Source: Morinoia aosen
Taxonomy: Eukaryota > Arthropoda > Malacostraca > Amphipoda > Talitridae
Reading direction: 5' to 3'
Assembly (NCBI GenBank): GCA_030386875.1
Contig: CM059573.1
Location: 31,475,891-31,539,890, forward strand
Length of the DNA stretch: 64,000 nt
Positions 1 to 64,000 of the stretch are shown here, in pieces. The notes under the pieces are model-generated. The model had not been told where the DNA came from, did no database searches, and saw only the letters and a program-made list of their open reading frames with translations. Numbering within the stretch: position 1 is the stretch's first letter; every line of letters begins with the position of its first letter. Both the position numbers and the translations under genes were made by a program.

Positions 1-91
1 AGATTCCCGCAGGAGTAGGCTCACAATGCAGTCAACGAGTAAAATCTAACTTCTTGGGCAGGCTGTTGGCCAGCGCTTCAGCCTACTCCTA

Positions 92-1701
92 CAGTTAGCT
101 ACGAAATTATTCGTACAACCCTCGTCTTTCAAAACTTTCTATAATTACTGAAAAACTATTGTTGCCATAGGCAGAAGATTTTCACAGGGTATGAAGCACA
201 TATTAGTGACATTAATACGAAGTTTCTGGAACGAATTATTATTTTGAAAGATTTTACCTGAAGAACTTCAAACACACGATAAGACGAAATTATTCACTCA
301 GTGAGAAGTATTACACTTCATTGAGGTGAATCTACCATTTGAGTACATTTTTATAATCAATAGCGTGACCTTTCATCTTCACAACATTTAAAAGCTTTTC
401 GCAGTTTCAGATGATATATTGTTCCATTCTTCAATAGCGATGTGTTTCAATTCCCGAGGATTCTTGGGAGCTCTCTTGTTTAATTCCTGCCACAAATTTT
501 CAATGGGATTGAGATCAGGACTCATCGAAGGCAAATGGCAGAACATTTATCTTGTTTCTTTGGAGCCATCTAGTTGTAGACTTGGCCGTGTGCTTCGGGT
601 CATTGTCTTGTTGAAATACCCACCGCCTTCCAATCCCAAACTATTAGCCGATACCTTCAGGTTTTCGTCCAAAATAAAAATATAGTCATCAGAGTTCATT
701 TTCCCTTCAATTGCAACCAATTTTCCGGTACCCAATGCAGCAAAATAACCCCGAAACATCAGTGATCCACCTCCGTGTTCCTAGGCAGGAAAACTTCAGC
801 ATTCTTATGCCTAACCTTGTGCACGTCATTGTGCCCAAAACGCTCGATTTTGGTTCCGTAACTCAATACTTTCTCCCAAACGCCTCTGTCTTTATCCAAG
901 TGTGACTTTGCATAAGTTCAAGCGAGCAGTAACATGAAATGGTTGGTGGAGTGGGGTCCTTCGAGGTCGGCGTCCGTGTAGGCCTTCCTTGTTCTGACAG
1001 CGCCGGATTGTGCGATTGCCCACGCCGGTTCCCTGACCGTTCAATCTCTCTGCGATGTCATCTAGCTTCACTCGTAGATTATATCGTTCACCTCACGACA
1101 CAATTTTTACTAAAATTCTCACAGAGAGTTTTGTTTGCGACCACGCCTAGGCAATGCTTCTACAGTACCAAACATAGCAAACTTTTTGTAACAGATTGTA
1201 CTGTAGATGTTGGGACGCTCAAACGCACAGATATGTCGCCATAACTATTTCCAACTTAGTGACAGTCAATAATCTTCTGTCTGAGGTTCACACCGAGTTC
1301 CTTCGTTTTTCCCTCGTGGCGCTAGTGTACGAATGACAAAGCTCTACTCATCTGGCTTCCCGTAAGCTCTGGCACAATTTTCTATAATGATCTCCCATCT
1401 AGAATGTTCAAGACCATTTTAGACACATTTTTTTCAATTAAACAAATACCACGATAAATGCTTCTCAATTTAATGTAATGTTCTCATTTGTATGAATAAT
1501 TTTGTCTTATCGTTTTGCTGAAGTTCAACTTGTTAGATCTTTCAAAAATAATATTTTTCTACTGGAAACTTCTTATCATTGTCTCTAATATGCGCTTCAC
1601 ACCCAGTGAAAATCATATGCCTGTGGCAACAATAGTGTTTTTGAGTAATTCGAGAAAGTTTTGAAAGATGAGCCGTGAACGAACAATTTCGTTGCTAACT
1701 G
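92..1701 (-). mobile_element. Tc1-like DNA transposon with ~140-bp TIRs
   Basis: The element begins CAGTTAGCTACGAAAT after a TA dinucleotide and ends ATTTCGTTGCTAACTG before a TA, the standard Tc1 target duplication. Roughly the outer 140 bp of each end (about 92-230 and 1565-1701) are imperfect inverted repeats. They share GGCAACAATAGT, AGAAAGTTTTGAAAGA and a GAAACTTC border. The length of 1.61 kb suits a full-length Tc1 element. A broken transposase lies between the ends on the minus strand. It is inserted into family X copy 1. Confidence 0.85.
410..1250 (-). pseudogene. Tc1-family transposase, broken
   Basis: This is the remnant of a DDE transposase that would cut and paste the surrounding element in the nucleus. 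Read on the minus strand it shows the signature QDNDPKHTA near 600 and [11 protein letters not shown] near 500, which carry the second Asp and the Glu of the catalytic triad. Upstream is a stretch beginning VMFRGYFAALGTGKLV, typical of the Tc1 core, and a weak helix-turn-helix region near 1200-1250 (ISVRLSVPTSTVQSV). Frameshifts occur between these pieces, for example near 620 where the frame moves before YFNK, and stops interrupt the N-terminal half. No intact frame remains, so the element cannot be autonomous. Confidence 0.85.
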
Positions 1702-2009
1702 TATGGGGGATTTAAATTAATTTCAGTGTATCTTTTCTCGAAAACTGAGTTTTGAGGTTTTTGTACCTCATAAAAATCGTTTATACTTTTTTATGTATAT
1801 GGTTAAAAAATGTGCATCGAATTACACAACACCCGGTTTACTTAAATTTATCATGCATGTATATTCCAGAAACAGTTATTCACGTACACATGTTCGGTTA
1901 AAAATAACGCCATAATTATACGAATAGCTTTTCATTAGATTTTGAAAAGTAACCAAAAAGCTTCTGTCCGTTTTTGAAGGGGAATATAGAAAACACTTCA
2001 CAGTATGTT

Positions 2010-2405
2010 TACCATATATTTAGTCTTCGAAGTAACCGCCATCGGCGTCCAGCACCCTTTGTCAACGTGTCTCCAACTGTTCAATCCCTCCGCGGTAAAA
2101 CTCGTAGGTTTTGGACGCAAATAAGTCCATGAGGGTATGGCGCAAGTCTAATTCATTGGCGTAGGATTTCCCAAGAAGATACTTATCCAGGGAGTGGAAG
2201 ATGTGGTCATCGGATGGCACAAGGTCCGGTGAATAAAGTGGATGACACAAGGTCTCCCACCCAAGATGCTGTATGGTATCCCTGACGCTCTCGCGGCATG
2301 CGGCCTGGCGTTGCCATGGAGAAAAAGCACACCTTTACGATTCCCCAGTGCTGGCTCCGCCTGGCGCAATGCCTGTAGCACGCATTCCAATTACTGCGAG
2401 TAAAG
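2010..2405 (-). pseudogene. mariner transposase, C-terminal part
   Basis: On the minus strand this encodes the catalytic end of a mariner DD34D transposase. LHGNARPHAA corresponds to the second catalytic Asp region, with His-Gly in place of the usual His-Asp, so that catalytic residue appears lost. It is followed by YSPDLVPSD, where the final Asp is the third catalytic residue. The last residues resemble the normal mariner tail (FYRGGIEQLETR). The two halves are in different frames near 2200-2250. The N-terminal part is at 6478-7130, on the other side of element U. Confidence 0.8.
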
Positions 2406-2414
2406 GTCTCCAGT

Positions 2415-2560
2415 ATGGACCGACCGGGACCCCGGCCCCGGCCAACCCCGGCCATTTTTGCTGACCCCGGCCCCGGCCCCGGCAAGCCCCGAAAATTTTT
2501 GCCCACCCGGCCCCGGCAGAATAGTGCCCTAAACCGGGGTTTTGGCCGGGGTTTTTAGTA
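2415..2560 (+). repeat. GC-rich subterminal array, left end of U
   Basis: Several copies of CCCCGGCCCCGGC are separated by short A/T stretches such as ATTTTTGC. The last part reads ACCGGGGTTTTGGCCGGGG. The array contrasts sharply with the AT-rich surroundings. Confidence 0.8.
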
Positions 2561-2584
2561 TTGTACTACACCTTTTTTACATCA

Positions 2585-2725
2585 AATTAATCCAAGTCAA
2601 GTTCAAATTAATTCGTATCAAGTTCAAATTAATCTAAGTCATGTTCAAATTAATCCAAGTCATGTTCACATTAATCCAAGTCAAGTTCAAATAAATCCAA
2701 GTCAAATTCAAATTAATCCAAGTTT
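2585..2725 (+). repeat. 22-bp tandem repeat, about 6-7 units
   Basis: The unit is close to AATTAATCCAAGTCAAGTTC, repeated head to tail with a few substitutions such as CATGTTC for CAAGTTC. It lies just inside the left GC-rich array of U. Confidence 0.85.
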
Positions 2726-3099
2726 AAACAATTTAAACAATTTATTTACCACAGGTATTACAGAGGCAGAATGTTTCTTAAGTCTAATACAATGGTTAAA
2801 TTTGAGTATAGCTGCCCGAATAAGTTCAGCGACTTGTAGGGCATCCTACCATCACATTATTCTAAGGTGTACAATAATGTTTAACCTAATTCACTTAACC
2901 TAGTTTCGCAATAGACTGATCAACGAGATAATGAACTCGATATTGATGTTTCATTACAGTATAGGTCATATGTTCTATATATAAACAGTATGTTCGATAA
3001 CGATTTCACGACTGAAAATCGGCGATAATACCCATGGCAAATTACAATATTAGGACCAGACATGTAGGAGGCAGGATCTGACTTGGTGATCTTTTACGA

Positions 3100-4217
3100 C
3101 TAGTATTCTGATAAGAAATGAGACTCAAGTTTTTTTTTTGAATACCTTGTAAGAATTACTTTCACGGATCTCCGCAGGTATTGAGTTCCAAGTTTTAGTT
3201 CCAACGAAGAGGATACTGTGTTGCGACCGGGCCTTTGAATAATAGGGAAGCATGAATTTACTTCTATTTCGCGTTAGATGGCCGTGATGACCAGTTTGCG
3301 CAGTTAATAAATAATTGTTTTAGGCTATTGTCGCCATCATTAGTTCATGTTTTGTAAATGAAATTGCAGATGGAGAGTTTGTAGAGATCCGAGAGTTCAA
3401 GTATTTGTAAATTTTTGAATGAATCATTTGTGTGAGCATTATATTCTTGGTTCTTTATCGCTCTGATGGCTCTTTTTTGTAGAGTAAAAATTATATTGGT
3501 TTTATTTTTATCAGTTCCGTGCCATGCTTCTATTCCGTATTGCAAGTATGGTGAAATGAGCGTTCGGTAGAGCATTTGCAAAGTTGTTTCAGGCAGGAAA
3601 TTTTCAATTTTATTCAGGATTCTGATGGATTTTGATAATTTAGAACTAATATGGGCGATGTGCTGTTTGAAGGTCAGATGTTTATCTGTTTTGATGCCCA
3701 GAAATTTACATGAGTTGGTTTCTTCGATTTCACCTTCGCCAATTTTAATGCGTGGGAGAGATATATTTTTCTTGTATGAGAATGTAATGTAATTTGTTTT
3801 ATCGATATTAAGGCTTATTTTATTAGCTTTAAGTCACAATGAATACTTATGGAGTTCATTATTTATACTCTCCGCAATCGCAGTGGGATTTTGGTTCGGA
3901 AGGACCGTAGAAAGCGTACTGTCATCAGCAAAAAGTATGAATTTGAAGAATTATGTAGATTTAATATCATTGATAAAAATCAGAAATAGGAGAGGCCCAA
4001 GAACAGATCCTTGTGGAACTCCATGGCTAATTGTCTGTGAGTCCGATATTGCGTTGTCAATGACAACGTATTGCTTCCGATTTGTTAGGTATGACCTGAA
4101 CCAATCCTGGGCAACCCCAGGAATGCCATAACAGTGTAGTTTCGAGAGTAATATGTTATGGTAAACACAATCGAATGCTTTTCGAAAGTCAAGAAATACA
4201 GGTAAAGTTAAATTCAA
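3100..4217 (-). pseudogene. Non-LTR retrotransposon RT fragment (CR1/L2-like)
   Basis: The minus strand encodes the C-terminal half of a LINE reverse transcriptase. The first block (4217-3951) has FLDFRKAFDCVYHNILL, which carries the first catalytic Asp, and HGVPQGSVLGPLLFLIFIND. A later block (3581-3345) reads LYRTLISPYLQYGIEAWHG followed by LQKRAIRAI, the usual thumb region of CR1/L2/Jockey-type enzymes. The part between, which should contain the YADD motif, is frameshifted near 3840-3950. The fragment is 5' truncated at about 4217, as expected for target-primed reverse transcription. It lies inside element U. Confidence 0.75.
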
Positions 4218-5455
4218 ATTGATCTAACCCTAAATTAAGTTGAAAATTGACATAATCACACGTTAATTTGAGCGGTTTTGTGTTAAGTATGTATCAATTG
4301 GATGTGGTGAGCGAGACAATCGTTTTTCCTTTAAGCAAGGAATACATAAAATTTCCGCCAGTGTTGCAATCTCTATAAAAACAAGCTGTCGTAAAGTGTG
4401 CTAAATCTGCCAAATGTCCAGCATCAGGAGGCTGAGTGTGATTCAAATCTTTGACCGGCGTAAAAGAAGCGAGTCAATTATAAAAACTTAGCATTATAAT
4501 ACTCATTAATGTTGCTATAAAATTCGACATTGATGGCAGTGTTCAAACATTCAAATATTTATGTTCAAAAGGTAATTTTATGTTAAACATACACGTAGTA
4601 GTTTCAAGGATTTATTTACACTCATAAATATTTATATACGTGAAATTTCACTTGATCACATATTATATATATATATGGAATCATATACATGCAAATACAA
4701 AATATTACCACCGGGTGATACGTTAATTTAATCTTTAAAAGTAATATACAAATGAGATTCACAGAGTACTAAAGTACGATTCCGTTTGATTACGGTTTAT
4801 ATGAGTATTGCACAAATGTGAAGAAATGTAGGATCCTCTGACAATACACTATAATAATATCAATTACAATGTTTCTGACTCAATGCGTATTTTATATTGT
4901 GTGTATACAATTCAGTATCTGTTCGTGTAAACATTCAATTTATCTTGATATATGTGACAATATTCATTAAATGACTATCATAAAAGTTATTTGAAAACAG
5001 AAAACATGCTTATCGCTTATTAAGCCTCTGAGGTGCTCAGGGTAGGGGGCGAGAGTAAGCGCGCATGCACAGAGTCTTGAAATTATAATTTTTTAAAGTC
5101 AGCTGTTTGCCAGTAGACGAAGACAGCGTGCTACTATCGGCTGTTTTGCCACTGCTGCAACCTAAACTGGCTTTGCTTTCAATACTTAGACATTTAGTTT
5201 TTCTTCTTGTTTATTTTGTTTTCATTTTTCAATTCTCTTTCTTTGTTTGGTTTTTCTTTAGCTTCCAAGAATTGATCATTTTGTGTTGATTTTAGATGGC
5301 CCCATGAAAATTTAGATGAGAAAGTTTTCTGAAATGCAACAGCCGTTCATTGTCGTATATTTGATTTGCTTCACAAATGGTGCACACTGCAATGCCTACA
5401 CTCTTCACCGACATATAAAAGCAATCCCATACTGCCGATGCGCTGCTTTTAGTCA
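4218..5455. other. No gene seen; AT-rich interior of U
   Basis: There is a short (TA)n run near 4660 and no convincing coding or repeat match. A 60-codon frame at 5107-5289 is hydrophobic and looks like chance. Confidence 0.5.
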
Positions 5456-5459
5456 TTAT

Positions 5460-6216
5460 GCCTGGTGTCCCACAAAAATGTCCCCGACTTTTTAATTGAT
5501 TATATTTCCGTGTTAAATTAACATTTTTTAGTTGTCTTTTCTAACAATGTTGTAAATTTTGTTTTCTTTTAGAATAATGAATGTTTTTGGAAATCGTTCA
5601 ATAACCACTTTACATTGATAGATTCACTGAAAAGGATTGAAAAATTAATTGTTCAAAGGAAAAGCGTTTAAAATAATGTTGATATTCTTCCTTATTTTGT
5701 ACTTTCCAAAACAACGAACAAACAAAAATTTAAAAGTGCAACAAAACATTACCTTAAATATTGTTTAAATAACTAAATTAATTGAGTATTCTTCGACATA
5801 CCCTCCATTTCTCTCAAGACAAGTATTACTTCTAGCCACCATTGAACGAAGAGTTTTGCGGATTATTTCACTGTTTTCCTTTGGTTCTTGAAACACTTCT
5901 TCAATTCGTTGTCGGAGAACTATTAATGATGGAATGGATGTTTTGAAATTGCGTTCGTTTACAGTAGGTATTTAGAAATGGAGAAGAATACCACCAGTTG
6001 TTTTTAAAACGTTTCCTTTGAACAATTAGTTTTTATGCCTTTTTCAGCAAATCGATCCCTGGAAAATGCTTATTAAACGATTTTTAAAAACTTAAATTCT
6101 TCGAAAAGGAAACAAAATTTATCACATTGTGAAAAAAATACAATTTATATATATTAATCTAAAGCGGAGATAGAATCAATTAAAAAGTCGTGAACATTTT
6201 TGTGAAACACCCGGTA
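5460..6216 (-). mobile_element. mariner-derived non-autonomous element
   Basis: The inverted ends are GGTGTCCCACAAAAATG on the left and CATTTTTGTGAAACACCC on the right, each continuing into matching ACTTTTTAATTGATT, with TA next to both ends. Minus-strand residue patterns at about 5960-5790 (TLRSMVARSNTCLERNGGY) resemble the extreme C-terminus of mariner-like transposases. The element is therefore an internal-deletion derivative rather than unrelated sequence. Confidence 0.7.
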
Positions 6217-6369
6217 TATTTAATGACTATAATTGCCTATATATTAATTAATTCAACAAACACAGCAACTGCAGGTCTACAAAACTTTAGTGACTTGACA
6301 ACATTACGCACCCAACCGCAACATGCATTGAGCCAATAACCGGCGTTTCCCATTACGTTGTCGTGACAC

Positions 6370-6476
6370 GGTCTGAACCCCGGCCCAGGCCATGGTAAAT
6401 TTGATAACCCCGGCCCCGGCCATGACAAATTTGTTGACCCGGCCCCGGCCAAATTTTCAACCCCGGTCGGTCTATA
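6370..6476 (-). repeat. GC-rich subterminal array, right end of U
   Basis: Three to four units of GGCCGGGGCCGGGGTT (minus-strand reading) alternate with AAATTTGTCATG-type spacers about 30 bp apart. This array faces the one at the left end and lies immediately inside the TIR. Confidence 0.8.
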
Positions 6477-6477
6477 G

Positions 6478-7130
6478 TCTCCAGTCACCATTTTCCTCGT
6501 TGGTAGCAGCTCATGATGACCCACTTGACATGTCCAAGAGACACACTCACAGCATTATCTTGCGTTTATGCAAAACCGGTCTCGCAGTGAGACTCGTGAG
6601 AGTGACAGTACCAAGAGCTGAAAACCAATGTCTGGAACGCTTAGGAGTTTCACACAAAACGCACTTTTCATCACTGTTAAGCACTCGATTGAATAAGGAT
6701 CTGTGTGGCGGCGAGGAAGCATGCAGCGATACGCAGGGAGTCCACTCGTTATTTTTAGTGGACCTCCAACAGCGTGAGCAGAACCCACTTGCTCAGTCTG
6801 TACTTCTTACCTAGGCGGTGCAGATGAAGTCTGACAGTTTCATGGGAAACGCTCAACTGTCTTGCAAGTTCACCAGACGTTTGACTACTTTTTTGTTCGA
6901 TGGCCGCATTCAGGACTCCGTCATTCAAGAACTATGGGTGTCCACTGCGAGCCTCTTCAAGGCGGGACAAACATCTCGACTTGAATTTTTGAAACCAACC
7001 AACGCCTTGCAGTACTTTTATTGACAGCACTATCCCCAAACGCTTGAAATATGCGGCGATTTCATGCCACTGCTGAAAAGCCCACTTTCAACTGTAAAGC
7101 AAACAATCCCGAACGAGATCAGTAGAGAGT
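6478..7130 (-). pseudogene. mariner transposase, N-terminal part
   Basis: Minus-strand translation gives a mariner-type paired DNA-binding region, with ARSGHP followed by LNDGVLNAAIE and TSGELARQLSVSHETVRLHL, then KYRLSKWVL. This matches the second helix-turn-helix and linker of the family. ELLPTRKMVTGD near 6500 leads directly into the C-terminal fragment at 2405. Frameshifts and stops are present near 6700 and 6560. The fragment is dead. Confidence 0.75.
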
Positions 7131-7573
7131 TCCATCATTCTCCACTACTGTCCGGCTTATAACTGATTGCCAAGCATGGTGCGCGCGTTTTTGTTACGTC
7201 TGATGTTTCTACTCTCGGCTGTACGAATCTGAAAACAATTGCTACACGCATTCGAATATATTTCAACTTCATTAAATCGTTAATAAAAAAACAGAGGGAA
7301 CTTTTTTGGTTGCCTCGTAAAACAACAAACGGTCTCCGGATCTTGGAGTTCCGAAAGATTACACAGCTTGAAATTAAAATGGTAATTTATTGAAGCGCTT
7401 CGGCGTACCTCCGCCTTAGTCAAACACATTGTTTCAGCTGACTAGATTAAGCCCATATTAGACGGTGAACAAAGCTGTGAACTTTGGGTGCGAGAGATGC
7501 GCTCTCTTCTTCGAAGTCATGGCAGCAGCCGTCACCAACACATTGCAAAGCTTTTACACGAAACTGTGTTTGC

Positions 7574-8953
7574 CAGGGCTGCCACTGATGGGGGATTTCC
7601 CCTAGATCTGTGGGAAACGCTTGTAGTCTATTGGAATGGGGGAAACTTACGGAAAAACCACTAAATTTGGGGGAATTTGGCCAGGAATTATTTCTCAAGC
7701 AAAAAATGTATACTTTGAATAATTTTAAATTACCAGTGGAGGTGAGCTCATTCGGATGAAGATATTATGATGCAGAACAGGAAATTCCTCTTTTAACGAT
7801 GAATAAAAAGCAATATAACGAAGTTTGAACGCGGATGGAACTCAGACTGGCAACGAGATTCACATGATCACATCGGAACAGCGAACAGTCTTATTCTCAT
7901 AGCTCACTGAGCTAATTCTCAATAGTCCGCTTTGTATAAGGAATAAAAACGCAGATAGTGAACGTTACCGTTGCTAGCTTCCTTCCTCTGAGCGAATACT
8001 TTTTGATCAATATTCCCCTCATTAACTTGAATTATGTGATAACTATTCTTATAGATTTATTTTTGAATTCAGATATTTTTATCGTATTTTCTTCGGCAAA
8101 GGAGGCGGAACGCAGAAGTTCTTAAAGATTAAATACTTGTGTGGTTCAAAATTAACAGATATTAAAAATGTGCAGCAGGCCTAGTTTCCAATCAGTAACT
8201 TTCAATATTAATGTTTTTATTTGTCTGTCTTGTCATATCTTATATGCGTTACAGAGGCTAACTCTGTTACATGCTCTTCAGCAATTAGTTCAACTTAGAA
8301 TGTCAACTTAACGTTTTAACAAGCAAAACTTTACACAGATGACAAATAGGTTCATATTAATTATTAATGCTATTTATATAAGGATTTCATTATTTTATAG
8401 TTATTATTTTGTTTTAGAATGCTGATTATTTTTTCCCAATGGCATACCGAACCGAATCATCTTCTAAGAAACAAAAGTTCTGTACGCAGTCATTTAGTAG
8501 TAATTGGCTCGGTGCACCCGAATTAAAAACTCGTCTGTAATGAAATAGTAATCCCAACTGTAGGTATTGCAAGTGCAGCTATATTTTTTCGAAAAATTAA
8601 AACAAAACTATGCTCAGTGCAACATAAGAAAAACAAAAATGTTGCAAGTATCAGCGCTGATATCGTGAGAGAGCCGTCCATGAAATCCAGTGGAATTACC
8701 ATAAGTGAGCTTACTCTTGTAGAAAATTTTGACCTGCGGGTAAAACAATTCCCTCATGCAGCAAAATAGCTCACAAGCTGGCAATGAGAAGGACGAAATT
8801 ACATTTAGATTTATAATACATTGAGTAATATCAGTTTCTATTTAATATATATACCATAATGTGTTTTTTTCAATTTTGGGGGATTTTTGCCGAATTTGGG
8901 GGAATTTCTACCGCAAATCTGGGGGAAAGAGAAAAACCTCAGTGGCAGCCCTG
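7574..8953 (+). mobile_element. hAT element remnant (CAGGGCTGCCA family), copy 1
   Basis: The termini CAGGGCTGCCACTGA and TCAGTGGCAGCCCTG are perfect 15-bp inverted repeats of hAT type. The flanks are GTGTTTGC and GTGTTGGC, an 8-bp TSD with one mismatch. Subterminal motifs of GGGGGATTT type recur at both ends (7590-7690 and 8875-8925). A short stretch near 8460-8540 (KKQKFCTQSF, then NWLGAPELK) resembles the start of insect hAT proteins but is full of stops. Confidence 0.8.
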
Positions 8954-9034
8954 GTGTTGGCCAGTCACCGACACAGAGCTCAGTAGCGTACGTAAATCGG
9001 ACGGGGGTGGTTACGTCATAATGGTGCTCTCCTA

Positions 9035-9360
9035 AGGCCCGAATACACGAACGCTCATCACAGGCACCGATCCTTCTGAGAGCCGCTTAGCCCCACCCAA
9101 TGCAGCTAAGCTCCACCCACTGCAAGCCAAAATGAACCTAATTTCGTGAGAGGCACCGATCCTTATGACCGTCACCGGCATATCAAGCATGTTAGATATT
9201 TTCCCTAATCAGCGTCAATTACAATGAACGGTGACGGTGAAGAGCGCGCGTGTATAAGCTCGGCAGTGACCGTTCACGCTCACTGCTTACTGGTGGGCGG
9301 GGCTTAATGACGCTCATGATGATCGGTGACGGTGAAAAAAGCGTGCGTGTATTTTGGCCT
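9035..9360. mobile_element. Element B: 326-bp MITE
   Basis: The ends are AGGCCCGAATACACGAACGC and, inverted, GCGTGCGTGTATTTTGGCCT. The 3-bp flanks are CTA and TTA, one mismatch from a TWA duplication. The inside has GTGACGGTGA repeats in both orientations (for example 9225-9240 and 9325-9335). It is inserted in element A. Confidence 0.65.
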
Positions 9361-10239
9361 TTAGAATGCGAAGGACCTACAAAGCATACGATTATTTTTA
9401 AATTTGGTTCGATTATTTAATGCTTGGTTTAGTCATCAGGCTGACATACAAACTGTAACACTGTACTGCTTGTATTTTTAACAATAATTAATATGAGTAT
9501 TAGACAAAAGAATTGAAAATTTTTCCATAGCGGTATAGTATAAATTTATACTTGAACACTTTCTCTCCTGAAAAAGTATGAATAGCGTAAACCATGATAA
9601 TTTCCGTCATTTTTTACTTCTGCAACTCAGGGCATTGCAAATTATTGTAACTGAAATCGCGCTACTGTGATTTCGTGCTTCCGAAAAAAATCCTAATAGT
9701 AATTTTTATGCAGGAAACGAGAGAAGTAATACATGTGGAAGAATTAATTTGTTGCTTTGGTCGGGCTGAGAATGAAGTATTTCATACAATGATGAAGAAG
9801 AGGCGCGATTAATGTCACCTACGTATAAGAATGGGAAACTATTGGGAATGGGAATCACAATTTGGGAATACCATTTCGTCAGTTCCTGTACCTAATTTCT
9901 GGGAATCTTTTTCGTTTTGTTTTCCTGCCTGAAGTGCATTTATTTATTCTTTGTTTTCTCAGGAGTTAATTCATTCTCTGGCTTCATTTCTTTGAAGATC
10001 TTGTCTAGTGCTATTTTTCGTTGAATTCGATCTCTTTACTCATTACTTATCTCTATCCATAAGCATGGGTGCATTCTTAGAACTTTTATGAATAATATGG
10101 TCGCCCGCCTGCGCCAGACAGCAAGGCGGAGGTGAAGGGAGAGGACAACTAATTGCAGACATCCTTCATATACGAAGTCTCACGGACCACTGAGCAGTAC
10201 CACAGATCAAATACTAGAAGATCCGCAACTTATCACTAA
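9361..10239. other. Interior of element A, nothing recognised
   Basis: This AT-rich sequence shows no coding motif or repeat that I can identify. Confidence 0.5.
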
Positions 10240-12486
10240 AGCTGGGTTTACACGGAGGGTGACTTCCCCGGGGCAACGCCCTCTCTCCCTCCCCGCCTCT
10301 TCAAAAAAAACCCAATCCCCCTGTCTAACGCCTCCCACTACTACCCCATGCGTGTCGACGCTGCTGCCCCACATGCTGGGACTGCCTCAGAGCGCCAGAG
10401 CGACAGTGCGGTGGAGGGAGTATATATGGAGGGAGCATAGCCGTCTGTGAAGAGAACCAGTTTTTGAGATTTCTCCCATGTTTGTGGTAACCAATAGCCG
10501 TCTCGCAAGTGTGACGTCAGCACGGAAGCCAGTTACCTACTAACTACGCTAGGGTGCGCACATGCTCGCTGATTGCTCTTCCAGCTGTTGAGTTTATCGT
10601 AACCATTAATTTGGGATTCTAAGACTCCGAAAGATAATAAATTGTGTTTCCTCACTCGAGGTCACTTAATAATATCAAAATTACTAGCAGAGATACATTA
10701 AGAGTTAAAAACTGTAAAGATTACAGGCCCTTGAATATAACAAATTAGAGAGCCAATTGCACGCGCACCTCATCTTTCGATTTGTGGAGCGGTACTAATC
10801 TTGCTTTGGCAAATGAACGAGTTGTAGAGGAGGCGAGGAGGAGCCAACTTCAGCCAAGCGTCTGTGGTTGGCTCACGTGTGGGGCCTTGCCAATGCCCCA
10901 GTCTCCCAACTTTTGCAGCTAATTTGAACCCGATTGGAATCGGCTATGCTCACTCCATATATCCTAGCTCCATGGACAGTGCGCTTCAGACAGTCTTGTA
11001 GGCCGGATGTATGTCTTAGCTGCTCTGTCGTCATGTTCTCATGCGTAATCTTAATGCAAAAAGTCTCCTGATCTGGAAAAGTGGCTGAAGGCTAAAGTTT
11101 TTACATTGATAGATTTATTGAGAGCATAGCGTCAGTCTGATTGTATTTATTGCGGCTGTAAATATATTTTTTCTCATATACTATCACTGAAATGATTTTC
11201 GATCTAATTCAAAAGTAATTACCTCTAACAATAGTAGCACAAATTGTTCGCTATCATGCTATTATTAACTCAAGATGGCTCGTGATAGGACTTAGACTGA
11301 TATAATTTTTGTTACTTATTTCTATATCCTGTAATCAGACTCTATCGCGCATATTTCATTTATTTTTATCTCTATATACATTTGCTGGGCAAGCTATATT
11401 TTATTATTCCTTAGTTTGGGCATCAAGTTCATATGAGGAGCTATATACGCGCTAAGTTTAAATAGTTTACAGGTTAAAAATAGTATCTTCTTTTCTGCAC
11501 GTACCTTGAATTACATTTCGACATTTTCACTCGGTCACTGTTATCTCCAGGGTTGCCAATTTTTTTTCTGATGATCGTACAAAACCTTCATGAAAACGTA
11601 CCAAAAATTGTTAGAGCGTACCAAATCTATTTAACTAGCAATAAAACGAAAATTTTATGGTTTTACCTACTTTTCCTGCTAGAATGAAACTTTTTCCTCC
11701 TCTTCTTCCTTCATCTGTCAATGTTTTTTATTTAATTTGTTGACTAAGCTACCGTGGTGGTTCCAATTTTTGCAGTCTGTGTTCTCTAACGTAGATTTTG
11801 ATCTCATTCTTGCATTTAGTCTTGCTCTTTTTAACGAAAACCTGTTTTTTGCTATTATGTATTTAGGGTCGAAAAATTTTTCTAGCTGCTACAAAATAAT
11901 GCGGTATTCACAAAAGCTGCATCATGAACTCGGGAATCAGCGAGTAACAAAGCTGCGTACCAGTATTTTTCAGACAATTTTTGTCTTGAAAGGAGCATCT
12001 TGACCAAACAGTTCTCGCTACTTCATATTGATATTTTCATGCTACTCCTTTTTCGCAAAATTGGAGAAAGGCATTGAATATGGTATTATTGAATTACATT
12101 TATTAAGATCTTTCAATCCAAACTCTTCTGGTTTTTTGGTACATATTTTGTTGACATTTCTCAGGAGAATGCTTTCTGCAGCAGCACCAAAATAAATCTC
12201 ATTTATATTGACATGGTTTGAGGGGTTGCCTACATTTATTTTGCAATTATTGTCATTCGAAATAAATAGATTCCTTTTTATGAAGTTGCCCATAGTAAAA
12301 TTCTCACTCCAGAGAAATTAAAATTCATTTTTGTAAGGGGAACTTGTACATTTGCTGAACGCACCAATTTCGGCAGCCCTGGGCATCTCACCCTCCGTCT
12401 AAACGCAAGTGGGGAAGCTTGAGCGGGTGAGAGGGGTAGGATGGGGGCGTCACCCTGGGGAAGTCACCCTCCGTGTAAACCCAGGT
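10240..12486. mobile_element. Element C: 2.25-kb TIR element with TAA duplication
   Basis: The left end is AGCTGGGTTTACACGGAGGG followed by TGACTTCCCC. The right end is the inverse, GGGGAAGTCACCC followed by TCCGTGTAAACCCAGGT. TAA flanks both sides (10237-10239 and 12487-12489). The right end also carries a second, partly degenerate copy of the terminal motif (CACCCTCCGTCTAAACG at about 12390). TGACGTCA-type and CACGTG boxes occur near 10510 and 10870. There is no transposase. A hAT remnant is nested at 11548-12381. Confidence 0.75.
11548..12381. mobile_element. hAT element remnant, 0.83 kb
   Basis: Starts CAGGGTTGCCAA and ends TTCGGCAGCCCTG. The flanks GTTATCTC and GGCATCTC agree at 6 of 8 bases, as expected for an old hAT duplication. 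GTACCAAA motifs recur next to both ends. The inside has no intact frame. Confidence 0.65.
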
Positions 12487-13774
12487 TAAGTGAGATTCAG
12501 CCATGTCGACAATGACGTAGGTGCCAATTGGCCAATGACGGAGCCGATAAATTGTTACTTGTCTCTTGTTTGAATCTGAAGTCGTTAGTCAGCTGTGAGC
12601 CAGTGACAGAGGTGCATCGAAAATTGCAGCAGGAATGGCTCCTTATGTACGCTTAAAAAATGCTCATTGGAAAATTGTGCTACTTATTTATAGCAGGCTT
12701 TTTTATCACTCAAACATCTTAATTTATTCATTATCGTATTGTTTCGACTGATATTATAATCTGGTGTTTAATGGTTTAAAGGTTTTAAATGGTGATGAAC
12801 TCTTTCCGAAAAGCTTAATATACGGCACCGACGTTTTATCACATTTAGAACCTGAGTCTAATTTAAATGCACCTTAGTTTTTAAATATAAATTGTACATA
12901 TGTTCATGAATGCACATTCACGTTTATGTATAGTGAAGGACAATACATAAAAGTTTTATCAATAAAATCGAAATGTATCGCTTTGGCTTTCACTATCCTT
13001 ATTACGCCAAGAAACGTTTCATAACTTTTGAATAACAACTTGAGTTCCAATCCGAACGAGTATCATAGTCAAGCCTGGAGACGCAGCCAATTGAAAGCCA
13101 TGGCACCAATGACGTCAGCTGCCAGTCATGGCTGCTAGAAGCTGATTGGTTGACGTGCGTGAGTACGTTTGTGTAGACCGGGCTTGCGGTCCACCGTAGT
13201 TTTGCAGTTCTTCTTATGTAAGTGTTCTGTGGCAGTACTGGCACAGCGTCTCCATGAACATGCTCAACCTATCGCGCAGAGACCGATCAGAAAAGTTCAC
13301 ACTCCTTTACGCTGCCACAACGCGAAAGTGAGCAGAGTTGCGACAGAGAGAGAGAAAATGGGTGAAGCTAGCGCTGCCGCGCACAAATGTTCACAGCTTT
13401 GTTCACCGTCTAATATGGGCTTTAGATGTTTCCGTACTGGATGCTGGCTGCTGTGGGATCACCTGGAGAAGCGCTGAGTAAACGGACTCCTAGACGTGTT
13501 CGTGCACTTGCTTTCGCAAATGCAGAAAAGTTTATTTTTGGAACTCCAGAACTTGAACGGCAAGCGTACTCAAGAAACATCTAATAGCCTGCATAACCAC
13601 ACCACCGTTCTTACATATGGGCAGCACTATTTACCTACCAACAGACGGTGCCAGCATGGGAGTTCGTTTGGAGTAAATAAGGCCAATTTCTGCATGACAA
13701 CCCTCGAAAATAGAATCCTCGAAAATTGCCCAACTATCACATGTTCTACACCTTTTATCGTTTTATATCCACAC

Positions 13775-14100
13775 GTCAGAACAATATAGCAACAGTTTGC
13801 ACAATAATACAACAGCGAATAAAAACTAATAACAGCGGCTCAAAGATAACAACATCGAGTACAAATGTAGTGACGATGGTGCAAAATTGATAACAGATGC
13901 AAAATGTAGTGACAGAGACAAATAACTGTAACGTTGCTTCAAATTGTATGACACTCTCAGAATGTTGCAACAGACGATCATTTTCTTTAACCAATAGTCA
14001 AATCTTGTAACAATGCTTCGAATAGCCAGTATCACAGGTTCAAAATAATGTAACATATGCAAAAAATAGTAACGAAGAGTCATAAGATGTAACATCTTTT
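13775..14100 (+). repeat. Left array: ~16 units of a 20-21-bp motif
   Basis: TAACA, CAACA or TGACA recurs every 19-22 bp, each followed after a few bases by TTCAAAAT or a close variant. Examples are TAACAGCGGCTCAAAGA near 13835, TAACAGATGCAAAATG near 13890, TAACGTTGCTTCAAATT near 13930, TAACAATGCTTCGAATA near 14010 and TAACATATGCAAAAAAT near 14052. A possible further unit lies upstream at 13694 (TGACAACCCTCGAAAATA). The spacing is about two helical turns. Confidence 0.75.
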
Positions 14101-14274
14101 AAACCCTATTGACGAGAGAAATATTTTTTACACTTACATATTAAAAAAAAATTGAAAATAATGGGTTCACCTTGAAATCACGAGTGACAAAATCCCAGAA
14201 ATAAAAATCTCGAATATCTTATTCCCGTCCATATTTGGCAATGAAATACATACTGTACATGCCAGTTGGCAACC

Positions 14275-14352
14275 CTGATTACAACATTCGGGATTTTGAT
14301 TTTTGGGATTTGGATATTCGGGATTTCGACATTCGATATTTTCACTTTCGGG
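14275..14352 (+). repeat. Short degenerate tandem repeat GGGATTT(C)GA
   Basis: ATTCGGGATTT, TTTGGGATTT and ATTCGGGATTTCGAC follow one another with a 15-18-bp period. This produces the low-complexity peptide pattern DFDFWDLDIRDFDIR in one frame, which is not a real protein. Confidence 0.7.
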
Positions 14353-14559
14353 AGCATCAATGCCACCCGACAATAATACATATGGGACTACATACGTACA
14401 TTCCATTACTTTCCGGTCAATGGATGATGTAATATCCGACCGGGAAGTACTGGAGTTTTCCAGAACAACTCTGACGGGGCCGGTTCACGTATGATACACA
14501 GCGTTAGTTCCTCCACAGTTGTTGACCGTTGCTGCACAAATTTCTGTAGCTCGTAAAAA

Positions 14560-15668
14560 TGCCTCCTCATCGCCGCACCGTAATTTTAGAAGTGGACAAA
14601 CAACGCATCGTAGACAAAGTACCTGGCTAATGAAGACTTCCTTATTACTACTCAAGAACTGGGAGTGAAGCGTACCACCGCTTATTCCATTGTTAGGTCC
14701 TACCTACCACGACAGTCTGTTGCCAGCCGGCGTGAGGCTTGTGGTCGCAAGAAGAAGATTGATAATGAGAGTCTGGATTTACTTGTAATCTTGATTGAGG
14801 CTACTCCAACCATCACCGTCAAGGATCTCAATAGAACTCTTCGTGCCACTTTCGACCGCAAGCCTTACGTCTCAGATGCCACAGTTGCCCGGGCCCTGGA
14901 CGGCGAACTGATCACCGTCAAACAGTGCTGCAACGTCCCCACACAGCGGAACGCCGAGGAAACAAAAGTGAAGCGAGTGGAGTACGCCCACTATATGTAC
15001 GAAACAGGCCTTCATAAGCACAGGATCTACATTGATGAGATGGGGTTCAACCTACACACGAGACGCACGTTTGGTAGAGCAGGCAGGGGGGAGCGTGTAG
15101 CAAGAGTTGTTGGTGGGAAAAGGGCGGCAACATTACTGTCATTGCTGCTATTTCAGATCAAGCAGGCCTTATCTATCATGAAACAAACACGCAATCAACA
15201 ACAAAAGACGTTTTTGCTGGCTTCTTGCATTCGTTGGAGGTAATTCTCAAGGATGAACCCGACGCTGTTCTCATTTTAGACAACGCTTCATGCCATGGAT
15301 CAGTGCAAGAGGTACTGCCAAATCGCAACGTCCGCTTCCTTCCACCCTGGTCACTGTTTCTCAACCCGATAGAAAATTGTTTCTCAGTGTTGAAGATGAC
15401 AATGAAGCATCGTCTGAATGACATCGCGGAGACATGCACTGTGGCGGCAGCGCGCAGAGCAGGCAAGTCACTGCGTCAGCACCGGGAGGAGGTTCTTTGT
15501 CGTGTCATTGACACGTGCGTGCCGTCTGTTACCCAACGCATTGTGGCAGACAACTACACCCATGCCAACAGCTACTTGATCAAGTGCCTTAATAAACACG
15601 ATATTTTTTTTGAACATTGGTTCAATATCTCACATTTGATGTTCATTCTTTATTGTAATTATCAATAA
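14560..15668 (+). pseudogene. IS630/Tc1-superfamily transposase, two frameshifts
   Basis: This is a DDE transposase that would excise and integrate the surrounding element. It starts ATGCCTCCTCATCGC (MPPHRRT). A one-base shift near 14618 moves the frame to YLANEDFLITTQELGV, the start of a helix-turn-helix region, then RTTAYSIVRSYLP. IYIDEMGFN near residue 165 contains the first catalytic Asp. A second shift near 15130 moves to AISDQAGLIYHE. VLILDNASCH has the second Asp and FLNPIEN the Glu. I count 30 residues between the second Asp and the Glu, where Tc1 has 34. The protein would be about 350 residues. Only two small lesions separate it from an open frame, so it is younger than most neighbours. 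Confidence 0.85.
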
Positions 15669-15754
15669 TTTTGTTTGCATAGTCTGGATATGCATCGTGT
15701 ACTACGCTGTATGCTACTTTACTGTTTATTTTACTTGTTAAAAACTCTGTCAGA

Positions 15755-16125
15755 AATTGTTAATTCGTACCAATAATATACACGTACGTTACCATTTTTC
15801 GTGTAATTGTTATCCTTTTTGAACGTTGTTACAATAAACCGACTCTGTCACTACACATTGTTTCTTTGTTCTGATATATAGTTTCATTGTCATTCATTTT
15901 GTTTGGTGTCGCTATAATTTGTCGCTGTTGCTATTTTTTGCGACACTGTCTCTATATTTCTATTCCCTGTTATATTCAATGTTTCGTCGTTGTTAAATTT
16001 GCAGTTCGTCGGTACATTTTGAAAGAATGTGGTTATAAAACGAGAGAAGGTGTATGACGCTACGTCGACAATTGCTTCGTTATCACCGACAACGTTCAAT
16101 CTCTCATTGAACTGAGTGTTAAGAC
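15755..16125 (-). repeat. Right array: ~14 inverted units of the 20-bp motif
   Basis: On the plus strand TGTTA, TGTCA or TGTCG recurs every 19-22 bp and is preceded by ATTTTTTG- or ATTGAAC-like sequence. Examples are CTTTTTGAACGTTGTTAC near 15815, TCATTTTGTTTGGTGTCGC near 15893, ATTTTTTGCGACACTGTC near 15930 and CATTGAACTGAGTGTTAAG near 16105. Read on the minus strand the motif matches the left array. Confidence 0.75.
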
Positions 16126-17119
16126 GAATAAACCTACGGTGATGCCAATGATATTATTAATTACATTGTAGACCATATTTAAACTCCTAAGAACGAATGC
16201 TAAACATTAGTCGCGACAACGAATACAATTTAGGTAAAAGTTATAGAACCAGCGAACGCAGCATAGGGATTCCTTCGCATATTTGTTTTCTCAGTTAAAA
16301 CCAAGTAAATCTAAGGAATGGCAACTCCGCACGGTATCGGTAGCAACACCGCTGCCGCAATGCGAGTGACGCAAATGAAACGTGCGGCTCTTGCATGGAT
16401 CCGCGACGCCTAGTGCCTGGGAGCACACCGACAGCACACGATGCGTGAAATGAAACCTGACGTCTTGGACAGAGCCGTGAAGCCACCGCCTCACCCTTGC
16501 CTACAGGAGCCCGAGTTGCACCTACACTACAGATAGTGCAACAAGTTACCGTGAGCGAGAGAAAGACCGAGGCAAATACTATAGCTCCAATATAAGTGAC
16601 ATAATGTGAAAAAATAACCAGTCAAGATGAAACGCTTACGATAACCTGAGTTGATTATTCCCAGTGGGAAGATCACCTGCAGAGTCGATAAGACGATGTA
16701 AGAAAGTCAAGATAAGGAACAAGCTCGCGCGGATCAGAAGCAGTTTGATAATTATAAGCAGGCTTGACAGCCGGTAAGCTGTAGGTTCACAATCACACCG
16801 TTATAGTAAGCGATAAATTTATAATTTAATAGGGTAATTAGAGAGTGGGTGAGAAAAGAAATGTGAAAGTAAATAGTTAAGCAGTGATTAAATAACTTAG
16901 TATGTAGGTAACCAAGGTGATCAGCGAGAGAGGCAGAGCAAGGCAAGTACACAAGTCGGTAGGGCCACGGCAGAGCATCGGCAGCCGGCAACGGTTTGAG
17001 GACGGCAACTCCGACTGTCCGACGCACACATACGACGACACCGCAGGTCCCGATCCCTTCCGAAATGAATTACAATTAAATAGTATGGAGCTTTCACATT
17101 TGAACGCAGGTCCCCAACG
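16126..17119. other. No gene recognised
   Basis: Several short frames occur (for example 16917-17159) without family motifs. The GC content is somewhat higher from 16300 to 16560. Origin unknown. Confidence 0.4.
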
Positions 17120-17121
17120 AA

Positions 17122-17475
17122 ATGGTAATCATCGAAATGTGTCTCCTACACTACACTAAAAACATTCACAGCTCACATGCCCCAGCTAAGCTGAAATGTT
17201 ACCAAAGCCTAATGTATCATAGGGCAAAGAAAATGAAGAATCTACCGCCTCTAGAAAATATCTTCTTCCTGGGAGCTCTTTCCTGCAAACATTCCGAAAC
17301 TGAAACAAGCATTTACCACAACGGCTACTCCAAATCCTTGATCAACAGCGTCTTGAGAAATTATCGACAAAAAGTAAACAGCGTCTCGCAGGCCGAACCA
17401 AATCAAATCACACACACCGAATACTACCTTATCATTTTATCAACATACAAAATTGGCGAACGCATACTGAAATAA
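17122..17475 (+). pseudogene. Possible retroelement RT C-terminal fragment
   Basis: A 117-codon frame contains YHNGYSKSLINSVLRNYRQ, which resembles the segment that follows the polymerase core in Penelope-like and some other reverse transcriptases (NGYP-x-x-LI pattern). No catalytic motif is present, and the upstream sequence does not extend the match convincingly. It ends just before the P element insertion. It could equally be a chance frame. Confidence 0.3.
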
Positions 17476-17569
17476 ATAACAAAAGACAACTCTAGTGCAA
17501 TTCCGATAATAAGCGCCTCTGACTGCAAACTACTACAGGAGCCATGCCATCGAAAGCCTTACCTCCAAC

Positions 17570-20500
17570 CATGAAGGTATAAAAGACAGGAGGGAGCGCG
17601 GGATGCGTTTCCTGTAACCTAGCTGGCTGTGTGCTAGCAGCCCGTACGGCTGTGCCGGCCGACCTTGAACCACTGCTCTAGTCAATGTAGTGAGCAGTGA
17701 ATGTCAGACCGTCGTTGTGTGTGTCGCTGCTGGCAACATGGTGAATTCCTGCAGCGCTTACGGTTGCAATGCGCGCAACGACAAAAAGAATAACATCTCA
17801 TTGCACAAGTAAGCACTACATCTAGGTAACATTCATACTTTTGGAGAAGGCTTAAGTAAAATTGCAGTTCAGGCCCGTGTATTTTAATTTCGTTTATTAT
17901 TTAATAGGCTATACATATTTGCACAGTATTGTTCAGCGTAGAATTCAAATTTGAAAACCATTTCATTCGGCGATCTCTACTTTTTGAGTTATAGCGTTTC
18001 AAATGTGTAAAATAATACGCATCCCCCTCAACAGCTCATTACTAACTTATGTTCTTAAAGCAGCATTCACACGATCAATATTACTTAAAATATTTACTAT
18101 TAGTGTAAATATATTGATCGTCTGAACGGCATACTGATAGACTGATGAAATTATTTATGTGATCAAAATTTTCTGAAATTTCATCAAAATTTGAGCATTC
18201 TTGGATTGATGGAAAGTACTCTATATGAACGTGTGAACGCAACCAAGAAATCGTCCAGTTGCCAAAAATCGTAGAGTTAGAGCCGGTCTCTCATTACTGA
18301 AATGCCTCCCCTCTTTGTGGAATCTTCCTCGGTTATTCAAAATATCCAGAAGCTAATAATATATATCATCGTTCATTCGGAGCTGGTTATAAAAGTCTTC
18401 CAGTTCCGTTGCCCTCATGCCATTAAATCAATTCACATAAGTGTACATATTGCGTTTCAAAATCCACTCCTCCCCCGATTTCGTCTCATTTTCTGTAGCA
18501 AAACAATTAGTAGCTCAAAATTTTTTGGCCCTGATTTAAGCACAACATTAACCACTTCCGATAGAAAGTCCGAGCAACTACTGATAGAAATATCGACAGT
18601 ACATTATTGATCGTGCAAACTCGATATATTATTAATAAGTTGAATATATTATAGATTTTTTACATTATATGTATAAAAGAAAAAAAAATCAAATTCTACT
18701 ACAATGTTTTTGTTTGCAAGTAGAAATATAGAATTCAGGGCCCATCGTGTTTCGCAACAAGCTGCTACATCTGGTACTGTGTGAATCCATCACTGATTAC
18801 GGGCGCTCGTATGCACGTGGAAATTTATTTATTCATTTTCTTGGTAGCGGATACCAACGTACTGCAAAGATGGGGATAAAGCCCAGAAAACTAAGATGTG
18901 TAGATGTAAGCGATAGGGAATTTGGGCATGTCGCTTTGCTACCCCTCCCGTGTGGAGGGAGCTTTGGTATATAGAATAGATAGATTATCTTGGTAAATAC
19001 TTTTTGCGGTAATGGTGCATGTGCTGTGCGCTTTCACTAAGCCTTTTATCATAGATGCCAAATTAATTCTCAGGTTCCCTAAGGACGAAGCATTGCGTGA
19101 GAAGTGGGTGAATGCCTTACGCAGAGAAGGCTTTACACCCGGCAAAAACACAGCAGTGTGTTGCCAACATTTTAAGAATGACTGCTTTGACACTAACGTC
19201 CAGAGTTGCAGAGAATTGCTCAGAGGAGCTGTACCCTCCATCTTCCCCAGCTTTCCCTCATACATGCAGACAGGCGGCTCTTTGGTTAGAAAACCTCCTG
19301 CGAACAGGGACACCGCTTCGACTTCTGCAGTACACGACCGACTGCTGCATCTAGCAGTGTGGATGAAGAGGCAACAAATATCTCCACTGCCTCAAATATT
19401 AGCGAGCTGGATGATACACCAAGGAAAAAAGCATTAAAAAGGGAACTAGAGCTAAAAGAATGCCAATTGATGACATCAAGAAAAAAAATAAAGACGCTCC
19501 AACAAGCCCAAAGGCGCTTGAAGAAGAAAAACAGTGAACTCTCCACCGTGCTCAGTAACTTGAAGAAGAAAAATATAGTAAATGAGCAGTGCTTTGACAT
19601 TATTGAAGCGGCAGGGGGTGGAGTATCCGATCTCCTTAAGAGAAAGTTTGCCAAGAGTAATAATGGGAAACTCGCAAGAGTGTATTCCCCACAGTTGAGA
19701 ACCTTTGCCCTAACCCTGCACTTCTATTCTCCAAGAGCCTACGCGTATGTCCGAAAATCATTTGACACATGCCTGCCGCATCCTAAAACGTTACAGAAAT
19801 GGTACAGTAGCATCAATGGTGCACCAGGCTTTACTGAAGAGGCGTTCGAAGCGTTGAAACGAAAGTTTTCAACGTCTGAAACTGAGAAAAAAATCCCATG
19901 TGCTCTGATGATGGACGAAATGGCTATACGGCAACAAGTGGAGTGGGACGGGAAAAAGCTGCATGGCCAAGTGGACATCGGCACAAGCATCGAAGACGAC
20001 ACCCTGCCGGTCGCGAGTAATGCCCTCGTATTCATGGTTGTAGCTCTCGATGCTAGTTGGAAATTACCTATCGGTTACTTTCTTATTAATGGACTATCTG
20101 GTCGAGAGAGAAAACACCTGGTTCTCGAAAGTATTTCGCGACTGCATGACGTTGGGATATGTGTTCGTACTCTTACTTTTGACGGCGCATCTTCCAATAT
20201 TTCAATGGCTAAAGAATTAGGTTGTACTATTAGTTATGATAACATTGTTCCTTATTTCTCCCACACCATCGATGGACAGCAAATACATATATTTCTGGAT
20301 CCATGCCACATATGATCAAGTTGGTGCGCAACACGATAGTGATATGAAGTTTATAGTAGATAGTGAAGGTAAAACTGTTAAGTGGGATTATGTTCGTAAG
20401 TTACATGATTTACAGGATTCGCATGGGTTACATTTGGGAAATAAATTAAGAGTTGCCCATTTGAACTACTTCAAGAAGAAGATGAATGTTAAATTAGCCA

Positions 20501-22158
20501 CACAAGTGCTTAGCAACTCAGTTGCATATTCTCTCCAGTTTTGCAACGAGAACAAAATCTCCGGGTTCGAGCTTTGCGAAGCAACAATAAAATTTATTCG
20601 AATATTTAATAGAATCTTTGATATACTGAACTCAATAAATTTACGGTCATTCGGTTTCAAGCGTCCTCTAGGTGCAGAAAATGCCGTAACCATACTACCA
20701 CAAATTGAGAAAGATATGTAATATATACAAAATTTAAAGTTGGCTTCCACTGGTGAACTGATCTGCCGTACAGGACGAAAGACCGGATTTCTAGGACTTC
20801 TTGTCTGTCTCACCAGTATCAAGAACATCTTTAAGAAATTGAGGAATTCGGTATGACGGACTTTACTAGTTACAAAGTCAGCCAAGACCATCTAGAATTA
20901 TTTTTCAGCAAAATACGCAGTCACAGTGGTGTTAACAACAACCCTAACGCGAAACAGTTTGAAGCGGCTTACAAAAGGATACTAATTCACAACGAACTTC
21001 AGGAAGTAATGCGGGGAAATTGCTCGGCTTTGGAAGAAATTCAAATATTAACGTGCACGAGCGCAAATGCTAAATGCAGTCTGCTCTACAGACAGTATAT
21101 CAACATTTTAAAAGGCTCTACTTCAAGAAAGAAACTTACATTAGAAGACTTGAATTCATTAAGTAGCGATAACTTGAGTACAGATGAAGAAAACCTTGTC
21201 ATCGGAAGTGAATTTGGAACTTCTACTTATACAGAAAATGTGGTGGGCTATATTGCAGGCTTCATTGTGAGGAAATTGAGGGAATGTATACGATGTGAAA
21301 ACTGTGTTCCGGCAATGCTCTCAGAAAAAAAATACAGCAGCACGTTTGCGCAGCTGATAAAGCTTAAGTGTAAGGGTAGTTTAATAGTTCCTTCTGATGA
21401 CGTCTTTAAGATCTGCATGAAAGCCGAAAACAGCTACCGTACAAATACAAAAATACATGTGATCAGTTAAAAACATTAGACGTTTTGAAAGCCGTTAATG
21501 AGGTGTTAGAAGCATGCATTGGATGCGAACTACTGAATACTTTAAACTATTGTGTGCCTGACTCCATTTTCAATAACCACAGACTCCTTATAATAAAAGC
21601 TATTTCTGCAAAATATATCGTAGTAAGGCACCATCATGCTGCGAAGGAACACACAAGAAAACTTACCCTAAACAAGAAAGTTAGTAGACAAAAAGCACTG
21701 AAGAATGTCATCTTCAGCGGCTTGTAGTAATGTGCAGTTCCTGCCTAGCCAGGCTTGGCTCCAAGAGCTGTACACGTGTGCGTCAAATGGTTGTACGCGC
21801 ACATAGTGCCGGCCCGTGTGCGCTGTGCAGCAATGGCTGAGTGGCTGACGGTGTGCCGCCGCCGCCGCTTCAGTTTTGCGTAAGTATTGCTGTTTCCTCT
21901 TCTGTAAATTTGTTTCATTTGCAATGCATTGCTGTTTTTTAGCACCTGTCATGTAGTTTAATGTTTCAGGTTGGTGTGTTTGCATTTTTTAACAATTATT
22001 CGATATAATTGTGTATTTATAGCCTGAAACGTGAATTTATTCCAATGCAGTACAGTATTTGGTACCCCTCCCGAGTGGCTGATTGCCGCCCGACCTAGCT
22101 TCAATCTGCACTGAGGCGCGACTGTGTAGCGCTCCCTCCTGTCTTTTATACCTTCATG
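17570..22158 (+). mobile_element. P element, 4.59 kb, intact ends
   Basis: The element starts CATGAAGGTATAAAAGACAG and ends with the inverse CTGTCTTTTATACCTTCATG, continuing to about 30 bp of TIR (GGAGGGAGCGC / GCGCTCCCTCC). CATGA is also the terminal sequence of the Drosophila P element. CCTCCAAC lies immediately outside both ends (17562-17569 and 22159-22166), a perfect 8-bp TSD as P elements make. A THAP-domain transposase occupies the plus strand. The perfect TSD and TIR suggest fairly recent insertion, although the coding region is already broken. Confidence 0.93.
17738..21727 (+). pseudogene. P-element transposase (THAP type), broken
   Basis: The enzyme binds element DNA through a THAP zinc finger and moves it with an RNase H-like domain. 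Exon 1 (17738-17808) encodes MVNSCSAYGCNAR and ends SLHK at donor GTAAGC. Exon 2 begins at 19074 after CTCAG, restoring K-FPKDEALREKW. CCQHF and AVPSIF complete the C2CH THAP signature. A basic coiled region follows (19440-19600, many KKK), then the catalytic region MMDEMAIRQQVEW near 19905. DPCH near 20305 is followed by a 2-bp shift (CACATATG) and another shift near 20335. Stops occur at 20719 and 20840. The C-terminal insertion domain has SQDHLELFFSKIRSHSG near 20880 and NVVGYIAGFIVRKL near 21240. Some breaks could be introns, but at least the DPCH shift looks like damage. Confidence 0.88.
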
Positions 22159-22166
22159 CCTCCAAC

Positions 22167-22686
22167 AACCAGAGCACTCAATTTTCAGCTTTAAGGGCAC
22201 CGACTAGTCAGCAGTAAAAAATTTGTCATATATTTTTTATTGCTTAATTCAGTAAAGCATTGCATTGTTAACACGCAGTAAACAATCTGGAAGCATCTGA
22301 AGTAACCAAGGGGGGATAAACGGGGGGGGGAGAAGGAGTGGCGGGAAGGGTCGCATGGTGCGTCAGCGCTCGTGTGCCATATCATTTTAGTTAGTTTTGT
22401 CCACCTACTGTTTATTGCCAATGAGATATGTACTCATCATTGAGCTGTTCGAAAATTTTTATGATTTAGCAGCGTCGAGTGCTCGGTACCTCCCAAGGAC
22501 CTCCCCCCTCCCCCCCTCCTGTTCTGTAGGCATAAATAAGACTGCTGGCCGGGGAGGAGCTCAGTGTGACTTGAATGCCCAAGCGATTACGGTGTTAATC
22601 GACGAGCTGAATGCCTTTCTAGCTCAGGGAAGCTGGTACTGCATCTGCTGAATTTAGTTAAGGTTGAAGCACACCGCAGGTGCACC
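22167..22686. other. No gene; G- and C-runs
   Basis: Contains a G-run near 22321-22330 and a C-rich stretch near 22500. No coding signal seen. Confidence 0.5.
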
Positions 22687-22689
22687 TAA

Positions 22690-23968
22690 AGGCCATATTA
22701 CACGTGCGGAGTTTTCACCGACAGCTGACTACTCGTGAACTGAGCGCCGCCTATTTGCTCAACGCCCCGCCCACTTTTTGACTACTCACGATCGGGCAGT
22801 AGTCAACCGTGGCGATCAAGCATGTCTTGATTCTGTTGACTGCAGCTGCTAGCTTGCCGGTGGTAATGAGGCGGCGAGTGCTTTGCGGGCAATTATTGTC
22901 GAGTATACACGATGGTGTTCGCTAGAGATGATGTTGGGATATTAATCGCGATGTATAAATACTCTCCTTGTATATTGAATACTAAATTGGAAGATTAGAA
23001 AAATACAATCTAGAGATTATATGCATTGTGAAATTTTTTAAGTCTTCCAAATTATACAGTGAAAGCAGTAAAATCTAAAATTCAAACAACAGAAATGAAA
23101 ATACGGTCTTGAAGTAAATGAAAAATTTGGTTCTGGTGCTGACGACGTGTTGACGATCTTCTCTTCTCTGCTTTTTGAAAGATGTTTGCGGTAACTTAGC
23201 TTCACAATCTAGCTCCTGGTGGGATGGAGTTTCTCATTATTGCCGAATTTTTTCAGTCACTTTTTTGTGGAGGAGGTGCGTGGCAAGTGCCATACGTGCA
23301 GTTATTGTCGAGTATACACAATGGTGTTCTCATGAGATGATGTTGTGATATTAATCGTAATATACAATTAAAGACTCTTCATGTTTATTGAATACTAAAT
23401 TAAAAAAATATATAAATTTAAACTTTAGAGATGATGGCGTTTTGAAAAATTTCTGACAGTCTCTCAAATTATACTGTGAAAGCAATAAAATGTAAAATTT
23501 AAACTTTAGAACTGAAAATATGGTCTTGAAGAAAATAACTAATTTTGTTCTGGAACTGAAGACGTGTTCTTCCAAAACTGTGGTTGACGATCTTCTAAGC
23601 TTTTTGACAGATGTTTCCGGTAACGTAGCTTCCCAATCTAGCTCCTGGTGGGATGGGGTTTTTCATCATTTCCAAATTTTTCAGTCACTTTGTGGAGAAG
23701 ATGCTGAAACATAGGTACTTAAAGCCTTATATACTTTCAGAATAATCTCTCATCAGTACTTAGCTCTTGAAAAATAGATCTGTGGCTACCAAGAGTTGGT
23801 CTATATTGTTGCTGCTCCCTTCGCTACATTGACTGCGTTGACTGCAAGCGGTAACTACGTGTAAAAGCATCGACTGCAGTTGCGCACGCAATTACTCTGA
23901 TGGGCGTGGCTTCATGTGAACACGAGTAGTCAACTGCCGGTGAAAACTCCGCACGTGTAATATGGCCT
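22690..23968. mobile_element. Element D: 1.28-kb TIR element with TAA duplication
   Basis: The left end AGGCCATATTACACGTGCGG continues GAGTTTTCACCG. It is matched by the inverse CGGTGAAAACTCC then GCACGTGTAATATGGCCT on the right. TAA lies outside both ends. The inside contains two diverged direct copies of about 400 bp (about 22890-23275 and 23298-23700). These share GTCGAGTATACAC, GATGATGTTG and TCTAGCTCCTGGTGGGATGG. No protein motif found. Confidence 0.8.
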
Positions 23969-24236
23969 TAAGCGACGCGTTACTCCTGAGCCTCACACGC
24001 GCCTCGCTCGGTATCTGGGTCCAGGTGCCATTTGTGATAACGGTTTCTTCAGGGAACCACAAAATACTTCGTTACAAGTTAGCCCATGTCAAGCCAATAT
24101 TTCACAAAAGCTTTCACAACGTCAACCGCGCCGATTCCTTGAAGCAATATAGCTTGCAAATGAAAAGACTTGTTTCTCGGTACTAAAATGCGTTTACTGA
24201 ACAATGCATATACAAATATTCAAGCTGTCTTTATCT

Positions 24237-24515
24237 CAGAAATTTGTTATTGTAGAGCAATGATTCAGGTATCATTGGATGCGCAAAGAGTTGGTGCATA
24301 ACGAGTCAAAGGATTTTTTTTTTCAAATTCATAATAGTTTCGTAGTTACATTAAAAAATCTACGGAAAAGTGAATGATTCTGTAAAAAAAATTGGAAATT
24401 TCACAAAAACTAAACTATTGCGAAATTCGAAATATATAATCCTCTGACTCTTTATGCACCAACTCTTTGTGCATCCAATGATACCCAAATCATTGCTCTA
24501 CAACAACAACTTTCT
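24237..24515. mobile_element. Foldback MITE, ~280 bp
   Basis: The arms of about 80 bp are inverted copies: TTGTAGAGCAATGATTCAGG and GGATGCGCAAAGAGTTGGTG on the left, CACCAACTCTTTGTGCATCC and ATCATTGCTCTACAA on the right. The centre is AT-rich. No clear TSD. Confidence 0.7.
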
Positions 24516-24867
24516 GTGATAAGACTTCTTTAAAAATAACCCATTTTTCTCTAATTTATTCCCATTATTTCGGTAATTATGGCGAATATGGGAAAAGTGT
24601 GCAAGAAAAACGATATTCATTTTCGAAAATACATAGGTTTGCCAAATTTCATAGATTTAGATCCGATAGGAAAAACGTGACGGCCATTTTCTTGATTCAG
24701 ACTAGACGGTCCACTTAAAACAAACATATGGCGTGTGCAGGTATAAATGTAATCATAAATTCATACATACTGTGAGCCTTCAACCGCTCGTACATCGGCA
24801 TAACAACTACTACGCTTACCTGACGACTAACAATGCTTTTGAGGTTAAAAAATTAATACGAAGATAT

Positions 24868-25640
24868 AGTAATACCTCTGGAGTCGAACGTCTCGAAGGT
24901 TGAACAAATCGGAAGTTGATTGAAAATTCAAGGGATTTTTGGCTCGAAAGCCGAACAAAATCGGAAGTCGAACCATTCTGAGTGGAAAACGCGCCGAGTC
25001 GAGTGCGAAAGTCACACGCCGTCCATTGTTTTAGTCACACATGAACTAACGCTACGTTAAATGCTATTAAAAATTCCTACATGTGTATGGTTAATTTACG
25101 TTATAAACCGCTAAAAATGGATCCTAAGAATGACAGTGATAGTGGACGAGTCAGAGTGAATGTTGCAAGAAGGTTGCAACAACGATCAAACTGAAGGAAG
25201 TCATTGCATAATTTCAGAGTGGAACGCGTGTTTCGGTTCTTGCCACGCAGTACGGCGTTGCTAAGTCGATAATATCGACGGTTTTTTGAGAAGAAAGAAG
25301 AGCTTTAAGGGAGCGAACGTTACAAAAGGACTGACCTCATTGATGATGAAAAGACCTTAGATTTTGAAAGAAGTGCAGAAATTATAGCTGATCTTTAAGA
25401 ACGAGAAACAGTAGCGCGGTAATAGCATCAGTGATGCGTTGATCCGTGAAGCGGGGTTAAAATGTTCGGCGATTTACTGTATCTGTACTGTACCTGTGGA
25501 GTGGGGCTTGGAACACATTAATTGCGCTTCCGTCATTTCTCCTGGGTGAAATTCGTACGGAAGTCGATCACTTTTCTAGAACGGATTGTGTTGGACGTCC
25601 GAGGTACTTCTGCGTCAAGAACCAGACAACAGCCGACTGC
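24868..25640 (+). pseudogene. pogo/Tigger-like remnant, N-terminal region
   Basis: The left end AGTAATACCTCTGGAGTCG resembles pogo/Tigger termini, and the same start occurs at 61734. At 25190-25310 a plus-strand frame with stops reads like the CENP-B-type helix-turn-helix of these transposases (KLKEVIA, then GTRVSVLATQYGVAKSIIST). The remainder is degraded and the right end was not found. Confidence 0.5.
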
Positions 25641-26269
25641 AAATTCTTGAAGCGAGATTAATCAAACAGAAAAAGCCATTCATTTACAACCAGAACACCG
25701 GAACTCCTCACATCCTCAAGCTTCTTTAACCGGCTGTACTTCCGAAGACGCCAGCTAGCCCTAGGAGTCCGCCTACTCGGCGCATCTCTATTCTCTAGCT
25801 GATCGTTCACACAGTAACTACCATCCGGTTCGGAAACATATGGCCAATTGCAGCACGGGGTTAGCAAATATCCGATGTTCGACGAAAGGCTGCACAAAAA
25901 ATCATTTTTAAACATGACGCTATGTAGTCTTCCCCAAATTTCGAAATCGAAAGCTTCCGAAGTCCAAAACCATAAAACTAGTCGAGATACAAGTTTGTTG
26001 TCTTCCTTCAGAATCGCTGGCGCTTCTACTACAAGTTATACCGGGTGTTGTGTAATTCGATGCACATATTAAATCAAATACAGGGTGGGGCTAAAGGTAT
26101 GAACGAGTTTTGATGGGCTGCCGCTCGGCCTGTGGGGGAGGTGGAGAAACGGGAGGGGTTTCGTTGTTGCTGCGTGAGAGCAGGGCTGCCACATCTTGGG
26201 AATTTTACCCAGATCTTGGGAATTCGGACATTGTCTAGGGATTTGGGGAATTCGATACAACAAGGCTAA

Positions 26270-26817
26270 AGGCCCCCTCACACGTACAAATATGTTGGCA
26301 GACAATCTGAACTGAATTTGGTATGTCGGTCTCAAGACCCCTCACACGATGGAAACAACACACTGCAAACTTGGAAAAGACTGGCGCACGCTTCAGTAAA
26401 CCAGTAGCAGCCAGGTGAAGAGTACGCACAAGAATAGCGACTCCAGACGGCGAGTTCGTACAATTGATAGGATTGGCTTTAGTTGCAATGAATAAGAAAT
26501 AAAAGAGATCATCAGATGTAAAAGCTCGCTCAAAATGGGCTAAAGAATAGTTCCTAAAAAGTACTGAACATACAAATAAGAAATTGCTTATTGAAGTGCA
26601 TAAGGAGGGAGAGAGGCGAGTACAGTCGTGCACCACACACGAAGGCTGGCGTGACAACGACGTGGTGTCAAGGTTCGCAGCCGATCGCTCCAAAATTATC
26701 AAGCATGGCTCATCTGCCTCATACAGTCAGTGCCAACCTGAAATGAGCGTACAAACGCACGAATTCAGCACCACTTCAGAAAGGTTTGCAGATATATTTG
26801 AGCGTGTGAGGGGGCCT
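26270..26817. mobile_element. Element E: 548-bp MITE with TAA duplication
   Basis: AGGCCCCCTCACACGTACAA continues as ATAT. The inverse right end is ATATATTTGAGCG followed by TGTGAGGGGGCCT. TAA lies outside both ends. It is nested in the left part of the hAT. Further inverted matches extend inward (GTTGGCAGACAATCTG against CAGATATATTTG-like sequence). No coding capacity. Confidence 0.78.
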
Positions 26818-26911
26818 TAAGAATCTAGGGAATTTGGGGTATTTTTACAATATTCTGCATGTAAAAACTGAAATTGCCTAAATAATACTATATGTTTCTA
26901 AATAATAATAA

Positions 26912-26945
26912 TATGTTGAACGCAAATATTAATTTGCGTTCAACA
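26912..26945. repeat. Near-perfect palindrome, 15-bp arms
   Basis: ATGTTGAACGCAAAT is followed by a 4-base loop and ATTTGCGTTCAACAT. It lies in the 5' region of the hAT. Confidence 0.85.
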
Positions 26946-27289
26946 TAAAGGTACAGAAACAATTAAAATTTCTACAATTCGATCTAGAAATTAATCAAAT
27001 TATCAGCACAAAGAGTCTAAGTCAGCTTCGCGAATGCATCATGGTAGAATAATACATATTTGTATGGAATCCGAATGCAGCGCACAGTGGCGCCTTATGG
27101 AGGGCCTGGCTCAGTCACTCATTTGGTGTTGCTGAGGTGCTGGCTCTTATAGTGTGCGCCTTAAGGCCCTATTACACGGGGCAACATTTTGCCTCGACTA
27201 CAGCAACTGAAATGACGCAACTTCTGGGTGCGCTACATGGTAGACGAAACAAGGTAGCTGCAAACCAGTCTTTTATGAAATCGAGTCTC

Positions 27290-27330
27290 ACCCCAGTGAC
27301 GTCAAGGCATCCGACCAATAGCAGCGCTTA
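27290..27330 (+). promoter_or_regulatory. CRE-like and CCAAT boxes inside left end of G
   Basis: GTGACGTCAAGG is followed about 10 bp later by CCAATAGC, about 115 bp upstream of a candidate first exon. The combination suggests a promoter, by inference only. Confidence 0.35.
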
Positions 27331-27443
27331 AATTGCATCTGGCAACATTGCTAACCCGAAATCTGGCATCACTGTTAGCGTTACGCGCACGACAATGTTG
27401 CATTTCTGTTCTAATGAAGTGTTAACGAGTCGAGTGAATCGCA

Positions 27444-27521
27444 ATGTCGGCGCCTCAAGATAAATTTTTAAGAAAGTGTTCCTTTATTTTTTGTCGGAAT
27501 AATTCTAAAAATCTACCCAAG
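27444..27521 (+). CDS. Candidate THAP-type first exon in element G
   Basis: ATG opens a 26-codon stretch that contains KCSFIFCRNNSKNLPK and ends at a GT donor (GTATTT). The C-x4-C-x-N pattern, the final LPK and the exon length closely parallel exon 1 of the P-element transposase at 17738 (CSAYGCNARNDKKN, ending HK at GTAAGC). The rest of a THAP domain would be in a second exon, which I did not find. A possible partner is the exon-like piece at 31665. If real, G originally encoded a THAP transposase of P or Kolobok type. Confidence 0.35.
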
Positions 27522-27672
27522 GTATTTCAAAGGTCTTGTTTCAATTATAAAGAATTGATTTGGTCCAGTGGAAAGGTTTAGTTAAATAATCTCAAGTCGA
27601 AGTTATGTAAGTTACGTTTGCTGGCAGCCATTTCTAAAAGACCGACTTCCGAAGAATCCCCTCTGCATTTAA

Positions 27673-29017
27673 GGGAATCATCCGGGGCCCTTGCTAGATC
27701 CTGTCGATATCAGTCACTTTGCATGTTTTTGTTATAGGAGGAGCCTTAGTTGGTGGACTATTCGTTCCTAAAATTTTATGGCGCTACGACAATAATTCCC
27801 TCCCTCCCGGGGGGGGGGGGGGGGGTGAAGGAATCAAAATATTTCAATTTTCCCGATTTTGACACCATATGAAAAGAAAACAAATGGGAAATGAAAAAAA
27901 ACGAACGTGAGTGTGTTAGAAATGTTTCAAGGATTCTAAAACTGCATTTGTTTTCGTTCTAGCATCAAAACTGAAGGAGGAGTCCCATTTTGAAATATCG
28001 ATATCAATGAAAAGCACCCAAAATTTTTTCAACTTTTTCCAGATTTTGACCCCATATATAAAGAGAACAAATGGGAAATGCAAAAAAGCCAAACGTGGGT
28101 GTGTTAGAAATGTTCCAAGGATTCTAAAACTGCATTTGTTTTTGTTCTAGCATCAAAACTGGAGGAGGAGTCCCATTTTGAAATATCAATATTAGTGAAA
28201 TATCAATACCTAAAAACCAACAAGTCAAATTTTTGCAAAATCTAAGGCCTGAATGAAAAAAATGAATGGAAACAATTGTGTTTCTTTTCAAAGGTTACAT
28301 ATCATAGTCATATTTTATAAGAATCAGACTGAAAAAAGAAAAAAATTATTTTTTTGATAAAAATGGAAAAAATTTTATAATTTTTTTTGATGAAATCACA
28401 ATTCACAGTTTGAATATGAAGTTATGTATGGAAAGTATCGAAATAAAAATTAAAACTGCATTCAATTACATCAATTGTTCATTATATTACACTTCAATAC
28501 AAAATTGTATTTTTTGCTTATACCCAACACTGAATTTTCAACATTCATCCTGGGACTAGTTCTCGAGTTTTGATGCTAGAACAAATCCAAAGACAGTTTT
28601 AGAATCCTTGGAACATTTCTAACAAACGTTCGTTCTGTTTTTTTCAAATTTGAATTCTTTGAAGAAATATATAGCTCTAAACCCAAAAAATTGTTGCTGA
28701 TTTTTGAAATTTCCAAAAATTTGAATAAAATAGAAAAAATTTGAATTTGAAAAAAACTGAATGAGCGTTTGTTAGAAATGTTCCAAGGGTTCTAAAACTG
28801 TCTTTGATTTTGTTCTAGCATCAAAACTGAAGGAGGCGTTCCAATCTGAAATATTAATAAAAATATACAAAAAACACATTTTTCGTCAAAAAAATACTAA
28901 GGCCTAAATCGAAAAAATGACTCATTTTTTTGAAAAAAGGTTTACCTTCACGAAAGACATACAGGGCAATTTTCAAACGAATCGGACGAAAAAAGGTCTC
29001 AAACCCGGATGATCCCC
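27673..29017. mobile_element. TTAA-flanked element, 1.35 kb, with internal repeats
   Basis: GGGAATCATCCGGG at the left and CCCGGATGATCCCC at the right form TIRs with TTAA outside each (27669-27672 and 29018-29021), as in piggyBac or Kolobok. Inside, a box containing GTTAGAAATGTTCCAAGG, TTCTAAAACTG and TTCTAGCATCAAAACTG occurs at about 27915, 28105 and 28775 on the plus strand and at about 28565-28635 on the minus strand. A G-run of about 18 lies at 27808-27826. No coding capacity. Confidence 0.75.
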
Positions 29018-29021
29018 TTAA

Positions 29022-29824
29022 GACGCACATTACATTGGAAAGAGGTGTTGTGCTGTTTTATGATCACAGGAGTTTGGAACTGGAAGGTAAGAAATTGAAT
29101 TTTGAATATTATTCGAAACTAATTTAAAAATAATGGCTTATAACTGATTTTTGCATTCGATGAAGTGACATCTCTTGACCAAATCTTTGCCACCAGATAC
29201 AGTAGTACAGTTCAAATTTGATATGCTAATTCCATTCATAAATGCTGTTGAATTGCGTGAAATTTAACATTTAAAGGAAATGAGTAAATAGAAATAGTAT
29301 GTGCTACAATTAAATGCTGATTAATGACATGCTGTTCATGAGTTTAATTTTGATCTATGCATTATATTGAAATTAGCAAGAAGTAAGCTTGGAACCTACA
29401 ATGCTCAGACATGAAAGCTAGTTTGGACTGTCACATAGTAAAACTTGTTTACTGTATGTTAGATGCAACTTTAGAATAGCTCCTATTTATCCTGTGTAGC
29501 CAATCTTATCTGAAATTTTCAGATTAACTTGTAATAACTTTCTACCTTATAGCTAAATGTCTAGTGTTTACAAGCAAGATGCAAAATCTTGTCTATGGTT
29601 TTCTATTGTAAGTGCTACTTTTTACGGCAATTACCTTCTTGAAACTGACTCTGTTCTAAGCATATTTAGAAATGCACTTTTAAAGGTACCTGACTTCTTC
29701 TAGGCTTACCATTCATCGTGTTCCATTTGCTGCTAAGTAATTTCTTTATATAAGGTGCCAAATTCTTGCTGTTGATCATAGTTTTATTGTGAGAGCTTCA
29801 AAAATCTTATCTGAAGCTACAAAG
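29022..29824. other. No gene recognised
   Basis: AT-rich interior of block G. A short frame at 29025-29125 (ITLERGVVLFYDHRSLELEGK) is of unknown origin. Confidence 0.4.
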
Positions 29825-30507
29825 GGTCAATGTGAAGTTTAATGCAATCACGGGATTTAATAATTATATTCCAAAAAATCACTAAAGGAACTCATTTAAG
29901 AACGTTTTACATGAATGACATTCTGCTCGCTGATGCGTTATTTTCGAATTATTCAACTTTGAAGTTGGCCTTCGCACGCCATAGGAAACGAACGTGCGAA
30001 ACGGAATTTAATTAATGACGGAAGCTAAAAACCCTATTACAAACGTAAAGAGGTTGGGTCGTTAGCGGGAGGCACAGTCCTTTTAGTGAAAATTATCAAT
30101 AAAGCTTATAACCCACCCATTAGGGTGACGACCGCAATCTTGTTTACATCGGCTCCAAGATGGCGGCGCCCATTGTGGTCGCCATCTTGGAGCGCATGTA
30201 AACAAGATTGCGGTCGTCACCCTAATGGGTATGTTAGAAGCTTTATTGATAATTTTCACTAGAAGAACTGTGCCTCCCCCTCACGACCCAACCTCTTTAC
30301 GTTTGTAATAGCTTCCGTTATTAATTAAACTGTTTCACGCTTTCGCTTCCTTTGGCATGAAGGGCAACTTCAAAGTTCAATTATTCAAAAATAACCCGTC
30401 AGCGAGCTGAATGTCATTCTTGTAAAACGTTCCTAACTGGGTTTCTTTAGTGATTCCTGGGATCGCAATTATTATTTTCTGTGATTGCATTAAACTTCAC
30501 ATTGACC
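29825..30507. mobile_element. Foldback element FB8, copy 1 (683 bp, 8-bp TSD)
   Basis: The two arms of about 330 bp are inverted copies, starting GGTCAATGTGAAGTTTAATG and ending with the inverse CATTAAACTTCACATTGACC. CTACAAAG lies outside both ends (29817-29824 and 30508-30515), a perfect 8-bp TSD. The centre of the palindrome is CCAAGATGGCGGCGCCCATT followed by the inverse GTCGCCATCTTGG. No protein is encoded. Confidence 0.92.
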
Positions 30508-31663
30508 CTACAAAGCCATATATAATTTAAAGAAGCAGATTTTTCTGTTTTTGTTTATGGTTCTGTTTATATCTTAGTCTCCTTTTCCTGTTTCTTAGTA
30601 GGAAACCGAAAACATCTGTGCAAAAATGAAATTGAGGACATATCTTCATTTAATTTTTTATGGGTAAATGTTAAGGAGAGGACCATAATCGATTTTCCAC
30701 TTTTCGGTGCCTAAACGTAGTTAATTAGATCTAAATAAACTATTTTTCATATACGCACTTTCCGTCGCGAATGAGTATTTAACAAGTTATAGCGGGAAAT
30801 TACTGACCGCAAATCTAGTGCTTGAAGGGGAAAGAAATTGTTCGGACATGAAGACTACAATGGACTCTCCCTTTTGACGCACTCAAATGATCGAGCGCAT
30901 TCCAGCCATCAAATACAAAAATTAACATACCGCTATAATTCATTAAATACTCATTTGCAACAGAAAGGGCATAGAAGAAAAATTGTTCATTTTGATCTAA
31001 TTAACTATGTTTAGCAGCAAAAATTAAAAAAATCATTATGGTCCTCTCCTTTACAAATACCTTTTTATGTCATATAAAATTGATGCTTGTGTGTTTTAGA
31101 CTTTTTCTTTTGTAGTTTAGATTAGTCGATTTTAGTTGTATTGTTAAATATCATGAACAAATCTACTTATATTATACACAACATTAACTGTTGAAGAAAA
31201 ATTGTGAAAACTAGCTTGAGTGTATTAATTAACTTATTTGGTTGTACCTGACGCTATGTATGTCACACTTTCCGGTCTATTATCCCATTATAGTGTAATT
31301 TTCTCTTTTTCCCCTTTTTTTTCACCAATGATTTTTCTCTGGCTTTTTCCTTCCCTTTTCTCCCAGTGCGACTGGTATTTTTAAAGTTTGTATTACACTC
31401 TAGTGTATCATTGTCTCCATTTCCTTATGTGTGCATTTTAATACTGCTTTATATTCAGTGTTTTCTCTCTGTATAACTGACCCTATTGATTAAATACTCC
31501 CAGCTGCACCTCAATTTATTATATTAACTCTGCCTTTTGTTTTCTCTAACATATTTTAAACTGTACCCTCAGTAATGCAACTGAAATGCATGCTTATTGA
31601 GCCAAAATCTAATTCAGGAACTGTTGATGCGACAAGTTCACTAATATTTATTTTTGCCTTCCA
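30508..31663. other. No gene recognised
   Basis: An imperfect inverted repeat is visible around 30660-30790 and 30935-31075 (GGACCATAATCGATTTTCC against TTATGGTCCTCTCC, and AGTTAATTAGATC against GATCTAATTAACT). It may be another old foldback of about 410 bp. No coding signal. Confidence 0.45.
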
Positions 31664-31664
31664 G

Positions 31665-31972
31665 GTACATGAAGAAAGTGAAATAATTCCACCCATCATT
31701 GAAATGGATGAAGGGGCGCAAAAGGCTGCTGTGGTATTCAACGGACCCACCGATATTGAAGGAATTTTGGCTTCAGTGAAAGTGGAAGATGCTGCCACTT
31801 ATATCTCCGGTTACATTGCCATGAATACAGACTTGTATCAGCAACAACTGAAAAAAAAAACATCTTTGTCTGACTATACTATATGTTCCATTCTTAGTGT
31901 AAAATATTTCAATTTCCTTCTGTTTGGGTCTTTTAAAAGTATCTCCAATCTGATGATCAGTGCAAGAGACTG
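31665..31972 (+). CDS. Exon-like piece resembling P/THAP transposase C-terminus
   Basis: After the acceptor TTGCCTTCCAG an open stretch of about 100 codons contains IEGILASVKVEDAATYISGYI, which resembles the NVVGYIAGFIVRK motif near the end of P-type transposases. A poly-A run at 31850-31860 and the stop at 31971 end it. It could be the 3' exon of a THAP-type transposase belonging to G or of a separate remnant. The match is short. Confidence 0.3.
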
Positions 31973-32839
31973 AAATATTGCAGTAAATCTTTCTTAAATG
32001 CTATTCCTTGTTGTGAGAGGGTTTTCCTCTATCTTTTCAATACAATTAGTCACTCACCAGGCTTCTGCAAAAGTGTTAGTGAATTATTTCATGAGAACTG
32101 ACCTAAATCTCTCACCTGCTGTTCTTAAATAATAATGTACCTAATTTAGTTTTTCTTCAGATGTAGAACATTACAGTCAGTCAGAGCTTACAATAGACCT
32201 CTGCAGAGTACATGTTTTACAGGTAAACTTGATAAAATGGTGCACAAGGGATTCCACTGCACATATCTCCTGACCCCTTGTCAACATGATGCTCTAAAGT
32301 GAAATATGAAAAATTGTGTCAGATCAAATTATTCAGTTAATTTTAAATGTTTTTTTGAGCTGCTACTTGAATGCACTTGTGTGTGCAAAATCATTTTATG
32401 CCATGTGTCCCGGTATTTCATTTGAAACAAGTTAGGGTGAATTACTGTTTCCTTCTTTAAAACCTATAACTTCATGTTGCTGCTAGAACTTCATACATTC
32501 CGATTAAATATTAGAAAGCTTAATTTTAGTCTTTGTGTCACTCACTCTACTCAGCTGTTAGATAAACTAAAAGCAAAATATGATAGAGATGGGGTTGTGA
32601 GGTGGTCTATGGTGTCGAACTAGCGATAAACTTTTTTTATTGGTCTGTTCATAATTTAAGGCTGTGAACTATTATGTGGTACAATGTTGTCCATTGCATA
32701 ACACAATAACGGACGGTAGTGCAAGGTTAATTTGTTGGTTCGGCCGAGTGCATTGTGAGATTGAAGCGTTTTAAACTAGCATTCCTTGGTATTTAAGTGC
32801 CATACCAATTTGTAATCCTTGTTTTTTTTCTCGTGAATG

Positions 32840-33203
32840 CCCCTCAGGGGGATACAATTATTGTATCTATGGGAACTAGCGCTCCCAGGGGGACAATGTG
32901 AGGGCCCGAGCTAAAGGTTAGGTAGGCTTTCTTTTGTTAAAATAGGATAGGTTTTTGTTGTGTTACGGACCATCTTTTTTCGGTTCACTGCTGTCCTGTT
33001 TTTCACCGCCTACCACTTTCTTCTTCAACTTTTTCTTGTTTCATGATCTTCTTTCTTAGCTTTCTGTTTCTGTGCCCTTTCTGCATAGATTCCACGTTCC
33101 CTTAACTCCATACTAAATGGTGCCTTCTTCCTTCCTCTCTTCGATACGCTCTATTTTTGCAGCGGTTAGGGAGGCTTAAACTAACTTATAATCTAATCTA
33201 ATC
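32840..33203 (+). mobile_element. SINE-A copy 1, full length
   Basis: Starts CCCCTCAGGGGGATACAATT, contains GTATCTATGGGAACTAGCGC and GAGGGCCCGAGCTAAAGG, and ends in (TAATC)n. TTCTCGTGAATG at 32828-32839 is repeated at 33204-33215, a 12-bp TSD typical of LINE-mobilised retroposons. There is no open frame. Confidence 0.85.
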
Positions 33204-34199
33204 TTCTCGTGAATGGAACTCGGCAGAAAAAGTTACTTGTAACTTACTCGTGGAAACCTTTACAATCCTATGATGATTTCAATGTTTTGGTTTCAAAATG
33301 AATTCTGTGAAAAGCTTTAGACTGGCTTTGAAAATACTCTCGTAGCTTGAGTTATGGTCACCTCCCCGGTTTTGACATTCTGAAGTTTATGTTAGAATAG
33401 ACTTCCCAGCAGCCTGTACTGAATTTATGTTCTCTTTGAAAAGTTACCTGTAGCACAATAATGTTTTGTTATTGATCAATGCTCTTCTCTTCTGAACGTC
33501 CCTCTGGTTTTACATCTGCTTATTGATAATCGTACGATTGTTTGTGAAGAATATGATACGGTTATGAACAATTAATTTCGAGCATCATTCCCATAGTTTG
33601 TATAAAATAGGTCATAGGCTTCCGAATTGCAGGTAGTTAGAAGAATTGGCATACAAAGAGTAATTTTATTTCTAACTGATCATTCTATCGTTTGTCTTTA
33701 TAGTATATAATTTTTTTTTTCCTTTTAGAATTAAAAATGTTCATTCTACTTTTGTATTTCTTTACTTACTGGTGCGCAGAGCACTGATACTGATGTTTGA
33801 AGATGCCTTAATGTATTGAGAGTGCTTCCATTTTTGCGCTCTGTGATGTTTTCTAAGTCATTATTTACTGCTAGTTCTTTCGTAGATTTGAATTCAGTTT
33901 TATGTTGTGTCTTGTGTGTACATTTTAGAACTTATTAGCCGGAAAATGTTGAAACGAGCCTTGAGCGATGGTGTTCTAATTATTGTTTTTGATAGGAAAA
34001 TAGTTTATTTTATTCATTATCGTCCGAAAGTTACGTTGTGTCTAGATTTTAGAAGCGAAATACATTTTTAGGTGGTGAAAATATTTATTCATTTATGCAG
34101 GGATGAGTTGTTGGCTTTTATTTTGCTCCCCACTCTTATAAATTTAGTGATGTAATGTATCGAGCTGAGAGTTTGCTAATCCTTTTTTGGTTGCAATTA

Positions 34200-34450
34200 A
34201 AAAATTGCAAGGACCATCGTTTTGTGGCGCTCTGCTATGCTGTTTTTACATCACCTATGGCTTTCTTCTTCAGCTCTGATTTTTTTTCATAACCTTTATC
34301 TACAACTTTCTGTTTCTATGCGTTGCGTATCTAGTGTGTAAACGCACCTTGTGTATTAATTCCTCATTGACTGTATGTACTCCGTACTTAGAGGTGTGTC
34401 TTCCTCTCTTTGAAAAGATATCTTGTGGTAAGAGAGGCTGATTCCAAGTC
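34200..34450 (+). mobile_element. SINE-A, old diverged copy
   Basis: Shares the order GGACCATC, CTATGGCTTTCTTCTTCA, CTTTCTGTTTCTATGCG, CCTCTCTTTG and AGAGAGGCT with better copies. The 5' part is missing. Confidence 0.6.
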
Positions 34451-34708
34451 ATACCCTAAGCTAATCTGCAGAACTTGTTAGTATTTACATTGAAAATTTG
34501 CTGTTCTAAGGGAGAACATGCTAAGTCCTGCAAGTGACTTACTTAAGCCATTCATATGTTGAAATAGAATGCGTTTTTTATTCCGTTGCTGACCACCTTT
34601 CGCTTCACTGCTGTCATTTGTATTTATTTACAATTTAAATATTTATTATAAAAATGAAAGAGCAAGACAAGCTACTTGAATCATTCAAGGTATATATTCG
34701 AATAAAAC

Positions 34709-34751
34709 CTAATTTCAAACGTTTCGGCCACAGGCCATCATCAGTGATTAG
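34709..34751 (-). ncRNA. Candidate hammerhead ribozyme of the Penelope element
   Basis: Minus-strand sequence contains ACTGATGA, a GGCC-TGT-GGCC hairpin (stem II) and CGAAAC, the conserved hammerhead core. CTAAT upstream can pair with ATTAG downstream as stem I, and AAAC with GTTT as a minimal stem III. Hammerhead motifs are known in Penelope-like elements. Self-cleavage is not shown by sequence alone. Confidence 0.6.
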
Positions 34752-34854
34752 AATTCTGAAAAGTACAAAGTAAAAAGTAAGAATAGACAAAATGACAAAT
34801 CAAATCGAAGAATGACCATTCTAAAAACAAGCTATCAAATTGCGTTAATTGTGA

Positions 34855-35748
34855 TTATCTATTTACAATGGCTAAAGGAAAAGAACTCAGAGTGTTATTT
34901 AAAGCCGGCCTACGTTTAAAAATGTACAAGGACTCTAAAATGCGCATATCTGTATATAACTGGGGTTTTGCTAAGATTGAAAATTGATTAATGGAAATTG
35001 CACTATCGCACTCGTCCGAATGCTCTCGAACGGCGGAAAAAGGGGGTTTTGCCAAAATTGAGCCTGTTCTAAAGCTCCTACCAGAATGCTCGCTGACTCG
35101 AGTGCGAAGACTACGGGATGTGCATCCAACGTACTCTGATGCACAGCGTGCACAACTAAACTTATAAACAAGAGTAGCTTGCATTCCGGCAGGAAGCATA
35201 TCTTTATAATTAAAAAACGACGATATTCTAAAATTGTTTACCAGTATTATTTTAAAATTCACATCAGAAAAATATTTCGAAAACACACCAGCCAATTCTT
35301 TCTTTAACTTCTCTGACTGCGCACCAAAGTAAGGAAGCGATACATATGCAGTCCGATGGGCGGGGTCGATGTTGCCAACTTCAGATCCGTTGTTATAGAA
35401 TCTATCGAGGAATAAACGTATTTTTGAATCTATACAACTTACGGAGTAGCCATTGTTTTTGAAAAAAGATCTCTAAAAATGAAATTCTTGATGTTAGAAA
35501 GCGAAATTAGTACATATATTAAAAGCGCGGGATATCAACGTTCTGGCACTATTGATTTTAAAAGACCACGGACAAAAGCTGTAAAAACTTAAGCCTAGTC
35601 CTGAAAAACTCTTTTTTCTATAAACGGTGCTCTCAAATTTATTTGATTTATGAATTAGGCAGTCTAAAAATGAAAGTTTTTGATCTTGTTCTATTTCCAT
35701 GATAAATTTTATGTTTTCATGTTTTTTATTCAAATAATTCAAGAACAA
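34855..35748 (-). pseudogene. Penelope-like RT with GIY-YIG endonuclease, broken
   Basis: The protein would copy its RNA and nick the target through the GIY-YIG nuclease. From 35748 the frame reads FLNYLNKKHENIKFIMEIEQ then LSFLDCLIHK and ESTVYRKKSFSGLGL, the distal palm/thumb part of Penelope reverse transcriptases. Frames shift between 35490 and 35295. The last open part (35295-34855) contains LVYKFSCARCASEYVGCTSR and LRTRVSEH, the GIY-YIG core with its Arg and following His, then a run ending near 34858. The catalytic palm is missing because of 5' truncation. Confidence 0.85.
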
Positions 35749-35948
35749 TTGGGCGTGAGATGATTCACGAAAGAGCAGGAACGTATCATCTGTGTAACGT
35801 CTATATTTATAGACGTCTATCTAACGTCTATAAATATTTATTATTTTATGTACAGAAAAATGTTGTGGAATAACTTCGGAGAGATATTAAATGCGGTAGC
35901 TTTTTTAGGGAAACTCACCAGAGAATGAACAAAATAATGGACTTTGAT

Positions 35949-36250
35949 TCCTCTCAGGGGGATACAACCATTGTATCTATGGGAATTAGCGCTCCCAGGG
36001 GAAAAATGTGAGGGCCCGAGCTGAGAGTTAGGTAGGCCTTCTTTTTATTGAAATAAAATGTTTTTTGTTATGATAAGGACCAACTTTTTTCGGTTCACTA
36101 CTGTCCTATTTTTCAGCACCTCTGACTTTCTTCTTCAACTTTTATCTTATTTCATGAACTTCTTTCCCATCTTACTGTTTCTATGCCCTTTCTGCATAGA
36201 TTCCTCATTTTCTTATCTCCATACTAAATGGTGCCTTCCTCCTTCTGACT
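35949..36250 (+). mobile_element. SINE-A copy 2, 3' end lost
   Basis: Starts CCTCTCAGGGGGATACAACC and matches other copies to TGGTGCCTTCCTCCTTC, after which the (TAATC)n tail is absent. Confidence 0.75.
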
Positions 36251-36284
36251 TTGAGTTCTAATTAGGAAATTACCTTTTATATTG

Positions 36285-36910
36285 AGAGAGCGTAGGTTTT
36301 TGTTTTATTATGGGCCATCCTATTTCGATTCACTGCTGTCAATTTTTCACCATTTCTGGCGTTTTCCTTCACCTATTACCTGGTTTCATTAACTGCCCTC
36401 TCCCCTCAGGGGATACAACTATTGTATCTATGGGAATTAGCAATCCCAGGGGAACCATGTGAGGGCCCGAGCTAAAGGTTAGGTAGGCTTCCTTTTTGTT
36501 GTAATAAAAGAGGTTTTTGTTTTGTTACGGACCATCTTTTTTCGGTTTACTGCTGTCCTGTTTTTCAGCACCTACTACTTTCTTCTTCAACTTTTTTCTT
36601 GTTTCATGAACTTCTTTCCTAGCTTACTGTTTCTGTGCACCTTGTGCATAGATTCCGCGTTCCCTCAACTCCATACTAAATGGTGCCTTCCTCTTACCTC
36701 TCTTGGAACATCTTTGTCTTGGTTAAGGGAGGCTAAAAATTTCTTTAATAATAATAATAATGAACTGCCCTCTTTATTTGCTATTAGTTACGTGCATGGA
36801 GTCTTGTGTGGGAACAAACCTTGTGCATACATTCCCCGTTCTTTCAAGTTTACATTGAATGATTCCTTCATCTATTTGATAGAAATTTGTTGTGGTTAGA
36901 GAGGCTTTTA
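36285..36910 (+). mobile_element. SINE-A, older copy split by copy 3
   Basis: 36285-36401 and 36774-36910 together match SINE-A from the GTTTTTGTTTTATTA region to the end (TTGTTGTGGTTAGAGAGGCT). The interruption is SINE-A copy 3. Confidence 0.65.
36402..36762 (+). mobile_element. SINE-A copy 3, full length
   Basis: Starts CCCCTCAGGGGATACAACTA and ends in (AAT)n. AACTGCCCTCT occurs at 36391-36401 and 36763-36773, an 11-bp TSD inside an older SINE-A copy. Confidence 0.85.
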
Positions 36911-36939
36911 CCACTAATTATCAAACATAATGTTGTATA

Positions 36940-38190
36940 GTGTGAACCGACTATTTCTCGGCTCATTGCAATCCTGTTCTTTGAAACCTAACATATTCAA
37001 CGTATATTTTTTATCATAAACTTCCTACCTTGCTGCTTCCATCTAAAATATCTTCTGCAAGAACATACCTTGTACATAGATTCCCTGATCTCTTAAGGGG
37101 ACCATGTCCATTTTGGCTTCTAAAATTAAAAAATTAATAATAAATACTTCTATAGCGAAATAAGCTTGGAGGTCTTCACAACATGCTTAGAACTTTCGAA
37201 TGAATGTCCAGAGCCCAAAAAATTTTAAATTTGCACATACCCCCCTTCCCCCCCCTGAGGGGGAAATTGCTAAAAGGCCTAATGCCGCAGCCAATACTGT
37301 ACGTAGAGACGATTTGTTTTTTTTTTGTCCGATTCACAATGAACTGGTCTACAATTGCTGGCATCGTTTTTTTTCATATTGCTCAAAAAAAAATTTAAAA
37401 TTTTTTAATAAATTTTGAAAAAGTGTTTAATTTTAGTTATTCCTTTGAATGGCTATAAAAAATATCCAATCAACTGATCAATAAACAACTACGCAGGCTT
37501 ATAGTGCTCACCTTGATCTTTATACAATGATAAAAAGATCTTCATAAGTAAAAAACTGATGGAGAAAAAAAATTTAAAAAGTTCAGCACTTTTGTCTCGC
37601 AATGAGTTTTTCTTGGATGTGCGATTTTTTTTCTCCAACAGTTTTTTACTTATGAAGGAGATCTTTTCATCATTGTAAAGATCAAGGTGAGCACTACAAA
37701 CCTGAGTAGTTTTTTATTGATCAGTTGATTTGGATATTTTTTTATAGCCATTCAAAGGAATAACTAGAATTGAACACTTTTTTTCAAAATTTTTAAAAAA
37801 ATTTTAAATTTTTTTTGAAGCAAAATGAAAAAAAGCGATGCCAGCAATTGTAGACCAGTTCATTGTGAATCGGACAAAAAAAACTAATCGTCTCTACGTA
37901 CAGTATCGGCTGCGGCATTAGGCCTTTTAGCAATTTCCCCCTCAGGGGGGGGGGGTAAGGGGGGTATGTGAAAATTTAAAAATTGTGGGCTCTGGACATT
38001 CATTCGATAGTTCTAAGCATGTTGTGAAGACCTCCAAGCTTATTTCGCTCTAGAAGTATTTTTTATTTATTTTTCAACTTTAGAAGCCAAAATAGACATG
38101 GTCCCCTTAATGACCTGCCAAATGGTGCCTTCTTTCTTCCTGTTTGTGAAACTCCTTTTTTTTTTGCGGCGAGAGGTGCTGAACGATATC
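36940..38190 (+). mobile_element. SINE-A, old copy split by a TTAA foldback
   Basis: 36940-37092 (GTGAACCGACTATTTCTCGG through TAGATTCCCTGATCTC) and 38111-38190 (CCAAATGGTGCCTTC onward) are the two halves of one diverged copy. A 1-kb TTAA element separates them. Confidence 0.6.
37097..38106. mobile_element. TTAA-flanked foldback, 1010 bp
   Basis: The whole element is a long imperfect palindrome. It starts GGGGACCATGTCCATTTTGG and ends with the inverse CCAAAATAGACATGGTCCCC, with TTAA at 37093-37096 and 38107-38110. Arms of about 490 bp meet near 37600. C- and G-runs in the arms (37241-37262 and 37940-37965) mirror each other. The TTAA target suggests piggyBac- or Kolobok-type mobilisation. 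Non-coding. Confidence 0.88.
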
Positions 38191-38329
38191 ATATTCTTCT
38201 ATATTTTCTTCATCTTATCATTTCTTTATCTAATCCGTACTACAATGTATCATAAATGCGGGTAATTTTAACTTTCCCGCATAGCAACAATCAATGCTCT
38301 CTGTTCTTAGCACTCCAATGGCGAATGTA

Positions 38330-38630
38330 GGAGACCTTGAGCTAAAGGTTAGGTAAGCCTTCATTTCGTTTAAGTAGAATAGTTTTTTTTTGTCATTTTG
38401 TTACGGGCCATCTTTTATACGGCTCACTGCTGTCCTGTTTTTCATCACCTACTACATTCTTCTTCAAATTTCATCTTATTTCATAAACTTCTTACTAAAC
38501 TCACTGTTTCTCCGCACATTGTGGATAGATTCCGCGTTCCCACAACTCCATACTAAATGGTGCCTTCCTCTCTTCGGAACACTTTCTTTTAGCGGTTTGG
38601 GAGGCTAGAACTATCATCTAATCTAATCCT
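38330..38630 (+). mobile_element. SINE-A copy 4, 5' truncated
   Basis: Begins at GACCTTGAGCTAAAGGTTAGG and ends ATCTAATCTAATCC. Confidence 0.75.
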
Positions 38631-39289
38631 TCTTCTCTGTGGATCTATGGATCGCCAGTGTTGCGGATGAAGAGGCTTAAACTAACATCTAATCAAATCT
38701 AATCAGCCCTCTGTTCGTTATGTAACTTTAAGGAATGCAATAGTTTATAACGGGTGTGTGTTCAAGTACTCAATGTGTTCGAGTTTCTTTGGTATTGAAG
38801 CAGGAATGGCGCTTGAAAGAAAATTTTGCAATTTTTTAGGGTGTTGGCATTACTCGAAAAATTTGAATGCTCGAAACGCATTTACATTTGAAAATACATT
38901 CTCCCGCTGTTTAGTTCATGAACTTAAAAGCGGAATTCTTATGTCGCACTTTTTATTACAAATAAACGATATCTCTGTTGAATTGTATGATCCTTTTTAC
39001 AATTGAACTCGGCGCGCAATCGTCTGCTTCATCAGTATAGAAAAGTATCAAAACACTCTGTATGACTGAATTAAACTGATTTTCCTATTGTTTCAATTGA
39101 ACTTTTAATTTAAGAAGCTGTCCGTATGATAAACTCGGAGATCGATAACCTTTTAGTACTGGTGGAAAAGCTCGGAGGCGGACGGAATTCTATTTTTCTA
39201 AAATCCGTCGTGCGGAAGCAACACCGGCTATCGGTTCTGTTTCTGATCGTACGTCTGGAAGGCAGAATACGCTGCATCGTAGTACGCTG

Positions 39290-39405
39290 CCGCTGCTGAC
39301 GTCACGTAACCCTAGTGACGTCATCCGGCTTGTGTGAAATGAAGCCTTTCTATTGGCTAGTCGAGTTTGCGAGTGTGCACTGACGTCCCCATAGAAGTGA
39401 CTTTA
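39290..39405 (+). promoter_or_regulatory. Paired CRE and CCAAT boxes
   Basis: GCTGACGTCACG and AGTGACGTCATC lie 20 bp apart, followed by CTATTGGCTAG (inverted CCAAT) and CTGACGTCCCC. The arrangement is promoter-like, but no gene start follows. A hAT element begins at 39437. Confidence 0.4.
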
Positions 39406-39436
39406 CTCCTTTAAGTCTACCAAGGTGCGCTACCAC

Positions 39437-41497
39437 CAGTGTTTCCACGAGCAGGGTAATTACCCCAGTGTAGGGTAATCAGGGGTACCTCAGGGTAATG
39501 TTTAGGGTAATGAAAAATATGGGTAAATATAGGGTAATCAGAGCTCCGTGAAGGAAGTGCCCGCCTAATCTACGAAAAATTGAAAATTGAAAGCCAATAT
39601 GCAAGCACCCTGCTGGTCACAACTTGAACGAAATACAATGAAACGAATCAGAATTTAGCGTTCACAAAACTGCACCGCTGCTGTGGTTGATGTCGCTCAT
39701 TTAAATGTCATCAGGTATCGCTCACGAAAGACGGCGTCAAGATACGAAGCCATAATATCTCTTGTCCTCTTCGTTATGACAAATGATTCTGAGTTGCATT
39801 TCGCTAATAAAAAACTCGATCGGTATCAGCAAGAGCCAGTCGACGAAAGTGACTGTCCTGTTCTGATTGCGCGCGTGCTTATATGCTTCAACAGAATATT
39901 GATAGGTATGTTTGTTGTATTTTTAAATACCACAGCTAATATATTTCATCGTATAAATATTTAATAGGTTCATTCTTGTGATAGTCATTGAATTAAGAGC
40001 AGAGTTACCTCACAGCGCCGGTATTTTGCCAGCTAATTAGACGAAAGGCGTCCTATTTCTTAGCCATGTTGCCCGCCAACGAAGCATGTTATTGTAGCGA
40101 TGAAAAAAAAAAATACAAGGTACTTTGACACTTCGAGTTGCAAAAGGTGCTAAAGGCGAAAGGAAGAAGCTATAAAATTAGTTACAAAAATTTATTCAAA
40201 CAAAAAAGTACAGTTATTGACTTAAAACTTGCAATATATGTTTGTATTCTCACTGTCTTTCTTAGGCGCTATAACACGGGAATATAATTGGATATAGCTG
40301 CGATCATGCCTAGAATTCCGTCAACCGAAATTGAAGCACTAGGGCTTCTAACAACTGAGTGTTGAGGAAATTTTATACTTGTTAATAAAGAAAAAGTAAT
40401 TTTTTCAAAACCTCTGAATTTCCTCAATCGCCCTTTGAGAAAAAAATAAGTTTGATTACTTTACGATCAACATCATGAATTGATGAGTGAATGTGATTAC
40501 AACGAAGTCTCTGAGTAGCATATGTGATGTAACAAGATTTCGCTTGGATGAAATCCGTAATGAAAAGATATGACGAAGGTCATGTGTGAGGAAAGCCAGA
40601 AAGTCATCAGAGAGAGTGGATCAAAGTGTTAGGTTAGATTGAGCATGCGGAAAGAATGGCTGAAGCGCGTGAATGGGCGGAAGATTAAATGAAAAATTGA
40701 TAATTATACCGGGGATAGGTACATTTATTGTTGCATACCTTGCAGCATGGCAAATGATCGCGCACCGAGTGAGGAAGAGCCAACGACACCACCTCGAAAA
40801 AAGGAGAGCTCTACGTGAAAGCAAAAAACTACCTGCAAAAATTTAAAGATGCGTGGACATCGGAACTTGAGTTGAGGAATGGTTAGCCAAGTCTTCAAAA
40901 TTAACATGGCAAAAGGATGTGGCATGTTGTAAGGTTTGTCGAACCGATATTACTGGTGAGAAATCGGAGATCAAGCGTCACATGCCTCAGAGACACAAAC
41001 AACGAACCATGATGGCAAAAGAAAACATCAATTGCCAGCTACGTGATATCCAAAGATCTTCTCGAAAATCGTGCTCGTAAAGTGGAACTGTAAGTTTGTG
41101 CATTTTTAGCTAAGCACCACCTACCTATCTCACTGTGTGAGCCTCTTTTAGATTTGATGAAATTAAAATTCCCAGATCAACAGTCGCTGAAATAGGTGCA
41201 CCTTGGAAAACAGCGGGCATCAAACATAATTCGACAGGTATTTGGCAAACATTTTGTATGTGATATCGTCTGGGATATCAAAGCAGCATTCTAACGTCGT
41301 TCAACTGGCCTTCCCTCCTGACGCTCATGCAGTATGTAACACAGGACTTATTCATACTGACGGAGCTCTGGAAACCAGTCCATTTACCTTTTAGTTAATT
41401 TATCGATTATAGGTCTGGATTAGCTATTTTAGGGTAATCTGGGGTAATCAACACCCTTCAGCTAGGGTAATTAGAGTCGCCTCGCGTGGAAACCCTG
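39437..41497 (+). mobile_element. hAT element, 2.06 kb, perfect 8-bp TSD
   Basis: The ends are CAGTGTTTCCACGAG and, inverted, CTCGCGTGGAAACCCTG. GCTACCAC lies at 39429-39436 and 41498-41505, a perfect TSD. GGGTAAT occurs at least six times in the first 100 bp and about four times in the last 80 bp. A BED-type finger trace (ACCKVCRTDITG, then IKRHMPQRHKQR) is readable near 40920-41000 between stops. The transposase core is missing, so it is an internally deleted copy. Confidence 0.88.
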
Positions 41498-41909
41498 GCT
41501 ACCACACGAGACAACCAGTGTGGCGTTGCCAATTGCAGAGGGAGGTTGTAGCTCGCAGTGACTGCGGCATGTGACTTCATATTTCATCATTAAATGAAAA
41601 ACATAAAGAACGTATACAAAACTTAGATCATGTTTGACGCTTTTAAATGTCATTGCATTATTTATTGACTTCATTCTCTAAAAACGGATGAGATTGAAGG
41701 GTCATACGACTATTGGTTCAATAAAATTCTTTTGATGTATTATTGACTTCCAGGAAAATATTTAATTTGTGACAATCAATATTAAATGCACTATTAAAAA
41801 TATCATACTGTAATACATTTTTGACATCGTTTTACGCATATAAATATAATAATTTGTGTTTTTATACCGACCAGAAATAAAGAAAAGGAACAGTGATTTA
41901 ATTAATTAA

Positions 41910-42120
41910 CACTTAGAGTGCGGCAACTAAATATAAAGTTCAACACCGAACTCAAATTTTAAGTCAATTGTAGTAAAATATTTTGAAAACACCAAACATG
42001 AACTGGATCGTGCTTTCATTTAGCTTTGATTAAAAATTTATGGAAATTGAGTTTGCGTCGGTGAGCAGCATTATGAAATTACCTCCGTGTACACAGGTGG
42101 CGCACGTCGCATTCAAAGCG
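41910..42120 (-). mobile_element. TTAA-flanked MITE, copy 1 (211 bp)
   Basis: TTAA is followed by CACTTAGAGTGCGGCAACTA. The element ends TGGCGCACGTCGCATTCAAA then GCG before TTAA. It is an inverted copy of the element at 42637-42857. piggyBac-like MITE by target site. Confidence 0.75.
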
Positions 42121-42632
42121 TTAAGCACATTCATTTGGTATATTGATATAGTTGGGTTCAAGCCTAAAAAACATTAGATGGTTTGATCATTAGAAGCTGA
42201 ATAAATTATTGCCTATTTTCTACCCGCTACGTATGGTAGAAAATTAAAAATGAATGCACATTCAGTTACCTGACTTCATAGAGTCAATCTTCTTTTTCCT
42301 GACACTTTTGTGGCAGTTAGTAATGTTTTCTATTTTTTTATGGCTTCGATAGTTACATCATATTCAGCTAAACTGTTTAAACTTATAAACCTATGGATTA
42401 TTCTTTTTCAACTTTCTGACCACTTTATTTATCATAAAATACTACCTGATAAACATTCCAATATATGGAAAAGTTACAGCATTTGAAAATGAAACGTCAC
42501 GAATGTATGGGAAATGGTAATATTCCGCTTTATTTTGTACAGAAATTACGACTAATTATATGCCTAAAATGATACTTAATTGCTTATATAAGACTTATTA
42601 GCATTCCATATTATAGGACACTGCGCCATTTA
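42121..42632. other. No gene; spacer between two MITE copies
   Basis: AT-rich, nothing recognised. Confidence 0.5.
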
Positions 42633-42636
42633 TTAA

Positions 42637-42857
42637 CACTTTGACTGCGACGTGCGCCACCGGTGGCACACGGAGGAAATTTTCATAATGCTGCTGACCG
42701 ACCAGTAGTCGCAAACTCAATTTTCATAAATATTTAATCAAAACTAAATGCAGGCACGATCCAGTTAATGTTTGTTATTTTCAAAATAGTTTACTATAAT
42801 TGACTTAAAATTTGAGTTTGGTGGTGAACTTAATACCTAGTTGCCGCAGTCAAAGTG
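42637..42857 (+). mobile_element. TTAA-flanked MITE, copy 2 (221 bp)
   Basis: Begins CACTTTGACTGCGACGTGCG after TTAA and ends TTGCCGCAGTCAAAGTG before TTAA. CACTTTGACTGCG and CGCAGTCAAAGTG are perfect terminal inverted repeats. Confidence 0.82.
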
Positions 42858-43109
42858 TTAAATCCTTCGACTTTCTACTGAATGGCGGACCGAGCTTATT
42901 TTGGCTCAGTGAGAGGCGGTGTTCCATAGCATAGGATATTGATGAAAGGCTTCTATTATCAATTGTATGGCGGATCGAGACCATAGTGAACCAGACGGAA
43001 ACGGTGTTGCAGACATCCTAACACTACGACGCTCAGTCGCGCACTGCTCTGTCGCCACGGTACACATAATAAGGTAGTAGTATTCAAGTCTTTTCTTAAA
43101 AGAGCCCTG

Positions 43110-43478
43110 GGGACGGTGACGTCACAGGTCCAGAACGAATAGCAACACAGATCAACAGAGTAGCGCTATCTGGCGACAATATGTGACAATATCGAGTCTG
43201 CTGTACGACAAGTTGTACAACAACAACGCGACCAGTAACAAGACAACTCGTCGGCGTTGGTGTCTGCAAGAATGGCGTCTTCAAATAGAATGGAAAAATG
43301 TTCTTTCATCGAATTGGAAAATAATTCTAGAGATCAACCTGATAACAAGTACTTCCAATATCATCATGCATATTTTAAAGAGTGGCCAAGAGCAAGTGGT
43401 AGTGAAATTTTAGGTCAATTAAGGAATCTAATTTGTGCGAACATATTGTGTGTAGCCGCCATTCTCGAAAACAGATAA
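43110..43478 (+). CDS. Candidate first exon of unknown gene
   Basis: A GC-richer, promoter-like stretch (GGTGACGTCACAGG near 43120) precedes ATG at 43272 in a good initiation context (CAAGAATGG). The frame runs 68 codons (MASSNRMEKCSFIELENN start) to a stop at 43478. I recognise no domain. It lies about 4.4 kb upstream of prefoldin exon 2 but does not resemble the prefoldin N-terminus. It may be a first exon of a lost gene or a TE. Confidence 0.25.
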
Positions 43479-44334
43479 CAGAAGAATCGTTTCGCCGTTC
43501 AAAACAAAAGTACTTCTTGATAACATTGTGGTGCAATTGCCTTATAATGACATGAATTTTAGTATTGGAGGTAAGATATACAATTGTCATTATGTGTAAA
43601 TTTTGTACGAATTTATCAGTACGTTTCCAATCCGTGAATTGGCTGATGGTGGTACAATTTTGTTGAAAGCTTTCGTGACACGTTGAGATCCCGTAGAAGA
43701 ATAATTAAACAGGTAAATGAATTTTGAGAAGAGTAATTCAAGGTAATAGTTTTAAATATTTTTGGTAAATTTATATGAATGGTGCAAATTGGAATGAATG
43801 TTTTTGTTCCTAATATGACAAATTTTACTAGCTGGTTGGCTAATTAGGGATTATTATACAATTTGTAAGTAGGGGTATGGATAATTTCTACAGATGGTAA
43901 CTAGAACTTATTTTGAGAACTCGAAAACTAAGCATTTGCAAGCACAATGTCATTCTATTAAAACATCTTGAAATCTACCACATTACCTATCTATGACAAC
44001 AAAATTATTCAAATAGTTGACAACATTAAACGGTCAAATTTTACTTGAATGTTGTCGACAATTTTCACAATTTTGTGGCCAATAATCAATAAAGGAACAC
44101 ATTTAAAAATGTTTTACAGGAATGATATTCTGCTTGCTGATGGGTTATTTTTTAATTATTCAACTTTGAAGTTGGCTTGTGCGCGCCAGGGAAGCGAGAG
44201 TCCCAAGCGTAATTTAATTAATAACGGAAGCTAACCCCCTATTACAAACGTAAAGAGGTTGGGTTGTGAGGGGTAGCTACAGTTCTAGTGAAAATGATAA
44301 ATAAAGGTTTCTAGTGACTTCCGTTTACTTCCGG

Positions 44335-45008
44335 GGTCAATGTGAAGTTCAATGCAATCACGGAAAATAAGAATTCCGATCTTAGGAATCACTAAAGGAA
44401 CCCATCTAAGAACGTTTTACATGAATGACATTCTGCTCGCTGATGCGTTATTTTCGAATAATTGAACTTTGAAGTTGGCCTTTGCGCCAAAGGAAGCGAG
44501 CGCGTGAAACTGAATTTCATTAAAAACGGAAGCTATTACGAACGTCAAGAGGTTGGGTCGTGAGGGGGAGGCACAGTTCTTCTAGTGAAAATTATAAATA
44601 AAGCTTCTAACCCACCCATTAGGGTGACGACCGCAATCTTGTTGACATCGGGTCCAAGATGGTGGCGCCCATGGTGGTCGCCATCTTAGACCCGATGTAA
44701 ACAAGATTGCGGTCGTCACCCTAAAGGGTGGGTTAGAAGCTTTATTTATGATTTTCACTAGAAGAACTGTGCCTCCCCCTCACGACCCAACCTCTTTACG
44801 TTTTAATAGGGGGTTAGCTTCCGTTTTTAATTAAATTACGCTCGTTGCCTTAAGCGCGGGAAGGCCAACTTCAAAGTTCAATAATTCGAAAATAAAGCAT
44901 CAGCGAGCAGAATGTCGTTCTTGTAAAACGTTCTTAAATGGGTTCCTTTAGTGATTGTTTGGAATATAAATATTAATTTACGTGATTGCATTAAACTTCA
45001 CATTGACC
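44335..45008. mobile_element. Foldback element FB8, copy 2 (674 bp)
   Basis: Starts GGTCAATGTGAAGTTCAATG and ends with the inverse. ACTTCCGG lies at 44327-44334 and 45009-45016, a perfect 8-bp TSD. The arms of about 330 bp join at CCAAGATGGTGGCGCCCATG then GTGGTCGCCATCTTA. Confidence 0.92.
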
Positions 45009-45016
45009 ACTTCCGG

Positions 45017-45325
45017 TGCCGCCACGGTGCGGTGCCGCCATAGCCACATGGCTAAAGGGTTCTCCCGCCGTGCGGGAGACCCGGGATCGAATCTCGGCGC
45101 TGGCAGTGGCAATTTTTCTCTGTTGGGTATAGGAGAAAAATTCCAAGCACAATACCCCACTCTACCCAGGTGTCTGAAATGGGTACAGGTCTTGACCGGG
45201 GGAACGCGTCCTGGCGTTAGTTATAAAGCATTTGAAAATCCAATGTACAAGGTGATATGTAACAGGCTTGATTGGAAATAAAGCATCCGTAGATGCCTTC
45301 ATTATTCATTATTATTATTTACATC
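45017..45325 (+). mobile_element. SINE-B copy 1, tRNA-like head
   Basis: The head has an A-box-like AGCCACATGGCTAAAGG and a B-box-like GGGATCGAATCTC next to a CTCCCGC/GCGGGAG hairpin. The body reads TTTTTCTCTGTTGGGTATAGG through GCATCCGTAGATGCCTTC, and the tail is (ATT)n. It is a pol III-type retroposon rather than a tRNA gene, since the acceptor stem is not formed. Confidence 0.8.
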
Positions 45326-46138
45326 ATCTCCAATGACAGCCACCCGGTACCCAAGATGGCGTCCGCCATCATGAAGCCGATGTACACGGACGTCACTACA
45401 AACGTTTATTTATAATTTTCAGTAGAAGAACTGTGGCTACCTCTCACGACCCAACCTCTTCACGTTTGTAATAGGGGGTTAGCTGCCGTTTCAACTCTGA
45501 AATTGCGTAAAAAAGGCCGTTCAGGAGCGCCGCTCGTATAACTTCAAACTTAAATAACTCAAAAACTAAGCATTTGCGAGCACATTGTCATTCATGTAAA
45601 ACGTCTTAAAATCGACTATATTACCTATCTATAGCAACGAAATTATGAAAATCGTTGACAACATTAAAGTAAAATTTGACTTATCAAACTCAATATTGAC
45701 CAAATTTATTGTTATTTAGAGTAAATCTGTAATGCTAAACAAATTGAAAGCTATGAAAATAATTTTCAGAATTATCCCATGTAATTGCAGTTCCTGCATT
45801 CATTTTCAAGTAAAATTATATGTTATACTTTAAGGGCTGCTGGTAGTATGACTTGACCTGAGAATTATAGCTGAAAGACACTCTGAGGATATGATTTTTA
45901 GAATTTGTTCATAATTCAGCTCATTTTATATGATTGAAGGGTTCTGTTGCATCATATGTTGAATTATAATTATTGTCTGCCAAATTATAATGATTTCATC
46001 TGTGGGTACCTTCTATTCTATCCATCATTGACTGAACAACAGTTCACTTGAGTTGTTGAATGTTTAGAGACCATTGGGGTAAAGTTTTTTATTTGCATTG
46101 TTTGCAACCTTGATTACTTATCATTTTTCAAAATGAGT

Positions 46139-46700
46139 TCCGGTCAATTTGGAGTTTAATGAACTCGCAGAATTTGAAAATCCTGTTCCCAAGAATCACT
46201 ACAGGACTACGTTTAAAAATGTTTTACAAGAATGACATTCTGTGCTGATCCTTTATTTATGAGACATAGCAATCATTACGTTCTAATAAGAATAACCTCA
46301 TATAGTCGGTTGCTTAGCCGCCGCATTGTTGGGTCACACTTATTTTTTTGGATGGACACGTCCACTTTTTTGCGGGAAAATAACAGCCTCAGTTTGGATA
46401 AGTTAAGGTAAGCTATTTTAGGTTGCTTTGTTATTTTAGGTTACTTTACTTACCTAACCTAACAACACCTAACTTAACCTTACCCACCGTAACGTCAGTA
46501 CCGTATTAGAGCATATTTACGTCTCCATTCCTTCACTTTTAAGTACAACATTCATATAACTTTAGAGTTGAATAATTTAAAAATTGCGCATCAGCGAGCA
46601 GAATGTCATTCATGTAAAACGTTTTTAAATGTGTTCCTGTAGTGATTCTTGGGAACAGAATTTTTAATTTCTCTGAGCGCATTAAACTCCATATTTACCA
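46139..46700. mobile_element. Foldback element FB8, copy 3, diverged
   Basis: GGTCAATTTGGAGTTTAATG on the left and CATTAAACTCCATATTTACC on the right, with arms containing AAAATGTTTTACAAGAATG and CATTCATGTAAAACGTTTTT. The octamers TGAGTTCC and ATAGTTCC agree at 6 of 8. The centre has been replaced by other sequence. Confidence 0.7.
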
Positions 46701-47070
46701 TAGTTCCTTCAGGCAAAAAATTATTTTGTGCCCTAAGGCTCATTTTGTATTGAAACATTCAAATGAATTAAAATCTGTTACACTATCCTGAATTACTTAG
46801 TCAATAATTTGAAAAGAATATTTTTTGTGGATGTGAAGGTAAAGCTACAAGTAGCTCATGTCAACTGAAGTAAGCGTGCTACGTTAATCAATTTTGCTGC
46901 AGTTGAATAACTGTACTCAATTTTTATTTTACAACACTTTGAAAAAATATATGAAATATAATTTTATATATTGTATTTTATAATTATAAAAGTTTTTAGC
47001 TATTTTTGAATTACTCTGTTTTCTGAAGGAAGTTCAAGTTATATCTCATAGCAATATTAATTGACTTTAG

Positions 47071-47428
47071 CCCCTCTCAGGGGGATACAACTAGTGTATC
47101 TATGGGAATGAATTAGTGTTCCGTGGGGGACCATGTGTGGGCACGAGCTAAAGGTTAGGTAGGCTTTCTTTTTGTTAAAATAATATAGGTTTTTGTTTTG
47201 TTACGGACCGTCTTTTTTTGGTTTACTGCTGTCCTGTTTTTTCAGCACCTACTACTTCTTCTTCAAATTTGATCATGTTTCATGAACTTTTTTCTCATCT
47301 TACCGTTTCTATGCGTTTTCTGCATAGATTCTGCGTTCCCCTAACTCCATACTATATGGTGCCTTCTTCCTTCCTCTCTTTGGATCTCATTTGTTGAGGA
47401 TAGGGAGACCTAAACTAACTAATAATCT
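47071..47428 (+). mobile_element. SINE-A copy 5, full length
   Basis: Starts CCCCTCTCAGGGGGATACAA and ends AATAATCTAATTG. AATTGACTTTAG and AATTGAATTTAG flank it, an 11 of 12 TSD. It lies 225 bp upstream of prefoldin exon 2. Confidence 0.82.
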
Positions 47429-47653
47429 AATTGAATTTAGTCTAAAAGAACTATTCTGAAATTTTCGTTGTTTTGTGGGAAATGAAACATTAAAATGTCT
47501 AAAATATTTGATGCAGTGTTACAATTTTTGAGTTTAATTTAACTGCATTTGGTGATAAAATATCTTATATATAGATTCATGCATTGGGTGTATCGGTGAG
47601 TGAGTTGTGTTAAAATACTGTTCATGTTTTTATAACTTATTTTCATTTCACAG

Positions 47654-47775
47654 GAAGGTGTTGAAGAGTTCATGAGCAAAAAATCTGGTGGTGCAGAAGA
47701 AGTGATCAGGCGCCTTGATGAGCAGCTCAGCAACTATCGCTGCATGGAGTCGCACCTCACTGCCACTCGCTTGAA
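47654..47775 (+). CDS. PFDN3: PFDN3-like exon 2
   Basis: Acceptor TTTCATTTCACAG, donor GTGGGT. Encodes EGVEEFMSKKSGG then the helix-1 segment EEVIRRLDEQLSNYRC and ends two bases into a Lys codon. It aligns with the region of subunit 3 just after the N-terminal IPEAVFV motif. Confidence 0.88.
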
Positions 47776-48221
47776 GTGGGTCTATTATTTTATAATAAAG
47801 ATTTAAAAGAAGCACATTTGTGTAGAGCATATTTATTTTATGTCAACTATGTCCGTATTAGTTGAAGTAGTATCCTATTTTTTGACTAAATCAAAAAAGC
47901 GCTCGTATGCCCAATGTAAAATTTTCTCTTGCTTATTGGTGAGGACACAAGTGTTTTGTATCAAAGTTCATCATTAGTATTTGTTGCTCATTAGGCAAGA
48001 CAAAGGATGGGTTTTTGTAAAAAGTGCTACTCTAATATATGTAATGCTATGCATCTAATTTCATTAGTGTAATTAAGATGTCTTAATGTTTTTGATGTAA
48101 GCCAACTTGCCAAAGTAATATTTTTCCCTTCTCCAGCATGCATTGAATGTAGGTGGGATATATTGTTAATTGCCATTCAGAAAGTTTAAAACTTTCCTCT
48201 TTGGTTATAATCTCTTGTTCT

Positions 48222-48478
48222 TCATGCACCTGGCGCTGGTGGCGACTTTCTCTGTTGAGTATAGGGGAAAAATTCCTAGCACAATACCCCACTCTACCCA
48301 GGTGTCTGAAATGGGTACTGGGTATTGGGAAAGCGTAGTGGAAAAGCGTAATGGCGTCCTGGCGTTAGTTATAAGGCATTTGAAAATCCAATGTATAAGG
48401 TGATATGTATCAGGCTTGAAAGTGGAAATAAAGCATCCGTAGATGCCTTCATTATTATTATTATACACTAAAATCATA
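48222..48478 (+). mobile_element. SINE-B copy 2, head truncated
   Basis: Begins CTGGCGCTGGTGGCGACTTT, matches SINE-B copy 1 from the TTTCTCTGTTG region through GCATCCGTAGATGCCTTC, with an (ATT)n tail. It carries an extra GGAAAGCGTAGT-type duplication near 48328. It lies in the intron between PFDN3 exons 2 and 3. Confidence 0.8.
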
Positions 48479-48598
48479 TGTGCAGTATTTAATTTTTCTA
48501 ACACTATTTGTCAAGAAATGTTTAGAATTTATGTTCCATGAAGTGATTATTTTTTAAATCTGCAGAAATATTCACTTATCCATTATTTATTGGTGCAG

Positions 48599-48764
48599 GC
48601 TGAAGCACCAGGTGCCAGACATCAAAAGCTGACTGCAGATCATAGAAGAAATGAAGGCTCGACAAGACAGCACGGAGGATCTGGAAACTCAATTCCTGCT
48701 GTCTGACAAACTCTATGTTGAAGGTACCATTCCTCCTTCCAACAAAGTCTGCTTATGGCTTGGG
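48599..48764 (+). CDS. PFDN3: PFDN3-like exon 3 with in-frame TGA
   Basis: Acceptor TATTGGTGCAG and a weak donor GTTAGT. Encodes KLKHQVPDIKS, a TGA at 48630-48632, then LQIIEEMKARQDSTEDLE and ending KVCLWLG. The reading frame matches subunit 3 on both sides of the stop, so a single substitution (for example in TCA) would explain it. Confidence 0.85.
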
Positions 48765-49160
48765 GTTAGTGAAACTGGACTAAGTTCAACTGCTGTAAGA
48801 AATTAGGAGAAGTTAAAAGGTGAAAGATTTTAATCACATTGTTTCTTTTAATGACATTACGTTTGGGTAGGGAGGAATTTATTTTCATTTTTATTTCAGT
48901 TTGAAATAAGAGCAAAGCAGAAAAGTTTGATTATGTATTTGTATTTTTCTTTTTAATTGTAGATGATTTTTGTTAAACCTATTTTCTTAGGTGGGTTGTA
49001 ATATCTGTCATTTTTATGCAGAAGCTTTGTACTTTGTAGTATGCTGCTCATGTGTTTGCTTCATTGCTACTGCCTTTACATTTAATTACTTGAAGCAGCT
49101 TGTGCCCTAATTTTGGGTGTATCTGTGCCATAGTTACTAGTTAGATCAATATAACCAGTG

Positions 49161-49330
49161 CGCCCTCTCATGGAAGAACAACTTTTGCATCTAAAGGAAT
49201 TAGTACTGCCAGGGGTGAGATGTGAGGATCCAAGCTGAAGATTAGGTAGGTATTCCTTTGGTTGATGTAAAAAAATTGTTGTTTTGTCGTAGGCAATTTT
49301 TTTTTGTTCACTGGTGTCTAATTTTTTATG
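49161..49330 (+). mobile_element. SINE-A, diverged copy in PFDN3 intron
   Basis: GCGCCCTCTCATGGAAGAAC through AAGATTAGGTAGGTATTCCT and TTTGTCGTAGGCAATTT follow the SINE-A order with many changes. The 3' half is missing. Confidence 0.6.
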
Positions 49331-49981
49331 TTTTCTAATCAAACCAGTGTACATAATTATTGTGTATATTTTACTGGCGGTTTTACCACTTTTTGTGAAA
49401 GCTTAAAATATCTAGTCAGAATGACTGAAAACTCTCCAGTAGTATGAGCAATTTCTAAGCTCTGCTAAAGGTACATATGCATAAGTGCCTCTTTTTATCA
49501 ATATATGAAACCTCTTGAATTACTATGTCTATCCCCTTTTCTGAAAGGAAACTGCAATCTCAGCTGCAATAATTACATCTATGAGTGTGTTTTGCAGATA
49601 ACGAGTGTTAACTGCAATACTGTAAGATCTTTGCATCAGTGCTTATTTGGTTGTATTCTCTTTTATGGTCTTTTGGAGAACCCAGTGTACTAACCAAGTA
49701 ATTCGTTATGTGTGATTGCTTACTTCATTTCATCAGTTCAGTTATTGAAAGTAAATTTTTGCATCTCTTCCAATTCCATTGATAGATCGAAGTCTACCTA
49801 CATAGACATTGATTTTCTGCATTTTTTTAATGCTTTAGTTCAAACTGCTACAGCAAAATTCCTCTGCTTTGATGCTTTGTTACTGATCTATGTATCTCTT
49901 GGTTAATTGTAGAAAACTTATTAATTGAACTTAAACCCATGGTTTTAACCTAAATAATACAGTGATGACTCGTGTGTGCAG

Positions 49982-50094
49982 GCGAATATGATGCTAGAGT
50001 ATGACCTGGACGCAGCAGAGGTACTGCTCAACAAGAACCTCAGCAACGCGAACACCGAGCTCACCCAGGTCGTTTCGGACCTTGATTTTCTTAG
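49982..50094 (+). CDS. PFDN3: PFDN3-like exon 4
   Basis: Acceptor CGTGTGTGCAG, donor GTGAGG. Encodes ANMMLEYDLDAAEVLLNK then SNANTELTQVVSDLDFL, the end of the beta core and start of helix 2. The frame is open and well conserved. Confidence 0.9.
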
Positions 50095-50337
50095 GTGAGG
50101 TTTAGGAGATTTTCATGTTGCTTCACAACTGCATATTCCAAGTTCTATAGAATGTTTAAAAAATGTATGTATATACGTTATGTTCTAAAATGCTCTTCTG
50201 TCATTGTTTTTCTGCCAAAAAAAGGATACTGTAAAAATTTGGTGAAATTGCCTGTTACTGGCACAACCATGAATACGACTGTTTTCTTGCGTTTTCACGA
50301 CGTGTTTATCTCGACATGTGTTTGTGGCCATACCTAA

Positions 50338-50522
50338 TCTTTTATTTCATCATTAGAGAGCTGCAGACTCCATTCAGCAGCTACCGAGAATTCACATTCG
50401 AGTAGGAGTTTTGGTACGGCCCAAAACATATGATGTTTTTGGCCGTAGGTAATCATCTACTCGAATGTCACTTCTCAGTAGCCACTGAATGGAGTCTGCA
50501 GCTCTCTAATGATGAAATAAAA
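50338..50522. mobile_element. Palindromic MITE in PFDN3 intron, ~185 bp
   Basis: TTTATTTCATCATTAGAGAG, CTGCAGACTCCATTCAG and CATTCGAGTAG are mirrored on the right by CTACTCGAATG, CTGAATGGAGTCTGCAG and CTCTCTAATGATGAAATAAA. The arms are about 80 bp and more than 85 percent alike by eye. The hairpin would be very stable in RNA. Confidence 0.88.
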
Positions 50523-50804
50523 TTAGTGATTGGAGATCAATTATTTCAGATATCGTAACCCTAGTAAGATGTATGTTCCCCCAACAAATAACTAAGATTT
50601 CAATCAAGACAAAGATCATCTGGAAAGGTTAGAATATTTATCCCTCTTCAGAAAACCATTTCAATAAAGTTTCGTTACTGAGGTTTTTTGCTCGTGTCTT
50701 TACGAGTGGTGAATTGATCGTTTTCTTCATTCAAACTTAGCTCAGGGTGTAGCTTCTGTTTTCAAGCTTTTAGAAAAATTTCAATTGTGGGACTGAACTG
50801 TCTT

Positions 50805-51285
50805 TCCCCGCCTCAGATATGTGAGGTCCCGAGATGAGAGGTAGGCTTTCTTTTTATTGAAATAAAACTATTTTTTTTTGGTGTAATAGAACATCGTTTT
50901 CTGTTTACTGCTGTCCTGTTTTGAGTTATGTAGTCAATCTTAGCTCACAGTTTCTAAGCCTTAGAGACCTTGTGTGGGAACGTACGCTAGTTTCCGTGCA
51001 ACTTCATACTACATGGTTCCTTCCTCTCTTTGAAACATTTTGTTGTGGTTAGAGGGGCTCAAACGGTGCTACTATAGCGTGAGGTCTAATGCCATATATC
51101 GCCTACCCAGGTACAGTTTGAGATGTACTAATTGTTTTTAGCCAAATCAAATGTATGAGAATTGGTAATTTCCATTAGTAACCTAATCTCACGCTATAGT
51201 ATTAGATAGAGGTAGACCTCATGCTGTAGTGTTGTAGGCCTCTCGCTATAGCAACGCCTGCTTAAACTAACTTAAAACCGATTAA
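50805..51285 (+). mobile_element. SINE-A copy 6, 5' truncated, with insertion
   Basis: Matches SINE-A from GTGAGGTCCCGAGATGAGAG to AGAGGGGCTCAAAC and again from GCTTAAACTAACTT. The break at about 51065-51258 holds an inverted-repeat element. Confidence 0.7.
51065..51258. repeat. Small inverted-repeat insertion in SINE-A copy 6
   Basis: CTACTATAGCGTGAGGTCTA is mirrored by ACCTAATCTCACGCTATAGT. A further GAGGTAGACCTCATGCTGTA and CCTCTCGCTATAGC follow, so the motif is repeated on the right. Possibly a small MITE. Confidence 0.55.
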
Positions 51286-51300
51286 TCTTGCCCACCTCAG

Positions 51301-51324
51301 GACGCAGTGCACCACCACCAAGGT
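51301..51324 (+). CDS. PFDN3: PFDN3-like last exon, part before LINE insertion
   Basis: After acceptor CCCACCTCAG the frame reads TQCTTTKV and runs into the LINE at 51325. Translation would continue through LINE sequence to a TGA at 51578-51580, replacing the end of helix 2 with about 84 foreign residues. Confidence 0.85.
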
Positions 51325-52811
51325 TGTTGTTGTTTTGCCCCGACGGCCGCTCGAAGGGGTCCGCTGCGGCCAGGGCCGTCCCAGACCGGGCCCGGCCCGA
51401 GGCGAAGAGGGGTGTGGTTATATGGGCCTCTGGAAGACGCCCGCGTCGTGCAGAAACCTCACGACGTCCGCGGGGCGAGTCCAGAGGTGCTCCAGTGCAT
51501 GTATCTGGTGTGTGTATCGGTGTGCGTGTAGGGTGGGACAGTGTAGGAGGACATGCGGAAGATCGCCCACGTTGGCATGACACCAGACGCAGCTGTCGTC
51601 CTCCGCAAGTCCTATTCTGTGCATGTATGAGGGGAGTGAAGTGTGGTGCCCGCACCGCAGCCGCGCCAGGTGGACTCGATCCTGCCGGGGGAGGGATCGC
51701 TCCGTCGAGGGGACGGGGGGGGGGGGTCTCACTCCGAGGAGGGAGTTAGGGGGTAGGGCAGCGAGGGCGCGTGAGGTGAACTGTGTGTGTATGTGTGTAC
51801 GTAGTGGGGGGTCAGGGGGGCAGGGAGGGAGGGAGTCGTATAGTGTTTTGAGGTGTGTGGCCGGGGTGGTGTGTAATGTTCGTTGGGTTGGCCGGGGTTG
51901 TTGCTTGTAGTGTAGCGGGTGGGCAGGGTCTTGTGTGGAGGTGTAGAAGTTTGTCCCTAGCGTGTTCATGTGGTCAAGGAGGGGGAGGACAAGGGCTTCT
52001 TCGTGTAGGTGTGCTATAGGGGTCGACCGTGTACAGCCCGTGGCAATGCGCAACGCTGTGTTTTGTGTGGACTGTAGTTTCTGTAAGTGAGTGCGAGCAG
52101 TGTCTGCGTACCAAGATGTGTGTGCGTAAGTGAGGATGGGTCTGATGAACTGTTTGTATACTGTTGTTATGTCTTCCTTGGAGTGGCCGTATGTAGTATG
52201 TGTTAGTGCTCGGAGGACGTTCAGCCTAGTGTTGCATTTAGTGTTGATATTGTTAGTGTGTGGGCTGAACGTAAAACCTCTGTCATATGTAACTCCAAGG
52301 ATTTTGGGTGTGTTTGTGTAGGGGATGGGGGTGTTGTTTAATGTGACGTGGGGATGGATGTTGTATTCTCTATTATAAGGTGTGATGAGTGTGAGTGAGG
52401 ATTTGTTTGCGGAGACCTTGAGTCTGTTTCTAGCCAGTTCTCTATTATGTAGATGTAATCTTGTAGTTGAGTGGCGGCGGTCTCGTGTTTAGGGTGTAGG
52501 GAGAAGATGGTTAGGTCGTCTGCGTATGTGAGGAGGTGTGTTTGTGGGTGTGTAGGGGCCGGTATGTCGTGGAGGAATAAGTTGAATAGTGTAGGTGAGA
52601 GCACGGAGCCCTGCGGTACTCCGTTGGTGAAGTGTTTTGTTATGGAGGATTTGCCGTTGTATGTTGTGTAGCCATGGCGGCCTGAAAGAAAATTGGCGAG
52701 CCATTTCTGAAGGTTATGGTGGATGTGTGTGTTGAGTATTTTATTAATAAGTAAGTGACGTGGAACTGTGTCGAAGGCCTTGCTTATGTCAATGGCAGCT
52801 AACAGTGTGGT
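51325..52811 (-). mobile_element. Non-LTR retrotransposon in PFDN3 last exon, 15-bp TSD
   Basis: CACCACCACCAAGGT occurs at 51310-51324 and 52812-52826, so the target exon is duplicated exactly. The element lies on the minus strand. Its 3' tail is (CAA)n at 51325-51336 and its 5' end is truncated inside the RT domain (AAIDISKAFDTVPRH begins at the very border). Sharp borders and an undiverged TSD indicate a young insertion. Confidence 0.93.
51418..52800 (-). pseudogene. Jockey-like RT C-terminal region
   Basis: This is the reverse transcriptase of the inserted LINE. From 52800 on the minus strand it reads DISKAFDTVPRHLLINKI (first catalytic Asp), NGVPQGSVLSPTLFNLFLHD and LLTYADDLTIFS (YADD with two catalytic Asp). 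A frame break lies near 52400-52050. The C-terminal part (52053-51418) has HLARLRCGHHTSLPSYMHRI and the Cys/His motif SCVWC then DLPHVLLHCP, usual for Jockey-group ORF2 proteins, and ends with a stop at 51418. The N-terminal endonuclease and RT fingers are missing through 5' truncation. Confidence 0.88.
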
Positions 52812-52826
52812 CACCACCACCAAGGT

Positions 52827-52908
52827 CACCAAAGCCCGCGTGTACAACTGGGACGTGAGGCGCCGCAGAGCCGAGGCTGGCAAGACGGCTCAGCAAAGGA
52901 AAAACTAA
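52827..52908 (+). CDS. PFDN3: PFDN3-like last exon, part after LINE
   Basis: Continues the frame as TKARVYNWDVRRRRAEAG to a TAA at 52906-52908. VYNWDV is the hallmark near the C-terminus of prefoldin subunit 3. Confidence 0.9.
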
Positions 52909-52959
52909 CCCCATGGTAGCCTTAAATATATAGCTTCTACTTCACTGCCTCCTGCCTAA

Positions 52960-54450
52960 AAGGCCTTTCACACGATCAGTTTTTTCGTCAGTCAACACTG
53001 ACACTCCAGAGTGTGGTCAAAACACTAGCGTTCACACGTACGTTCGCGTGACTGAAGTGGCGCGTCACTGGCAAGCTTGGCAGTGGTTCACTATGCATAG
53101 TCGAGAAAGATTCGTCGTAGTCAAAGCAAGCATACTCATCGGCTTTGCGGTCATAGAGAAGAAAAAACACCATATATAGATAGTGGGTAAAAGAATGGCT
53201 AGCTAAACATCCAGAAAATGGCAGTTATAACCGGATTTGTAGTATGTTAGGACTAAATATCCAAATTTCGCTCACTAATTATTTGTCGCATTCGTTCCTT
53301 TTCTCAGCATTTGTAAAATTTAGTCACACCAAATCTAACAAATACTGCAACTACCACAAATGTAATAATCTACTTCATAATAACTTCAAGTGCAGGTAAT
53401 ATTTTCCGCTTGTTCTATACAGTTTTGCATGTACCAGCGTGTAATAGTACAGCTCGTAAATTGAATTTTGTTCTTGAAGAACTATGTTCGGTCATTTCCT
53501 AGCGACACAGTGACTAGGATATAGAAATAACAGTTGAAATCTAGCGCACATTCATTAGATAGAATTCACGCGCAAATCTGGCATCCGCAAGCAAATATTA
53601 TAAAATATAATAAACCTCTAAAATTACTCCGTGATAATATCTAATAATGCATGTGAATGTGACAGCGGTACGGGTAAACTAATAAATGTTTAAATTCATT
53701 TCAGGAAACATTTTCATGCTGAAATTAAATGTTAAGGAGAATTCATGGAAAAAGTTTTTTATTTTATTTGAAAATGACGGACAAATTACTGAAATCGCAC
53801 TTCGGTTAAATATTTAATATTTTTATTCTAATTAAAAAAAATAATATACCTTTGCAGTATTTCCTGAGTGAATATTAAATAAGATTAGAAATCATTTGTA
53901 AATGGCGCTGACACTACAACAGGACGAATGCATTATGATATGCATGTAATAAAATAAACTATTGTTCTCCGCACCTTTGAATCCAGGTGATATCCTCTGC
54001 TAAATAACAGATTTTTGGAAGCAAAGGCTCTAAAATCTTTCCTAAACTATTTTTGAAGCGTATTAATTTTTTCCTTCAACCCATTCTCATGTAAACTAAT
54101 ATTGTGTTGATTCATTGCTTCAATAACATATTTGAGCTACTTGCTTCTTATATCTCTGCTCTTGTATTCGTTGCTTTGCACTTTCCACAAAGCCGGCTGT
54201 TGACGAAAATAGCTAATTAATGATTTAGACCAGGTTGAGACCATTTAACACGGGAGAGCGATCGCAACCATCCTTACTAGACGCCGGGCGGGCGAAAACT
54301 GACACGCAAATAGAAGCAAAGCAGCAGTCAAACCCGACAGTGGCGAGTGCCGAGTAGAGAGCAAAAGAGAGCACGCATGCCCAAATATGGTGTTGCGGAC
54401 CGTGAGTGTCAGTGTTAACTGACGAAAAAACTGATCGTGTGAAAGCCCCT
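52960..54450. mobile_element. Element F: 1.49-kb TIR element with TAA duplication
   Basis: AAGGCCTTTCACACGATCAG continues TTTTTTCGTCAGT and is mirrored by ACTGACGAAAAAACTGATCG then TGTGAAAGCCCCT. TAA flanks both sides (52957-52959 and 54451-54453). It lies 50 bp after the prefoldin stop codon, so it falls in the former 3' untranslated region. The inside is AT-rich and non-coding. Confidence 0.82.
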
Positions 54451-54474
54451 TAAGGCTATGTTGTTGGCATATCC

Positions 54475-55655
54475 GAGAATGTAACCCTGATCGAGCTTCA
54501 GTTGGCAGTCGGCAGCTTCGAGGGACCACAGACGCTCTGCTCCGCTTACAGAACCACCTGGTAGCTAACCTCGCCGAGCGTCGCCGAACCATGTGTCTTT
54601 TCTTTGATATGCATAAAGCCTATGACACCGTGTGGAGATATGGAATACTTAAGACACTACATGAGTATGGACTCCGTGGTAACATGGCCCTGCATATTCA
54701 AGAATTTCTTGGTGAAAGAACTTTCCGCGTTAAGGTCGGCGGCACCCTCTCTTCCTTGCAGTTGCAGTGTGAAGGTTTACCGCAGGGCAGTGTTATGAGC
54801 TGCACCCTGTTTAGTGTTGCCTTAAATGGTATCACCTCCACCTTGCCTCCCGGAACGGTGGCCTCCTTATATGTGGACGACTTTATGGTGTACTCTTCAT
54901 CAACATATCTTCCAGCTCTGACGCGAAGAATGCAATTAGCCATCAATAACGCTCATAAGTGGGCTCAGGAACATGGCTTCAACTTTTCACCGGAAAAAAC
55001 AGTTGGACTTTACTTCCAGGGCCGTGGCTGTAGTGATCCCCCACAGCTCACACTGCAGGGAAGACAAGTGAATTTTTCACACAGCGCCAAGTTTCTGGGG
55101 GTGACACTTGACGACAGGCTCTCTTGGAAGCCCTACCTAGCCACCCTCAAGGCTGACTGCGTCAGAGGGCTGAACTTGCTAAAAAGCCTGGCCGGCCTGA
55201 CGTGGGGGGCTGACAGAATGACCCTACTGAGACTATATCGTACTCTTATTAGAAGCAAGATAGACTACGGCTGCATAGTGTATCAATATGCCAAGGCGAC
55301 TTCACTTTCGAAGCTGGACCCTGTGCATCATGCTGCTATCAGAATCTGCACTGGCGCGTTTAGGTCGTCCCCTTCCAGCAGCTTGTGTGTGGAGAGCGGT
55401 GAACCTCCTTTACGGCACCGCCGTGTGCAGCTGACCCTTCAGTACTTGGCGCGATTGGAACAAGTCCCCTTGTCTCCTGCATGGACCAGCGTGCATGCGC
55501 CACTAGGCCGACATCTGCCTTTCCCTTACTTTTTGCTCAGATCACGATCGTGGCTATCGCGTCTTTGCATGTTTAATAGTTGCTGTGACTTGGGTTACGA
55601 TGTTCGTGGCAGTGAGACTTCGAAATTTGAGACGTGGAGACAACCTGAATTGTGA
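54475..55655 (+). pseudogene. Non-LTR reverse transcriptase fragment, nearly open
   Basis: The reading frame is open from about 54495. It starts in the RT fingers (SRQLRGTTDALLRLQNHLV) and continues LFFDMHKAYDTVWRYGIL (first Asp), CEGLPQGSVMSCTLFSVAL and VASLYVDDFMVYSS, where YVDD holds the remaining catalytic Asp pair. SAKFLGVTLDDRLSWKPYL and LYRTLIRSKIDYGCIVY follow. It belongs to the I/Jockey/R1-type LINEs. The endonuclease is lost and the frame ends at 55655. Open length of about 385 codons suggests a recent insertion. No TSD was fixed. Confidence 0.85.
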
Positions 55656-55769
55656 GACCTTCGGCGCGACATAGTGCAGGCACTGAAGCGCTAGCAAATT
55701 GATGTTATTACTAAAACTAAACTACTCGAGCTTCAGTTTTGTTTCTTGTTGGCCGTCATTGGACGACTA

Positions 55770-56134
55770 CCCCTCAGGGGGATACAACTATTGTATCTAT
55801 GGGAATTAGCGCTCCTAGGGGGACTATGTAAGGGCCTGAGCCCTCAGCTGAAGGTTAGGTAGGCTTTCTTTTTGTTAAAATAGAATAGGTTTTTGTTTTG
55901 TTACGGACCATCTTTTTTCGGTTCACTGCTGTTCTGTTGTTCAGCACCTACTACTTTCTTCTTCAACTATTTCTTGTTTCATGATCTTCTTTCTTAGCTT
56001 TCTGTTTCTGTGCCTTTTCTGCATAGATTCCGCGTTTCCTTAACTCCATACTAAATGGTGCCTTCTTCCTTCCTCTCTTAGATAGCCTTTGTTGCGGATA
56101 GGGAGGCTTAAACTAACTAATAATCTAATCTAAT
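55770..56134 (+). mobile_element. SINE-A copy 7, full length, 13-bp TSD
   Basis: Starts CCCCTCAGGGGGATACAACT and ends (TAATC)n. CATTGGACGACTA is found at 55757-55769 and 56135-56147. The cleanest copy for defining the family. Confidence 0.9.
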
Positions 56135-56147
56135 CATTGGACGACTA

Positions 56148-57019
56148 ATTTGCTGTGGCGGTTGCAATGCGTGAGTCTTTTTTTTTTGTAGTACCACGTG
56201 TTAGACACAAATGTGTCAAGATGGGTAGATTGCAAGTTTGATTTAAAGTCTTAGGTTAGCTAATACTTGACCTCAAGAATTATAGAACTGTGAGAAATTG
56301 CGTTGAGATTTCCTCCTTTAGTATCGGTTGTGCGCAGCGTTCGTTTTCCTCCATCACAGTTGAATGGAACGACCTCATTGCTAGCTTACCGTAGTACATA
56401 TTTGACGGAGATGTTTGACGGCATTTCTCGTTCCTCGTGTGACGAATGTTTAGGCAAGGCTTCATTAAATTGTGCAAGAAGATTGGGTGAGGATGTTAAA
56501 TTTTACACCCTAACTAATAGTCATGTCCGAGAACCACATGCTCCCTGTTGAGTTCATTCTCACTTCAGATATATGAGCATTAAGATCATCATTGTCACAG
56601 GACATTAGGGCAGTAAAACAGGTACGTTTTATCTTCGTCTAATGTCCTGTATCAGGATGGAGCTTCATTCTTTCACATTTAAAACTTATTTATTTGCTCA
56701 TAAGAAACCAAAACACGCTCTTGGCTTAAATTCTCAGGTTTCTGACGTGCAAATTATTGAATGGTGAATACTAATGTGAATTTACTGAAAAATAGTGGCG
56801 TAGCATGAAATTCTTTTATATATAGTGATCATAATGGGTATTTTACATTTCAAGCGTATGGGTATAGCTGAAGTCTTATAATTTGTTATGTCCAACAGGG
56901 AAGGAAATGAGATTTGAAATTTCTAAGCGGTCACAGGAGGAAACATAAGTGTGGCCAACCTGTTGTCTGATGGGGGACTTACGAGGAGACTACTACTCGT
57001 ATTCATAAAGTATGACTAA
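56148..57019. other. No gene recognised
   Basis: A small inverted repeat CATTAGGGCAG.. / GACGAAGATAAAACG.. with GACATTAG and CTAATGTC near 56600-56645 is the only structure. Several chance frames. Confidence 0.4.
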
Positions 57020-57365
57020 AGTATTGTATCTATGGGAATTAGCGCTCTCAGGGGAAAAATGTGAGGGCCCGAGCTGTGAGTTAGGGAGGCCTTCTTTTTG
57101 TTGAAATGGAATGTTTTTTGTTATGTCAAGGACCACCTATTTTCGGTTCACTACTGTCCTGTTTTTCAGCACCTCTGACTTTCTTCTTCAACTTTTATCT
57201 TCTTTCATGAACTTCTTTCTCATCTTACTGTTTCTATGCCCTTTCTGCATAGATTCCTCATTCTCTTATCTCCATACTAAATGGTGCCTTCCTCCTTCCT
57301 CTCTTCGATACGCTCTATTTTTGTAGCGGTTAGGGAGGCTTAAACTAACTTATAATCTAATCTAA
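57020..57365 (+). mobile_element. SINE-A copy 8, 5' truncated
   Basis: Begins AGTATTGTATCTATGGGAAT and runs to ATAATCTAATCTAATC. Confidence 0.8.
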
Positions 57366-58181
57366 TCTGTGTAACGAATGGGGGTGAAGTTCTGGAGAAT
57401 TGTTGTGGCCCGACGAAAGGAGGGCATACTTTATGTGTTGAAGTCGGACATGAGTTTTTTTGTTTTGGGGAAAAGTGTATTGTATTAAGTGGTTTCGCAC
57501 TTGACTGAGTATGATGGAATATGCGAGCAATAACATAATTGAAGTAATTTGAATAGATAGCGGAGAGAAAGATGGAAGGCACTGATGACTTCAGCGTACC
57601 ACCTTACAACAGCAGAGCAACTTTGGTAGCAATGCCCAAAGCGACGACTAAAGATCTATAACCGAAGTTGTCGGTAACTGAGTTTATTGTTATTATTATT
57701 GTTATTATTATAATTATTATCATTCTCTTATCTCCATACTAAATGGTGCCTTCCTCCTTCCTCTCTTCGATACGCTCTATTTTTGTAGCGGTTAGGGAGG
57801 CTTAAACTAACTTATAATCTAATCTAATCTGTGTAACGAATGGGGGTGAAGTTCTGGAGAATTGTTGTGGCCCGACGAAAGGAGGGCATACTTTATGTGT
57901 TGAAGTCGGACATGAGTTTTTTTGTTTTGGGGAAAAGTGTATTGTATTAAGTGGTTTCGCACTTGACTGAGTATGATGGAATATGCGAGCAATAACATAA
58001 TTGAAGTAATTTGAATAGATAGCGGAGAGAAAGATGGAAGGCACTGATGACTTCAGCGTACCACCTTACAACAGCAGAGCAACTTTGGTAGCAATGCCCA
58101 AAGCGACGACTAAAGATCTATAACCGAAGTTGTCGGTAACTGAGTTTATTGTTATTATTATTGTTATTATTATAATTAACC
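57258..58181 (+). repeat. 462-bp tandem duplication
   Basis: 57258-57719 and 57720-58181 are the same unit, apparently without differences over most of the length. Each contains the 3' 100 bp of SINE-A, then GTGTAACGAATGGGGGTGAA through ACTGAGTTTATTG and a (TTA)n run. The identity implies a very recent event or an assembly artefact. Confidence 0.9.
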
Positions 58182-59163
58182 GGAGCAAGTTGCATATTAT
58201 AGGATGTGTGCCGTATATGTATATGTATATTAAATAATTCAAGTGCGTAGTGTTCAATATTTAATTGCTACAATAATGTATTCATCGAATAAAAATGGAT
58301 GTAAGGCTACTTTTGCCATGTAGTAAAACTAGGCCAAATGCATGTTTTACTGTATTGAGGGATTTTCACGGGGAAAAGTGTAGCTGCTGGAATGACTACA
58401 GCAATACTGCCAATATTCCTGTGGTTACTCACAGCAGCTACACTTTTAGTTCAACGATGCTCGTTATTCAAATTTTGAACTATTAACACGTACATCATGG
58501 ATACAGAGCAATTGGAAAATTAACTAATCTTGAAAACACATTTTTTTATAACGCAATTTGATGTAGCGGTGATTATTCAAAAATCATCTGAACAAATCGA
58601 TAGGTAAGAGTAAAAGAGCACAGCAGAATATGGAAAAGGTGCAAGAGAAAGATTTGTACTTCGGGAGCCTATTCTTATAATTTGAGTTTATACGAGGCCT
58701 CCAATATACGTGTATATATATAGTCTAAAATAAATGTCCATTAAAGATGATGGACATTGTAAAATAACTAATCCTGCTTCCTATGTACATCGTTCAACAA
58801 GTATTCTAAAAGAATAGAAGACTTTCTTGAAGCGGAAAGCATTGTTTGCATGAGTAATTTTATCCTGTGTTTTATTTACGTTGAAAAACGATGAACTCAG
58901 TGTTTCGTCCTGAAATATAAAGTAACATTATGAGGACTTTCATTTGATTTATCCTTTTAACACTCTAGAAGAAAAATTAGAATTTGAGAATTACAATGAG
59001 TATGCAAGTCGCAGACGGAGCTTTGTATTGATAAATATGAAACTTTTGCCCAGTGTGCACACTAATTTCAATTATTACGTGGCTATTAAGCATTGCATAC
59101 GAGATTATCAAAGTTTTTCAGTAACATAGTTTCCATATTATTCAAAAAATTTTCAATACGTAT
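58182..59163. other. No gene recognised
   Basis: AT-rich. A short inverted pair AAAAGTGTAGCTGCTG / CAGCAGCTACACTTTT occurs at 58374-58389 and 58432-58447. No domain found. Confidence 0.45.
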
Positions 59164-59496
59164 GTGCGGAAATCCGGCAGTTCCTGCCATGGTGCAATGA
59201 TACGTACGGCAGCCAGAGCATCGCTGCCGCGAGTGACGTGTGAATCACGTGGTATGGGGTCGGTGACGTATCAGCTCAAACGTCTCCTATTGGCTGGCTT
59301 GTCTAACGGTTTCGAGCAGCTGTCCCCTTTGAAGTGGACTTACCTGTCTTCTGTATACCGTGTCTGTCGCTCTGAGGTGCACGAGGTTTTTGAACAAGCG
59401 CGAAAACCAAAACTCGCTCAGCAACTGCAGTCCGTTGCTCTCAGAAGCATCCGTCGCTGCTTTTTGGAGCAATTGTTGCCCCGTGTAATAGGGCCT
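59164..59496 (-). promoter_or_regulatory. Right end of element G with CCAAT and CRE-like boxes
   Basis: Read inward from the right TIR the sequence has AGCCAATAGG and TACGTCACCGACC. The left end of G has the same two box types at 27290-27330. Beyond the first 22 bp the two ends are not alike. Confidence 0.4.
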
Positions 59497-59566
59497 TAAA
59501 GTAATAGCGCTACACGCAGCGGTGTTGCTTTGTCCTTATTGCCTTATCAGCTTCTAGTTTAACACA

Positions 59567-59827
59567 ATGGAATCACCTAAAAAGTGGAACAATATTTTTT
59601 TTTTTAAATTCAAAGACTGGCTACAGAAAGATAAAGATGGAAACCGTCTCGGTTGTAAATGTTGCATAATCATGATCGAAAGTGCGAACAAGTCTACCCT
59701 ACAGGAACACAAGGAATCCGAGAAGCATAGGAAAACTTATGAACTTCCCAAATCGAAAGTTGAAAAAAAAAAAAATTCAAAAAGAAAGCGCCTAACGATG
59801 ATGATCAAGTGTCCCCTCGCTTGTTGA
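59567..59827 (+). pseudogene. hAT protein N-terminus with BED finger
   Basis: ATGGAATCACCTAAAAAG opens an 86-codon frame with FKDWLQKDKDG, LGCKCC and LQEHKESEKHRK, a C2H2 BED-type zinc finger as found at the start of many hAT transposases. A basic run follows (KVEKKKNSKRKR). The catalytic domain is absent before the right terminus at 60389. It begins 70 bp to the right of element G and belongs to the hAT whose left terminus is at 26181. Confidence 0.75.
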
Positions 59828-59910
59828 TGAAGCTCAGTTAAATAAGATAGAAGACGAGTGAAGAAGTTTTCATCTAATTGCAGCTGACCTATCGATAAGG
59901 AATGTACAAT

Positions 59911-59932
59911 TCCCCCCCCCCCCCCCCCCCCC
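59911..59932 (+). repeat. C homopolymer run
   Basis: About 21 consecutive C. Length is prone to sequencing error. Confidence 0.85.
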
Positions 59933-60417
59933 GGTATTGGAAATCATTAGGGGAAATTAAAGATGACTTGGGCGACCCTAATTTTGGTATCTTTCATATT
60001 TTATGACTTACCTCACTTGCTACGCTTTCATCTGCATCTGTTGAAAAAGTATTTCCTCAACTTTATTACCTGTATAAAAAAATTAACAAATCCTCAAAAC
60101 CAGAAACTGCAGCTTCCTTGCCAAGCAAAAATTCGCAAGAAATAATGCAAAATGTCCTCCTTGGGATCGACTAAAAAGTTTAAAAACTGATCAAGAATTA
60201 GGAATCAAAGTCTCTTGGCTTTCACGCTGACATTAATGACGAAAATGCGAACTAAACCTAACATGTATTGAAGATAAGCATAAATTTCATATTTATATCT
60301 TTTACTAATATCTGGGGATTTATTTTACGATCTGGGGAAATTTCAGGGGTCAGTCTGGGGATTTTGGAAAAAGTTGACTGGCAGCCCTGCGTGTGAGTCT
60401 AGTTTTCAGTAGCAGCC

Positions 60418-60747
60418 ATGGTATGGACGGGAGAGCATCGCGGGTTTGCTGTTGTTACGTTTTTCGAAAATCGCCGTTCTGTGATCTCGGTGAGGAGTGA
60501 CGTGGAGTGGCCTGCGCGCTCACCAGATTTGAGCATTTGTGACTTTTTCCTGTGGGGGTACATAAAGGAAAAGGTTTTTAAACATCGTCCACATACCGTG
60601 GAAGAACTTAAGGACAGAATCAGCGAGGAACTTGCGGCAATACCCATCGAAATGTGCGGAAAAGCGGTTCAAAACTTCAGAACTCGTTTTCAAGAGTGCA
60701 TCGCGGCTGACGGCCAGCACCTACGGGATATCATCGTTAAAACTTAA
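60418..60747 (+). pseudogene. mariner-like transposase with internal deletion
   Basis: A 109-codon open frame joins an N-terminal piece (MVWTGEHRGFAVVTFFENRR) directly to the C-terminal catalytic end (WPARSPDLSICDFFLWGYIK, where the Asp after SPDLS is in the third catalytic position). The rest resembles the usual tail (AVQNFRTRFQECIAADG). About 200 residues in the middle are gone, so it cannot be active. The start lies 28 bp after the hAT flank, which agrees with the mariner left end at 26081. Confidence 0.85.
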
Positions 60748-60865
60748 GATAAAAAACTAGATTTTGTACTGCAATAAACAATAAATAAATAAATACTGCA
60801 AGTTGAATGGTTCTCCTTTCACATTCCTTTATAACCGGTTCATACCTTTAGCCCCACCCGTTATA

Positions 60866-61430
60866 AAGGGTGCGCCAGAGAAACTTACTTATATGAAAGG
60901 TCAATAAAAGCAAAAGTACTGCAGTTATTGTTTTATTGTCTTTTATATTTGAGAATACAATATCCCAATTTTGTTTTACACTGTTTTGAAAATAACATCG
61001 GCTAAATGGCGACCCCCATTGCGCATACACTGATTAAGTCGATTTTTGAAGTGCGTGTCCACTCTTTGCAGCATATCAATCGGTATGTTGGCAATGGCAT
61101 CGCGAATGTTGTTTTTGAGGTGAGCTATTGTCCGTGGTCGATCGACATAAACCAGCGATTTCAAATAACCCCATAAAAAGAAATTGCGTGGAGCCAAATC
61201 TCAAAGTTTGAACGGTGATGGGATTCCATATGATGGATAGTTTACTTCAAAAATCGACTTAATCAGTGTATGCGCAATGGGGATCGCCATTTAGCCGATG
61301 TCATTTTCAAAACAGTGTAAAACAAAATTGGGATATTGTATTCTCAAATAAAAAAGACAATAAAACAATAACTGCAGTACTTTTGCTTTTATTGACCTTT
61401 CAAATAAGTAAGTTTCTCTGGCGCACCCTG
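60866..61430. mobile_element. Foldback made of two mariner right ends
   Basis: The outer 210 bp are inverted copies: AAGGGTGCGCCAGAGAAACT on the left and AGTTTCTCTGGCGCACCCTG on the right, with TA outside. Both arms encode the same transposase C-terminus (NQCMRNGG or NQCMRNGD, then RHLADVIFKTV), the left on the minus strand and the right on the plus strand. The left arm extends further (FFLWGYLKSLVYVDRPRT). Confidence 0.88.
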
Positions 61431-61733
61431 TAATTAAAATCCAAACATAAAACCATTTTCAGGAGTGGCAAAAACCGCTAAACTCCTTCGTTTTTGAGAA
61501 ATGATGCCCCGAAATAATTTTGGATTCCAAGAGGAATAGGCTTACCATACAGCCAAAGAGTAAAATCTAACTTCTTGGGCATGCTGTTTGCGCTCGCTTT
61601 AGGCTATTCCTACGGGAATCTGAAATTATTTTAGGTCATCATTTATCGAAAAGGGTTTTTGTCACTCGTGAAAATCATTTTGTTTTGCATATGGTTAAAA
61701 TTTGTGCATCAAATTACACGACACCCTGTAAAA

Positions 61734-62900
61734 AGTAATACCTCTAGATACGAAATTAATTCATTCCAGAGTGGCTTTCGTTTGATAATTTTTTCCGTAT
61801 TTTGAGGGCTGCTCTGCATAAAAATTGTCATATTCGCCACAAGCCCTACAGAGTGTGAGCCTGTCCTTCATAGGCTTATACCTTGGTATCTTCGTCTCTT
61901 CAGCTGTGATGGACGTCCGACATTGCATTAATAAAAAAACAGTTCTGTCACTATTTATGACTTGCTATGGACTGTTGCCTTCCTCTATTGTCATTAACAA
62001 AGGCTTCCGCCGCTTAGATGCCGAGCTGGCAGCCTCCCTCTGACACACCGCCTGATGAATGCCGGACCGTCCCTCGTTTTTTTTTCAAACCGCCTTTATG
62101 AAGCCTTAAGTTCTAGAGGTGCCTACTGCGATGTGCCTTCTCCTGCATCGTCTTCGGCCCGAGCACGCACGAGATCACCGAAAATGGTGCAGGCTTTCTG
62201 GTAGACTACCGTCTCGGTGAACATGTCACCAGCGATTTCTTTGTTCGTAAATCGTAATCCAAAGAAGAAGCATCGTGGACGCCATCCCATCATGGACGTG
62301 GCTTCTTTTGCTCAAAACAAAATTCACGCCCTTGAATAGCGTTGCTGCCTTTATGGTTTCCTTCTACTTTAGGATGGTGCCTATCGACGACGAATTTCGG
62401 CCATCTTCCTCAGTAATCACACTTAACCGCATGCATCCTTCCGATTATTTCCAGATTTGTCTCCACAGTAAGCATCTTCTTCTCCTTTCCCTGAACATCA
62501 ACATTCTTGGTACACATGGCTAATAATGTACCAGTTGCATAACTTAACACGATAACTAAATGCGCGAAAGCGAAATCGACACGAATTCAATCTGAATTTT
62601 AGAGACGCCTAAATGAAATGGTCAAGGAACTAGCCAGATGGTGCATGATGGGGTGATTATCGCTAAGAGGAGAACAAAGTTTCCCGTCGGACGATGGGAC
62701 GATGAGAGAATGGGACGACGGTGGCGAGTTTACGGGTCGTCAAATTATAAGTATTCTCGACCGTGCGAAACTCTGGCTGTATCTTGTTTGGTATCATGAA
62801 GTTTTTCCTAATACGAGGTGAAAAAATCATATCTCGTTTCGTATCATAAATTTTTCGTGTGTAGAAACTTTCATATCACGAAGTTGGAGTTCGAGTAATA
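61734..62900. pseudogene. Possible pogo/Tigger-like remnant
   Basis: Starts AGTAATACCTCTAGATACG, a pogo/Tigger-type terminus also seen at 24868. Minus-strand fragments near 62250-62130 (FTNKEIAGDMFTETVVYQK) may come from a transposase, but the match is not decisive. ACGAGG- and TTTCGTATC-type motifs near 62810-62850 might be the far end. Confidence 0.35.
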
Positions 62901-63319
62901 TCATTAATATTGGTGTCAATACCTACTTCCGCATTTCTATCTTCCCATCATAATTGATGTAGTCAGTCAAGTTGTCTGAAACTTCCTTTCTTCGATTCAA
63001 CTGTCTGTAACTGCTTTGATGATAATTACCATCATTAGTTTCAGTTATCGGTATTTCATAAACTACACTCCGAGTTGCACCTTTGCTAATCTATGCAGAG
63101 AATCACATGGCATGTATAATTTGTTCCGTTATTTCCTTTCTTTTGAGTTGTCTTTAAAACAAGCTGTCCTACCCTAAACGCTGAGATTTTGGACGTTCCG
63201 CCTTCCAGGCGGAAGTTAAATTCTTGTGTGCAGGACTGTAGCGATCCGTAGCATGTGGCGTATTTAAGATGCACTTGGATTAATTAGGACTATTAATGTC
63301 TGTGACATCAGTGTATCAT

Positions 63320-63520
63320 GAACGGAGATTTTCCTGCCCTCGCCCTTTCAAGCGTTGAAAAATTGTGCGATAGCCCATTCTACACAGCCATTCGAAGGTG
63401 CCTTGTACGAGGTAGAAAATATGCGAAACATAATGTGGAAGTCCAGTAGGGCATTGAATTCCAGTGATTTGAATTAAGGACCATTGTCAGTTAGTACTCT
63501 GCTAGGTAATAGAGTAATTT
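63320..63520 (-). pseudogene. Ty3/gypsy-like integrase fragment
   Basis: The minus strand reads LTDNGP, a stop, then FKSLEFNALLDFHIMF and SYKAPSNGCVEWAIAQFF. TDNGP contains the second catalytic Asp, and the Glu of GCVE is in the third position of a retroviral-type integrase core. There is a stop just after TDNGP and another soon after the last motif. No LTRs are seen nearby. Confidence 0.6.
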
Positions 63521-64000
63521 ATGAAAGTATGTGGGCTAAAAATGTTAAAGAAGAAATAGTTTTCGCAATTTTGTTGCTCAATGGCACTGCTGCTAGCCAC
63601 AAGAACATGAGAATTATTCTGTATAACTTGGTCAGCAACGTTGGATGTACAGTGACGAGTTCAAATGGTAATGACATGTCTATCGTGAGTGAGAAGCGAA
63701 CTTAGCTGATTACTGCCCTTGAAGAACGGACAGGAGGAAGAAGCAGTACAAATATCCCCAGCAATTCTGTCTAATGTATGGTGCAAACTGTTTTTGAGAG
63801 TGTCAATTAACTTATATTTGCCCACTTGAGACAGCTGAGTGTGGATCTCTGAAACAATTTGTTATGAGAGCAAATGACACTACTATGGAAAAATATCTAT
63901 TTGCATCTCGCCTGAGCAAATCAAGGTAGACTCAGAGATCCATCTTAAACTTTTTGAATTGTCTGACGTTTTGTTTTTCCAAAACTTTGTACCTAGGTTT
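63521..64000. other. No gene recognised
   Basis: Possibly the rest of the retroelement. A frame at 63484-63705 shows no domain. Confidence 0.35.

Follow-up and report, generated by a model that had tools for sequence, protein, structure and literature searches.

The window analyzed here, a 64,000-nucleotide stretch of contig CM059573.1 from the amphipod Morinoia aosen, contains a series of transposable elements whose halves enclose one another. The outer features, defined by end repeats (TIRs) and target duplications (TSDs), are as follows; here and below, a strand is named where one was assigned.

26041 to 61728: X, a MITE-like element of ~340 bp with a TA TSD on both sides, in pieces 26041-26080 and 61433-61728
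60866 to 61430: M2, a foldback-type element inserted in X beside the mariner, TSD TA
26081 to about 60861, plus strand: mariner-type element, 564 bp without its insert, in pieces 26081-26180 and 60398-60861
26181 to 60389, plus strand: hAT1, TIR CAGGGCTGCCA, TSD CGTGAGAG/CGTGTGAG, in pieces 26181-26269, 26821-27164 and 59500-60389
26270 to 26817: MITE H, inside the left half of hAT1, TIR AGGCCCCCTCACACG at both ends, TSD TAA (26267-26269, 26818-26820)
27165 to 59495: G, a TTAA-flanked 1,750-bp element without recognised transposase, in pieces 27165-27235, 39433-39436, 41506-43055 and 59371-59495

A sequence-only reading had described X, mariner, hAT and G as four concentric split elements, and all eight ends were indeed located within 1 to 2 bases of the positions claimed for them. 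To place the layers in the genome, 40 candidates were scored per search (for G, 40 of 8,329); fractions of scored places given here exclude the window, and secondary matches were left out. The joined halves of X match unbroken at 39/39 such places, with 76 to 80% identity. For the joined mariner pieces, 32/39 matches start at or before position 58 and continue through the junction at position 100, and copies are also found at loci L050 and L051. We presume this element to be a mariner from the style of its TIRs and the appearance of its C-terminal frame, which gave no Pfam match to a transposase. M2 has long inverted arms (60864-61052 and 61244-61432) that are 97% identical, and 61431-61432 is the TA that it duplicated.

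The hAT layer is placed by its TSD, the two octamers of which differ by one base (7/8 identical), just as had been noted. Neither the right half nor the joined part of hAT1 matched anything within the fetched loci, and its 89-aa frame at 59558-59824 has a best Pfam match of 0.06, to a zinc finger model. MITE H is represented in other fetched loci by partial copies of 79 to 93% identity. The proposed order of successive insertion, X, then mariner, hAT and G, is supported by TSDs; X, mariner and G also have unbroken copies at other places that bear it out. The idea that the mariner and hAT reading frames were interrupted did not hold up: the insert lies upstream of the mariner ATG (60418), with the same order in insert-free mariner copies, and the readable part of the hAT1 frame likewise begins after the insert (ATG 59567).

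The two ends of G (GGCCC at 27165 and GGGCC finishing at 59495) are identical over 26 bases including the TTAA and lie 32,331 bp apart. From this arrangement, it had been proposed that a single 32-kb insertion was bounded by matching TIRs, delivered by G or by a composite of two G ends. What the interior holds instead is three insertions within a 1.75-kb G:

27236 to 39424: E, P-like, TIR CATGGTAGAC, TSD GTGCGCTA (27228-27235, 39425-39432), carrying later insertions
39437 to 41497: hAT2, 2,061 bp, TIR CAGTGTTTCC/CAGGGTTTCC, perfect TSD GCTACCAC (39429-39436, 41498-41505)
43056 to 59362: F, P-like, TIR CACGGTAYAC, perfect 8-bp TSD TCTGTCGC (43048-43055, 59363-59370)

Removing E, hAT2 and F from the span (32,331 - 12,197 - 2,069 - 16,315) leaves 1,750 bp, and G copies elsewhere in the genome measure 1,707 to 1,779 bp (n = 6). 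The extra 30.6 kb is made up of the three insertions, each with its own TIRs and 8-bp TSD; the alternative that G grew afterwards is right insofar as it was enlarged by other elements inserting into it. Once joined, the four G pieces form, ordered and oriented, a sequence colinear with the G copies. Six of the seven G left ends fetched align through the E and hAT2 points (L042 with 11 gap positions); at L045 the left end is not visible in the fetched stretch, and at L046 the first bases are altered. Through the F point, the joined G aligns in 9/11 non-window G loci, the exceptions being L031, which has an 86% F relative there, and L036, which diverges.

The three inserted elements recur elsewhere with the same ends. 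The left end of E falls in the same six bases (27231-27236) in 39/39 other main matches. Ten of the 39 places found by genome search were fetched, and seven of these have a right end within 20 kb; the TSD is 8/8 in five, 7/8 in one and absent in one (E3, in which both ends are present), and five of the seven measure 8.5 to 10.3 kb. hAT2 matches end to end at 30/39 other scored places. As to F, the match halts at its end (query 1463-1492) in 38/39 other scored places and runs on into G in 0/39. Left matches (38, after removal of the window, secondary matches and C24:35423658, whose match begins at 213) and right matches (39, after removal of the window and secondary matches) combined into 15 paired copies, eight of which are ~11.8 kb long (11,656-11,884 bp); the other seven measure 11,197, 12,928, 17,580, 22,602, 26,190, 32,607 and 33,120 bp. 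An F copy at C17 is flanked on both sides by the TSD GTATCACA.

A scan of the window for end-repeat pairs (10 bases, at most 2 mismatches) with perfect 8-bp TSDs yielded 29, versus 6, 6, 12, 10 and 15 when the bases were shuffled five times. Since shuffled sequence also yields such pairs, little weight attaches to a single one by itself; for E, hAT2 and F, the genomic copies provide support in addition to the end-repeat/TSD pairs.

On these sequence comparisons, the 32-kb block is almost certainly the 1.75-kb transposon G plus three other ordinary transposons that landed inside it, a nest of cut-and-paste elements. X would have taken in the mariner and the foldback element M2, and the mariner would then have taken in hAT1, which in turn would have become host to MITE H and the 1.75-kb G. 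G would then have been the target of E, hAT2 and F, and further small elements would later have entered E and F, every step being a standard transposase-made insertion with target duplication. End repeats and TSDs are present, and X, mariner, G, E, hAT2 and F all have copies elsewhere; the identity of the transposases behind the steps and the relative order among E, hAT2 and F are what we infer. Because the target of hAT2, GCTACCAC, partly coincides with the right-hand duplicate of E, hAT2 is probably later than E. Identity to the best-scoring relatives is 76 to 80% for X, 90 to 94% for G, 95 to 98% for F and 97 to 98% for E (its first 265 bases). The age order is not strict, with mariner relatives reaching 96% and hAT2 relatives ranging from 85 to 99%.

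There is next to no probability that G, as a 32-kb giant or as a composite transposon, brought in the entire block in a single event. The 26 identical terminal bases, TTAA included, would fit such a unit. Against it, the six measured G copies are 1.7 to 1.8 kb long, and each large interior piece is bounded by TIRs and a TSD of its own and is found at other places with the same boundaries. G as a 32-kb unit is ruled out by the unbroken 1.7-kb copies together with the three TSDs of the interior. Matching terminal repeats and TTAA ~32 kb apart do recall the giant eukaryotic transposons (Teratorn and others) in the available portion of PMC6431247. The locus differs from them in that its ends belong to a 1.75-kb element; neither cargo nor a mobile unit of 32 kb was found. 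One giant-transposon candidate is thereby struck off. A nest of small elements can mimic a giant transposon, and a pair of matching ends at a distance of 32 kb says little before the interior is checked for TSDs and the copy length of the family is measured.

It is very improbable that two hAT ends, or two G ends, stem from different insertions joined by rearrangement or misassembly. The one mismatch in the hAT1 TSD and the lack of a hAT1 copy among the fetched loci would agree with such a history, against which stand the colinearity of the four joined G pieces with G copies and the outer layers X and mariner, which likewise join. An assembly error, even if possible, would not generate matching TSDs.

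A somewhat better, still unlikely, candidate is that F had already inserted into an older G copy and that the two then moved as a G+F composite. At L031, the G end is followed at the same base by F-like sequence (86% over 1,262 aligned columns, G end included), and a second place, C2:63902156, gives an 86% match over query 1-170. Yet the window F is 95 to 98% like the 39 best F copies and 86% like that of L031, which marks the latter as an older relative. Moreover, P-type elements could strike the same site in similar G copies; they show target preferences, according to the part of PMC4168063 available. Over 1.2 kb, L031 matches the right end of the window; this match had been a candidate for G sequence and proved to be F except for ~134 bases.

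Nested transposable element clusters are an already known kind, and the present locus is an ordinary example, with concentric halves, an own TSD per layer and mostly older elements outside and younger ones inside. Nothing essential sets it apart, although about five DNA-transposon layers seems deep in our own, unmeasured, judgement.

The class of G is less plain. Against the TTAA target duplication of piggyBac elements, its flanks are TTAA/TTAA in the window, L041 and L042, TAAA/TCAA in L043 and L044, and TAAA/TTAA in L047, with the left side unreadable in L045 and L046. A 3-bp duplication, which we take to be PIF/Harbinger-like, fits just one of the five copies that can be read, L047. No piggyBac domain was found in the 106 open frames (at least 60 aa) of the block, and G encodes nothing recognised.

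Host exons had also been proposed as cargo. When the frames of the block (27165-59495; at least 60 aa, frames with any residue at 30% or more excluded) were scanned against Pfam at an E-value of 0.001, RVT_1 in 2/106, as fragments of reverse transcriptase, was the sole match; host exons are thus unsupported at this resolution, which shorter or Pfam-less exons would escape. Two reverse transcriptase frames lie wholly or partly in an extra 3.3 kb of F, listed here with other interior features and the window's P element:

29825 to 30507: 683-bp MITE in E, TSD CTACAAAG
44335 to 45008: member of the same MITE family in F, TSD ACTTCCGG
34645 to 35830, minus strand: insertion within E, missing from E3 and E10, with a 205-aa open frame
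52546 to 55863: extra 3.3 kb in the window's F, missing in the single F copy that was read completely
54435 to 55655, plus strand: reverse transcriptase frame in this extra
52338 to 52889, minus strand: second reverse transcriptase frame, partly in this extra
17570 to 22158: transposase frames of a P element in the same window, TSD CATGAAGGTATAAA with CCTCCAAC, 14-base perfect repeat

Comparison of E copies considered pieces of >90% identity and >60 bases. The 205-aa frame has no Pfam match; presumably, it is a Penelope-type GIY-YIG end.

E and F in the window display the P superfamily hallmarks, perfect 8-bp TSDs and CAYGGTA end repeats, just as hAT2 (8/8) and hAT1 (7/8) display the 8-bp TSD and CAG-type end repeats of hAT elements. 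In this, E and F resemble the P element of the window, which is identified by its 14-base perfect repeat and its frames. The 28 sense-strand frames (at least 50 aa) of one E copy gave no Pfam match at 0.1, and no P-type transposase was detected among the window frames of F (at least 60 aa, E-value 0.001). Compared with E3 and with both window elements, E and F, the P proteins of the window gave a single match, with an E-value of 0.94.

The unusual feature of the locus is that E and F are 9- to 12-kb multicopy families with P-like ends and no recognised transposase. E (8.5-10.3 kb) and F (~11.8 kb) are longer than the autonomous Anopheles P elements of 4,178 to 7,545 bp given in the accessible part of PMC1562414, and in that of PMC4168063 the large Galileo copies, also of the P superfamily, already include one of 9,021 bp that lacks a transposase. 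It is conceivable, with slightly less than an even chance, that E and F form a pair of related P-like DNA transposon families, non-coding and of exceptional size (9-12 kb), whose members each move as an intact unit, mobilised in trans by a P transposase of this genome; the reverse transcriptase fragment in F would then be a passenger. If such families move, this would bear on the maximum length of a mobile DNA transposon.

Lastly, internal 300-bp direct repeats had been considered as a structure of a giant element; they trace to a ~350-bp unit, which we assume to be SINE-like, of which both E and F contain repeats, two of them accompanied by short duplications.

Because matches to the left end of G started at 27231-27236 rather than at the G terminus at all 39 other scored places (one secondary match begins later), we conclude that another family, here called E, begins there. 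Ten of the 39 places were fetched and compared. In the window, E ends at 39424 and is preceded and followed by the same 8 bases, GTGCGCTA. A second hAT element, hAT2, starts 12 bases beyond this end, stops at 41497, sits between two copies of GCTACCAC and is matched end to end at 30/39 other scored places. Its target overlaps the right copy of the E duplication, which suggests that hAT2 probably inserted after E. With 57900-59500 as the query for the right side, matches stop at query position 1463-1492 in 38 of the 39 other places and at 1388 in one, and none of the 39 continues into G; the halt point thus marks the terminus of a third family. This family, F, has its left end at 43056 and is flanked on either side by the 8 bases TCTGTCGC.

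Freed of E, hAT2, F and one copy of each duplication, G, which lies between the copies of its TTAA target duplication, measures 1,750 bp, and six copies measured elsewhere have 1,707, 1,751, 1,767, 1,769, 1,771 and 1,779 bp. This joined G aligned with six other G loci in one piece over ~1.6 kb (91.7-93.4% identity), and with a further locus, L038, in two pieces. Nine of 11 non-window loci align unbroken across the F insertion point; of the other two, L031 carries an F relative at this point and L036 diverges at it. Similarly, the E and hAT2 points were crossed in six of seven short left-end G stretches fetched (in L042 with 11 gap positions), while in the seventh, L045, the G left end does not show. 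A query with the G interior drew 8,329 candidates at first look, and at 38/39 other scored places coverage began no later than position 27 and reached at least 1480, so G is very common in the genome.

The sequence-only reading had proposed that G, or a composite using two G ends, delivered the 32.3-kb block or later grew to that length, a delivery to be recognized by other loci sharing its termini and interior. Given the size of the measured G copies, the loci that pass the F point unbroken, and the separate ends and 8-bp duplications of E, hAT2 and F, we reject a giant transposon at this locus, which is an ordinary nested cluster of transposons. The host exons ascribed to the block likewise found no support: among 106 stop-to-stop frames at least 60 aa long within 27165-59495, RVT_1 was matched by two and no other Pfam family reached the 0.001 cut-off, a scan blind to short or Pfam-less exons.

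The F relative of L031 occupies the same base of G as the window F, and C2:63902156-63902343 probably holds another in a second G copy. The L031 relative is just 86% like the window F, as against 95-98% for free F copies, so we read the shared position as repeated hits on a preferred target site; an old composite of G and F that moved as a pair in the past is the less probable alternative.

The nesting itself was inferred correctly. All eight mirrored ends of X, mariner, hAT and G are present in the window sequence, which spans C18:31475891-31539890 of a 29-contig, 1.99-Gb genome judged eukaryotic from size and content. Across this genome, the joined halves of X, whose target duplication is TA, found unbroken matches at 39/39 other scored places (76-80% identity). 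For mariner joined at the site of the outer hAT, hAT1, matches starting no later than position 58 ran across the junction (position 100) at 32/39, the remaining seven beginning at position 86 or later. The hAT1 duplications, CGTGAGAG and CGTGTGAG, indeed differ at a single base (7 of 8 alike). Elsewhere in the window and in the loci fetched, just the outermost 40-73 bases of the hAT1 left end recur, at two loci, and its right half and joined part do not. Its probable place as a layer of the nest rests on the end repeats, this duplication and the enclosing layers.

The inserted blocks do lie to the left of the start of both frames, hAT1 (ATG at 59567) and mariner (ATG at 60418), but the mariner frame, contrary to what had been supposed, is not interrupted: insert-free mariner copies show the same order, so the insert precedes the frame without splitting it. 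The same likely holds for hAT1.

We read each layer as a normal cut-and-paste insertion. Identity to the best-scoring relatives (X, 76-80%; G, 90-94%; F, 95-98%; E, 97-98% over the first 265 bases) suggests an age gradient that agrees in the main with the nesting order; mariner (relatives up to 96%) and hAT2 (spread over 85-99%) fall off a strict gradient.

E and F (27236-39424 and 43056-59362; also L013 and L048-L049) form multicopy families of 9-12 kb whose ends are P-like and whose target duplications measure 8 bp. The right end of E lies within 20 kb in seven of the ten fetched copies (8,491-13,882 bp), with perfect 8-bp duplications in five, 7 of 8 bases in one and none in one (E3). An F copy on contig C17 measures 11,836 bp with GTATCACA on both sides. 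Eight of 15 F copies with both ends paired span 11,656-11,884 bp, and five span 17.6-33.1 kb, presumably holding further insertions. The end repeats CATGGTAGAC (E) and CACGGTAYAC (F) are similar to the ends of a P element that the window also contains:

17570-22158: P element, perfect 14-bp end repeats CATGAAGGTATAAA at both ends, target duplication CCTCCAAC

The frames of this element match Pfam Tnp_P_element, TNP-like_RNaseH_N/C and THAP9_C. In neither E nor F was a transposase recognised; ends and duplications support filing both as P-like. In the single F copy examined over its whole length, part of a reverse transcriptase frame is present.

E and F share a repeated unit of ~350 bp (32840-33203, 36402-36760, 47072-47394, 55770-56135 and 57019-57368), which looks SINE-like from the short duplications flanking two of these places. 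Two insertions inside E (~27674-29017 and 37097-38105), with TTAA flanks and ends GGGRAYCA/TGRTCCCC, are possibly members of one TTAA-type family. Inside F, 57258-57557 and 57720-58019, 462 bp apart, are 100% identical over 300 bp, the result of either tandem duplication in the recent past or an artefact of the assembly. Finally, overlapping frames at 14614-15668, the first weakly matching HTH_32 and DDE_3 under the Pfam cut-offs, are probably a decayed Tc1/mariner-type transposase.
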